Position numbers and translations under genes: made by a program. From positions 1 through 64,000 of the forward strand of contig JAULBX010025231.1 of assembly GCA_032358255.1 (NCBI GenBank): a DNA stretch of 64,000 nt. Direction: 5' to 3'. Positions 1-64,000 of the stretch are shown piece after piece. This stretch comes from Heterotrichella gracilis (lineage: Eukaryota > Sar > Xanthophyceae > Tribonematales > Xanthonemataceae). The notes beneath the pieces were generated by a model. The model saw only the letters and a list, made by a program, of their open reading frames with translations. It did not search any database and was not told where the DNA came from. Positions within the stretch are counted from its first letter, which is position 1. The number at the start of each line of letters is the position of its first letter.

Positions 1-2183
1 CGAAGGCAAAGGCAAGTTGGCAAGGGCTAGGTGCAAGGGCTAGGCTGCGCAGGCTGCGCTCCGCTGCGCTTCGCGCTTTAATGCATGCCTTTTATACATG
101 TTGATTGGAAAGCACGTTGCTGATTTGGACCTGCTGCACTCAAACTTTCAAACCTGCAGGCTGTGGTGGGCCAATAGGAAGCCAGGGATCACAGGGTCCG
201 GATTCACAGGCCACCAGTGCAAGGGGGTTGGTAGTAATGGCCCCAGCTTGCCGGGGATTCATTCTCGTTTCAACGCATCCCAGTGTAGTTAATTGATATT
301 ATTGGTCAGTGTGCCACGTCGGATGGGAAGGGTTTATTTCAAAGGAATTTAAATGAACGTGTGATTCCTGTGAATCAATATTCCTTATATTGTACTTTGA
401 AAACGTTTTAAAAGGCGTATGCATGATTAGCATGATGCGTTAGTGCGCATGGCTGAAGATGAAGATGGTTTTCATTTTGTTTTGTTGTCTCAGATAAGTT
501 ACAAATTTCTGACCATACGACATTCCATGACAATTATGTCAAAATGTAATTCTCATTTTCCTGGAGGATATCTTTTGTATTACAAGACTATTATATATAT
601 TATACCTGTTTGGTATATAATGGCATGTCTACCATGAAAATGGGTTGCCTGTCATAGTGCTCCTTGTGTCCACCCCGCCAAATGGAATATCTTGGGAAGC
701 ATTATAAGGTATATTGGCTTGAAGGTCATGTTTATTTACTCATTTACGTGCCATCATGGACTTTGACGTGAGGTACCTTTACATCGCAGGGATGTATGGC
801 AGGAGTGGGGCCATGTCATTTTGACAATGTTTTTTTGGGCAATTGCCTTGAGGGTGGATTCATTTTACTACACCATTAAAGTAATTCATTACAAATCTTG
901 TTGCAGCAGTACTTTAAGTTCAAAAGACGGATTCAATTACAAGTTGCGGGGAATGGAGCAATTTAAAAACTGAAATTCTGTCCCCTTTGGGTTTACAGGC
1001 CATTCTCACGCAGTACGGCATCATTTTGAGCTTAGAGGACAGAAATGGAAAGAACAACTCATGACCAATAATTATTGCTATTACACCGCCGTTGCCGCCG
1101 CTCTCCACTGCCAGTTAGTAAGGGGGCGGGGTGCAGGGATCAACCACCACAAGCACGAGGCGCCCAGGGACCAATCACGGAGGGGTAATTGGCTGCCACC
1201 TGCCAGGATGATGGTGTAGGGTGTCAAACTAAATTAGGGTTTTCTAAACTAAATAAGGGTTTTTGTTCCGTCCAGGCAGGTTGAGAACCACGCTTGGTGG
1301 CCAGTGGACTGGGGTGCATGTTTTCAAATCGCCCAGCAGCTGGGCTGACTCAATCTAGTAGATATCACTTGGTGTGCTCTCTGCAAATAAAGTTTGATCA
1401 TCCTTCTGAACCACCGGCAGCGGTCATTGAATGCTGACGAGGCTGCCACGAGGGGCTCCGAGGTCTTAGTAGGCTACCATAGTACTACTAGAACGGTTTA
1501 CTTGCCAGGCAGTAAGTGTGTTTTACAGAAAGTGTGTTTTACAGAACAACTTTGCTAATAATAAAAAAGGAGTCTATCATCATGATGATTTCACAACTGT
1601 TGCAGCCGCTGATTCAGAGATCTGATCAATCTATTTTGATGAATACATACCATATTTGTAATATTCAATCAAAGGCCTTGTGCCCATTTAATTCATTAAT
1701 ACAATGAAGGGCCAAAGTAGAATTAAGATGGTCCAGGACACAACGTCGAACTTCGTCAGTTACTGGTGTACAACCCAGCGACATGAAAAATGGTCGTGTA
1801 GCGACCACAAAAGGTAAAAAGTAATTGTCTAAACAAAAAGAAAAAAAGGACTTGTCTATGCATATTTGATATTCAATATCCAATTTGGGAGTGCATTGAA
1901 GTCAGAGGTTTGCCTTCAGCATTGCAATATATGTGCCCCACATTTACCAGGGCACCTTTTGCCTCCCCTGCATCTACCCTTCCACATTCAATCCGATCCA
2001 GGGCCCGCGGCAGTAACCCCCCATGCGTGCACTCACAGCATGGCGATGCTTTGATTGGCAATGACACGCCAACAGGTGTGAGAAAATGCATTCACCCCCT
2101 GGCCCAGAGGCCTGAGAAAAGCACGGGTACAACCCCTATCCCAACCAGGTAAACCAGGAGCGCACAATGGTGGTGTCCTGGGC
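1..2183. other. intergenic spacer, no gene seen
   Basis: Only short open frames without recognisable domains or neighbouring splice structure occur here. The stretch lies downstream of the stop codon of Patched copy 1, so the 3' untranslated region of that gene must fall at its upper end. AT-rich segments around 350-950 look like ordinary spacer. I see no RNA gene or mobile element. Confidence 0.5.
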
Positions 2184-5100
2184 TTACAGCGCCACCTCCG
2201 CCATTTGATCCGTGCCGATTTCCCTCTCCTTCTTCCCCGCTTCCACATCCACCCCCTCAGGGACCCCCAGCGGCGCCCCATGTGCCAGCACCACCCCTTG
2301 GGTCACATGCATGCCCTCAATCACCACGCCATTCACCGCCAGGGGCTGGGGTCCCACAAGCGAGAAAAGCACCGGCATTACCATCAGCCCCACCAGCAGC
2401 GCGAAAACGATGGTGCCAAACAGCAGCTTGAAAAAGGTGCGCAGGATTGCCGAGGAGGCAAACGCAAGGGGGATGGTGCCCAGTAAGGCAGTCACTCCTC
2501 CCAGAAAGACAGCGGATCCTGTCTCAACAAGGGCGGTGGATGTGCGGCTGTTGCGGGTGCCGTCACCAGGTGTCATCATGAACTTTTGTGCAAAGTAGAC
2601 TGAGTAGTCGACCGCCAGGCCTGTGGCCATGATCATGTTGATGAGGGACACCTGCGGGGAGGTTGGGGATTATTTTAGGGTTTTGAATCTTATAGTATAT
2701 ACATTCTTCACTTGTTTAGCTTTTTTGTATTAAATGTGGGTGATGTTTTGACAAGCACCTCAAACAGTCTTATGAGCCCAGGTTGGCTCCCTAAATGTGA
2801 CTGTCAAATCAAATCTTGTAAATCTTGTAAATACACCCTTGCCCTGAGAATGGTTCCCTCCCCTCCTCACCTGGTTGAGCGTATGCCCAGTATCCACATC
2901 TCCCCAAACAGGAACAGATCCACAGATGCCACCGCACCCATCATGAGACAGTGATCAAAGGGTGCACCAGCCCAAGCACCCCCACACCTCCCAATGCACA
3001 GGTAACACACTCCCCTGGCACCCATCCACCCAAATTTCTCACCTGATTGAAGCGTATGCCCAGTATCCACATCTCCCCAAAGAGTAACAGATCCACAGAT
3101 GCCACCGCACCCATCATGAGCACAGTGGTCAAACGGTGCACCAGCCCAACCTCCACCACACCTGCCACTGCACACCTACCCCAATCCCCACCCAAATGAT
3201 GTGTACATGTCCTCCCCGCCTCACCTGGTTGAATCGTATCCCGAGTATCCACATCTCCCCAAAGAGGAACAGATCCACTGATGCCACCGCCCCCATCATC
3301 AGCACAGTGGTCAAGGGGTGCACCAGCATCAGCAGCATCACCACCCCCACACCCGCCACCGCAAATATGACGTACTCCCCTGCCATCCACCGCAGCACCT
3401 GGTCGCCCTCTGCATAAATGAGGTTACCTGCGCAAGGAATGGGGGCGGAACATGTCTTTAGGTCCTCATTTTGCCATTTGAGAAGAGTTTTTACCTAAGG
3501 CTTTGGTTTTGTAGGGTTGATGTCAAATTGACATCATGATGATCATTATACTGCAGATCAGCATGATACTGCATTTCAACTCTGAAGGGACATTGACCCT
3601 GTAGGCAGGGAAAAGATACAGGGGTAGGAGTGGGAGTGATATTGTGTTTTGCTCAACAACCTGCGGGATTGCTTGGCATGCATTGTTGTCACTCCGTATT
3701 GCATGCAGGATTTGCAAAGTGTGGGACAATGTTTTCTTGCCGCACGAAACCATTTTATTGTATTCCTGCAAAAACCCATTCAATTGGCAATGCAATGCAG
3801 AGTAACAACAATGCATGCCAAGTAATCCCATTCACTAATTCGATGGAGCTTTGAAAGATCATACCCTGCACACAATTGAATTAAATGTTGATGGTGTCGC
3901 AGGCTTGGTCTGTCACACCCGTATCCATATGTACAGGGCTGTTGCAAGGGGGTTGTCTTACCATTGTACACAAAGTAAACATCCTCGCCAGGGTAGGTCA
4001 CGTTTGCCCCCTTGTCAATGGCATCATTCTCCTGCCCAAAAGTGTTGCTGTTCACACTGTCCTCCACACCCCTGCACAGCGCACACAGGGCAGCATTTGA
4101 GCTCACCAGTGCTCTGCGTTCATACTGTAGAGATTGAGAGTTGCACACCATGGCATTAGGGCTTGGGATTGGACGTCAAGCATGTAGGGTCGAGGTGAGA
4201 GGGTTTTGCAGGCTCAGGCAGATGCCTCAAAAGCTGTGTTCAACTGGGTTTTTCAAAAGTATCAGTATTTAACACTGATGCTACTGCAGCATGTAATTCC
4301 TAGTACTTCACTGTGCACTGCTTCAAAGAATTCCCTCTGAAAAAATGCAGGCCCTCTTTTACCTCACAGCCTCTAATGCCCTCCTATTAAACGATCCTTG
4401 GCCCATGGATGCCACCAGAACAACTGAAACCCGCGAGGCCAGGATGGCCCCTGTGGTGTTGTCACGCACAAGGTCGTTGTTGTAGTTGGAGAAGGAGGGG
4501 AGGGAAATCCACTGCATGCACAGGTAATCAGGGGTCATGTTGAAGAAGAGGAGGGGTCATTTCACAGCCTACGGTGTGGCAGGGGTTGAAATAGGTGGGA
4601 AGTGACGCGGGCATTTGTTATGTTCCATATATTCTTCTGCCACACCAACAAAGGTTTTTTGCAAACGGCTAGCTCAGGATTTAAGCGCGGGTTCAAGGGT
4701 CTGGAAGACCCCATACCTACCTTGTTGAAAAGCGCGGGGAAAGCGTCTTTTGGCACGCATCCCTTGATTTCCACGGGGTAGGCAAGGGAGGCAATGGGTA
4801 CGCTACCCGAAGCAGAGGGGACGTCAAGGTAGGGGTTGTAGCACCCATCCCCGGTCAGCTGCACGCCTGTGGCAACATAAAAGAAAGCAAATATCAGATT
4901 CAATCAGAAAACAAGCAAATTTGACGACTAAAAATGCGCACTGAAGGGACTAGCAAAGAAAAGAGCATTGCCCTCTCCTAAACATCCCCCGCTATACCCT
5001 ACCTGTGGCGTTGGTTTGCACCCAGCCGATGAACTCCAGCAGCCAGTTCCCCTGGAACGCTGATAGGGTTTTGTTGAGGTAGGGGTTTGCCACTGTGGCA

Positions 5101-8100
5101 TTGAGGGCGTCGATCATGTGGGCTTGCTGCAGGGGGTCTGATTGGTCGATGTTGCGATAGTAGAGATCCAGATCATCACCCACTTGCTGATCGAAGGTGG
5201 CCTGCAAGAGGAGATAAGGCATTAAAAATTTGTGGATTGACTGAATGGTGTACATTGTATGTGTCAAGCACAGAGTTTGGGTTTGTTCAAACAGGTCTAG
5301 AGAACAAGGAATGTTTATTTGGTATATTTGGGTCCTTGCGTTAGTACAGGCTCACATCATCACCCACATGTTGATAAAAGGTGGCCTGCATGCACCAGTG
5401 GGGGTGGTGTGACCAGAGGTTTCAAAGGGAGAGATTGACATGATGCAACTTGCCGGGTTGTATTTTGAGGAAGGGTTGTCGTTGGGGTTTGCGTTGGACC
5501 TTGAACAGCTGGGAATAGGGCCGCAGGTGGCATTCACTGGCTGCCAGTTCCAATAGGATTTGATTTAGGGCTTTTCTCAGGGTTTATCAGGGTTTTGCGC
5601 CGCACCTTGACCAGCTTGGAATACGGCTGCAGGTAGGAGTCATCGGGGGCCAATTCCTCGATGGGCTGACCCTCCTCCAATTGGAAAATTCCAACCAGGC
5701 TGACCGCCACAAAGGCAGCAAAGGCCAGCAGGATTAGGCCCTTGGCAAATTTGTTGGTCACCAGGGGGGCGTAATAGCGGTCGAAAAAGGTGCGCACAGA
5801 GGCCGCCACCGAGAAGGGTTTCTTGGCGGGAAGGTGGGTGAAGTCCTGCAAAGAGTGTAGGTACATACTATTAAGATTCAAACCCAGGGTTTTCCTGCAT
5901 GTGCGCACAACGGCTGCCACTGAAAAAGGGTTTCTTTAGGGAGAGGAGGGGGGTGCTGCAAGTTGGCGCATTTTGCGGAAAGGGGGTTGTATTGCTCCCA
6001 TCATCTTCTGCTGCAAACATGTTTGAAATTCCCTGCTTGGGTTGAACTTCCTCCTACCTGTGGTGGTGCTCCCTGTGTCCCCCTTGCCCTGCGGGATGTG
6101 ACGCAACACAGGAGGTCCCATCGCCCCGCCTGAGCCCGGTTCTCATTCATCACCAGCAGCCCCAGGAAGAAAGTGCTCATGACCAGAAAGACACCGATGG
6201 TTGACAGGGTTGCATAGATTGCAAAGTAGGTGATGGAGGGCAGCCTGCGAGCGGAAAGTGGGGATTTTCAATTTGGTATCAAGCACAGGATGTCTGGAGT
6301 TTATATTTCAGGGTTTAGGGTTTTCTTTAAGCCAGCCCCATGAGGGGGCCCTGCAGCAGAGCCAGGAAAAAAGTACACACGAGGAGAAAGACACTGATGG
6401 TTGACAGGGTTGCGTAGATTGCAAAGTAGGTGATGGAGGGAAGCCTGCAAGCGGAAAGTGGGGGGTTTTAATTTGCTATCAAATACACGGGGTTTGGGGT
6501 TTATTTTTCAGGCTGTAGGGTGTAGGGTTTTCTTTAAGCCAGCCCCATGAGTGGGTCCTGCAGCAGTCCCAGGAAGAAAGTGCTCATGATTACAATGACA
6601 CCGATGGTTAATAGGGTGCGTAGATTGCAAGGTAGGCGATGGAGGGCAGCCTGCAAGCGGAAATGGAGTGTAAACAGGTATTAAAAGAGTCGTTTAGAGG
6701 GTTCAGGTTACAAGAAAATGAACCCCGCATGCTGTAGGACCAGGAAGGGCATGCGCATATCTTCACAGCACATCTCCCCCCACTTCCTCGGAAATGGTCC
6801 CCAGTGCAAATACCAGTGTCACCGCCACCGATAGACCAGCAGTGGCCATGAGGTGGCAGAACTGGTCGATCCTGTTCACGATCTAGGTTTTACATCCCAG
6901 AAATTTGCGCCCCCACATTACTTGGAATGTACAAGCACACGTCCCCATTTTTCATGTAATTTTACATCCCTCCACTTACTCGGAAATGGTCCCCAATGCA
7001 AACGCCAGGGTGGATGCCGCCAAGGTCACCGTCACTGATAGACCAGCGGTGGCCATGAGGTGGCGGAACTGGTCGATCCTGTCCACAATACCAGGCTGGT
7101 TCTCCTGAATGCTGTCATATGCCTTCACCAGGATGAACATCACATCCACCGCCACACCGAAAAGGATGTAGGGGAGGGTCTGCATGTAGGAACAGGAGGG
7201 GAGGAAGGAGTAGTTAGTACATCAGGGCAGGGCATGTGGCGGAGCGGCAAACCCTAAACCCTACCTCTTAAAACCTTAAGAACAGGGTCGAGAATGTTGG
7301 TCACATATTTCAAGGAAATGTATAATCTGCTGTAATAAATCTGGCAATGGGAATCTTAACCTTGAATTTCATCAACCTAAACGCTAACGGTTGCTGCTGG
7401 CATGGTCATGTGCAGCTTGGCAGTCGACACCTCACGGCGGCGTGGAATGCCATGGGCGGCAATGAGCGCAGTCAAAAATATTTTGAACATGCAACCCATT
7501 CTCCAGGGTTTTTTGGGATTCTCCAGGGTTTTTTGGTATCCCTGTTAGGAGCTGTGTTTACCTGCTGCAGTGTGGTGAAAGGCACTCCAAAAGACATGGA
7601 CAGGCCGTACCCCACCACCAGTGCCAGCACAGCACTGACCATACCCAGGAGGGCCAGGCTGGATCGGGTGAGCACTGCATCAGCCCTGCAAAAATTGGAA
7701 GACACTGTCTGAATCACGCCTTGATGTATTGTATTGCAATTGAAAGTCAACACATAAAAGTCACTGAAACAAAGGGTTGTGCAATGCATTGACACTGCTA
7801 GATATTGACAAGGCCGAGGTATCTGCAATAGTAGAGTTTTGAAGGAATTGCATCACAGTCAAAGTGCAGTTGCGTGCTGCGCAGGACAAACATTTGACAG
7901 GGCTAATGTGCATGGAGGGTTTTCGGCTAGGGTTTTAGGGGTCCAGGGTTTGCGCACTTTGACAGGAAGAGCACTGCCAGCAGCACGAATATGACCACAG
8001 CGATGGCGATCAGGTACAGATCAGCCGACACCGATCGCCCGATTTCATCATCCAATGACTTGTCACAGATGTAATCCAGCGTGGTGTAGGTGGTGTTGTC

Positions 8101-11100
8101 GTTGTAGTTCTCCATGAGGTCCAGAAAGCCATCGTACCTGCGCGACACAAGCCCTGGGATTTAACAACCCTCCATTAGGGTCCTCACGGATGCCTGGTCA
8201 CCACCTGACCACTTCAAGCGTGCCATCCTACCTCAAAATGAGCGCTGGGGTTTTAGGGTTCAATAACCCTACAATAGGGTCCCGAACCGCTTCCTGGTGT
8301 CGACTCCGAGCAAATGCCACCGGTTTGGGATGCGCGGTTTGGTGGCCAAACGTGCTCACCATGCATACTGCACATCCTCGGAGACCCCTGCAATATCCTT
8401 ACCATGCACTTTTATCCCTAAACCCTATCCCTGCATCCCCAAGTCACCCACTCGCTCACCATGCATCCCGCACATCCTTGGAGAAGGCTGCATCCAGGGC
8501 GTAGTCCACCGCAATGACCTGCACAGATGCCGGCGCCACTGAGTGATTGTAAGTAATTGGTACATAACAAAATAGACCAATATTCCACCCCTTCCTCACG
8601 ACAAACAACAGCTACATCATTTTGCAGGCACCTGAGGGTTCACCACCACTGGGCCATTACAATTAATTTGTATTACATTTACTCCAACTTTACTCTTGAT
8701 TTTATTACCATTTTTCATTACCAGTTCACATCTGTGCAGACGCCAGCGCCCACTGGATCTGACGTGACAGTCACCCCTCCGAAGATGGTCAGCGCATTGG
8801 ATGCCAACCCACGTGAAGGCTTTGCAAATGTATTTGCTACTACGGCTGTACTGCTAAAACGCATAGCACCGACTCAACACCCGACATGTAATCATTACCC
8901 ATATGTTTTCTACCTGTGCAGGCACCAGCCGCTGGGTGTGCTGTGACACTCACCCCTCCAAAGATGGTCAGCGCATTAAAGTAGTGCCCCAACCCATCTG
9001 AAGGCTTTGCAAGTGCGCCTGCTAATCTGGTTGTACAGCTAAAACCCACATCACCAACTTAACAGCTGATCAGTCGGATCAGGTTGACCAGCACCCATAT
9101 GTTTTTTACCTGTGCAGACGCCAGCGCCACCGGGTCTGGCGTGACGGTCACCCCTCCAAAGATAGTCAGCGCATTGGCCGCCGACCCGTCTGGAAAGGTG
9201 AGCGCGTTGACATCCACAATCAGCTGCGTGGTATTACCCTGTGTAGGGTTTGTGGCTGACCCTCCAACGCTGGTTAGGTAGGAGGGGAAGGACATGTTCC
9301 AGTAATTGAAGAACCTGGGGTGGGAGGGAAGGGTGGGGGGGTTAGAGAAGAAAAGTTGGGGAAAGAGGTGGTTTAGGGTTTAGGGTGTGGGTGGCTGACA
9401 ATTGGGGACAAGGGGGGGTACAATTGCTGGTGAGGGTGGGATTGCCAGCAGCAATTGTACCCCCTCTTGTCCAAGGTTAAGAGCCGGATGTTGCTGCCCA
9501 GCGTAAAGACGTAGAGGGTGTGTGTGCACAATCTGGCTGCACACAACATCACCACAGGGTTTACGTTTGCCCTAGTAGCGCAGGTCTGCCAAAACTGGTT
9601 GCGCAATTAGCGCAACCTATCAGTATATACTATATATCATATATATATACTATCATATATAATGCATTGCAGAGCTGCTGTTTATTGCTGTTTAGGATCT
9701 TAGTCTGTCTGCGTTTAGGGTGTATGTAGGGTTTAGGGTTTGCCACGCACCCATACTGGCTGCGCAGCCCATGAGCCCCCTTGTAGCGCTAATGGCTAGG
9801 ATTTGATCAAGGGTTTGTAGTGTAGGGTTTAGGGTTATGGGTTAGGGTTTTCCACTTACCCAAACTGGCTGCACAGCCCATCTGCCCCCTTGTAGCACAG
9901 GTCTGCATATGTGTAATTCTTCCCCTGGTAGATCCCCACCACGCCCCGCACAGCAGCGTCCAGCTGAAACAGCTCCCAGGTGACCTGCAATCACATGCTA
10001 CCACTTGTGATGATGTTGAATCGGTCAGTGATTGAGTTGGGATCAATGGTTGCGCACAGCGGCGTCCAGCCGAAAACAGCTCCCATGTACCCTGCAGAAT
10101 GCCCACATGGGAGCATATGCAATCAGATGCAACCAGCTGATTTGGACAACGGTGGATTGGTCCAAATCGAGGTATAATCATTGGGTGTGCCCATCATGCC
10201 CGCACAGAGGCATTCAGCTGAAACAGCTGGGGCCCAAGTGCCCTGAATTTAATGGCTCCATAAAGGTTGCGTGGAGATAGTCATATAAAAAGACTCAGAG
10301 GGAGACTACTTACCACTAACTGACATGGAAATGCACCACCAACTACCACTGAAACAACCCATGCAACACCTCTCACCGGCAGTTGGATTGCATTGTTGCC
10401 GTAGGTAGGCAGGTAAGCCGGCTTGACCGTTGCCAGGATCTGGGCATAGCCCGATGACGCACCAAAGTTGGTCTCGACCCAGTCTTTATCATCGAACGCC
10501 TGGGAGTTTTGTGGAACCCTGCGCAAGGGTTTCATGGGCACAAATTTGGCGCTGCAGAGTGCAAGTCCACGATGTAAGAGGATAGCCCAAATGCAGTATT
10601 GTGTGCCTCCCTGGATCTAGATAATAGGGTTTTTCAGGATCTTAGAAAAGCCCTAAAGTTGGTCGCGACCCAGTCTTTGTCGTTGAGCGCCTGGAAGTTT
10701 TAAGGAACCCTGCGCAAGGGTTTTTGATGGGTTTACGAGACCCTGCACACGGTTTCTCAGAATAGTATGGGGTTTTGTGTAGCGCAGCAACGCTGAACAG
10801 CTCTCCCTACATAAGATCGATATCAACAACCTCAGGAGCAGCACACATATCTGCATGCACTTGCAAAGCACAGGCCATGCTCAGGCATGCCTAGCTAGCA
10901 AGACAGGCTCCGCACCCCACTCATCACAGCTTGTCAGAGTTGCTCTCCATTCTAGAGGTAGTTAAGGGTTTAGGGTTTATGGTGTAGGGTCTAGGGCATG
11001 CAGTGGAGTGCACCCCACTCACCACAGCTTATTGGCGTTGTCCTCAATCCTGAAGTTTAGGGTTAAGGGATTAGGGTTTAGGGTGTAGGGCATGTAGTGG

Positions 11101-11334
11101 AGTGCATCCCACTCACCACAGCTTGTCGGAGTTGTTCTCAGTTGAGAAGTTCAGAAACCCTAGCCCGCAAAGCAGGGCTGCCACAAGGCTGATGCACACC
11201 ACAGTCTTGGGCCTGCGGGCTGTCAAGGCGCCCAGCCCTCCCATCCCCTTTGCAATGAACGCCACCACCCGCGCCATCCCCCCGAGGTATCCCGTCCATA
11301 CCCCATTGCATGACTCCCGAACTCGACCACTCAT
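2184..11334 (-). CDS. Patched/NPC1-like RND family membrane protein, copy 1 (16 exons, 984 aa)
   Basis: Exons on the minus strand: 11334-11117, 10518-10377, 9984-9860, 9314-9110, 8518-8460, 8137-7958, 7685-7562, 7179-6980, 6244-6058, 5845-5606, 5201-5003, 4866-4721, 4511-4363, 4071-3962, 3427-3225, 2651-2184. They add to 2955 nt, an exact reading frame. The layout is that of Patched-type RND proteins: TM1 near residues 45-63, a first extramembrane domain, a sterol-sensing-like block TM2-TM6 (about 288-450), TM7 near 512-530, a second extramembrane domain, then TM8-TM12. TM4 carries GVAVD and TM10 carries GLAVD, the GxxxD signature thought to serve ion-coupled transport in this family. Several N-x-T/S sites lie in the loops. 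By family knowledge it would move or sense a sterol or other lipid; the substrate is unknown. The start Met was chosen because copy 2 aligns from almost the same point. Many introns hold decayed copies of exon edges. Confidence 0.9.
2866..3215 (-). repeat. two decayed copies of the exon 15 end in Patched copy 1
   Basis: Blocks at about 2866-3000 and 3040-3180 repeat the 3' part of exon 15 (3225-3427), including its donor site and the codons for the segment FGEMWILGIR. Spacing is about 180 bp. Small indels and changes break the frame, so they are taken as intron debris. In gene order they follow the real exon. Confidence 0.85.
4867..5002 (-). other. intron 11 of Patched copy 1, absent from copy 2
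   Basis: This 136-bp intron (GT at 5002-5001, AG at 4868-4867) separates exons 11 and 12. In copy 2 the same coding positions are continuous (33835-34179, 345 nt against 199+146 nt here). The 8-mer GCCACAGG (minus strand) occurs at both intron edges, at 5009-5002 and 4873-4866, exactly 136 bp apart. Confidence 0.85.
6335..6660 (-). repeat. two decayed copies of exon 9 of Patched copy 1
   Basis: Blocks at about 6340-6455 and 6536-6655 repeat the first two thirds of exon 9 (6058-6244) with its acceptor site. The spacing is close to 195-200 bp. Each differs from the real exon by substitutions and short indels. Both lie in intron 8. Confidence 0.85.
6780..6870 (-). repeat. decayed copy of the exon 8 end, Patched copy 1
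   Basis: This block repeats the 3' end of exon 8 (6980-7179), covering the segment with TM5 and the donor side, about 190 bp away. It contains the equivalents of QFCHLMATAGLS with changes and a premature stop. Confidence 0.8.
8725..9010 (-). repeat. two decayed copies of the exon 4 end, Patched copy 1
   Basis: Blocks at about 8730-8815 and 8915-9010 match the 3' end of exon 4 (9110-9314), including codons for NALTIFGGVTVT and the junction with the donor. Spacing is 180-200 bp. Confidence 0.8.
9740..10245 (-). repeat. decayed copies of both edges of exon 3, Patched copy 1
   Basis: Exon 3 itself is 9860-9984. A copy of its 3' edge with donor lies near 9745-9790. Two copies of its 5' edge (codons for TWELFQLDA with acceptor) lie near 10055-10095 and 10195-10240. 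The same 5' triplication exists in Patched copy 2. Confidence 0.8.
10655..11060 (-). repeat. decayed copies of exon 2 start and exon 1 end, Patched copy 1
   Basis: A partial copy of the exon 2 start lies at about 10655-10730. Copies of the exon 1 end with its donor (codons for ENNSDKLW) lie near 10910-10960 and 11015-11060, about 90-105 bp apart, each followed by TTTAGGG-like motifs. Confidence 0.8.
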
Positions 11335-11714
11335 GGTGTGTTGGTGTGGGTGTGGGTGGGATTGAAGAGGGGGGACTCGGGGTTGGTTGCTGGCAGAGGC
11401 CTTGTATCTTAGCTAGATACCCTAGGGTGTTGAGATAGTGTTGTCTTGTTAGGGGTGTTGTGGTGCACTGCAGTGTCGAGGCCTGTGGCGGGCGAAAGAA
11501 TCACGCTTTTCAACAGTGTAGGTGAAAAGAAACAACGCAGCGAAGGGTTTAGGGTATAGGGTTTTCCACCATGCAGCTCAGGCGTTGCCCAGCCCATGCC
11601 ATCACATGGGGCACTCAATTTGTGCGCTCATGCCTGTGACGGGCCAGTGACCCCGTCGGCAGGAAGAAATTCGCAACTTCGAGCACTACGCTTAGGAAAA
11701 CCTATACATTTGCT

Positions 11715-12115
11715 ACCAACGTGCAACCGTGAAGCGCTGCTGAAGTGGGAATTCCCGCCAGCACTGTGGCCACGTGCGGGTTACCAAACCGGTCAGCCAA
11801 ACCTGGCAACGGCCCATTTTGCACCCGGGATCGAAGCGCCATACCAGCTGGGCCCCGCATATATACAGCAGCGACCCATTTTACTACAAAACGCGCGACA
11901 GGACGTCGAGACTGGGCGCATTGTGCTGTGGCTCGACTGCCACCATGCGATGCCGTAGACGTCGTGCTACTCACTTGCCACCCTCTCACCTCGAGAGAAC
12001 GTATAACCCTGGCGCGAGAGCGAACCCCACGTAACTACTTACCTCTGGAGCGGGAAGAAAGACCTTGTTGGGTACCAGGGAGTGCGGTTCCTTGTCAGGT
12101 GGGGCGCTGGAGAGG
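11715..12115 (+). repeat. conserved 5' flank element of Patched copy 1 (inverted partner at 27.95-28.35 kb)
   Basis: About 400 bp here align, in reverse complement and with clear divergence, to 27950-28350. Shared landmarks are a TATATAT core (11859-11865), the run GCGCGACAGGACG, and a block around 12030-12090. Both elements lie just upstream of a Patched start codon and read antisense to it, so they belong to the inverted duplication. They could hold the promoter or be a dispersed repeat carried along. Confidence 0.65.
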
Positions 12116-12119
12116 GTAT

Positions 12120-13435
12120 ACCCGGTGCCAGCCTGGGGTTCGAGTGGATTACCTCAACCAGACAAGCTGGAATATAGGAGGGCGCACGGCCCACCAATTT
12201 AAGCTAAGAGTCGCGTACCAAGTGCCGCGAGGTTCCAGTGCCGCTTTTTGCAACGTCACAATTGATTGGCTTGAGCCAAGTTGGTGTGTATGTATCGCAC
12301 CGGCCAGTCCGTCGGCCTATATATGCCAAAACTCGCCTGTATGCTTAAACCTCATACCCTAAATTTAGGGTTAATTGTAGCCAAAGCTGTGCAACTTGCT
12401 CAAGACAGTGGCTGCATAATAGTGTAATTGTGATAGTGGAGTAGTTGCTGCACCAGCTGGAAATTGGAGAAAATCCAGCAGTCAATGGCCTTTGGTGGAG
12501 CAATTTTGAGTTGCACACACGCCATCCAATTTAAATTGGTGCTGCATCAGAGCTCTAGAATTCACAGCTTACAAAGCTGTGGACATCATATGGTGGCCTA
12601 GGTGGCCCACTCGAGATGATTTGTTTTCGGTCACACCAGATCAAAATTGGGTCTGACAGATGTTTAAAAGAGTCTAGTTTGGTCGTGATCCGATCGGCGA
12701 AAAACTGGGGGGGCCGCGGCTGGCGCAGCTGCATTTATGGGGAACAAAACACCACCGCGACGGTGTGCACACTACAATACTTGCTACAGTGACGGCAACA
12801 TTGTAAACTCTGTACACTTTTCAGTTGAGGTCAGGCGTGTAACAGCCAGCAATAGCCAACAACCAGGCTTGAACAAGTCCTCGAGCCAGTCCGAGACCCC
12901 AAAGTGTAAATTCCTGACAACACAAGCGCCCTACCACACAAACCCCGCATCGCAATTTTCAGAGTTCTCGCACACTATTTGCTGGCCGTGCAAATCATTG
13001 CACCCAAGCCCGCATTGCAGGCGGAGCACCCCAAACCCTACTCAAGGTGTGTAAAACCCACCCATCCCTGCATACAACAAGCTCTCGGTCATGTAGCTCT
13101 TGCCCACTGCCCCAACCCACTACCACAAGCCTCAGTAGGCCAAAGCCCCTGGGAGGGTTTTGCACTGCACTGGGGGTCCACAGCGGCCCCCCACAGGGTT
13201 CCTCCCCGTGTGCCAAAACTTGCAGAGGTGCCTACCCACACCCTACCCCTTCCACACGCCTTTACCCTCGCTAGGGCTTTTTCCTGCGCTATGCCCCCAT
13301 CGATCACTAGCATTCCCTCCCCTTTCGCGAGCCTGAAACCCGTGTTTTCACCCCCTGCAGGTCCTTGACAAGTTTGGCTCCCTCCCTCCCCCTTTCAGGA
13401 CCCCATATTGCATATTCCTGCCAGCAGGGCCCTAC
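12120..13435. other. spacer between Patched copy 1 and ADNT1
   Basis: Long GC-rich open frames run through this part on both strands but show no domain, no repeated exon edges and no splice continuity with a neighbour. The 3' untranslated region of ADNT1 must lie at the right-hand end. Confidence 0.4.
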
Positions 13436-13439
13436 TGCG

Positions 13440-13575
13440 CCGCGCCTCGCAAGCTTGAGACGTGCACCTCCACCCCCAGACCCCCCTTCCCCGGTCCGAA
13501 GCGCGCAATTCCACCCCCAATCCCCCGCCTCACGAGCTTGAAATGCGCAATTCCACCCCCAGCAGATCCTTCACT
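13440..13575 (-). repeat. three imperfect copies of the ADNT1 terminal coding segment
   Basis: The segment around the ADNT1 stop (codons for GVELRISSS) recurs in decayed form near 13440-13480 and 13490-13525, directly downstream of the real terminus at 13530. The ccaccccca-type core of each unit is conserved. Confidence 0.65.
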
Positions 13576-16500
13576 TGCTCATAGGTCACAAACGCGATGG
13601 CGATGGAGGGCACCACCTTGACGTAGTTGGGCCACAGGCCCTGCAGGGGGGGGAAAGGGGTGGGGTGGTCAGTGTAAAGGGGAGGGCGATGGGTGGCGTG
13701 GTAAAGTTACGCCGGGCTTTTCATTGTTATTCTGTATTGCCTTTGTGTGGAAGAGGGGTGGTAAAATACGGATTTGGTGGCGATGGAGGGGACAACATTG
13801 ACGTAGTTGGGCCACAGGCCCTGCAGGGGGGGGAAAGGGGTGGAGTGGTCAGTGTAACGGAGGGGAGAGGGTGTGGTGTGGTGTGTGGCATAGTTTGAAC
13901 CTAGACAGGAAGCATGGGAACACAAACTTAGTTGATCAACCCCTTCTTCCATGCATTGAGCCGGCGGCCACCGCCCGGTATGGCCAGGGGTGTAATCTTA
14001 TACGCCAGGACTTCCCATGATGTACAAAGCACCCCCTGAACTGTCTCAATGCAGCCCACCCACCTTAAACAACCCCTGGAACCCTAAACCCTAAGCACCC
14101 ACCTTGAACAGCGCCTGGAACCTTAAACCCTAAGCACCCACCTTGAACAGCGCCTGGAACCCTAAACCCTAAGCACCCACCTTGAACAGCGCCTTGAACC
14201 CCTCCTCCCGCGCAGTGCGCACAAAGCAGTCGGTCATGCCTCGGTAGGACACCGCACCCCCCGATATCTCAGAATGGAGCGCAGCAGCCCCCTGCCAGCC
14301 TGACACCTGGCGCACCACAAATACACTCAGGAAAATGATATAGTTTTATAACATCTTGACATGGGCTGAATTCAAGGAAACGGAGCACCTGACACCTCCA
14401 CAAACAAAGCTCATTGTAATAGAACATGCATTTATATCGCCACATGCAAGGCTGATTGCTCATCTGGCTTGTGTGCCGGAATGCATGCAATAATAATAAT
14501 AACAAGATAATGCATTTATAAACTACTCCCACCACCTGCCAACAGAACCTTCGCCCTGTCCCAAAACCCTACCACAACCCCATCGCATAGCACCTGGAAC
14601 CGCCGCCGCACCACGTTGAATGGGTAGGCCACCGTCTGCCCCGCACTTCCCGCCCACCGCCCCGCACCACCCCAACCCTAACCCAAATCCCAGACCCTAC
14701 GAAATCTGCACCATTACAGCCAACAGCATGTCAACACCACCTAAAACCCTAGCACAATTCCCCTGCAGCGCACCTGTAACCGCCGCCGCACCACGTCGAA
14801 TGGGTAGGCCACCGTCTGTCCCGCAGTGCCCGCCACCGCCCCGCATGCAAGCCGCGTCACCACTGACAGCTGTCGCTCATCCCGCATCTCTGCAGGAAGG
14901 GGATAGGAGGGGGTTATTGCACGTTTGAAAGTATGAAAATAATTTAATACTACGTGTTTGTCTTATCTCCTATTCTCATTGTTATACAGAGTCATCTCAA
15001 TCCGATCATCCGATACATATAATATTTTATTCTTCTAAGAGGACTATCAAGCAAGGCACCTGGCCACAGACAGCTGGCGCTTGTCTTGCATCTCTGCATG
15101 GAAAAGGAGGGGGGTGTCATTGCAAGAAAAAGGAAAGGATTAACAAATGTTCCTGTCGTGACACTGTCCATTGCTTCCATAATGTCATGACACCAATAAA
15201 TACCCTTTCTTCCCTCACGATGACCCGCGTGGCGTGCATATGGCTTTTCTCAGGGTTCCAATTAGGGTTTCAAGTAGGGTATCCCGCGCACCGTAGTGTA
15301 TGAGCAGCCAGTGCTTGAGCGTCTCGTACACCGCAAAGTTGAGGCCCATGTAGGGGACCACCCCGATGACGCTGGGCAGCCACCCCTTGTACAGCGCAAG
15401 CACCCCTTCCTCCCTCACAATCACCCGCGTGGCATGCAGGATGCCCCGGTACTGCTGGTTGGTGCCCTCCTGGACTGATAGCCTGCCGCGCACCTACACA
15501 TGTGGATGAGGACAAAGCTTAGGTGGGTGTTTTTTATGTCTGTGTGTGTATGGTGTGGGCAGGCTTATTGTGCAGATGGCGCGGGTAGTTGTATATATAT
15601 GTTTTCTTTTTTGCCAACGATGACCAGCGTGGCGTGCAGTATGCCCCGGTACTGCTGGTTGGTGCCCTCCTGGACCGACAGCCTGCCTCACACCTATACA
15701 GGGGGACGAGGAGGGTCCGTTGGGTATTTCCTTTGTGTGCCTGTGCCTGTGTGGGCGTGGGTCCAATACTGAGGGAGATATTGGGTGTGGGGGTAGCTTG
15801 CAAGCCCATTGGTGTGTTATACAATGGCCCGCGCGGCGTGCATGGTGCCCCAGTACTGTCAGTGTGTGCCCTCCTACACAGCCTGCCGAGACCTAGGGTC
15901 AAGGGGGTGGTGTGCAGGATTTGGGGCCTTTTTTGGGAGAGGATCATTGTGCAGGCGCCATGGGGCGCTTGCGTCGTGTGAAGGTGGCATGCATGCTGCC
16001 CCAGTACCAAACTCCCTGGAGTAACACCTGGCGTGCACGCACAGAAGGGGGTTCTGTAGGGTTTAGGGTTTCTTCCTGCGTAGGAAGGAAGACCCACTGG
16101 GAGGGGAGGATACTGGCTTTGCACAAAAAGTAGTGTTTTTTTCTGCAGGGGTGCAGGCTTGCCTGGTTTAGGGTTTTTAGGTACTGCCGGTGGGTGCCCT
16201 CTTGGACCGAAAGCCTGCCACGCACCTAAACAGGGGAAACAGGTGGTGTCAATGTGGATGCAATGCAATCATTCAGGGGTGCCGGCAGCAATCTTTTTGT
16301 CTGCAGCAGGTTTTCAATTTTTTAAAAATAATTGGAAGTAAAAACGCTGTAGACTTCATGACCAGTTGTAATGCTTTGCAAAGAGCCTATTGTTCATTTC
16401 CTCCCCCTGCACCATGTCCAGCGGGAACGTCGCCGACATGCCGATGATCCCCGCAATGGCGCCCACTGTGCGCTGCAGAAACGGTGCCAATCACTTGCTT

Positions 16501-19038
16501 CAAGCAGACAATCGCCTGTTCCCCTGGCATTGAACTAAGGCATTTTTCAACGGGGTCTGCAGGGTTCAGGCAGGGTTTTTGTAGGGTTTCTGCTTCGCAC
16601 CATGTCCAGCGGGTAGGTCGCCGACATTCCGATGATCCCAGCAATGGCGCCCGCCGTGAGCCGCAGGAAGGGCGTCATCTGGCCATCCCCCCCGTGCTGC
16701 CGCATCTCGTAGGAAATCAACCTGCAGGCATGCAGTGGCACCATTTGTTCCCCCTTCTCACATGGGACACATGCCCTGGTCAAGCGCGGCCCGGATGCCA
16801 TTGCATGGTCAGGGCTTGTCAAGGTCAGAGGCAGGGGTGCTGAGCGGCGCAGCCTGTGCCAGGGAAGGGCGCCATGTCATTTGGCCGCCACCCCCGTGCT
16901 GCCGCACCTAGTAGGAAATCAACCTACAGGCATGCCACGTCGGGGTCACGGCAGCGTCTAAGGCCTGTTGTGCGGCTGGATGTGTGGCGGTGATTGGGCG
17001 GTTATTAGGGCTGGCGCAGGGCTGTGCACCCAGGGGCGGTGTGATTCAGGGTTGTGCGCATGGCAGGGCATAGGGGGCACCGCGCTGTAGGGAGGCCCAG
17101 TGAAACATGGGCTGATCTCGCGATTCCACGATTTAGCTGCGTTGACACCGCCAGTGCAAAGACGGTATAAGCACTGCCAAGGTGGTTATACCCAGGCAGG
17201 GATGGTTGGCAGTGCCTATAGTGCACGACATGTTGGACAGTGTGCACCATGTGCATTAGTACTAATCTAGCTGCACCTTTGCATTTCTGGAACGCATGAA
17301 AGGAAGGAAGGAAGCAAGTGCAGCAGGGTTTTGCCGCCTACCCACCTAATGAGCAGTTCATATGCCAGGAACTTAATTGCCAAGTTGGGCACGATGCAAT
17401 CGGTGCCTAATCGCCCTTGAACACGCTTCGGGGGTTCTGAGATAAGGTGTGTGCAGCGCATTCTGTCCCATCTGGTGAGCCCCTCGTGGAGTTTTAGGGT
17501 TTAGCGTTTAGGGTTTTAGGGCTTTGCCAGCGCCCTGCACCACCTGGTGAGCCCTTCACTGGAGTTTTAGGGGTTAGGGTCTTGCCAGCGCGCAGCAGCT
17601 TACCTGGTGAGCTGCTCGTAGGTCAGGAACTTGATTGCAGAGTTTGGCACAATGCGAATGCAGTTGGCGCCGTTTGCCCTTGAAGATGCCGCGCATGATT
17701 TAGGGTTTAGGGTTTAGGGCTTGTGCAGTGCACCCAACCCGATGAGGTGCTCCTAGGGTACATGGCTTAGGGTTTTGCCAGCGCGCCGCGCCTCACCTGG
17801 TAAGCTGCTCGTAGGTCAGGAACTTGATTGCAGAGTTGGGAACAATCCGAATGCAGTTGGCGCCATTTCCCTTGAACATGCCGCGCAGCCCCTCCTTCTT
17901 AGCCATGTGCATGAGGCCCTGCGTGCAGGAACAAAACCCTAAGCCTCGTGCCCTGAACCCTAGAAATGGTACATGCCGCGCAGCCCCTCCTCCTTAGCCG
18001 TGTGCATGAGGCCCTGCATGCAGGAAGCCCGGGGGCATCACAAGCCAATGTGGCCCTTGCCCCTGTCCCTTGCTTTGCTTGTATATAAACCTATACCCTG
18101 AATTCTAGGGCCTAGCCACGCACCTGTTATACCAGGTATACGCATATGCATACGCATTCTCCTGCCCAGGCCATTGAAACCCTAGACCCCGCACCCTAGC
18201 CCTCACCCCTGTAAAACACCCCCTGAGTAACCCTGCACCCAGAACCCTAGACCTTAGGTCCACACCTGCCACACCCCTGTGTAGACCTTCTCCTTGCCCT
18301 GCACCTGCATCAGGAGCTAGGGCCAGGTCCAAAACCCTAGATTGTACGGCGTAAACCCTAGACCCAGAAACCCTAGACCCTAGGTGCGCACCTGCCACAC
18401 CCCTGTGTACACCTTCTCCTTGCCCTGCACCTGCATCAGGATCTTGAGGCGCTCTAGGGGAGCAACAGCAGTGCGGGAGCTGCAGGGGAGGAAATGGGAG
18501 GGGATGAGTGAACACCTTGCAACAGCAGTGCGGGAGCTGCAGGGGAGGTGATGGGGGAACAGATAAGTAAACATAGTAAGTGACCACGTATCCTGTCCAA
18601 TAGATACATTGGGCGGGAAGGTGTGGGAGGGGGGGGGTCAAAGTAGCAAAGGGCCGACTTCCAGCACTGGCGGAGGCTGCGCCATGGCTATGGATGCATG
18701 TGGGAGTGCATGTCCGTGGTGGTTGCGGTACCCATATGTAAAGCGCCCCTTGCCCCTCCCCCAACTGCCACCAGGGACTAAACACTGCGTTTTAAGTGGT
18801 GCCACACACCGCATACCCGGGTGAGCGGTGTAGGGTTTAGGATGCTACAGTGGCAGGCCTGTGAATGCTCCATCACTGATGGCATCAGCTGTGAATGTTA
18901 GCATTTTGGGGTGGGTGGAGGGTTGCAGGGGTTGTGGTGTACGTACAGTCCGCCCGCCACTCCACCCGCTACCAGAGACTTGAAGACTGCGTTCCATGAC
19001 AGGGCGCGCTGCTTGGGGTTGGTTTTGTCTTCAGGCAT
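13530..19038 (-). CDS. ADNT1: mitochondrial adenine nucleotide transporter, ADNT1-like (8 exons, 325 aa)
   Basis: Exons (minus): 19038-18947, 18479-18392, 17918-17797, 16721-16601, 15493-15292, 14889-14774, 14306-14181, 13640-13530, in total 978 nt with a TGA stop. Three mitochondrial-carrier repeats are visible, each with a PxD/ExxK/R signature: PLERLK (about 38-43), PLDMVR (138-143), PFDVVR (238-243). Segments such as FKGNGANCIRIVPNSAIKF, GWLPSVIGVVPYMGLNF and the end GVELRISSS match the plant ADNT1 group, which exchanges AMP or ADP for matrix ATP across the inner mitochondrial membrane. No EF-hand extension is seen, so it is not the calcium-regulated ATP-Mg/Pi carrier. The Met at 19038 was taken as start; an upstream 5' exon cannot be excluded. 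Exon 5 uses a TAG acceptor. Nearly every exon has decayed edge copies in its introns. Confidence 0.93.
13765..13830 (-). repeat. decayed copy of ADNT1 exon 8 start
   Basis: This block repeats the acceptor and first codons of exon 8 (GLWPNYV, then VPSIA), about 175 bp upstream in gene sense, together with the same poly-C tract. Confidence 0.8.
14058..14193 (-). repeat. 39-bp tandem array at the exon 7 donor of ADNT1
   Basis: Four units start at 14061, 14100, 14139 and 14178. Each unit holds the end of exon 7 (codons for ALFK), the donor GTGGGTGC, a CCCTAAA-type motif and, in most units, a CAG triplet (the first unit is more divergent and its CAG is altered). The unit length is 39 bp, a multiple of three. 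The unit joined to the body of exon 7 is the one ending at 14181. Confidence 0.9.
14585..14670 (-). repeat. decayed copy of ADNT1 exon 6 end
   Basis: It repeats the exon 6 end with its donor and the codons for QTVAYPFDVVRRR, with indels, about 180 bp downstream in gene sense. A further copy of the exon 6 start (RDERQLSV region) lies near 15045-15105. Confidence 0.8.
15600..16235 (-). repeat. several decayed copies of ADNT1 exon 5 start
   Basis: Blocks near 15610-15695, 15825-15895, 15975-16030 and 16170-16230 repeat the start of exon 5 (RGRLSVQEGTNQQY with its acceptor) to varying extents. The block at 16170-16230 is best preserved and even keeps an acceptor, so it could act as a decoy exon. 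Confidence 0.8.
16395..16930 (-). repeat. decayed copies of both ADNT1 exon 4 edges
   Basis: A copy of the exon 4 end (IIGMSATYPLDM) lies near 16400-16470, and a copy of its start (ISYEMRQHGG) near 16860-16930. The real exon is 16601-16721. Confidence 0.8.
17320..18020 (-). repeat. decayed copies of ADNT1 exon 3
   Basis: Around the real exon (17797-17918) are partial copies near 17330-17440, 17590-17700 and 17965-18020. They carry variants of NCIRIVPNSAIKFLTYEQL or of GLMHMAKKEGLRG, separated by TTTAGGG motifs. Internal stops and indels mark them as relics. Confidence 0.85.
18255..18565 (-). repeat. decayed copies of ADNT1 exon 2 edges
   Basis: A copy of the exon 2 end (VYTGVWQ region) lies near 18260-18320. 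A copy of its start, with acceptor and the codons SRTAVA, lies near 18520-18560, about 58 bp before the true acceptor. Confidence 0.8.
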
Positions 19039-20499
19039 TGCAGGTGACGTGGACAAGTTGCGCTCTGCAAGCCTCAGCAGCGCGCACACACTCCAAATAT
19101 GCTGTCCCTTCCACCTCTCGCGCTCACAGTCACTGGCAACAAGGGGGGGTTGTCAGGAACCCCTGCAATGCATGGCATGCAAAGGAGGCTGTGCAGGGTA
19201 ACGTGAAGACATTCAGTAGCATATGGTTTGTACTATGGGAGTATGGACGCAAATAGTAGCAAACAGGTGCTCGTTTAGCGAGAGGAGGTGACGTAACTGG
19301 CAGGTGCAATCAACGGGTGATGGCACTGCCATCTCGACACAGACAGGGGATCCTCGGGGCACTGTGAGCAAGGTACGTCACTGCATTCACGCCTGTGCGT
19401 CACCAGCATGACCAAGATGCTGCACATCACTCTAGCTGCGTACGGCCTGGGGTTTGCGTCGGCAAGAAAGCTGTTCCGTGTAGTGCAGTAACTTACGTGG
19501 CATGGGGAAAAAGTAGATTCAAGCGCACATTCCAACAAACCTATCCGAAGCAGGCTGCATACTCGTGTCCTGTGAAGTCTAGAGTACTTCTAGACCTTCA
19601 TTACAACCACAACCCGCCTCTATCTGCTGTTCGAGAAGGCAAGCTTACCCCAACCAAAGGTTTTACAGTGTGATGCGTCAGTACTGATGCGGTCTCATTC
19701 CTGCCAACCACCACCGACCCAACATCCAGAAGAGGCCAGAACGAGACGAATATCGGTTACCGTTCCCCAACCCAAGTTGGAGTACCGTAACTTGCGCATC
19801 CTGGCCTTCTATTGGTAGCCATAACTCACCTGGAATGATGAAGGGTGTCGTCAGCCTATCTGAGGTGTCCTCTCACCACCCCAACCTGTCTATGCTTCCT
19901 TTGACAGGCGACATAGCTGCAATCCCCACACAGTGTAGTGCCAGTCGTAACACCAAAGCGGGTTCCCCAACCCAGCTTTCGCGAAACAGTTGTTGTTGGC
20001 AAGTGGATTTGAGTTGCAACCCCCTGGATTCCTCGAGACAACAGGCCGGCCCACTGCCCCACTTTGATGCACACCCGGGTTGTTTGGGAAACCAAGAGGA
20101 CAAACAACCCTGGAGCCTGTGCAATGCAGCAGTGTGTTTGCCTACAACCAGTATTTTACCAGCCATAAATACCGATAGAGTGATCCACAGAATGATCAGA
20201 GCCCCAATTGGGTCAATAATTGGCATTCAATGTAATATCTTGGCCGGTCTGGAAAACCCTACATCGAGGCACTAGTCTAGATGGATTTGAAATCCTACAC
20301 GGATGAGAGAACACCCTATCCGCAACAAAAACAACCCTAGCCGGACCTGAAATTCAATCCGACTCGATGATCGAGCTTTGGAAAACTGCTGCAGCCTGGT
20401 TTATAAGCTGTAGCCGCCACCATCCTCCCCTCTTTCATCATGGCTCTGTAAGCTCGGAAGACGGGCACTGAAGGGTTGCACTTGTAGAGCAAGTGCACG
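19039..20499. promoter_or_regulatory. divergent spacer between ADNT1 and RPS9
   Basis: This 1.46-kb spacer holds the 5' regions of two head-to-head genes. I see no coding exon. A TTTATAAG element lies near 20399-20406 upstream of RPS9, followed by a pyrimidine-rich tract at 20421-20438. Both are plausible but unproven core promoter parts. Confidence 0.35.
20440..20451 (+). other. short upstream reading frame (M-A-L-stop) before RPS9
   Basis: ATG at 20440 followed by GCT CTG TAA lies 60 bp before the RPS9 start. The TAA overlaps a GTAAGC donor-like sequence, so the ATG may instead belong to a 5' leader exon. Confidence 0.35.
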
Positions 20500-23400
20500 A
20501 TGCCTCACATATCGTATTACCGTAACTGTGAGTGGCGCACGCCTTCGCCTGACGAGTCGCCTGCAGCATGAACATGCACCTCCATTGTTTCACTTCCATA
20601 AGGCACATACACGGCTGCTTTGTAACTTACATCAATAACCAAACCCTTTTGTCCCTCCCAGACCTTAAAACTTTCCACCCAAGCACCTTACTGTCACCTG
20701 CAGCCTGCCATGCATCGCCCATCTGCACAACCACAGCTCTGGGTTGTAACCACACCAAAAACACTGAACCAACGCCTTTCTATCCTCCCCAGACGGTAAG
20801 ACCTTCAAGAAGCCACGTCGTCCCTTCGAGAAGGAGCGCCTGGATGGCGAGCTGAAGCTGGTGGGCGAGTTCGGCCTCCGCAATAAGCGCGAGCTATGGC
20901 GCGTGCAGATGGTTCTGTCCAAGATCCGCAAGTCAGCCCGTACCCTGCTCACCCTCGATGACAAGGACGCCAAGCGCATCTTCGAGGGGGAGGCGCTGCT
21001 GAGGCGCATGTACAAGTATGGCCTCCTGGACGAGCAGCAAAACAAGCTTGATTACGTGCTGGCACTGACGCCCCAGGACTTCCTGGAGAGGCGCCTCCAG
21101 ACGCTGGTGTTCAAGCTGGGCCTCGCCAAGAGCATCCACCACGCGCGCGTGCTCATCAGGCAGCGCCACATCAGGTGGGTGGGGGGGAATGGGTGGTAGA
21201 AGTGAGATGGTGCACTGGGCATTGGGGAAGTGCATTTCATGGTGGTGGGAAGCAGGGAACCCTATCGCAGACCCTAGTGTTCAAAGGGTGGGTCTGGCTA
21301 AGAGCATTTACCGCGCGCGTGTGCTCAGCAGGCAGCGCCACATCAGGTGGGTGGGGTGGGATACGGCGGTGGGGTGGGGTGGGGGATACATGGTGGCAAG
21401 GAGGGTGGCTGCGGTATTCAGACTGGGGGTGAGGGTGGGTGGCGAGCATACTCCAGGTGTGCGCGCTGATGAGGCAGAGGGGCATCTGGGGCCTGGGACA
21501 GGGGGTAACGCCACTATAAGACGAAGACAATGCAGTGCAGCAGCACCCATGCAGCCAGTAAAACCAGGGCAAAGTGTGGAGTATGCATCTGGCAGTCACA
21601 ATGGAGGCGCGTGCTAACAGCAAAGAATCCTAGCATTGCCAGCCAGCGGCCAAGCGCCGTGTGGCACAGCACAGGTACCCAGCCGGTGTGGTTGTGGGTG
21701 TGGCTATGCGGCGGTTTGATGGGCCGGCGCGGTGGTGTGCGTGGGTCAGCGACCATGCCTCAGTTCCAGGGAACGTGGCTGCTCCTTATGGTAGGAACCG
21801 CTGGGCGGGTATGCAGTAGGGGTACAAGTGGAAAGCAACCTGGTGGCGAGGGGGCAATCCAGCTGTAGCCTGAAACATTGGAGCACCAGGTGACTGGACA
21901 ATGGTAAATAGACTGGACATTCAGTGCGTGCAGCCGGAGCAGTGCGCGATGCCATTTAGCAACGAGAGCACGTGTGCACACTGTTTAGGGTGTAGGATTT
22001 TAGGGTTTAGGATTTTTTTCAGCAACGAGTGCACGTGTGCACAGCCGCCCATGTGGCAGGTGGGTGCTGAGTATGGCGTAGCGGCCACTCCACGTCCATT
22101 GCGCTTGGTTGGTGGTCGCAGCCGTTGTTGAGCGGATAGCGGGATGCAGCCTGGACTGTATTCATCACAGCACACAGCCACTGGGAACCACGCTGCGCCA
22201 CCTACAGCAGCATACCAGCCGGCAACAAGGTTTCAACCAAAGGCAGTGGGCAAGCATCTGGTTTGACCTTATTGGTGGCTAGCCAAGTGTGGGGATTGGG
22301 GTTTTGAACAATTTCGGGTCGGATTTTTGGGGGCAGGTACACCCAGCGCGCGCCTGTCCATGGGTGGCTATTGAGGCACAGGCAGAACAGCCCCGAGGCA
22401 CAGGCGAATCAGCCGACGGGTTGCATGTGGGGGTGGGGGTTTGATGGGTTGGTTGACGGGGCTTAGCAGCAAAATGTGGGCGAGCAGATTGTAAACATTC
22501 CCTCCTTCCTGGCGCATGCAGCCAGAACCCTAAACCCTAGTAACTAAACCCTAAACCCTTGGTGCCGCAGGGTGGGCAAGCAGATTGTGAACATCACCTC
22601 CTTCCTGGCGCTTGTAGCCAGAACCCTAAACACCAGTCACTAAACCCTAAACCCTTGGTGCCGCAGGGTGGGCAAGCAGATTGTGAACATCCCCTCCTTC
22701 CTGGTGCGCGTCGACAGCCAGAAGCACATCGACTTCGCCCTCAACAGCCCCTTCGGCGGCGGCAGGGCGGGGCGCAACAAGCGCAGGTCACAGAAGTGAG
22801 TGGAACCCTAGACCCCAAAACCCTGCATCACAGAAGCGAGCGGAAACCCTAGGCACTAAACCTAAAATCTGAAATTGTGGACAGCCTGAAGCACACCGAC
22901 TTTGCGCTCAACAGCCCCTTAGGTAGCGGCAGGGTGGGGTGCAACAAGGTCACAGAAGTTTGTAAAATTTCAAATCCCTAAAGTTTTGAGCACAGGAAAG
23001 GAGTGTGACTTTTAGCCCACAACCCTAACACCGCAAACCCTAAGCATATTGAATCGTCCCCTTGTGAGGTGTAGGTCTGGGCACAACCAGCGCAGGTCAC
23101 AGAAGTGCACAAAACCCTAACGTGTAAAACCCTAATATTGGACCTAAGCGCGGTGCTTTGTGAACCGTAGTGTTTGGACCTATGCACCTCATTTTGTGCC
23201 CTTTGACAGAGGCAGGGTGGGCGGGTAATTGCTGGCAAAAAGTGTGTTGTGTATCCGATCTATCAGGTGTTTTGGGCAGGCCACAGCATTTGGTTTCAAT
23301 GTGTCTGTGCACCCATCGTGCATGCATGCAGCAGTGCCACTGTTGTTTTCCATGTCAGTAAATTACAAGTACAGTGAGCAGTATTCTCCGACAGTCTAAT

Positions 23401-23925
23401 GAGCCCGAGTTGGCTCCTTCATGACTGTCTCAAAATTCTGTAAATTCCTGAAGTATTGTGCAAGCGTACGCATTGTGGACGATCCTGCACACCAGCACAT
23501 GCCGATCGCTTGTGGCTGCATGTGTGAGGTGCACATCCAGACTTTTGCATTGCATGAAGCAACGCAAGTTTCCTCAAAACGTTTGATATTTTATTAAATA
23601 AATGATGTTGTTCAACACACTAGTGCTCGTAGCATCTGCACAGGTGCTAGCATGGTCCCGCCAAACCCTAAACCCTACATTTATTGTCACCCCAGGTCCA
23701 AGAAGGCCAACAGCTAAACCTTTTACCCGTAATTTCGCCCCTATTCCACCCTAAACCTTGATTTGCCTCTTTAAGTGTGCAGCTTTTGTGGTGAAACACT
23801 TTTGTTGAACCTCCGACCTTTTTGCAAGCCCAAATCATCGTTAATTTACCTGTGTTTTTTGCCACTGCAGGTCCAAGAAGGGCGGCGGCGGTGGCGACGA
23901 CGGCGATGAGGACGACGAGGAATAG
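20500..23925 (+). CDS. RPS9: 40S ribosomal protein S9 (uS4), 4 exons, 197 aa
   Basis: Exons: 20500-20527, 20793-21174, 22667-22795, 23871-23925, giving 594 nt with a TAG stop. The start reads [14 protein letters not shown], close to plant RPS9. Exon 2 has the conserved core ([36 protein letters not shown]) and enters the S4 RNA-binding region (about residues 106-170: [35 protein letters not shown]). The C-terminus is acidic (GDEDDEE), as is usual. The protein binds 18S rRNA in the small subunit and supports decoding fidelity; this is family knowledge. Decayed copies of exon edges occur in each of the last two introns. A second candidate last exon lies at 23696-23717. Confidence 0.96.
21260..21360 (+). 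repeat. decayed copy of the RPS9 exon 2 end
   Basis: About 90 bp repeat the end of exon 2, from the [15 protein letters not shown] codons to the donor, with substitutions and a frame break. It begins about 90 bp after the true donor. Confidence 0.85.
22465..22620 (+). repeat. two decayed copies of the RPS9 exon 3 start
   Basis: Copies begin near 22471 and 22571, each about 100 bp before the next. They carry the start of exon 3 ([11 protein letters not shown]) but then diverge. The second copy keeps the CCGCAG acceptor intact, so it is a potential decoy. Confidence 0.85.
22870..23110 (+). repeat. two decayed copies of the RPS9 exon 3 end
   Basis: Blocks near 22880-22962 and 23065-23108 repeat the end of exon 3 ([11 protein letters not shown] and NKRRSQK) with losses, inside the last intron. 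Confidence 0.8.
23696..23717 (+). other. possible alternative last exon of RPS9
   Basis: After a CCCCAG acceptor, the phase-matched sequence codes SKKANS and stops (TAA 23715-23717). Its first ten bases are the same as the start of the terminal exon at 23871. Use of it would replace the acidic tail by a short neutral one. Confidence 0.45.
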
Positions 23926-23986
23926 GCTAAACCCTTTGGGTTTTAGGGTCTGGATTGGTGCGCCACCGCTGCTGCGCTCAGCAGGC

Positions 23987-23991
23987 TGTAA
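23987..23991 (+). terminator. TGTAA polyadenylation-type signal after RPS9
   Basis: TGTAA lies 62 nt past the stop codon. Chlorophyte algae commonly use TGTAA as poly(A) signal. Short motif, so only suggestive. Confidence 0.3.
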
Positions 23992-25370
23992 AGCTTTCCT
24001 CCAGGATCCTCCACTACTTTATCAGAATATAGTATTATATCGTAGTATAATGCATCAAGTAGCATTGTTCCGAGCCGCCTTGCGCTGGCCTCGTATATGC
24101 ATATGCATATAGTTACCCTGGAGGCTAGCCTCTCGCCATGCAACCCTGTCCAGCACAAGTCGCACATTCATACGCATATGCGTATGGGGGGCATCTGGGA
24201 CATCTGTGTGTGAGATATGTGTCCATCGAAGCTGCTATAGGGGGTTTGCTCCTTGGAGGTATGGCCTGTGACAGTCCCCGTGAGTGCCACTTGGGGATGC
24301 CATGGCAGTAGGTCGTCCAGCGGTTGTTTTCACTGGCGGGAACGGGCATCCAAGTTGGCATTGCTGAGCCACAAGCTTGGCATTGCTGAGCCACTAGTGA
24401 CTCACAGGCTGTGCATACTATGCTATTAGCACCGCCGGTGGCGTAGCCGAGGCAGGCACGTGGTACCACTGGTAGGCTGTTGACCCTAGCCTAGGGTCCA
24501 CGCAGGCATATTTAGAACCATATGCATGCAAGAACCCGAATATGTGGGCGAGCGCTGCACACCGTGGAGTAGTTTATTACGCAATTGGAGGCGCCTATTG
24601 CAGGCCGGCACTGGTGACACCTGTTGCAACGCACGGGGGAAGGGCCTCCGAAACTGGGGCAGGTGTCGCCTGCAAGGTACAGATCTAGATGCCGTGTGGT
24701 CCGACGACTACCAGCGCAGAGCCCCAGGCTGCTGCTTGATGCAGTCGTGGTTGGCAGCAGTAAACCACCTGGCGCGTTCTGCAACGGTTGTCACGCGCTA
24801 GGAGTGGTGGACACCGAATCATTGGAAGGCACAGGGACATAAACAACGTCTGCGCGGCCTGCGAGAGACCCGCGGGAGCCGCGCAGCCCCTTGCTTCGAC
24901 CGACAACCCGTGGCGCTATACTTGTGGGTCGCGCAAGGTCCGCTTGTATATCTATCCGTGTAGGGCGCATGCCGTGCTCACCCCAAATGTATGCATGCAT
25001 ATAGGTGTGTGTAACAGGGTTACAGCGTGACAGCTAAGGGGGGGTAAGTGACCGAGTTCAAAACACGTAACAAACCTCAACCTCTTCGTCGCCACGCGCC
25101 ACTTGGCAGTGTTCCTCCCCTGCACCCCCCCCCCCTGCTCCATATGCCCCCCTGCCGCTGCCATGCACTCACCCCACCCTCCACCCTCTCCTGCCGCCTC
25201 ATCCCCCTTCCCCACCCTCCCACAGCCCCCATACACCCGCATCCCACCAGGGTGGCGACCCCCGACACCACCGCCTGCACCTCCAAGACCCAACCGCACC
25301 CAATGCTGCCACCCACCACCCCTTATACATCCCTCAGTCCCCTTCCCCCCCTCTATCACAGCCCCCTCAC
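23992..25370. other. spacer between RPS9 and the tail-anchor gene
   Basis: No domain-bearing frame is seen. A GC-rich, C-rich tract from about 25100 leads into the next gene; its long open frames on both strands are a result of base composition. Confidence 0.4.
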
Positions 25371-25374
25371 CACC

Positions 25375-25485
25375 CCCAACGGCGCCACCCAAAACCACCA
25401 CATCCTGCTGCTTCTCTCGGGATGCCATGCCCCCAGATGCTGCAACTCCCCCACTGCCCCCCTCACCCACAATCCCCGCCAACCC
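25375..25485 (+). repeat. decayed copy of the first exon of the tail-anchor gene
   Basis: The segment from about 25375 resembles the start of the exon at 25576 (codons for MAPPDTNTTCSSF and then QML) with small indels, about 197 bp upstream. Confidence 0.6.
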
Positions 25486-25575
25486 ACATGGCGCCCACAG
25501 TACCCACTCTCACCCTCACACATTCCCCACTCTCCTCATACATACCCTACCCCCGCAGCCCCCTCCCCACCCCCA

Positions 25576-26817
25576 ATGGCGCCCCCCGACACCAACACCA
25601 CCTGCAGCTCTTTCGATGACCTATCCCTAAGGGCGCGCACCCAGATGCTGCGCGCGCGGTTAGGGTTGGAGGGTATGGAGTCTGCCCTGCGAACCAGCCT
25701 GAATGCAGCGTACCTGGCGCAGTGCAAGGAGATGGAACCCATGCTGAAGGAGCGGGGGAGGAGGTGCGCACTGCGCTTAGTATTTGAGACGTAGGGTTTA
25801 GGGTATATTCATTAGATAGCCATGTGTTGACCACCACAACATCCACCACCACCCACCACCACCCTTCCATACCCACGATGCACAATACCCACGGTGTTTA
25901 TTACACAGTTGATTTAGGGTTTGGGGGGTTGGGGCTTAGGGTTTAGGGTTGACACGTATCGCACCACCCACAGGGTCGGCGTGCAATTGCGAGACACCAT
26001 TTGGTATGCCCTGGCAGCCACCACCCCCACCACCATCCCCGCCGCCACCACCACCACCACCCCATGTTCAGTTGTAAGCTATCAAGAGGTCGCCAGTTCC
26101 AGTGCTGAGCCCTACTCTCCCACCCTAGCCCAACTTGAGCCGCTGCTTTTCCCTGTGCTGACCCCTTTCGTGGAGGGGGTAAGGGAGCCATTCGACGAGG
26201 TGAGAGGGGGGGAAAGGCCTGCTGATGCGCTGCGTTTGGCACGGTATGTATGGTTTCCCTGTATTGCATGTACCAAGGGGTTGCCGGTGCACGGGTTAAA
26301 GGGTGGAAAAAACCCTACTCACTCACCCTACGAGGGGGTAAGGGTGCCACTCGACAAATTAGCAGAATGGACAGAATAATGATGAAAATCATTCGACAAA
26401 GTACCACGTGAGAACCTATTCTCCCCTTTTAAGCTAGCAGGCCAGACGATTAACCACCTGGGGGTTTGCCACACAACTAAACCCTACAGCCTGTAGGTAC
26501 CCTCAACCCAAAGCCTGGCGAGCCCCTTGACCCTATTTTCCTTCCCATTTTGACTTGCAGGCCAGATAGCCAACCCTAAAGCATGAACCCTAAGCCCCAC
26601 TGACCACCCTCCCTCCCCGTCTTTGCTCCCAGGCCAGATGCCAACGCTAAACCCTAAATTATGAACCCTAATCCCTGTTAATCGTCTCCCCACTCTGTTT
26701 CAGATCGCAGGCCAGATGAGCAACCGCCTGGCGATCAGCCACGTGGGCGTGGGGGTGGCGGGGCTGGTGCTGGGGATAATAATAGGGAGGTTTGCGAGGG
26801 GGAGCTCCAGGGGGTGA
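25576..26817 (+). CDS. unrecognised 175-aa protein with C-terminal membrane anchor (3 exons)
   Basis: Exons 25576-25763, 25974-26199 and 26704-26817 join in frame (528 nt, TGA stop). The N-terminal part is likely helical and charged (RARTQMLRARLGLEGMESAL, then KEMEPMLKERGRR). The middle has a threonine/proline-rich stretch (about residues 77-95). The C-terminus has one hydrophobic segment, VGVGVAGLVLGIIIG, followed by RFARGSSRG and stop. This is the form of a tail-anchored protein, whose basic tail would fit an outer mitochondrial, plastid or peroxisomal membrane. I do not recognise the family. Support for a real gene comes from exact phase matching at both introns and from decayed copies of the last exon start near 26434, 26557 and 26626. 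The threonine-rich part of exon 2 could hide a further intron. Confidence 0.55.
26425..26660 (+). repeat. decayed copies of the last-exon start of the tail-anchor gene
   Basis: Three partial copies of the sequence around CAGGCCAGAT (codons for AGQM) lie near 26434, 26557 and 26626, before the real exon at 26704. CCCTAAA motifs separate them. Confidence 0.7.
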
Positions 26818-27945
26818 TGCTTGGGCAGGGGGTCTTTAAATAGGGAATTGCACGCCTCCCTGGGACCGGATTTCGCTCCACCTGGGAGTTGCACATGGTC
26901 TTCGGATTGCGGCGGGCTTTCATCATTATTCTATTGTTATTCTGTGATAGGAATATTGTACAATATTGTACATACTCCCCCTGATGAGGTGGGTATTGAG
27001 ATAATTTGCAAGCGCAGGGGCTGGCGCTTGAACAGGGGAGTAAAATGGGATTGTTTATAGTCCCCCTGGCTTAGATGGATAGTAAGGCGCTTACGTAATT
27101 CCGGTGATTTATCATAAGGGCTCTCACTGAACAATGGAGCTGTGCAAGAGGGCAGGGGTGCAAGGCATTTCCGTTTCATTGGCGCCAATGACTGGCAGCA
27201 AAAGGAGAATGACTTGCACACGCTTCATGCAGTACGTCTATTCTTTTGCCTACGCAAGTCCACGTTTTTTGTAGCACTGTGCACCACATTTGGTCTGCGA
27301 TGTATTTGCAATGTATGATTCACCAGGCCCTAGAAAAAACGATTTATTTGTGGTGGGACTGTGGCTGGGGTGTATGTTTAGGGGGGTTCGTATGACGGCA
27401 GGGCTGCATTGAAGGCCATCACCATGATGTCAAACAATATTTAGTTAATTGCATGTATGCATTCCAGCAATACAGCCAGATCAACAATCATATCTGCAGT
27501 TAGACTTGCACATACGGCGCCACCCATCTCTTTCCTTGCACTGTTTGAACCACCTGTGGATCCCACGCAACTTGAGGTCTTGTTGGAGAACAATATGCAA
27601 TTTTGTAATAACTAATAGCTTCACACACTTCCAAACGACCCGGGGTATATATGTGGCACATTTTTAACTCCCACAACCTGTTTGAATGGCACTCAGTGGC
27701 TGGTTTTCAGGTTGCCAGCTTTCGCTGGGCGCTGTAGGGTGTAGGGTTTTGCTTAGGGTGACTTTTGTACAGGCCTAGACAGGACTGCCTATTCATCACC
27801 ATACAACACACACAAGGTGGCGCAACCTCGAGCTCGTTACAAGCTTCATTGGAACCTCGTTAACTTGGTACGCAACACTGCCCTATATGAAGCGTGCGCC
27901 CTACTAGTCCAGCTTTGCATGTGGGTACTCCCAGCCTGTTCGCAA
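26818..27945. other. spacer between tail-anchor gene and Patched copy 2
   Basis: No gene seen. A near-palindromic AATATTGTACAATATT is at 26951-26966. The 3' untranslated region of the upstream gene must be within the first few hundred bases. Confidence 0.4.
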
Positions 27946-27949
27946 ACCC

Positions 27950-28350
27950 CAGGCTGGACGCCTCTCGAGCCCTCCGGAGGCCACCCCCCACCTTGTAAGG
28001 GTTCGAGCACCCTGGAACTAACCCACCGAGGTTTTTCTTCAGCTGCAGTGGTAAGTAGCTGCACGGTTTCGTTGACGCATCCGGATTTAAACGTACGTGC
28101 TCCCCTGGAGGTGGGCTCGGGGGCAGTTGAGTAGCAAGTGCAGTTCGGCTTGCGCCCACCGCATACGTAAGTCGTCCTGTCGCGCTGTTTAGTCTGAAGT
28201 AGGTCGCGGGTGTATATATGCGGGTACCGGCTGGGGAGGGCGGTTCGAACCCGGGTGCGACGGGGCCATTCCGGGTTGAAAAACCGCATCCATGTGACAG
28301 ACTAGCCAGACTGTGCTGGCGGGAACTCCCATCCAAGCAGCGCTTCACTG
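27950..28350 (-). repeat. conserved 5' flank element of Patched copy 2
   Basis: The reverse complement aligns with 11715-12115. It holds TATATAT (28213-28219) and a perfect 10-base palindrome GGTTCGAACC (28242-28251). That palindrome equals the tRNA B-box core, but no matching A-box or cloverleaf could be drawn. The element reads antisense to the Patched gene, as at copy 1. Confidence 0.65.
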
Positions 28351-28924
28351 TGCACGGTGGTGTGGGGTGCGTGTTAGGTTTCTTAAGCAAAGCGATATCC
28401 GGACTGCCTTGCTGTTTACGCCTGACGGCGTCGGAGGCGCATATATGTAAGACCTGCTATGGCACATCAGGCATGGTCATTCCCCTTCCACAGCGCAGAA
28501 AGCGAGGGCGGGCGCAGATTGCGAGCGCAGAATGCGAGTGCCCCGTTTTGAATTGCTATGGGCTGGACAACGCCAGTGCTGCCTAGTGCACAACCCCTCA
28601 CCTGGCCTGCGCTGGTGCTGGGCATCTACCCTGTTATACAGATCCTTCGTTCGCCCTCCACAGGCCTCCACATGGTCTAGTCACCATGCCGGAAGTTCCA
28701 GACTAGGTACTCCTGTTTGCCCCCCGGCACCCCATCGAACCACGGAACTGACACACTCCTCACAATACAGCCAGCAGCTCTTTTGTAACCTATCCACTGC
28801 CTGCACACCACACCACCCCAATACAGCAACGTCACCCCACCACCTCAGATACCCTTCCCTAGGGTGTCTGACCCGGGCCCCCCTTTTCCCCGCCTCCCCT
28901 GTACAATCCCACCCCCCACATGCA

Positions 28925-31900
28925 ATGGGTTTTCGGGAGGCGTGCAAGGGGGTGTGGACGGGGTACCTAGGGGGGATGGCGCGCGTGGTGGCGATCATCG
29001 CAAGGGGGATGGGAGGGCTGGGCGCCTTGACAGCCCGCAGGCCCAAGACTGTGGTGTGCATCAGCCTGGTGGCGGCCCTGGCGTGCGGGCTAGGGTTTCT
29101 CACCTTCCAGACTGAGAACAACTCTGACAAGCTGTGGTGAGTGGGGTGCATTCCATTAAATTCTTCTATATTGCATGCCCTACACCCTAAGCTATAAATC
29201 CTACACAAATGGAGAACCATGCCTAGGCTAACTACACACACGTCATGGTGTTGACCTCGCCTTATTTCAGGATCGTACCATCCAGAAAATAAAACCCTTT
29301 TTCAAGATACCAGAATCCCAACAAAACTCTGCATGGGATTCACAGGTTCACAGACTCACAGGGTTAAATCCCACCGATCCCGTTGAAACCCTGTTATTTG
29401 CTATATTTGTGCAGGTTTCCCCAAAACTCCCAAGCGTTCATGGATAAGGACTGGGTGGAAGCTAATTTTGGTGCATCAGCGGGCTTTGCCCAGGTTTTGG
29501 CGACTGTCACACCAGCTTACTTGGCAACCTATGGGAACAACGCCATCCAGCTACCGGTGAGTGGTGCTGCGCCCTAAACCCTGATGCATAAACCCTAAAC
29601 CCTAAACCCCGAACCTACATAACCTAAATGACAAAAGAAACAAACAGAGGTCCAAAACCTGAACCACACTGGGTAATCTGTCAATCAGTGACAACAGGTT
29701 GCAGGTCATATGGGAGCTGTTTCAGCTGGACGCGAACGCTTCCGATTGCTTTAGACTGCATGCGATCATACACAATTGCCTATGATCACATCTGATCCCA
29801 CGTGGGCATTGGGCAGGTCACTTGAGAGCTGTTCCAGCTGGATCTCGATGTGCACAACCAATGGATCAAACAATCATTATTAATCCAGCATCATCAAAAA
29901 TGATTGCATCCGATTGCATGTGATTCAGGTCACATGGGAGCTGTTTCAGCTGGACGCCGCTGTGCGGGGCGTGGTGGGGATCTACCAGGGGGTAAATTAC
30001 ACGTATGCAGACCTGTGCTACAAGGGGGCTAATGGATTGTGCAGCCAGTTTGGGTGCGTGGCAAACCCTGAACCACAAATTCCAATATGGGTGCGTGGTC
30101 AACCTTCAAATTACTCTAAACCCTAAACAGCAGCAGTGCAAAGATATATGATGTGTGTCCGATGTTGGTGCGTTGTAGCACCCCAGTAGGGTTTGGGTTT
30201 TGGCAATACCATGCAGCTGACCGTGGAAGCCAATGCTCTCGCCTTTAAGGAGGACCCCACTCCACTCACTATTGAAGCCCTACCTCCCACCCCAGGTTCT
30301 TCAACTATTGGAACATGTCCTTCCCCTCCTACCTGGCCAGCATGGGAGGGTCAGCCACAAACCCTACCCAGGGTAATGCCACGCAGCTGATCGTGGATGT
30401 GAATGCGCTCACATTCCCAGACGGGTCTGCAGCCAATGCGCTTACTATCTTTCGAGGGGTAACTGTCACTTCAGACCCGGTGGCGCTGGTGACTGCACAG
30501 GTAAGGAAAAAAAAAGTTTTTAGATTTTAGGTTTCGCTTGACATTACTTTCAAGGAGCCAGTCCAAGTAGTCCAAGCTCAAAACAACTGAAATTGACTAC
30601 AAAAGGTTGATGTTATACGGGATTCCTTTTGTCTTCTATTTCTTTCTTCTAACCTGACAACTTGCTATCTTTACTTTCAAGACCAGTGGCGCTGGCAGCT
30701 GTGCAGGTGATTGCGGTCGACTACGCCCTTGATTCAGCCTTCTCCAAAGATGTGCGAGATGCATGGTGAGTGAGTGGGTGAATGGGGCACAGCGCCTAGG
30801 GATTGAACACTGGGTCTGGAGGCATTTGTCCACCCATATGGTGGATATATGTGTTAGGGTTTGTGGCCCTCATGGAAAACCCTACACCCAGTGGCTTGCA
30901 CCCAGATACCCTTGTCTTAGATACGATGGCTCTGGACCTCATGGAAAACAATCAGAAATGAAATATAGTGTATACCCATGTACCCTTATACCCTTGTCTA
31001 CATACCCTTGTCTATATACCCTTGTACCCTGATACCCTGATACCCTTGTTTACAGGTATGATAGCTTTCTGGACCTCATGGAAAACTACAATGACAACAC
31101 CACCTACACCACGCTGCCAGCAATCGGATTACATCTGCGACAAGTCGTTGGCTGATGAAGTTGGCCGATCGGTCTCGGCTGATCTGTACCTGATCGCAAT
31201 CGCTGTGGTCATATTCGTGCTGCTGGCAGTGCTCTTCCTGTCAAAGTGAGCAAAACCCTAGCCAAAACCCTCCATTCGCATGATGCACAACAGCACTGAC
31301 AACCGTTTGGCTTGCGCAGCCCGCAACTTTTTGCTTTTGTTGCAGACCTGCCCTCTAGCAATGCTTGTAGATCCAGATGCGAATGCCATGTCAGACTTTT
31401 GCCTTGGATTCCACCACATATTTTCATGGCTTTTAATCGCTTTCAGCCTACAAAACAGCAATACTATGATTGGGCCGTTGTCTGCCCGCGTTTTTTGCAG
31501 GGCTGATGCTGTGCTCACCCGATCCATCCTGGCCCTTCTGGGCATGGCTGGTGCAGCAGCTGTGCGTATCTACAGGTTATATAAAGTGTGAACATGCTGC
31601 AAAATAGCAGGGCAAAGCTACGCTTACCCAATACTACGAGGGTAACGAGGGGCAGATTCTGTGCTTACATAATGCTGTGCTGGGCTTATGGTTGTTGATG
31701 TTTGCAGGGCCGATGCAGTGCTCACCAGATCCAGCCTGGCACTGCTTGGCATGGTCAGTGCTGTGCTGGCGCTGGTGGTGGGGTATGGACTGTCCATGGC
31801 TTTCGGGGTGCCTTTCACCACAATGCAGCAGGTGCGCTGGTAACAAAAACCCTGGCCAGGGTATCACGGTATTACCCCAAATACCTGTCTGCGTTTCCTG

Positions 31901-34900
31901 CTGCTGCAGTTGGCCATGCCATGCTGCTGGTAGGACAAGATATGTCCCACCTCGCATTGCCCTACATTTGCGCCAAATTTGAAGCCCGCGCCATGATTTG
32001 CTGGCCCACTCCCTCCCCTCTTTTACCCGCCTGCAGACCCTCCCCTACATCCTATTCGGTGTGGCAGTGGATGTGATGTTCATACTTGTGAAGGCATATG
32101 ACAATCTTCAAGAAGACCATCCTAAAATCGTGGATAGGATCGACCAGTTCCGCCATCTCATGGCCACCGCTGGTCTATCAGTGGCGGTGACATTGGCGGC
32201 TTCCACCCTTGCGTTTGCACTGGGGACCATTTCCGAGTGAGTAGAAGTGGAATTCAAGGTGTGGGGTTTAGGGTTTAGGGTTTAGGGTTTGGGAAATCCG
32301 TTTGTCATCATGACCACCTCTTTGTGGGGTTGCTAGCAGGGACTTCGTGACAACTCTGAACCCTAAACCCTGCTCCCTACACCCTAAAGACCCCCACAGG
32401 CTCCATTGTATCGCCCCCTGATTTCCACCCCTCTTTGTCTCTTTCACAGGCTGCCCTCCATCACCTGCTTTGCATTCTACGCCACCCTATCCACCATTGG
32501 TGCATTTGCCATCATGAGCACTTATTTCCTGGGTCTGAATGTGAACCTTTAACCCTAAACCACAACAAAACAATGGCAGGCTCCCTTTAATATCACATGT
32601 TGCCGCTCTCTTCTTCTTTCACAGGCTTCCCTCCATCACCTACTTTGCAATCTACGACACCCTGTCAACCATCGGTGTCTTTCTCGTCATGAGCACTTTC
32701 TTCCTGGGGCTGCTGGTAATGAATGAGAACAGGGCGCAAGCGGGACGCTGGGACCTCCTGTGCTGCGTCACTTCCCGCAGGGCAAGGGGAGCAGAGGGAA
32801 CGCAAACAGAGGTAGGGGGGACCCCAAACCAAGAAAGGGAAAACAAACTTGTACCCACATGTACAGCAAAAATGTGGCTAGCTTTTGCAACCCTTTATCC
32901 GTTAAATCACGTGTATTTTGGGGCTGCTGGTGTCGCCAGGCTGATGGCACCTAAACCCAAACCCTAAACCTAAACCCTACACTCGTTGCAGGACCCTACT
33001 TCCTTTCCCGCCAAGAAACCCTTCTCAGTGGCAGCCTCTGTGCGCACATTTTTCGGCCGCTATTACGCCCCCCTGGTGACCAACAAATTTGCCAAGGGCC
33101 TAATTCTGCTGGCCTTTGCTGCCTTTGTGGCGGTCAGCCTGGTTGGAATTTCCATCTGGAGGAGGGTCAGCCCATTGGCCCCCGATGACTCCTACCTGCA
33201 GCCCTATTCCAAGCTGGTCAAGGTGCGGTGCAAAACCCTAATAAAAACCCTAAATGAAACCCTAAATAATGGATTTGGCTCCCTAACGATAGAATTTTCA
33301 ACCCTGTTCCAAATTCACAACATCGAATAATAACTCGTAGCCCCTAGACTAATTTTGCAAACCGTACAATAACGCTATATGTGCACACCATTCAGTCAAT
33401 CCACAGTTGTTGTATTTTGCCTTCTCCTCTCTCACAAGCCACCTTCGATCAGCAAGTGGGAGATGACCTGGATCTCTACTATCGCAACATCGACCAATCA
33501 GACCCCCTACAACCCTGATTCCAACTCGCAAGCACTGGTTCCTAGCTTCCCAAACTAAAGTATGCACCTCAACGCTATATATGTTTGTCAATCCACTAGT
33601 TTTTCTAGAAACAATTTGTGTTTTCTTCTCCTGCAGGCCACCTTCGATCAGCAAGTGGGAGATGACCTGGATCTCTACTATCGCAACACCAACCAATCAG
33701 ACCCCCTACAGCCCTGTTTCCAACTCGCAAGCACTGGTTCCTAGCTCCCAGACTAAAGCATGCACCTCAACGCTATATATGTTTGTCAATCTACTAGTCT
33801 TTCAAGAGACAGGTTGTGTATTCCTCTCCTGCAGGCCACCTTCGATCAGCAAGTGGGCGATGACCTGGATCTCTACTATCGCAACATCGACCAATCAGAC
33901 CCCCTGCAGCAAGCCCACATGATCGACGCGCTCAACGCCACGGTCGCAAACCCCTACCTCAACAAAACCCTGTCAGCCTTCCAGGGTAACTGGCTGCTGG
34001 AGTTCATCGGCTGGGTGCAAACCAATGCAACTGAGGTTCAGATGACCGGGGATGGGTGCTACAACCCCTATCTTGATGTCCCCTTGGCTTCGAATAACGT
34101 TCCCGTTGCCTCCCTTGCCTACCCGGTGGAAATCAAGGGATGCGTGCCCAAAGGTGCATTCCCCGCGCTTTTCAACGAGGTAGGGATCTGCCAGAACCCT
34201 CAAATAATGCATTTAAACCCTAAATACAAACCCTTTGAACCCTACACATAAACCCTTGTACTGCTGTCAAGGAGGCACTTTAATGCATTCATCCCGGAGT
34301 CTAGCGATAAGCCATGTACATCCCAGGAAACCCTATACACAACCGCTTGTGGCCAGGTGGCACTTGCATTTAGACATTTGAATTTAGTACTATATACAAA
34401 TGAAGCTGCTATAAAAGGCAGGTCCACACTAGACGACCATCAGGATTCTTCACACGCCATGCACAGACACCGCATATCAGCCCTCCACCTGCCAACACCC
34501 CCGCCTTAACCTGGTTTTGCAGTGGATTTCCCTCCCCTCTTTCGTGAACTACAACAACGACCTGGTGCGTGACAACACCACCGGGGTCATCCTGGCCTCG
34601 CGGGTTTCAGTGGTGCTGATGGCATCCATGGGCCAGGGGTCGTTTGCTAGGAGGGCACTGGAGGCTGTGAGGTGAGGGCGGCAATGACATCCACATCAGG
34701 GCTCATTTTACGCTGTATGTTGCAAGGAATTGCCATCTGTCATAATACCTAAGAGCAAAAAAAGGGGGGGGCGGGGGGGATAGTACCTGAAGAACAAAAA
34801 TTACACATGTGAGATGTATCAGAGCCTTTGTCTGAAATGCAACCTTGGAGGTAGCAGAGGTGCTGGTGGCAGTCTAGAATATATACATGAACAGCTAAAT

Positions 34901-37193
34901 ATTCATCCGAATTTTTTTATCCCCGAAGGGGTAAAAAAATTTGATTGGGGGGGGAATCGACCTACCAGTTCAGCCTAAAAAATTAATGAAAGTTGTCGCC
35001 CATTAAGCCGAATCGGTGAAGCCGGCGAAAGTGAAGCCGGGCCAGGCCAAACGTGGTGAATCTGAAGGTCCATGTGCGAGAGCATGTGAGACACATGAGA
35101 CAGCATGTGAGACACGTGAGATCACAAACAAAGGCATCGATTATATTAGATATTGTATTCACATGTGCCAGTGTTGCTGCTACGAGGCACCACACAGCCA
35201 CATGTTGAAACCTAGTGTGTTGCTACAAGGTACAACACCGGCACCACCATGCCAGCACCTGCCATATGCCCCTAGGATCTGCTCATATGAGCCCATGTCA
35301 GATCACGGCCGCATAGTGCGTGCATAGTGCCGTTCCGATACATTTCTCAGGCTTATCCACGAACGCAACGTGTATAGACGAGCGTGCTGTATTGCAGCAG
35401 ACGTGTTTATTGTGGTACTGCTTTCATGTAAAGTTGGCAGAGTCCTATTCCTCATATAGACGACGACCGGTTCAGTGTTTGCGAGGTGCATGGCATATGC
35501 ATGCATAACGGCGAAAACGTACGCGACGGCTGTATTCTTCACAAATGTTGCACAATAAGTATCACTAGTGCCCGAAAACTGCTTCACAACGTGTTTGGTA
35601 CTTTTTTTAACCAAACCAAACCAGACAGAAAAAAATTCGACCGGGAGGCCACGACCCCGTATTTAATGTGTGATACATGAATGTTGCCGGCGGCACCCAG
35701 GGGTCAATCAAATAGGAGAGCGCTTTGCTTCTTGTCTTCTTTAGGACCTTGATGTTGCCGTGTGACCTCTGTGTGAACTGCTAACCCTAAACCGTAAACC
35801 CTAAACCCTAACCCTAAACCCTAAACCTTCTCCTTTCAGTCTTTCTGCTTTGTTTTCGATAGTGCTCCTCCTCCATCTGCACAATTCCTTCTCAGGAGAG
35901 CGCTGCAGGTGAGGTAGGTGAGGGTCTGCAATTTTTTACACATGCCAGCCCGATATGTAGCCAATGCCTGATCAGCTGGAACCTTTATCACCTCTGCCCA
36001 ATACCCTTGGCGCCTAATATACCGAACGCCGTAACGTCACAACATAATCCCTACAGTTTTATCCCGAAAAGCCTCAAATGCTGCCATATATGTGTCCACT
36101 GCAGGGGGGTGGAAGACAGTGTGAACAGCAACATTTTTGAGGAGGAGAATGACGCCATCGACAAGGGGGCAAACGTGACCTACCCTGGCGAGGATGTCTT
36201 CTTTGTGTACAACGGTAATAGAACCCCCTTTGTGGAAAATGTGGTGCATTTCTCCCATCAAAATATCACCAATAACAGCACGAGATTGCATTTTATAATC
36301 ATGCTTAGATGACATGGACCACTGGATATTCCCTCGTCCCCTGCACACGTAACCTCATATGCTTCCACATATGTGCAGACCATTTTGTGCCCCCACCCCC
36401 TGCACATGTGCAGGTAACCTCATTTACGCAGAGGGCGACCAGGTGCTGCGGTGGATGGCAGGGGAGTACGTCATATTTGCGGTGGCGGGTGTGGGGGTGG
36501 TGATGCTGGTGATGCTGGTGCACCCCTTGACCACTGTACTCATGATGGCGGCGGTGACATCTATGGATCTGTTCCTCTTTGGGGAGATGTGGATACTGGG
36601 CATACGATTCAACCAGGTGAGAAGAAAGATGGGACACAGGGTGAGAGCGTAGATGACACTGGGAGACGGCATCTGCACTGGAAAATTCTAACACAAAATG
36701 AAAATGTGGTTTCTTGAAAAAAATAACGCAAAACCCTATTCTCCCGCAGGTGTCCCTCATCAACATGATCATGGCCACAGGCCTGGCGGTCGACTACTCG
36801 GTCTACTTTGCACAAAAGTTCATGATGACTCCTGGCGATGGCACCCGCAATGGCCGCACCTCCACTGCCCTTGTAGAGACTGGGTCCGCTGTCTTCCTGG
36901 GTGGAGTGACCGCCTTATTGGGCACCATCCCCCTTGCGTTTGCCTCCTCGGCCATCCTGCGCACCTTTTTCAAGCTGCTGTTTGGCACCATTGTTTTTGC
37001 GCTGCTGGTGGGGTTGATGGTGATGCCGGTGGTTTATTCGCTGGTGGGACCCCAGCCCCTGGCAGTGAATGGCGTGGTGATTGAGGGCATGCATGGAAGC
37101 CAAGGGGTGGTGCTGGCGCAGGGGGTGGACGAGAAAGGGGAAAAAGGGGGGAGGGAAACAGGCAAGGATCAGGCGGCAGACGTTGCGTTATAA
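28925..37193 (+). CDS. Patched/NPC1-like RND protein, copy 2 (15 exons, frameshifted; possible pseudogene)
   Basis: Exons: 28925-29136, 29415-29556, 29929-30053, 30296-30500, 30707-30765, 31056-31245, 31708-31831, 32037-32236, 32625-32811, 32992-33222, 33835-34179, 34523-34671, 36105-36214, 36414-36616, 36750-37193. Exon sizes equal those of copy 1 except exon 1, exon 6 (+10), exon 10 (-9), the fused exon 11 and the last exon. TM4 GVAVD and TM10 GLAVD are kept, and the last exon is nearly identical to copy 1 up to the tail. A 10-bp insertion at 31117-31126 shifts the frame and leads to TGA at 31153-31155, after about 280 codons. Without it the protein would be 971 aa. The high conservation of all other exons and splice sites means the break is recent, or an assembly error, or the gene is young and dying. 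Confidence 0.8.
29695..29855 (+). repeat. two decayed copies of exon 3 start, Patched copy 2
   Basis: Blocks near 29700-29740 and 29810-29855 repeat the start of exon 3 (WELFQLDA codons with acceptor). The spacing to the real exon is about 115-120 bp per step. The same triplication is present in copy 1. Confidence 0.85.
31490..31575 (+). repeat. decoy copy of exon 7, Patched copy 2
   Basis: The block repeats the acceptor and start of exon 7 (ADAVLTRSSLALLGM) about 207 bp before the real exon at 31708. Its acceptor TTTTTTGCAG is intact, and the frame stays open for about 20 codons. Confidence 0.8.
32440..32550 (+). repeat. decayed copy of exon 9, Patched copy 2
   Basis: It repeats the first half of exon 9 (LPSITYFAIYATLSTIG) with an intact CACAG acceptor, about 175 bp before the real exon. 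Confidence 0.85.
33430..33755 (+). repeat. two truncated copies of exon 11 start, Patched copy 2
   Basis: Copies begin near 33438 and 33637; the real exon begins at 33835. The roughly 200-bp units are very similar and hold the acceptor and codons for FDQQVGDDLDLYYRN, followed by the same unique tail that ends in CACTGGTTCCTAGC. They are younger than most other edge copies. Confidence 0.9.
34910..34941. repeat. inverted repeat (hairpin) in the inserted intron segment
   Basis: The left arm AATTTTTTTATCCCC pairs with the right arm GGGGTAAAAAAATT around a GAA loop, with one unpaired base. It could mark the end of a mobile element. Confidence 0.7.
35781..35827. repeat. interstitial telomere-like tract
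   Basis: Seven near-consecutive units of CCCTAAA or close variants lie inside intron 13 of Patched copy 2. Shorter tracts occur at 32263-32291, 47529-47552 and 54682-54706, and single units are scattered throughout. Confidence 0.85.
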
Positions 37194-37785
37194 TCTGCGT
37201 TATCTACTTTTGAAACTGGAAGCCGCCCTTCCCTGGAGGTGTTGTCATTTGCTGGGTGTTTTGCCCCAAGCACTGAGTGCCATTGCAAATTTTCATTCCG
37301 CAAGTGCAATCACAACTAAATATCGCTTAGAAAAATGGGCCAGGGTTTCAACCCATGAGCCTAGGGTTGCAGAATTACACAGCTTGACATACTGTCAGTC
37401 ATTAACATGCATAACGTTTACCAATCCCAATAGTGTCAAAGTGCGCTTTAGTAAACATGGCCGCCTTTGTGCGCACGCGCGTCCCCTTTATTTCTTTCTT
37501 CCCGGCCATGTTTCAAACAATGCCATTTCAATGTTTGAAACCATCATGGTTTGTAACACCAATGATCGTGGCACACCACCATTGGTAAAAAGTTTGGTCA
37601 ATGCACCTAGTCCACTGCAACCGGCATTCTTAGTCCACCGTGGGGGCTAATAATGACAGTGTAGTGTATTTTACAGCATATGTAATACTATAACAGACTA
37701 AATGCGATCAAGTGTGGCATCATATATTAGTCGCTGCTAGTAGGCTAAGCCGGGGAATGATTGCACATAATTTTGTCACTGTGAT
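37194..37785. other. downstream flank of Patched copy 2
   Basis: No gene seen. The stretch must contain the 3' untranslated region. It is not similar to the flank beyond copy 1, so the inverted duplication ends near the stop codons. Confidence 0.4.
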
Positions 37786-37789
37786 TACT

Positions 37790-37985
37790 GTGATCAGCAA
37801 GTTGGGGATGACCTGGATCTCTACTACTGCAACATCAACCAACCAGACCCCCTGCAGCAAGCCCACATGATCGACGCGCTCAACGCCACAGTCGGAACCC
37901 CCTACCTCAACAAAACCCTATCAGCTTTCCAGGGGAACTGGCTGCTGGAATTCATCGGCTGGGTGCAGACCAAGGATAAAAAACT
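37790..37985 (+). pseudogene. orphan relic of Patched exon 11
   Basis: About 180 bp encode a degenerate version of exon 11 (QQVGDDLDLYY, then QQAHMIDALNA and SAFQGNWLLEFIGW), ending before the exon 11-12 junction. No acceptor precedes it. It lies 600 bp past the stop of copy 2, so it is a transposed or duplicated fragment. Confidence 0.85.
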
Positions 37986-38007
37986 GTATGAAAAAACTGT
38001 ATGCATT

Positions 38008-38570
38008 TTAGAATGTCATAAGACTTTTTGAAGAAGTATTTGTAGGTAATTGTAAGTTCTCATGAATACCTTCCGGCTTGTTGATGAGCTTGGGCCCCGA
38101 TCCATCCAAGCCCCAGAATCCCCAACAGTAGAGTGACCATGCAGAGCAGTCATTGGCATTGCTTGAGCTTGTGGCCAGGCCGCAAGTGATAGATTCATCA
38201 CATGAAATCCCCACCCAAGCCACCTGCCCCACGGGCCGGGGCACCAAAGTTGGCACAGATAAAACCCCGGACTCAAAGCCAGGTCCAATGTTCCATTGCC
38301 TATCACCCCAACAGTATGCGTCGGTGGCCACAGTTGCGCCTGCACTAGTGGTTGCCAGCCCGCATGCTGTGAACCATGTTCCAGCTGAAACTGCTGTCCA
38401 CCCATACACGCCACTGGGTGTGGACACTGGGATCGGGTGGGTGGAATCGTCCCAAGTGCTGCCGCCATTGCCCGCCATGTCGGTAGCCCCCCAACATTGC
38501 ATTGAGCCCTTATAAACTCCACAGGATGCAGGATGGGTCCCGGAATTACTGGGAGTAATGTCTGTCCACC
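38008..38570 (-). CDS. C-W-G repeat (RCC1/CRINKLY-like) exon, intact paralogue of the broken gene
   Basis: After an ATGCAG acceptor, 187 codons stay open to a TAA at 38008. The unit has two-fold repeats with MQCWG, AYCWG and LYCWG motifs and paired cysteines (ASCG, TACGLA, ITCGLA). It matches the second exon of the gene at 40249-42129 along most of its length, but here the tryptophan of AYCWG is kept. C-W-G repeats are typical of RCC1-type beta-propellers and of the extracellular part of plant CRINKLY4 kinases. Its start phase fits the signal-peptide exon at 42036-42129, and the joined length (657 nt, 218 aa) is in frame. A donor-like GTATTC also follows the codons for NKPEG (exon end 38070). 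Confidence 0.6.
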
Positions 38571-40248
38571 CTGCATGGGACACAAGCTCATGATCATGTT
38601 ACATACCCAGTATATCAAGGGCAACTACTCATGCTATGTACGCTATGTAACCATCATAACGGATGAATATTTGGGTGTGGAAAGCCTCCCCTTTTGGTGT
38701 GTTTCAGTAGTTTCAGAGGCCTAGGTTCGTCCAGAGTGGTCCCGTCAGCGACTGGAGGTCGCAGGTTTGAATCGCAGCGCGCTACTGTTACCGCCCCCCC
38801 ACTTGGTAAGCCCTTAGCAAGTGTTTGGCGACGGTTTGGTGGAGAGTTCGCAACTTTGGAATGGCCACAGCACTTGCCTGAAAATCTCGCGCGCGATTGG
38901 ATACTTTTTCTTGGTGCGATGGCGAATCATTGGTCATAACACAGCTAGGGAGCCCCCTACAGGTTTAACAGTTCGGGACGTACTGTTGTATGGCGGGGAG
39001 TCATGTAACGAACATAACGAATGTAAATTCGGTTGGGGAAAGCCTCCCCTTTTGCTGCGTTACATGCTACCCGCTTTGGTACTACTAAGAACCCCCAATC
39101 CCTTTGAAAAATATCCACGGTTGCTTGCACATATTGCACAGCTCGTGCATATGAAGCGCGCTGTCAATTTTGCCAAATACAGGATGTACAAAGCAATGTT
39201 GTTACTAATTATTGCTTAGCACTGCACATCACAATGCAAGGAGGACATAACAGCATAGTATACCTAGTTATGCACATGTCTGCCATATCTTAGTCTACAC
39301 CCAACCTAAGCAGCACAAATAGCTCAGGTAAATCTACCAGTATAAACATCCGTAGATGTTCTAGATGTTCACCCCTGCTTATTGACCAATGAAGTTAATG
39401 AAGGCAGGGTGGTGTTTTATCTTTGCATTTTAGGTATCTTTATCCAAAACAATATATCTTTAGTGTTGTCTTGTTGGCTCAGGAATTAAACTTTCAATTT
39501 CCAAACCTCATTATATGATCATCTTCCAATTTTCGGGCCCATATATATTCATATATTTTTTTCAACCTAATTTACCGTACCTTGAAAAGTATACGGTAAG
39601 CTATAATGCTACGTGACATATTGGAGAGGTTTATACGCATGGGTTGTGCGTCATAAGCCATTTTAGACTATAAGGTGGGTGGGTGAGCGTTCACCCACCT
39701 TTTGCTGCCGATGGAGGCTTGGCTGGCGATGTTGGCGTTGTTGGTGGCCGCGGTGGTGCTGGTGGTGCTGGTGGTGGGTTGAGTGGGTTGACATTGGCTG
39801 CAGGGGGGAAGGTAATAGGTCAACCAAAAAACATGTTGCACGGTCTCGCATATGGAAGCAACCTGGTTGCTTTTGTTGTTTTGTACATTCATGGATAGGT
39901 TTCATATGGTTCCAAGCACCCAAACGTGACTGCAACGCACATGAACGCCATCACAATAATTACAATAAACACATGGCCATGCGCATGCCATGCGCATGCG
40001 TGTAAATATGGTAGGTACATGCGGGTACTTGTCAAATATGCCTCGTATTCAATGCCTTACCACCGCACTAGTGAATGGACAGCCCATATAGCCCATACGC
40101 ATGTAAGTAAAGTGAGTGAGCGCAGTTGGCAAGGCACCCAAATGTCAATACATGCATATATGATGTATGTGCACCCAAATGCATGTCTCACCCAAATGTA
40201 AGGCATACATATTCTTCATTGTATGTAAATATTTATATAGAGAGAGCT
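38571..40248. other. spacer or intron between C-W-G exons
   Basis: No convincing exon. A tRNA-like fragment (GGTTTGAATCG near 38762) was considered and rejected. Low-complexity GGT/GCT runs lie at 39740-39790. Confidence 0.35.
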
Positions 40249-42129
40249 CTACACTAATGCAGGGTACGTGTGAAATGCGTATCCACCTGGTGTCATCAAC
40301 GCCAACGGTATGTAGGAGGATTCCCTGTAGTCCGAAGTATAGGAGGGTTTGCCGCCCACGCCCATCATGCCACCCGAATTTGACCCAAATGCGTAGGCCG
40401 TGCCGTTGCCGGTGATGGCAAAGGATGTGGCATACTTCACCCTCACTGTACTGGACCCGTTCACGAGGGATGGAAATTCAAGAACATGCGCCATCGATAA
40501 AGGGGTGCCCCCTTGCTCAGCGTAATTTTCTCCCCAGCAGTAGACTCCACGCTGTGTGTAATTTGTGCCCGAAGCGACTCCACACACAGTCTGATAACCT
40601 GCATCTACGCTGGTCCAAGTGGTAATGGTGCGATTAGTGCCCGCCACTGCGCCAACTGGGGTGGGGACGTTGGTGTCGTTGCCTCCATTCCCCTAGCACT
40701 CCAATTGGCTGAAAGGTTCCCGCATAACCCGCATCAGTGCTGTTACCCCAACAATATATAAGGCTGTCGCCTCCAGCGGTGCATACCGCGCATGCATACG
40801 CATTTCCAACGCTGGCACTCGTGCAGTCTGACAAGGGGCCTGCGCCTGGTAGCTCGACAGGGGCGGGGATGTAGCTAGGGACGGCAGTGTTGTTGCGCCC
40901 CAAGGAGTTGAAGTCGTCCCCCAAGCACACTACATGCCCAGGCGACACCGGCGACACGCCCACCAATCCACACGCAACTTGCGTCCCAACGCTGATGCTC
41001 CTCCATTCGGTGTACCCCGCTGCCTGCTGATGAGGGTTGGGGAGCGACTAGGAGCACTGGTGTTGGATGAGCTGAGCAGAGGTTGGCATTTGTGCCCAAG
41101 CAGTATGCGGACCATGCCGAGCGGTCAGTGCCATTGTTGGAGCTGGTGGCCAAGGCGCATGTGACACCAGGCTCAAAGTTTGGATTTAAGTATTCTTCAA
41201 TCCACAATTGCGTCGCGCAACTTATGTCAACCCAGCCGACCTGGCCGACGGGCAGGGGCACCAGGGTTGGCACAAATGGGTCTATGTCATTGTATATCTT
41301 TCCTCAGCAATACGCTGCGGTGGCCACACTTGCGGTTGCACTCGTGGTTGCCAGCCCACAGGCACTAACACCACCGGCTGCCACTCCTGTCCATGCAACC
41401 ACGCCGCTGGGTGTGGCAACGGGGATGGGGCGCTTGGAGTTTTGCCCATGAACCCTTCGAAGGTTGCCCAACTCGCCATGATCCTCGGCACCCCAGCATT
41501 GCATTGAGCCTGCATAAATGCCGCAGGCAAACAAACGGCCGGGAGCAATCTCCGCCCACCCTGCAGGAAAACACATGGTGACAGTTACCTTCTGTAACCA
41601 CTACCAAGTACTATGAAGTGCTCAAGCACACACTTTCAAGCGCAACAATGCATACAGGGCACGCATGGCTAAGGCATACAAAAAACTAAGCACTTCTTTC
41701 AGGTGCAAGCTCTACTCTCTCGCTACTCTGACCCAAACTGGTTCCCATATTTGCAAGCATGCCCTCTAGAGTGTATTAAGTGTATATAGTGTATACATCT
41801 ATAGATCTATAGATCTACATGCGTTAGGTTAACTTGCATAGTGGAAACAAAAAGCTTGCATGCAATGGTCATCACATGTAATATGTATAGCACTAGATGA
41901 CCCCCCGTTATTTCCCTCTAGTGATTCCCCTCACTAGCATATCCCCCCGGGCCCGGGGTCGCAATTTCCCTCTAGCAATTTCTCTCACTAGCGCCTAACT
42001 ACCCTAACTGCTTGTATATTGTGGAGCGTACTCACCTGATGCTGCCACTAGGGGCAGGTTTGCGAGGGTCAGGAGGAGCGATAGAATGCACAACAGGTAG
42101 GCAAACTTGAAGGGGACCCCGCCATTCAT
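40249..42129 (-). pseudogene. secreted C-W-G repeat protein (RCC1/CRINKLY-like), disrupted
   Basis: Exon 1 (42129-42036) encodes a clear signal peptide: MNGGVPFKFAYLLCILSLLL, then TLANLPLVAASG. Exon 2 begins at 41560 (WAEIAPGRLFACGIY) and has MQCWG, ACGLATTS and TALATSS-type repeats. At 41306-41304 a TGA replaces the tryptophan of YCWG. Further on, YCLG replaces YCWG, and the frame shifts near 41030 and again near 40690. Repeats continue (VYCWGENY, IYCWGNST) to a TAG at 40249. The fold would be an extracellular beta-propeller, by comparison with RCC1 and CRINKLY repeats. Either this is a young pseudogene or some lesions are sequence errors or unrecognised introns. Confidence 0.65.
42036..42129 (-). 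other. signal-peptide exon of the C-W-G protein gene
   Basis: The 31-residue hydrophobic leader ends with VAASG and a GTGAGT donor in phase 1. An in-frame stop lies upstream of this Met in the same frame, so the start is well fixed. Confidence 0.75.
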
Positions 42130-45050
42130 TGCATCCACTGCAGAGCGCTGATTTTTTCCGGTTACCGTGGGAGGCTACTCTGATCCCCAATGCTGGATGC
42201 TTGCTGTTGTTGGCCACAGCTGTTTGCGGGGGAGTTAGGGGAGTGTAGGGAGTGCTAACCTGAAAAACCAGAAACGCGCGAGGTCAAGGTGAATCTTCTG
42301 CAAACGGGGGAGAATCCCGGGGTTACAAGAAATGAGATGGTGTGTGTATGTTTAGTACGTTTGCACTGAAAGACTTACAAGGATAACATGGCAAACTACA
42401 AGGCGCGCCTAGGCGTCCTAGCTATCCTAGCTGTCCTGGCCTTTGTACAATTCTTTTGTGTAAATAATGTTTATACTTTCCATACTAGTTACTTTCTATA
42501 TTAGGTTTGTCATTTGCCGAATGAGAAGGACAAGCGACTCAAAACTGTACCCATAGTTGCTTGCGACCTTTTGGAGCGTGCAAGTTGATAGGGCAGCTAC
42601 AAACCTTACTAACCTTACTGGTATATAGGTATGTGGGGCCGCATAGTACGCATAGTCTAGAGCATGATCATGATGCGGGGTAATTACAAGCTAAGTGGCG
42701 AGTGGACTAAGGTGACTCTTGTCTTTGCAGTCGCAGTAAAAGGATGGCTACGACAACTGTACGCTCCTAGATTGCACTAATTGCACCCCGCGCACAAGGT
42801 ACGAGCCTGGACTACCTATACGGCAAAAGCAACTAAAGCAACAGCAAAAGCACAAAAAATGGAAGCATAACCAAAGTTGCCTTCATGGGTCCCGGATAAT
42901 ATAAAAAAAGTAAGCATAACCATAGCCGATGGTTATCCTATGGCATAGGACAAGCATTGTAATTTAAGCCCATAAAAAAAAATCTCCATAAAAGAAACCA
43001 AGGATCAAAATTAATGGCCCCCCAAAGTAAGATATATGCAAAAATGACAAGTCAATTTATATAGTTTATCGTGCGCGGTTAGGTCGATCGTGCGCGACTA
43101 GGTCCCAAGTAATAGCAGGCAAGTGGACGTTGAACCAGGCCTGCCCACCAATTTGGCGCGTTAGGCGACCCACATTAATGTCATAACTGTGGCATGGGCA
43201 TAGTTAACCCCACATCTGCAGATGTGGAGCGCTCATGAGCTGATCAGCTGACGAAGCCGTTCGAGGTGCACGCGCGTGTGGTCTATGTGGTCACCCCACG
43301 AGTTTTGGTAAGCGGTTTCCCTCACCACGTGCGAACCAGTCTGAGGAGTGAAATATGCCTGGGGGGAGGAAACCCCTACTGTCCATCACCAACCCTCCTG
43401 TCCATGTGCGTGGCAGGCGTCTGACCAGTTGCGCTTCAGACGATGCATCAAAGAGGTGAAAACTAACCTGGTATGCTGTAACCCCTAATCTTACCAGAGT
43501 TTGCTAGTCGATCGCGCGGTTGTCAGTGACTGCTCTTGTGGTTAACGTTTTGGCGCACCTCGCTCCTGGCTCGCTGATCATGACCAGTTCCTATGATGCA
43601 GGAACTGCCCCAAACATGCACGGACTGTCCCAAACTGCACTCGAGTGCTTCTAACTGAGCAACGCCTCGCCTTTGTAGTGACCAGCCCTTGATACATGCT
43701 CGACGAGCTAAGAGTGACTGCAGTTGACGAGCTTGACGCTGGAACTAGTATTACTTACAGCTTTTGGCACCGCTGCTAGCAGCGCTGTTCTGAAGTCTGA
43801 AGAGCTTAATGGCGCATGGGGTTGGCCAACGGGCCTGGGTACAGGCCTCCTCTGAGCCTGTAGCTGCGCCTGGGCCTAGAACACTTTCTCGGCAAGAAAG
43901 GCTTCAGCGAATTAAGACGGTCCACTGACCACGCACGCATATGTAGGCAGGTAATTTAAACAGCAGGCGAAGGTGAATCGCTGGCCAGGCAGCCGAGGAC
44001 ACCTTTCGAAAAGTATATCACTGGTATTTTTTAATGATTTATGTTAAATAATAAAGTTCTCCTGTTCAGGGGGCAGGACTTTGTGCAAACTTTGACATCA
44101 TACCAATTTGGGGGCCACAAGAATTATTCCAGTTTGCAAACTGGAGGACTTTAATATATCAGTGATCTATCTTAAATTATTTAAAATATTTGATTAATTA
44201 AAACGATGTAATGATATTCAATCATATAACGGTCCAAAGAGGACTTGCAAGGGGGTGGGTGGGTGTCTAGGGGTGGGGGTCATTTTCAAAAAAATGGGAT
44301 GATTGCCCAGATTTTGTTGCATCATTTTTCAAAACTGCAAATACTGCAAACATTTGGAATATCTGGAATCTCTTTTGTCTCTCAACAATTCTGCATCCTT
44401 GGTCTATCTAGTCTATCAATCATGCAGGGGTGTAAGTAATATCCTATTACCAGCTTGACATACATGCCAAGGCAAGTTACATTGTATATTCGATTGCACT
44501 ATGGTCCTCTAAAATCCTCGTGTAGTGCACTCCTCGGGGTGGCACCTTGTGTGCGTACTGAAGCCCTCCTTGGTACTACTGAGGATCCAGACCCTAGCCA
44601 GGGTTCGCAAGATTCCCCCATCCTAGCCTAACCGCGGCTCACAATCTAACCTAGCCTACGTTACCTATGCCCATAGACAAACGCTCGACAGACAGACTCT
44701 GTAGACTCTAGATAAGCATTAGATCACACCTCATTGCCAGCCCTGAGGGTGAAAACCCTAGCCTCTACTAGGCAAGTGTGGACAATTGCCAGACTGAGTT
44801 TGAAACTCACTTAGTAACAATCCAACTCAGAGTAATACACAGGTATGACATTTGTTTGTACTAGGCAAACCCTAGCTAGTAGCCACCCTGAGGGTTCATG
44901 CTTGCCCTCCACTTGAAGGTTCCACCTTGGCAACAACTGCACAACCCCCGCCCTCAAGCTTTGCTTGCATTCGACTCCTCGTACTCCTGGTACTCTAGGT
45001 ACTCCTGGCCCCATAACCCTAGCTAGGGTTTGCCATAAATCCTCCCCGCC
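42130..45050. other. large intergenic stretch, nothing recognised
   Basis: AT-rich and GC-mixed sequence of 2.9 kb without long frames, repeated exon edges or RNA genes that I can support. A short repeat (ATTTCCCTCTAG with CTCACTAGC) occurs twice just before it, at 41920-41992. Confidence 0.4.
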
Positions 45051-45052
45051 CA

Positions 45053-45224
45053 ACCCTAGTAGGTGTTGCCCTCGTCCTCCTCCTCTTCCCGGAGCACCCA
45101 GTGGTCCCAGTGACAGTGCCCATCGGGGTCGGCGGGTGGACCGGACACCGGTCGCTCCCCGAAAGACTCCTCCCGGGTTTGGAGCACGCAGCGCACCCCG
45201 TAGCGCCGCATGGCGACCTGGAAA
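45053..45224 (-). pseudogene. detached copy of the last exon of the TPR gene
   Basis: This block encodes VAMRRYGVRCVLQTREESFG, then a P/D/H-rich part with HCHWDHWV and the acidic end EEEEDEGNTY with a TAG stop, almost the same as the exon at 52137-52298. A weak copy of the penultimate exon end (WNMQGYLGAIE) is found at 45440-45490. It lies 7 kb beyond the first terminus, so it is either a duplicated 3' end or an alternative distal terminus. Confidence 0.75.
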
Positions 45225-45330
45225 ATGGGGGGTGGAAGGAGGATGCTGATCAGTGAGTGACAGATTGCTTAGGTGGCTTGCCCAGTGCAGGGTGAGGGGG
45301 CCAAGGGAACCAGATGTGGAGGGTGAGGTG

Positions 45331-45372
45331 CCAAGGTAGCCAAGGTGCCAAGGTAGCCAAGGTAGCCAAGGT
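45331..45372. repeat. short minisatellite (CCAAGGTAG units)
   Basis: Five units of 6-9 bp, CCAAGGTAG or CCAAGGTG, follow each other. Each unit resembles a splice donor (AAGGTAG). Confidence 0.8.
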
Positions 45373-45499
45373 TTAGGATCCTAGGAATGTGCGTAATCTG
45401 CATTCTAGGGTTTCAGGGTCCTAAATTTGGGGTTTCCGCACCTCAATCGCCCCTAGGTAGCCCTGCATGTTCCACCCCAGGAACAGGGCTTGTCCCGGA

Positions 45500-46455
45500 C
45501 ACACTAGACACACTCAGTCTGAGTGCTTGCAGTTGTTGTGCTGATCAGCTTCATTTCCCATGGTGGACACTGAAATGTTAGTGATAATTATTGTTGATTG
45601 CCACAGTCACTAATGGGCCAGCCAATTGGGTGAGAACTCTTCAAAAAATGGTTTCTTTGAAAGAGATTCTAAGATGCCCATCATGGCATCCTTGGATGAT
45701 CCCCTGGAACAATTAATTGTGACACACTCCGAGACACTCTGACACTCCTGCACTCACTTTGTTGTAAATTTTCACTGGGCATCCCTATCATACAGAATAC
45801 TGCCTCTGTACAGTGTTCAAAATTAATATTTGAAGCCCAGTTTTTCCAGATTACAAAACTCTGCAGCATTGGGCAAATTTGTATATTAATACTCCCTGAA
45901 TGTGACTGTCAAATACATCTTGTAATATACAACCCCAGCTGAATGCTATTCGCATATGCATAATATCACATATCTCATCCCCACATAAATTATTAGTCCG
46001 ACCGTTGCTGGCAGACCGATTCCAATTGACCCATATTTAGTAATTACTCAAGTTATCAAAATGAATACACTGTCAATTAATATTAAATAATCTAAACCCG
46101 TCACCGATCGGATGGCATTGCTGTCCATCTCAATTATCCAGGGATCCTCTAAGCACTAGAAGACATTTAAAGACTTCCAGGGTATCCGAGGTCAACATAC
46201 AGCATGCTCCTAAACATATCAGTTATACAGGTTCTGAGCAGAAAGGGCGATTTGGAGTAGTTGGAGTGGGAACGTATGTACGGTACCAATATGTCACATA
46301 GTACACTCCTCCCCCTCCCAACAGAGGCGTGCAACCTCCGCAAATATGTTCAAGTAGCCCCCTCTGCTCGCTGAGAGGGTGGGGGGTGGGGGGGGAGGAG
46401 GATGATGAATTAAGGGAATTTTGAGAAAGTCGAGCGGAAGCCAACCCGGGCTCAT
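45500..46455. other. spacer, nothing recognised
   Basis: AT-rich sequence without a supported gene. It separates the detached last-exon copy from the proline-rich frame. Confidence 0.4.
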
Positions 46456-46460
46456 CGACA

Positions 46461-46841
46461 TTAGTTCTTCTTCTTTGGTGGAGGCGATTTCCGCTTTGGT
46501 GGTGGCGATTTCCGCTTTGGTGGTGGCGATTTCCGCTTTGGTGGGGGCGATTTCCGCTTGGGCGGCGGTTTGCGTATGTTAAGGGGTGGGCGCTTGGCGA
46601 GCTTTGGAGGTGGTGGGGCCGGTTTGGTGGTTTTGGGTGGTGGGCGAGCCCGGTGTGGTGGTGGTGGCTTCTTGGCCCGTGGTGGGTCCTTGGTGGTGCG
46701 TGGTGGTGGTGATTTGGTGGCAAACCGCGGTACCGGTGCTCCACCGGTGAAATCTTGTGGTGGTGTGGGCGGCGGGCGTGCACGCGGTGGTGGTGGGGAA
46801 GTTGTGTCTTGAGCCTCTGGAGGAGCATTCAAGGTGCTCAT
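46461..46841 (-). CDS. proline- and lysine-rich protein with SPPPKRK repeats (126 aa)
   Basis: One open frame from ATG at 46841 to TAA at 46461 codes a protein made almost wholly of P, K, R, S and T. Its C-terminus holds four tandem copies of a 7-residue unit KSPPPKR, built from 21-bp DNA repeats (about 46480-46566). Earlier parts have SPPPPRARPPP and KPPPPHRARPPP. The mix resembles hydroxyproline-rich algal wall proteins (SPPP) but also DNA-binding SPKK-type tails. No signal peptide is seen in this exon. The proline-rich exons at 47842-48122 lie upstream on the same strand and could belong to the same gene. I cannot assign a function, and the frame could partly reflect the repeat. Confidence 0.45.
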   Translation of the reverse strand: MSTLNAPPEAQDTTSPPPPRARPPPTPPQDFTGGAPVPRFATKSPPPRTTKDPPRAKKPPPPHRARPPPKTTKPAPPPPKLAKRPPLNIRKPPPKRKSPPPKRKSPPPKRKSPPPKRKSPPPKKKN

Positions 46842-47840
46842 TAGCTACAACAAGGCCAAGAATCTATGTCAATTACATTTAGGGCTTTGGATTGCCCGCC
46901 AGGTTCAGGGTTGCTGAACGCAGGGATTAGGTTTAGGGTATTTAGGGTATTCAGGGTGGCTTGTTTGCTTTGGCAGGGTATCGGGTGTTGGGTGTTGGGT
47001 TTAGGATTGTCCCTGCAGCATACCAAGGGTTTAGATGTTAGGGGGCACAGGCAAGGAATAAAAGTTCTGGAGTCTCCCCAGTATGCGGGCCCCAGCATTG
47101 TCAGGCTGTTTGGGACACGAGAAAAGTTTAGGAATGCAAATCCTCTGAACAACAAACTTGGATTTGTTCTATTTTCCACCTGGAATTTCAAACTTACCTA
47201 CAGTTGAGCATCGCTAGGTGAAGGTAGTGAAGGGCTGCTTTGTGTCTAATAAATTGTAATAGAACCATTGTGCGGGCTGGTTCAAGCTAGCTATCCATTC
47301 ACAAGGTTCAAATAAAGCAGATGACATGCTGTGACAACACCACAACACACGCTGCGCACACGCGATTTGCATGCAGTGTGCAAGGAGTGTGTACGGGTGT
47401 AACGGGATGTCTATTTTAGAAGCAGTTTTGAGTGAACTTGAAGATTGTGGTCTGGTGCCGATCTCAGCTTAATACTCTTCAAGTCAACGGGCATGCAAAC
47501 AATGCAAATATTAAAAGCCAGGGCTACCAAACCCTAAACCCTAAACCCTAAAAATGGAAGGGCGCGCCCCCTCCATGTATACTATACTTTATCGTACAAT
47601 GCGTTTGTTTGTATTACACCGGTACATATGATATGGAATTCCCACTCCGATACTCCGCCGCGCCCTTTTAGCTGACTATATATATCTTACTAAAATACTT
47701 ACATTGCGGACATTAGGTATGTTGCGCATAAGGCAGAATAGGCACATCCACCATTGCGCTGATTACCACTGCACCAAATGCACTGCAATGCAATGTAGAA
47801 AGTTTACACTTGAGCGTTGCAAGGTAGTGTAGGTAGTGTA
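46842..47840. other. spacer between proline-rich pieces
   Basis: No exon supported. A telomere-like tract lies at 47529-47552. Confidence 0.4.
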
Positions 47841-47841
47841 C

Positions 47842-47931
47842 CTGGAGGGGGGGCGTCCGAGGGAGGTGGGCTTGGGGGCGCCTCAAGTGGTGGGGAGGTG
47901 GGGGCCATGGGGGGTGGGGGGCTTTCTTCGG
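47842..47931 (-). other. proline-rich exon, copy A
   Basis: A 90-bp segment bounded by a CGCAG acceptor and a GTACAC donor encodes EESPPPPMAPTSPPLEAPPS and then PPPSDAPPP. It is symmetric (phase 1-1) and is repeated 191 bp upstream as copy B. The residues recall pherophorin or extensin-type wall proteins. Confidence 0.5.
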
Positions 47932-48032
47932 CTGCGATACACAAGGGTCTGTCACCACTGCACCAAATGCACTGCAATGCGATGTAGTAAGTATACACTT
48001 GAGGGTGTTGCAAGGTAGTGTAGGTAGTGTAC

Positions 48033-48122
48033 CTGGAGGGGGGGGGTCCGAGGGAGGTGGGCTTGGGGGCGCCTCAAGTGGTGGGGAGGTGGCGGCCATG
48101 GGGGGTGGGGGGCTTTCCTCGG
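48033..48122 (-). other. proline-rich exon, copy B
   Basis: Same size, phase and splice signals as copy A, with only a few differences. Because the exon is symmetric, including one or both copies keeps the frame. The flanking intron parts are duplicated too. Confidence 0.5.
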
Positions 48123-48149
48123 CTGCAATACGCAAGGGTCTGTCCGGTT

Positions 48150-51100
48150 CAAATGTCATCAAATATGCAGTACACATAATACAATGCAGCCAAACATGGA
48201 AATTGAGGAGGAAGCAGCACAAAGGAATAAATAAAAAACAAAACATGCAAATATAGCTGCAAAAATAGCTTTAGAAATGTAAGAGTTGTTGGTATCTTGT
48301 CCTTATTGAAGTTCTTTATTAACTTGATGTTTAAACATGATGGCTGTATGTGCATTGCATTATTACCGCGGTGTTTTGTTCAAATGTAAACTAATTACAC
48401 TAGTGTTTGTTTATATGCAACCGTTGCCTTGACAGCCTTGACCTACATGCTGTTGTGGGGGTGAGCGCGCACAGACAAGGGCAGCAGGGTAAAAAAGATT
48501 GACACTGAACCATTTATTGACAAGCACATTTTGTTATTGGTTTGGAATAGGCAACATGTGCGACTTTGAAACTCCAATTCGGCCCTTTTCACCCTCTCAC
48601 TCCCACGGTTACATTTCATTTTGCCATTACACTAATAACTCTCGGGGCCTCACCTGTAAGCACTTGATTAACAAGCCTTGCCCCTTGACCCAGCAACAAA
48701 CTAAGAGCACCCAAGTCTTGACCTACAAAAACCTTTTATATCTTGTACAAAACAATGGAATATTTTGGCACATTTTGCTGAGCTGGAGTTTTTAATTACA
48801 CTCTCACCCTACATAAGAAATTATAGTACCCCCCCTTTTACAAATTATTATGAAGCAATCTCGGTAAGGTGAACAAGGGCGGGCAATACATTGCTGTATG
48901 CTGCATAAGCAACTATATGTATATCTGTGTATACTGTAAACAATGTGGGCAGTGATCATCTACAGCAGAGAGCAGGAGGCATTGTATGCTCTACAGAACA
49001 ATGGTGCGCATGCTGCTGATGGATGCAGGTGTGTGCTTTACATGACAACAACAAATATTAAGCATTTTAAAGAAAATTTTTAACATTAATATAAAAGACT
49101 TTTGAAAATTTATATGTATAAAAACATAATAATGCTGCTGCTGGATGCAGGTGTGTGCTCACGTTGTGCTGCCACTTGGAGCATGGCTACATTTGCCAGG
49201 GCCAGAAATAGCACTCCAACGACGACAACCGCCAAGCTGCCCCTGCCCCTCATTGTATGTGCTCCAAACCTCCTGCACGTGCACAGGGTTTGTGAGGGAA
49301 GTCTTGCGTAAGTCTAAGAAAACAAGACGATGTATGTACTTTCGCTCTGCAAGGCTGACCAGACCAACTAGACCAACCAGACTGTACTTCCGGCCCTAAG
49401 GCACCTAGGGTTGGAATATTGGTAAGCCCGGGCGCCCGCTGAGAAGTTCAAAATTTGTTTCACTGAAGTGAACTCTTGTCGTGGAGGAACAAAAAGACAA
49501 TGTTTTGTACATCAAGTAGGTATGCCAAAAAAGTTGTAGAAAACTTTAAACGTCTTTTGCCAGTGACATCCCCCCCCAGTGCCCTATGAAACGACCTTCC
49601 TCCACTGGAGGGGATGTACATGTCATTGCAAAACGATGTTGCAAAGAGAAGTTGCAAAATGATTTAAAAAATGTTTGCAGGGAGGGTGGCCCTGGCTACT
49701 TTAGCTAGGTGCAGCAGCTCGGCCTACCACTGGTGGTCCCAGTAAGTCCCAGCTGCTGCACTATCACATGTGTTACAGGATCCCGGAGAGGGGTGTGACT
49801 GCGTGTGACTGGCCTAACTGGCCCCAACGCTGGCTTCAAGCCCTGAGGGTGATCCTGTTGTGCTAGACCCTGTGGTCACGACTCACTTCCCTGTGGCAAA
49901 ACGTTACCCTCTTTTGCTGGTGTCAACCTCGTGTGCTAGTGGCCACCATGATGCATCCCAGAGAGGGTGTGACTGGGTGTGGTGACTCACTTCCCTGTGA
50001 TCACGTTTTGTCATGACAAAACGTCAACCGCTTTTGCTAGTGGCAACCTCTTGTGCTAGTGGCCACCATGATGCATCGTGCCTAAGCTGCAAAGCGCGCT
50101 GGAAACTTGGTAACCCCCAGGGGTTTGTGGTGGCTGGGCAGTTGGACTACGGTGGGTTTGGAGGCAATCGGGCAGGCTATGCATGTGGACAGCACACAGG
50201 GATGGGTGCCGTGCTGTGCACATGGGTGATTGTGGGTAGTGTGGGAAGATGTGGAGTGATTAACTGTAGAGTTTGCAAGCAAAGTCGTGTGCTGCGGGAT
50301 TAGGTGGGCGGTTAGGTCAAGGACAGACCACTCAGTGATGTAAATGTACCCTAAACCCTGCTACTGTGGAGTCCAAACCAAACGCACGCCCCGACGTTAG
50401 ATGTTGGCGTGTGCCGTCCCTGGAAACTTGCAGCTGCAGCAAAGCAACAAAACTAGCTCCCCGGCCGTTTTGGCATAGCGCTATAGCCTGTATGCAGCCT
50501 GCGTACCAGTCCCCTTACTCCCCTGCGCGCGCTCCAAGATCCCGCACTTCAGCGGCCGTTGTTACCACCAGCGCTGGTTGTAGCGCACACCGGCCGCGCC
50601 TTGCCTCCGAACAAAGCTGGCGTAGTATTTCTTCAAAAAGAGCTAGGGTATATATATGTACAAGAGGATCTCGACTGTACACGTGTCAACAAGGCATTTG
50701 CATGTGGCGCGCCACTGCGCAGTCGAGTGTTTTGTTTTAATCAAATGATAAGGAATTTGAATTCCTGTAAATTCCTGTAATTCCTGTTTATAGCCTGTTA
50801 TGTTAGCCAGGCTCTGGTATAGGCGTGCTTACATCTTATTTTGAAACCTTCGTTTTAAACCCCAAACGAAACGGGACCCAATCAGCCCTTAAAGGTTATC
50901 TTCGTTGCATTTCTCGTTATTTGGCCTTTTTCACTGCCAAAATCTCCAAATCTTCGTTACCCATTATACCCCTAACAAAATACCCCCCATGTGATCGTTT
51001 CCCGCCACAGATTTCGGCAGATCCTCGTTAAAAACGACGAAGATATAAGCCCTGTTTATAGCCCCAAGCTTCTCATGACTTCACAAGACTTCATGTTGTG

Positions 51101-51585
51101 GACACGACTTCTGAATGGCATCTCAATCAAATGACTTAAATGACTTCATAAGACTGTGACTAATTCAAGATATGTCCACAATGTAAAGTCATTTACCAGC
51201 CCAGTAAATAAAACCGGGTTTTATGTGACATTTAATGTACACAATCTGGCGGCAAACGCACTATGAGCACAGTCAGCCCGTAGCAAAAATATCTGCAGCT
51301 CCCCAACAGCCCAATTGAAACAACGCCCTCCATTTACCTAGTCCGTCTCTTGGACCCGAAACCCTAGAGCACCTAGAGCTAGGACCCTCATCCCCCTATT
51401 CTTCACTAAGCAAACAAGTCCCTGGCTGCAGTGCCCATTGTGCACCATTCCTTACCATCCATAGGCTACGGGTCTGGGCCCTAGCTCTAGGTTATGCTCT
51501 TGCATCGGGGGTTCTGTATTCTACCCTAGGGTCGGCCCAATATTTTGACCTAGATTTTTGACCCAGGATTTGGCCCAGAATTTTG
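48150..51585. other. long spacer, nothing recognised
   Basis: No supported gene. A direct repeat (about 49878-49960 and 49982-50075) shares ACTCACTTCCCTGTG and CTAGTGGCCACCATGATGCA. The rest is AT-rich spacer. Confidence 0.4.
49878..50075. repeat. two-copy direct repeat in spacer
   Basis: Two units about 104 bp apart share several 15-20 bp blocks, with a short insertion in the second unit. There is no coding meaning. Confidence 0.7.
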
Positions 51586-51587
51586 GA

Positions 51588-52136
51588 CCCTAATAGGTGT
51601 TGCCCTCGTCCTCCTCCTCTTCCCGAGGCACCCAGTGGTCCCAGTTGCAGTGGCCGTCGGGGTCAGCTGGTGGGCCACTTCGAACCCCAGCCTAGGGTCG
51701 GCCACTGGACAGCGTTTGGATCAGGCTCAGCCCTAGTAGGTGTTGCCCTCATCCTCCTCCTTATCCTCCTCTTCCCGAGGCACCCAGTGGTCCCAGTGGC
51801 AGTGCCCGTCGGGGTCAGCTGGTGGGCCACTTCGAACCCCAGCCAAGGGTCGGCCATTGGACAGCGTTTGGATCAGGCTCAGCCCTAGTAGGTGTTGCCC
51901 TCATCCTCCTCCTTATCCTCCTCTTCCCGAGGCANNNNNNNNNNNNNNNNNNNNNNNNNNNNNNNNNNNNNNNNNNNNNNNNNNNNNNNNNNNNNNNNNN
52001 NNNNNNNNNNNNNNNNNNNNNNNNNNNNNNNNNNCCCAATGGTCCCAGTGGCAGTGCCCGTCGGGGTCAGCTGGTGGGCCACTTCGAACCCCAGCCTAGG
52101 GTCGGCCATTGGACAGCGTTTGGATCAGGCTCAGCC
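51588..52136 (-). repeat. tandem array of truncated last-exon copies, interrupted by the N gap
   Basis: Units begin near 51588, 51733 and 51889, spaced 145-156 bp, with a further partial unit after the gap. Each carries the end of the last exon of the TPR gene (HCHWDHW and the acidic E/D run to the stop) joined to the same intron-like tail. The gap at 51935-52034 lies inside the array. Confidence 0.85.
51935..52034. other. assembly gap (100 N)
   Basis: A round 100 N is a placeholder of unknown true length. The tandem array on both sides suggests collapsed repeat copies. Confidence 0.95.
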
Positions 52137-55100
52137 CTAGTAGGTGTTGCCCTCATCCTCCTCCTCTTCCCGAGGCACCCAATGGTCCCAGTGGCAGTGC
52201 CCGTCGGGGTCTGCGGGTGGGCCAGACACAGGTCGTTCCCCGAAGGACTCCTCTCGGGTTTGAAGCACGCACCTCACCCCGTAGCGGCGCATGGCGACCT
52301 GAAGAAATAGGGGTGGGAGGACGGGCCCGATCAGTGGGTGACCAATGGCTTTGGTGGCTTGACCAGTTAGACCAGTGCAGAGTGGGGGGGCACGGGTACT
52401 AAATGGGGAGGGTTATATGCCAAGGTGGAGTACGATAGTATAGCTGTCTCCAGGCTTCCCTGAAAGCCTCCTCGCGGGTTTGGAAAATGCATCGCACCTC
52501 GTAGCCGCCGGTGGATAGGGCGGGGATGGGGGGGAGGGCATTTGCAGGGCCAGAGGGCATGGTGGAAAGCATGGTGTGGTGCGAAGGGACGGGGGCAATG
52601 CAAACCCTAAACCCTACGGCCCCCACGCGGGTCTGGAGCATGCAGCTAATGCACCGCACCCTGTAGCTACCTGGAGATAAGGAGGGGGGGAGTCAGTGAA
52701 GATAAGGAAGGGGGGAGTCAGTGGGTGCCCACCGGCTTGACAATACCATACCTTTCATTTTCATTTATTTGCTATTATTACATTATGTATGTGTAACAAG
52801 CGCTCCGGCACAAACGCCAGCGGCATTTCCCTTCTTTGCTGTTATTACACTGTGTATGGGTAACAAGCGTTCCGGCACAAACGCCAGTGGCTTGGCAGTG
52901 CAGGGTGCGACACCACTGCCCTGCACCTAGGTTCAAGCGCTTAAAACATTCTTTGTTTCTTTATTTTTCAACTTTGTTTTGTTCATCCACCACATTAAAG
53001 ACTTTGTATAGAGTGGGACTTTTGGAGGAGGTGGCCGTGTAAGCGCCTGGTGCAGGGCATACCATGTAGGGTGTAGGGTTAGGGTGACTGGGCACACCTT
53101 GGACGCTTAGCGCAAATGGCTTTAGGGTTCTAGGGTTTGGTGCACACTGCGTTCAAGGTTCCGGACCCTAGGGTTTCCCGTCTCGATTAAGTCTCGATAG
53201 CCTCAAGCAGCCCTGCAATATTGTGCCCCAACCCTTACCTTGTACACCATGCACATTCAGGGTTCAGGGTTCAGGATCAAGATCTTTGGACTTTAGGGTT
53301 CTAGGGATCTGCATTCCAGGGCATTAGGGTTTTAATCCACGGTATTCGCACCTCGATCGCCCCCAAGTAGCCCCGCATGTTCCACCCCACCCTCAGCCCT
53401 GCGGGCTTGGCGCACTCAAACCCTGGGTTAGGGTACGCCATGGCCATCTCCACCGTCTAGACCACATGGCTGGCGGCGAGTGTCCCCCCCACACCAGCCC
53501 ACTTCATCACATCTAGGTTTTAGGGTATCGAATTTGAGGGTTTCCGCACCTCGATCGTCCCCAGGTAGCCCCGCATGTTCCACCCCACCCGCAGCCCCGC
53601 GGGCTTGGCGCGCTCAAACCCTGGGTTAGGGTACGCCATGGCCATCTCCACCGTCTGAACCACATGACTGGCGGTGGGTGTTCCCCACACCAGCTCGATG
53701 CACAGGGGGTTGCCGTTCCCGGACACCTCGACCGAAATGACGTGCTGGCGCAAGCCTGCTATCTCGGGATCCACAAGCGCCAGGTCAGCCCACTGCACTA
53801 TCCAGCAGCCGCTGTTTCTTGTTTGGGTCTGGGGTAAGGGGAGGGGTGGGGCGGGTAAAGATGGGGAGGGCAGGAGAGGCGGTAGGGGTCGGCCCCGCAC
53901 GCGATCAATGCACATTAAGACATAAAACCCCTAAAAAACCCTAAACCATAAACATTTCGGGATCCACAAGCGCCAGGTCTGCCCATTGCACTATCCAGCA
54001 GCCGCTGTTGCGTGCTTGGATCTGGGGTAGGGGGAGAGGGGTGCGTGGCGTGTCAGTGGGTTTGGGAGGTTTGTATGTGGTGGTGGTCGTGGTGGTAGGG
54101 GGTGCGTGTGTAGGAAGTGGGAAGAAATGGCCCCCTTGGGAGCCTGACCGGTGCAAGGGCTGCCCATTGCACCACCCAAGGGGCGCTGTCGCATGCGTGG
54201 TTTTTGTCGGGGGGGTTGAGGGGAAGGGGGGGAGGGGACAAGGGGGGGAGGTATCAATACGGGTACCCGGGGCGGTGGGGCACCCCCACAAAATCACAAT
54301 CAGAATTTCATGAAGGCAGCGCCGTGGCCATCCTCGGGGGTTAGAGGGCATAGACAATGATCCCACGCGCGCTCAATGCACCCTAAAACAAAGAAAACCT
54401 TAACATTGAAGCCCTGGGGTCTATGATTGAATCATCCACCCAGCGTGCACTGTCGCAATCTGCACTGTTTCGCATGGCTCACGTGTCGGATCGCACTGTT
54501 TCGCATGACACAGGAGGTGGTGGCAATCACGGTTTCGTATGGCGCAAGTGCTTGTTCCGTGCCCTCCCCATCACCCACCTTTGCTGCCTCCTCCCTTGCA
54601 TCGCACAGCTCCACCAGGGGCTTGATGCGCCGCGCAATGGTCACCCTGCACGCAGAAATGTGTTTAGGGTACATGCCGGGATTTTAGGGTTTAGGGTTTA
54701 GGGTTTGCATCGCACAGCTCCACCAGGCGCTTAATGCGCCGCGCAATGGTCACCCTGCGCGCAGACATTTGTTTAGGGTACATGCTGGGCTTTAGGGTTT
54801 AGGGTTTACGGTTTCCATCACACAGGGGCTTTTTGCGCCGCGCAATGGTCACCCTGCATGCAGAGATGTGTTGAGGGTCTATGTTTAGGATCAAGGTATA
54901 TACTGTTAGGATGTGTATTTAAGATCTAGGCCATCATTGCTTACGTGTTCACGACCTGCATTCCAGCAACCCCCAAAGAACCTTTCCAAATAGATAATAG
55001 GCTGTTTCCATTCCAGCTAAGTGTCCTCTAAACCCATACCTAGGGTCTTGTGTCTCCTTCCAGTAGGCCGCCTCCTGGTCCACCACCACATTACCCTTGG

Positions 55101-58100
55101 CCACAGCACTGTCATGCAAGTTTTGGATGTTTTCAACATGATGGAATGCAATCCAGTACCCTAAAGATCCACCATCTAGAATGTTTTCCTCTCTAGTTCC
55201 GGAGCAGTATCCTCGCAACCCTTACCTAGGGTCCTGTGTCTCCTTCCAGTAGGCGGCCTCCTGATCCACCAGCACATCAGCCTAGCCGACAACACCCTCA
55301 TTCTTGCCTTACTTGGTAATGGATTACCTTCCAAAGACCCCAAAAAAATAACGAAGGTCATTTAACAAAAACAATTCCTTTTTATTTTCAGCCCACAGTC
55401 CACTGAACCCTTACCTAGGGTCTTGCGTCTCCTTCCAGTAGGCCGCCTCCTGATCCACCAGCGCATCCGTCTTGGCCAAGCGCTCTCAGGCGTGTCTCGG
55501 GGGGTGAGGTTGGGCGGGGTGAACCCCAGCATCCTCCAAAGCACGTTTGTCTCCCGATTAGCGTTGGGTACAGAGTCGATGGGGATGGCCTGCAGCCAGG
55601 GTTGTAGGGTTTCAAAAAGGGATTTGAGCAGGATTTCAGGGTATTGGTAGGGTTTTTACTTGGCTTTTAGGATATTGTGCATCCTCAAGAACGACTTAGA
55701 TTTCCATTTGGCAGTGGGCACAGGGTCAACAGGGGAAATAATTTTACCCCCTGCCCCTACAGCTGCATCCCCACCTGCATCCCCGCTGACTTTATTTCCA
55801 GCCTCAGCTTGGCCACCTCCGCCTGGAAAACGGCTTCGCCAGGGGAGACTTTCAGGGCTGCAGGCAGGGGAGGAAATGAACTCACCACGCCACACCATGT
55901 CATTGAATTAGGGTTTAGGGTTTACGAAGCGCTGAGGCAAGCATGGGGCACATATTGTACAAACATGCGGGGTACATTGCCATCTTCAATTCCCAGCCAC
56001 CTCCGCAGAAAACGCCTTCGCCAGGGAAGACATGCAGGGCTGCATGCAGGGGAGGAACGACAATAAAGGAGGGTAATTGATACAAATCAATCATTGGTAT
56101 TAACAGTGCCAGGACAGTGTAGTTTGGCGCCGCATGTGCAAGGCTGACTGCTAATGTGGCTGATTGCTGGAAAGCATGTGGATAACTAATTAACACAAAT
56201 GTGTGGGGCGCATCTCCTCGGGAACCCAGTGGGGTGATGTTGCCAGGGGAGATGAGCAGGGCCGGACGCAGGGGAGGAAACGGCATCCGAACGCCATGGG
56301 TATCGGAACCCCAGACCTTATGGCAAGAATTTGCTGCGGCGGACACCCACCCCATACTGTCATTCTGTAACCCTAGACCCTAATTTGGCAGGCAGCACCC
56401 ACCATCGCCCACCCCACCACCCACCACCCAAACAGCCATGGTCAGCTGCTGGCAGTACCCACCACCACCACCACCACCACCGCCACCACCGCCACCACCA
56501 CCCACCACCACCACCACCGCCACCACCACCCACCACCACCACCGCCACCACCACCATCACCCACCTTGCTGGTAGCACACCATTGCTAGCTGCGGCTGAC
56601 CTCACGCCCTGTACCCCTCACCCCACCGGGTCCACGCCTTGGCATTGCGAGGGTCGGCGATGAGGGCATCCCTGGCGTCTCATTGGGCCCTGCAGGGGGG
56701 GTGGGGTGCGTGTAAAAGAATGGGGAGGAATACATGAGGGGGGTGGCCTTAGCATCACAATGGGTGATTTTGTAGGGTGCGAATGGTGTGCTTAAAGAAC
56801 AAGGGGAGGAGATAGGGGGCAGGAGAGGGGGAGGTGTTGACGTTGCGGGGGTTGGGAGTGCATCCTTGGCGTCTCGTCAGGCGCTGCAAGGGGAGTGAGT
56901 GTAATGTAACAAGGTAAACAACATGAGGGGTTGATGGTAAATTGCATTTTAAGGGGCCAGGAGGGTTTAGCGAGGGTAGGAGGGGAGGGAATGCGGGGGA
57001 GGACGGGAGGGGAGTTGGTTCAGCGGTGCGTGAGGCGTCCGTGGGGTCTTGGCGGGGTATGGGGTGTGCATAGAAACAAGGGGAGGCATACATGGAGTGG
57101 GGAAGGCACAGGAGGGGGGGGGGAGGGGTTGCAAGAAACAAGGGGAGAGGAGGGCTTAGAGACCAAGTCGAATGCAGTATAAACCATAAACCTGAACCTG
57201 ATTTTCTGTCCCGAAGGACCCTACCCCCGCACCCAGTACCCACCACCACCACTACCACCACCACCACTACCACCACCACCACCGCCAGCACTCACCGCGC
57301 GTGGTTCCCCAGTCTCAGATAACACAGCCCTCTGTTGTTCCACAGTGCAGCATCACTGGGGGTAAGTGCAAGCGCTTTGGAGTAGAGCTTGATGGCCCTT
57401 TTTAAATCGCCCTCCTTAAATGCCACATTCCCCTGCTGGCGCAGCTCGAATGCCTGGGAAGCCGCTGGATCTCGGGCCCCTGCCTCTGTTTTTGCCCCAC
57501 TTCGTTGCCACCTGGGAAGAGGATGAAAGTGGTGGGTGGGATGCAATGAATGGGTGTGCAGCGTGGTAGAAGGTAGAGTTTGCCGAACCAGTGTATGGAT
57601 GTTTTTAATGTGCCCCCCATAAATGCCGCATTTCCCTGCTAGCGCAGCTTAAATGCCTGGGAGGCCGCAGAGTTTTGGACCCCTGCCTCTCTTTGCTTTC
57701 ATTGCGTTGCCACCTGGGAAAGGGTTAAAACTGGTGCGTGGGTGGGGTGGATGAGTGGGAATCAATGGGTGTGCAGCGCAGTAATGAAGCTAGGGGTTTG
57801 CCAAAGCAGGGAATGGACTCGCCAAGGCTCGCCACCTCCACCACCACCACCACCTCCATCACCACCACAATACCACCACCACCGCCACCACCACCGCCAC
57901 CGCCATCGCCACCGCCACCACCGCACCACTAGCACCGCCACCAGCACCGCCACCGCCACCCACCTTTCATATGCCGGCTGCAGCAACCCCATGGCTGTGG
58001 CCCTAATGCCCTCGTCCATTGGGTCGACACAGCTCTGGCGCAGCTTGTTCATCAGACCTGTGGGGGGGGGATATTATAGGGCATCAAATGGGGTGTTACC

Positions 58101-61100
58101 CAACCATTGTGGGGGTACTATAAGGGTGTGTTATGTAAACCAATGTGGGGGGCAAATGTGCGTTGTTTTGCAGCCAACTTTTGCGCATTTTTGGCCCTAA
58201 TGCCCTCGCCCATCGGGTCGACACAGCTCTGGCGCAGCTGGTCCATGAGCCCTGTGGGATGAATTGCAGGGCATTATACAATGGGGTTTTAAGCAACCAT
58301 TGTGTGTGTGGGAGTGTAATGTCCAGAGCGCAGGGTTTCCAGGTTAAAGGCTTTCGGGTGCAGGGCTTCAGGCTTTTGAGCATAAGCATCCGTCTGCACC
58401 ATCGCCATTTTGGACCCCCCTCTACCCCCCCTCAAAGCGCAGCGTGTTCATGGGCGCAGGGTACATAGCGGTGTTTTTTTTGGGAGTGTAGGGTTTCAGA
58501 GCGCAGGGTTAGGTCCTAGGGTTTAAATTCTTGGACCATATTCTGCGCCATGGCCGTCTTGGACACCTCACTCGCAAAGCGCAGCGTGTTAGTGTAGAAG
58601 CGGCACACACAGGGTGCAGGATTAAGGGTTTTTGGGTTTCAAAGCGCAGGGCTTCAAGGTTGGAACTTTCAATGCTTCGTTTTACACGCACCCGCCTGCG
58701 CCGTCGCCATCTTGGACTCCTCACTCGCAAACCGCAGCATGTTGGTGTAGAAGCGTCACACGTTGGTCTGCACAGAGTCCCCGTCACCCGAAAACTCCTT
58801 ATCCCCCTGCTCCTCGGCCTCTGGCTTCCTTTTAGGTCCTGTCCCAGACTCCTGTAGACACAAAAGCGTAGACTTTCACTTTTGTATGTGGGTTTGTGGG
58901 TGGGGGGGGTGGGGGGTGTGGAGGATGGGGGGCCATTGGCGTATGGCCTTTTACATCCATATAACGATTATGAGTGTCAACGCTTACATGCTTTATGGAA
59001 TGTCACGAGTGCACTGTTGAGAGAACAGTAATGAAACGCAAAGGCCTGTGATGGTATGTCTAGGCCCTGCATTCCCGACGCTAGTCCAGTACCAATAGTA
59101 GAAACAGGTGGTGCTTGGCAATGATGGGCACAATTACAATTTCCACGAGGGACCACAAGAAAACATGTGCAAGCCCGCCTTTAGTCACAGTTAGTTACAT
59201 GCATTCCAGCAACACAGCCAGATATGCAAGCCTGGTGTAAGTCTATGCGATGTGATGATATGCGATGATATGTGATGATATGCGATGTGATGATATGCAA
59301 GGCAAATTTAGGCCCCCAATCCTGCCTCGATCCCTTTCCAACATGCAATGATATGGGGATGCAAGTTGGGATTCCGCACCAGATTTGGGGACAGGTAGTG
59401 CTTGGCGATGATGGGCGCAATTTTGGTCTCCAGGGGGGACCACAAGGAAACATTTGCAAGCCTGATGTACCATGATGCAATGTGATGATATGAGAGGCAA
59501 ATTTGGGCCCCCAATCCTGCTTTGATCCCATACCAACATGCAATGAAATGGGGATGCAATTGGGGATTCCCTACCAGATTTAAGGACAGGTAGTGCTTGG
59601 CGATGATGGGCGCAATTTTGGTCTCCAGCAGGGGGTGCGCCCCCACGCAATTGTACGCATTTGCACACATGCTGACCACCCGCCCGCAGATCATTTGGCC
59701 CTGGTCGCTGCGCCGCCCCTTGCCGTACAGCTCAAAGTAGCTCTGGCCCCACTTGTGCCTGAGTAAAGGCATTTAACTTGTAATACTACTTGAAGTTAAT
59801 CCATTTTTCCATTATTTAATGACATTTAAAAATGTTTTGATTTCAATAGAGTTTGGCCCTGGTCGCTGCGCCACCTCTTGCCGTACAGCTCAAAATAGCT
59901 CTGGCCTGAAAACAATTACAAGCATTTGTATTGCACATGTTTTTAGACCATGAAATATATTAATAAAGAGTGGTCCTGGTCGCTCCGCTGCCCCATGAAG
60001 CTCTAGCCGACGTGCCTGAATACAATATACAGATACATTGTGAATTTAACATAAATTTAGTTAACACCGCCCTGAGACTATACAGCATTAACATCAATTG
60101 TGCCTATATACCAAAATAAAAAATATGCTATATGATTGCTTATGTCACCACATTATTTGGCTTTACAATCTTGGTTGTATGGCATTTCCACCACGCTTTT
60201 GAAAAGCCCTCACACACGCATCTTCGCAACATACCCCCGCCTAGATGAAATTACATTAAATAATAAGTAAACAAACCTTTTAGATGATTTTTTTTTGGTT
60301 TACCTTGACATCAGCCCGTCCAGCATGGTCCCTGCGACTTAAAAGAGACCCCGCGCGTGCATCTCCTCATAGTACAACCCCTAAATTAGTCTACATAATC
60401 AAATAAAATAAAATAAACGAATAAACCTTGTAAATGAATACATATATTTGTTACCTTGGCATCAGCCCGTCCAGCATGGCCCCCGCGACTTTGAAGAGCC
60501 CCCGTGCGTGCATCTCGTCCAGATACCCCCCCGTAGTCCCTCATCTCAGCCAGGGCGCACATGGCCACCCGCCGCACGCTGTGGAACAAACATGGAGTCA
60601 TCGGATTGGATCAAATGAAATGATCTTGGATGATCATTGTAAGTGCATGCACCTCCTTGATACACCCCCCCTAGTCCCTCATCTCAGCCAGGGCGCACAT
60701 GGCCACCCGCCGCACGCTGTGGAACACATTTAATTCTACATCAGATCATTGTGGAAGAACAAAATTGGACTGCATTAGATTGGATTAGATTTATTATCTC
60801 CAATCCAATGGTGTCCACCGTAATGTACCCCCCATAGGTGCTCATTTCAGCCAGGGCGCATATGGCCACCCGCCGCACGCTGTGGAAGAATTCAATTGGA
60901 TTGCATTAGATCAGATCAAATCAGATCAGATTTAGAGTTCATTATACGAGACATCTTCCTCATGATATACCCCCCCTAGTTGCTCATCTCAGCCAGGGCG
61001 CACATGGCCACCCGCCGCACGCTGTGGAAGAATTCAATTGGATTGCATTAGATCAGATCAGATTAGATCAGATTTAGAGTTCATTATACGAGATATCTTC

Positions 61101-61716
61101 CTCATGATATACCCCCCCTAGTTGCTCATCCAAGCCAGGGCGCACATGGCCACCCGCCGCACGCTGTGGAAAACTAAAATGGGATTATGTTACATTGAAT
61201 CAGGTTGCAATTATCATATTGACTAAAATTCATTCCACCCACCAACCTTTGGAACACATAGCGCTCTTATGGACCAAGGATTGACACTGAAGTCCACTCC
61301 CTCACAACAGCGACAAAATGCCCGCAAAACCCCCCAAATGATCCAAAAACCTCCCCGAAACTCACAAAACAACGCAATCCAATTACCACAGTGCGTTCCC
61401 AAGCAACCCCCACTCACCTATGGAACAAATGGTGCTCCTTATGATCCAAGAAATTGGCGGTGGAATCCACCATAGATACGCCCACCACCTCATCTACCGC
61501 GCTTTTCGAGGTCGACAGAACGGCATTTGAGGGCCAATCAGAGGTCGCCAGCTGTACCAGGGTCTTAATTCCCCCCCGCTCCACGAATTTGGGGTCACAT
61601 TGGAACCCGAAATCGTTGGCCACTTTGTGCAGGACCAGGACCTTCTTCTTTGGGGTTTCGTTAGGGTCTCGGAGGGTGGCTAGGTAGCCCTTCCTGGCGG
61701 CGGAGAGGGTGGGGGG
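52137..61716 (-). CDS. TPR/helical-repeat protein of unknown function (12 exons seen, lesions present)
   Basis: Exons (minus): 61716-61418, 60578-60455, 59758-59575, 58851-58692, 58057-57964, 57511-57296, 56689-56622, 55857-55775, 55589-55415, 54645-54579, 53828-53550, 52298-52137. All phases fit between neighbours. The first four exons look alpha-helical, armadillo-like (VLHKVANDFGFQCDPKF, RRVAMCALAEMRDYG, KIAPIIAKHYLSLN). A TPR unit follows (ELRQQGNVAFKEGDLKRAI, LWNNRGLCYLRLGNHAR, DALIADPRNAKAWTRW). The C-terminal part (WIVQWADLALVDPE, VWGTPTASHVVQ, WNMRGYLGTIEVAMRRYGVR) is unknown to me and ends in an acidic tail. Lesions: TGA at 58758-58756 and near 56680, one extra G at 60542-60536, one base lost near 55490. 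The N-terminus is unresolved. It may be a young pseudogene. Confidence 0.6.
53340..53470 (-). repeat. decayed copy of the penultimate exon of the TPR gene
   Basis: The block repeats the exon 53550-53828 end (MAMAYPNPGFE, WNMRGYLG) about 205 bp downstream in gene sense. A copy of the exon start (CWIVQWADLALVDPE) lies at about 53955-54025, and a weak one at 54145-54190. Confidence 0.85.
54690..54875 (-). repeat. two decayed copies of the VTIARRIKP exon
   Basis: Blocks near 54705-54770 and 54825-54870 repeat exon 54579-54645 with its acceptor, separated by TTTAGGG tracts. Confidence 0.8.
55035..55290 (-). repeat. two decayed copies of the AYWKETQDPR exon end
   Basis: Blocks near 55035-55110 and 55225-55290 repeat the end of exon 55415-55589 and its donor. 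Both keep the codons for KETQD. They lie downstream of the real exon in gene sense. Confidence 0.8.
56459..56562. repeat. CCA/CCG trinucleotide microsatellite
   Basis: About 100 bp of CCACCACCG-type repeats inside the intron between exons 7 and 8 of the TPR gene. On the gene strand it reads GGT/GGC repeats and follows a GTGGGTG donor-like site. Confidence 0.9.
57236..57290. repeat. CCA microsatellite next to the TPR exon donor
   Basis: On the gene strand, GGT-type repeats begin within ten bases after the donor of exon 57511-57296. Confidence 0.9.
57828..57963. repeat. CCA/CCG microsatellite next to an exon donor
   Basis: On the gene strand, GGTGGC-type repeats start directly at the donor of exon 58057-57964, whose first intron bases are GTGGGTGG. 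Confidence 0.9.
58390..58610 (-). repeat. decayed copies of the FYTNMLRFASEE exon end
   Basis: Two copies near 58395-58460 and 58535-58605 repeat the end of exon 58692-58851. The better one has TGC at the codon where the real exon has TGA. A copy of the next exon (DQLRQSCVDPM) lies at 58190-58255. Confidence 0.8.
59065..59480 (-). repeat. decayed copies of the KIAPIIAKHYL exon end
   Basis: Copies near 59070-59160 and 59385-59470 repeat the end of exon 59575-59758 and part of the following intron, including long intron blocks around 59300-59345 and 59500-59545. GATGATATG microrepeats fill 59247-59305. Confidence 0.8.
60640..61175 (-). repeat. four-copy array of the RRVAMCALAEM exon start
   Basis: Copies with intact acceptors lie near 60665-60725, 60830-60890, 60965-61030 and 61105-61170; the real exon is 60455-60578. 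Three of the four have TAG where the real exon has TAC. The last two units, about 140 bp each, are almost the same and include a GATCAGATCA-rich intron part. Confidence 0.9.
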
Positions 61717-61719
61717 CTG

Positions 61720-64000
61720 CAGGGGGGGAAGGGGTGGGTGGGTATTGGAGTGGGGGGAGGGGTGTGCATGGTGTGTGTGTGTGTGGTGGTGGGCGGGGTG
61801 GGGGGTGGGGGGTCTGGGTGGAAGGGGGTGTGCTTGGTGGTGGTGGTGGCTGTGGTGGTGGGTGTTGTGGTGGTAGCCGGTGTGGGTGTTATGGTTTGTC
61901 AGTTGTATGCGCCAGAGCAGCTCAGCCTTTACAGGATCCATGAATAATTGTCCTGGCACTGTGCAATGCAAAAAAGGGGGGGGCAAACTTGAGGGATGGT
62001 GCGTTGGGGTTGCGGGGTGGGAGCAATGGGGGGTTAAGCGGTGGGAGGTGGGGGCGTGGGGTGCAAGGGGGGGTGTTGGGGTGCAAGAAAGAGGGAATGA
62101 TGGAATATAATAGACAGGGGTACTGGAATAGCAACATAGGCAGGGGGGGATGTAGTGGAGGGTTGCTACCGTGTTCCTAGGTGCCTTTTTGTCACCGTGT
62201 ATGATGTAAGATGAAGCCGAGCATGCCCAGCAAATAGCTAGTGCACGTACTTGGACCCGAAGTTGAAAACATTCCAATACTCTACTGGAAATCTTGACAG
62301 CTGGCGTTACTGGCCACGGCGACAAAGAGCAGCACGCATATGCATGCATGCATTGCGGCAGACGCATATGCATGCACTGGCCAAGTACACAAAGTGTTCA
62401 CATAGCGTATACGAACGCATGCACACAGATTGCTGCACGAGTCTCCACCGCTAGATGGAATATACGCCTAGCGCACCGCCAGGGTTAGCACGCCCCCTTT
62501 CACACTAGACCCCACCCGAGGAAGTACCTAGTTTCTATATGCCAGTCCACGACTCAAACCATGGTCAGTTCTGTACCTGGCGCTGTCTTTAACGCGTTGA
62601 CGCTTATCACTGTCGCCAGCTCATCCCAAGCTGCGGGGGAAATAACGCGACCGTGCTGCTGCGTTGGTTTTTAAACTTGGGGAAATGTGGCTGTGGCAGA
62701 TGCCTTTGAAATATTGGTTCCAGCACGGGGTCAGAAGAGGCGCAGTAGCCAGTACAGGTAAAGGTAAGGGCTGGTGTCGTATCTTGACGTTGCAAGTGGT
62801 TAAGGTGGCGCTTATGTGTATGTGTGCGTGTTCATTGGTTTACCAGGGCAAGGGGTGTCTACAGGGAAAACCGCAAGGGGAGCATGACCCCAGAGATGCC
62901 TGATTATTCACCAACTACCGTCAACTTTTGAAATACTCGACTATGCTGAGAAATGCACCGAATATGCACTTGCCCTTCGCACAGTGCACCACGCCAGCAT
63001 AGCTAACTGACTAAGGCCTCCTTAGCAAAACCCTAAGCAACACCCTACCCTAACCCTACAGGGTGTAGGCTTCCCGGGGCTGAAACACGGTTTGCCTGCC
63101 AGCAGCAGCACGCCACTGCCCGCACCATGCCTGCCAAGGGTTCCACCCTTCCCATAGGGTTCTGTGCCTAGGGCAGCCGAGGGTTCGCTCGCTCAGAGTT
63201 GCGCGCACATTGGTCCCACCTTTAGAGAAATCGAAGCCGCTTCAGCTCACGCCCCAGCAGCAGTGCACTGCGTGCACCCTACAGGGTTTTGGAAGGGTTC
63301 CCAGTACAGCGCATACCCATTGGGAGGGTACAGCAGCAAACACGATTGCCTAGGGTGTGCATTCCTACCCTAGGGTTTTCTGCGTAGGGCACATGTACAA
63401 CTCACGCGCAGCGCGCTGCATGTCCTCGATTTAATATTACAGTGCCAGCTGGCGTTCTGCAGGGCACAGCCTAGGGTTGAGGGTTTCACATTACAACCCT
63501 AGGATTACAGGCCTATGTAGCTGTACCGTACTTGGCTGAGCCAAGAATCGAAGCCAACTTGGAACTTTGCATGGTATCAATTGCAACTGTGGTGTTACAC
63601 TTGCTGGGCCAATGCTCGCTCCTGGCCTCAGAAAGGAAAGGAAGAGTACAATCTTGACTGGCGCCTGGCAGTCTTTTGACCAATTGCAGTAGTTGCATGC
63701 AATTCCTTCGACCAGCCGCGGCTGCAGAAGCATGCCGCATTCGAAATGCGCGCATGCTTGCACGTAAGGCAACTGGCACACAACCGTTGGTGAGTCATTG
63801 GTAAGTTGTGATAGTTGTGACCACAGGCCTGTGGCTAGCCACACACACTTTTGGCTTATTCGTCTACATGGGAATCCACGTTCGTAGTCATACGGTCCAG
63901 AAACAGGGAAGAAAGTGGAGGGTCCTGTATACAAGCAGAGTTCCAGACAGGCTTTAAAGCGGGTGGGTAATGTCATCCCCTAGACTGTTAAGCTTGAAAG
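61720..64000. other. 5' region of the TPR gene and spacer
   Basis: An open frame continues past 61716 to about 62370, but its His/Pro-rich part (61725-61915) looks like a GGTG-rich repeat read in reverse. A Met at 61938 (MDPVKAELLWRIQLTN) is a candidate N-terminus, but no donor could be found to join it. From 62400 to 64000 I see nothing that can be supported as a gene. Confidence 0.35.

Follow-up and report, generated by a model that had tools for sequence, protein, structure and literature searches.

To our knowledge, the lengthening of introns without transposons has been little explained. Vaughn and Bennetzen (2014) are said to have described small tandem duplications that result from fill-in repair of breaks. 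Break repair by fill-in is also given as a source of small tandem duplications in Schimmel et al. 2021 (PMC8355091), and in the potato RdRp gene a tandem duplication spanning an intron-exon border gave rise to an intron (PMC4974935). In the genome of Heterotrichella gracilis, many of the sampled genes carry short same-strand copies of exon-intron border DNA in the adjacent intron. Nothing comparably dense and genome-wide was found described in the open literature, as far as titles and the beginnings of abstracts go, with subscription papers mostly outside.

The window analysed here comprises the first 64000 bases of contig JAULBX010025231.1, from a genome assembly of 68.5 Mb in 903 contigs. 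Beyond the window, exon edges were assessed in samples, namely 20 ten-kb stretches chosen by place and ten loci of the Cpn60/TCP1 family. The 20 stretches are not strictly random, since their places are arbitrary and their contigs all have at least one triple telomere motif. Seven loci (L001-L005, L007 and L008) were seeded by the telomere motif. These were included in the count of direct and inverted matches, the spacer length classes, the offset modes, the list of young pairs, the sense-strand motif count, the base composition of copies and spacers, and the permutation run with 115 pairs. They were excluded from the comparison of telomere fraction in spacers and flanks, the count of ten-kb stretches with pairs, the exon-edge shift tests, the copy-end anchor counts, the listing of decoys and pyrimidine content, and the permutation run with 106 pairs.

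Within the window, exon edges copied into the neighbouring introns, as claimed in the preliminary description, can be read in both of two Patched/MMPL genes, in a mitochondrial-carrier gene and in an RPS9 gene. The carrier gene, initially named ADNT1, matches PF00153 (E 1.5e-77), and its protein gave no match to phage records. RPS9 matches PF00163 and PF01479, and its best PDB matches are 40S uS4/S9 chains, the top ones presumably being chains of plant ribosomes. No family was obtained for the searched pieces of the two remaining genes, provisionally called 'TPR' and 'tail-anchor'. The match in the 'tail-anchor' gene is weak (26540-26640 against 26612-26718, 67.6%, 36.5 bits), with an exon share, by eye, of about 13-17 bases in each member. 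Copies are thus present in several genes, as described earlier. Since the Patched pair is paralogous, its exons matching mostly at 80-95% identity, five gene families are concerned and not six unrelated genes.

According to a comparison of tables by eye, in which an older copy in the other paralog might have decayed beyond detection, five exons bear copies in Patched paralog 1 only (all on the minus strand). The exon at about 3225-3427 is copied twice on its donor side, with GTGAG following the exon end, in its downstream intron (2866-3172), none being found at the paralog-2 exon at about 36407-36621. The exon at about 6979-7180 has a donor-side copy in which GT has become GG (6775-6882), and copies of exon 9106-9327 lie at 8732-8977; for both of these, none was found in paralog 2. 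Exon 10363-10526 has a partial copy (10655-10723), and exon 11092-11321 has edge copies with TTTAGGG-like DNA within the unit (10912-11060). Also on the minus strand in paralog 1, the exon starting at about 5201 has an old acceptor-side copy (5336-5390), the exon ending at about 5606 has a donor-side copy, with telomere-like DNA between the copies (5484-5551), and two acceptor-side copies, with a unit of about 200 bp, lie upstream of the exon starting at about 6244 (6354-6663). By the same comparison, copies are restricted to paralog 2 at the exons at about 31698 and 31053 and occur in both paralogs at three exons. On the plus strand of paralog 2, a copy precedes exon 31698-31833 (31494-31547), an acceptor-side copy precedes the exon starting at about 32625 (32440-32537), and two acceptor-side copies with a 198-bp unit precede the exon starting at about 33835 (33395-33834), for which one older copy is present in paralog 1. 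That homologous Patched exons, compared by eye, bear different copies in the two paralogs supports the view that the copying recurs.

The carrier gene, with all copies on the minus strand, has an acceptor-side copy of its last exon (13778-13882) and a 39-bp array in which the exon end plus GTGGGTGC is joined by TTAGGGTTTAGGG (14057-14165). Donor-side copies follow at 14560-14666 and 16409-16484 and an acceptor-side copy at 16863-16935; the exon starting at about 15493 has three acceptor-side copies (15617-16236). A donor-side copy of the exon ending at about 17797 is adjoined by telomere-like DNA (17500-17695), and telomere-like spacers accompany both an acceptor-side copy (17971-18026) and a donor-side copy (18229-18318). 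In RPS9 (plus strand), a donor-side copy belongs to the exon ending at about 21174 (21268-21362), and two acceptor-side copies, with a 96-bp unit containing CCCTAAA, lie ahead of the exon starting at about 22667 (22476-22666). Past the RPS9 stop codon lies a copy of the final part of the last exon (22877-22959, plus strand), suggesting that an adjacent splice site is not necessary for every copy. In the 'TPR' region, a 62-bp piece occurs five times at steps of 138-163 bp (60527-61173, minus strand).

The Cpn60/TCP1 family was selected before its repeats were inspected, and of 14 contigs showing Cpn60 matches, 10 were included. A GT-AG model was given to 41 introns, 8 of the 49 exon gaps being without a splice model. 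Introns were aligned with their own flanking exons, the check originally proposed, and a copy was called when an intron matched the last or first 80 bases of its own flanking exon with a score of at least 32. In these samples, an own exon-edge copy is present in seven of the 41 introns, compared with none of 1486 swapped combinations and none of the 41 introns for the own reverse complement. The edges concerned comprise five donors and three acceptors. The copy-bearing introns measure 273-552 bp (n=7) versus a mean of 248 bp for the copy-free ones (n=34), in agreement with the earlier suggestion that copies lengthen introns. As also suggested earlier, many putative decoy splice sites are left behind: GT or AG persists in 5 of the 7 Cpn60/TCP1 decoys read and, by eye, GT in 12 of 19 listed donor decoys. 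In the youngest pair (L039), the copied stretch of 58 bases, made up of 54 exon bases and GTGG, is 98.3% identical to its source and lies 113 bases away from it, and no second place was found in the genome for its spacer.

Copies are almost always in direct orientation. Self-BLAST of the window gave 67 same-strand matches less than 1.5 kb apart and one inverted match (unmerged, E 1e-4), and the 20 ten-kb stretches gave 92 and none, respectively. Over 303,152 bases, 229 near matches are direct and 8 inverted at 38 bits or more (unmerged, members of arrays being counted repeatedly), which is the local direct orientation of small tandem duplications. Merging leaves 154 pairs, those inside one gene being non-independent. 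At least one pair at an offset of at most 300 is found in 16 of the 20 stretches; together with the seven Cpn60/TCP1 introns, this argues for a property of the genome and against a quirk of a single gene, as had been surmised. The density of pairs is higher in the window (61 in 64 kb) than in the 20 ten-kb stretches (68).

The usual form is A-X-A', in which the copy is set apart by a non-homologous spacer. Simple tandem duplication, earlier taken as the main form, does not hold as such, as only 32 of the 154 pairs have a spacer of at most 5 bp, compared with 9 at 6-20 bp and 113 above 20 bp. Homology beyond A on either side was undetectable in 61 of 70 pairs with a spacer of at least 40 bp, some of them at 95-97% identity. 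The GC content is 0.59-0.61 in A and 0.46-0.49 in X. For X as old intron or as filler, the comparison of pyrimidine content gave 0.560 versus 0.562 (16 acceptor pairs), and intron lengths after subtraction of the copies did not separate the two models in seven introns.

Offsets below 300 bp (150 pairs) show two modes in a mixture analysis, at 99 and 190 bp; one mode was rejected (p below 1 in 500) and two were accepted (p 0.43). Permuting X among 115 spaced pairs raised the share at 130-159 bp from the observed 7.8% to 18.7%, with one of 1000 permutations as low as observed; without the telomere-seeded loci (106 pairs), none of 1000 was as low. Since the valley is filled by permuted X, the bimodality belongs to A+X and needs the real pairing of A with X, the lengths of which are coupled and not independent as for a filler. 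The AT-content autocorrelation shows no bump at 190 bp, and it therefore gives no independent sign of nucleosome phasing. As a separate observation, the 100-bp mode does not equal a whole nucleosome repeat, which speaks against a nucleosome step.

The borders of the copies were compared with splice junctions that we inferred ourselves from codon usage and splice signals, with codon usage tabulated over 2436 codons belonging to five of the loci studied. Junctions could be placed for 53 of 108 spaced pairs (26 donors and 27 acceptors), and none was inferable for the other 55. In 31 of the 53 pairs (58%) the intron-side end of the copy lies 0-19 nt beyond the inferred junction, and in 5 (9%) it lies inside the exon, whereas a locally shifted control gave 22% at 0-19 nt (largest of 40 runs 41%) and 41% inside the exon. 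Among pairs of at least 90% identity, 9 of 15 end at 0-19 nt. Neither this clustering of ends past junctions, nor the bimodal net length, nor the non-homologous spacer is part of the preliminary description.

The telomere-type motif of the genome is CCCTAAA/TTTAGGG, with 834 exact triple repeats and none of the reversed control; this and the RPS9 matches give the genome a green-plant-like appearance. In spacers of 21-80 bp the telomere-like fraction is 0.194 versus 0.031 in flanks of equal length (p 6.6e-6, 48 pairs), being above the flanks in 21 pairs and below in 3. Four control motifs amount to 0.018-0.033 in the same spacers, one with p 0.039 (0.025 of bases) and one with 0.055 against flanks. 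No telomere effect was seen in spacers of 81-200 bp (0.052 vs 0.033, p 0.12). Where the spacer measures 21-80 bp, 21 of the 48 pairs carry the motif, compared with 16 of 50 where it measures 81-200 bp. In the copies flanking spacers of up to 45 bp the fraction is 0.077-0.096, and the density of exact 7-mers is 0.048 in A, 0.058 in spacers and 0.019 overall. The motif had been described as commonly carried by each unit. Telomere-like DNA is indeed present, also in copies beside short spacers, yet it is densest in the short spacers themselves. On the sense strand, CCCTAAA outnumbers TTTAGGG in the counted window genes, strongly in four of five.

With real reservations, we favour the reading that copying recurs anchored at splice junctions. 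An exon segment, mostly 30-100 nt long, together with the first few intron nucleotides would be placed into that intron about 100 or 190 bp away, leading to quantal, chromatin-set intron growth and to introns littered with decoys. As for how this might happen, our best guess, offered tentatively, is break repair by out-of-register copying with borders set by chromatin. A break in the intron would be repaired with the same locus or the sister chromatid as template, but copied out of register, the shift being roughly a whole or a half nucleosome repeat. Copying back to the break would yield an exact tandem repeat, and an early stop followed by end joining would yield A-X-A'. The tract would stop just beyond the splice junction, perhaps at the edge of an exon-bound nucleosome or at the border between GC-rich exon and AT-rich intron. 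If telomere-like DNA lay at the break or close to it, either inserted in repair or representing a fragile site, its peak density in short spacers would be explained. Copies inside exons would be purged by selection, and those in introns would persist, lengthen the intron and decay.

A serious though doubtful alternative is fill-in of staggered breaks, in which nicks on opposite strands leave long overhangs that are filled and joined with filler, often telomeric, to give A-filler-A', exon edges standing out through selection only. Such fill-in would explain telomeric junctions and the concentration of telomere-like DNA in short spacers, and the carrier-gene array joined by TTAGGGTTTAGGG fits it as well. 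Duplications by fill-in at breaks are described (PMC8355091), and horse interstitial telomeres inserted at staggered breaks have flank duplication (PMC7215372). However, the lengths of A and filler would be expected to be independent, yet A+X is bimodal in the true pairing only, and random cut sites would not cluster copy ends 0-19 nt past junctions.

It is improbable that tandem duplication is random everywhere, with exon-edge pairs recognisable for longer because their exon member is conserved. Over the whole set, exon-edge pairs exceed a local-shift control by just 1.7-1.9 fold (2.3-fold with whole-sequence shifts), and the local-shift excess is within reach of slower decay of exon copies, which may lie behind it. 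Against this, the most similar pairs show no weaker an excess, which amounts to 1.9-2.5 fold at 90% identity or more and about 1 below 80%. In addition, a simulation in which random tracts were implanted in Cpn60/TCP1 genes and decayed unequally placed 21% of copy ends 0-19 nt past junctions and 40% within exons, versus the observed 58% and 9%. Slower decay of exon copies is thus not the explanation of the end clustering and was rejected as the whole explanation, and random duplication is largely contradicted.

The decoys could also be functional, serving exon definition, acting as splice-site decoys or forming poison exons, with borders fixed by selection, which we consider very unlikely. Their borders do take in splice signals, GT or AG being kept in the 5 of 7 Cpn60/TCP1 decoys mentioned above. 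Some copies, however, have frameshifts or broken splice sites, copies differ between the Patched paralogs, and one lies past the RPS9 stop codon.

Insertion of a mobile, introner-like element with long target duplications is scarcely credible. Introners occur in algae and tend toward predicted nucleosome linkers, but the repeats that flank them are 3-9 bp (PMC9860276), and X is not a family. Eleven young spacers, two of them from telomere-seeded loci, were run as one joined genome query with only the best candidates scored, and gave self-matches only, except for those of L028 (three partial places elsewhere) and L021 (one local match). The tested spacers are thus unique or nearly so and do not occur as near-identical intron copies at many loci, the mark of introners; a single TE family as their source was rejected. 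Least credible of all is an assembly artefact, for which one 100-N gap within an array (51935-52034) might speak, since most copies have diverged by 2-30% and contain indels, 16 of the 20 stretches have them, and the tested spacers between them are unique or nearly unique.

The earlier idea that duplication of AG|GT segments gives birth to introns found no support. The signature of the Rogers model (intron start resembling the next exon start, and intron end the previous exon end) was not clearly above control in 41 introns, of which three pass a threshold met by 3.2% of controls and one passes a threshold of 0.27%. Intron birth in this manner was rejected as a general feature.

This genome displays steps of intron growth of many different ages; their length can be measured, and they have a splice-site anchor. 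Such steps are open to a direct test of whether the extent of intron growth is set by chromatin, and the many putative decoy splice sites are a natural test of how the spliceosome chooses the right one.

Compared with the known systems, introners likewise represent genome-scale intron change with algae among their hosts, but they are repeated families (PMC9860276), whereas no or almost no second place was found for the tested spacers. In potato RdRp, the duplicated segment likewise extends across a 3' splice site, that of an intron already present; it is one case with a new spliced intron (PMC4974935), whereas here there are many copies and no sign of a new intron. Interstitial telomeric insertions likewise have direct flank duplication, and telomeric DNA at the junction may be a further similarity, being enriched here in spacers of 21-80 bp and not in those of 81-200 bp; but plain flank duplication is reported for 3 of 66 horse loci (PMC7215372), while here duplication is the main feature. 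Finally, the small tandem duplications of fill-in repair are likewise short, same-strand and local; unlike them, the copies described here are mostly separated, their net length is bimodal, and their ends cluster just past splice junctions.

On the sense strand of both Patched paralogs, the telomere-like motif is found predominantly as CCCTAAA rather than TTTAGGG (49 versus 10 and 54 versus 13 occurrences), and RPS9 has the same bias, with 31 versus 7. The sense strand of the mitochondrial-carrier gene is close to balance (28 CCCTAAA versus 24 TTTAGGG). A 152-bp array in the window is interrupted by a gap of 100 Ns (51935-52034).

Comparison of the two Patched paralogs identified a 136-bp intron in paralog 1 (4867-5002, reverse strand), with GCCACAG at each of its ends, which is absent from paralog 2 at about 34031 (forward strand). 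In addition, a piece of a Patched exon lies at 37792-37973, with 92% identity to 33844-34025, 3.9 kb distant; neither splice sites nor an intron flank is evident in this fragment.

Elsewhere in the genome, a Cpn60-like frame on contig C409 (G000:C409:167489-168649) contains a single in-frame TGA.

Among the inter-locus matches, the only clear interspersed family is a repeat roughly 110 bp long, dispersed in both orientations, with copies in the window (27457-27577, 56086-56188 and 59182-59229) and at other sampled loci (L011:30-136 and L026:2017-2136, as well as L009, L010, L012, L019 and L020).
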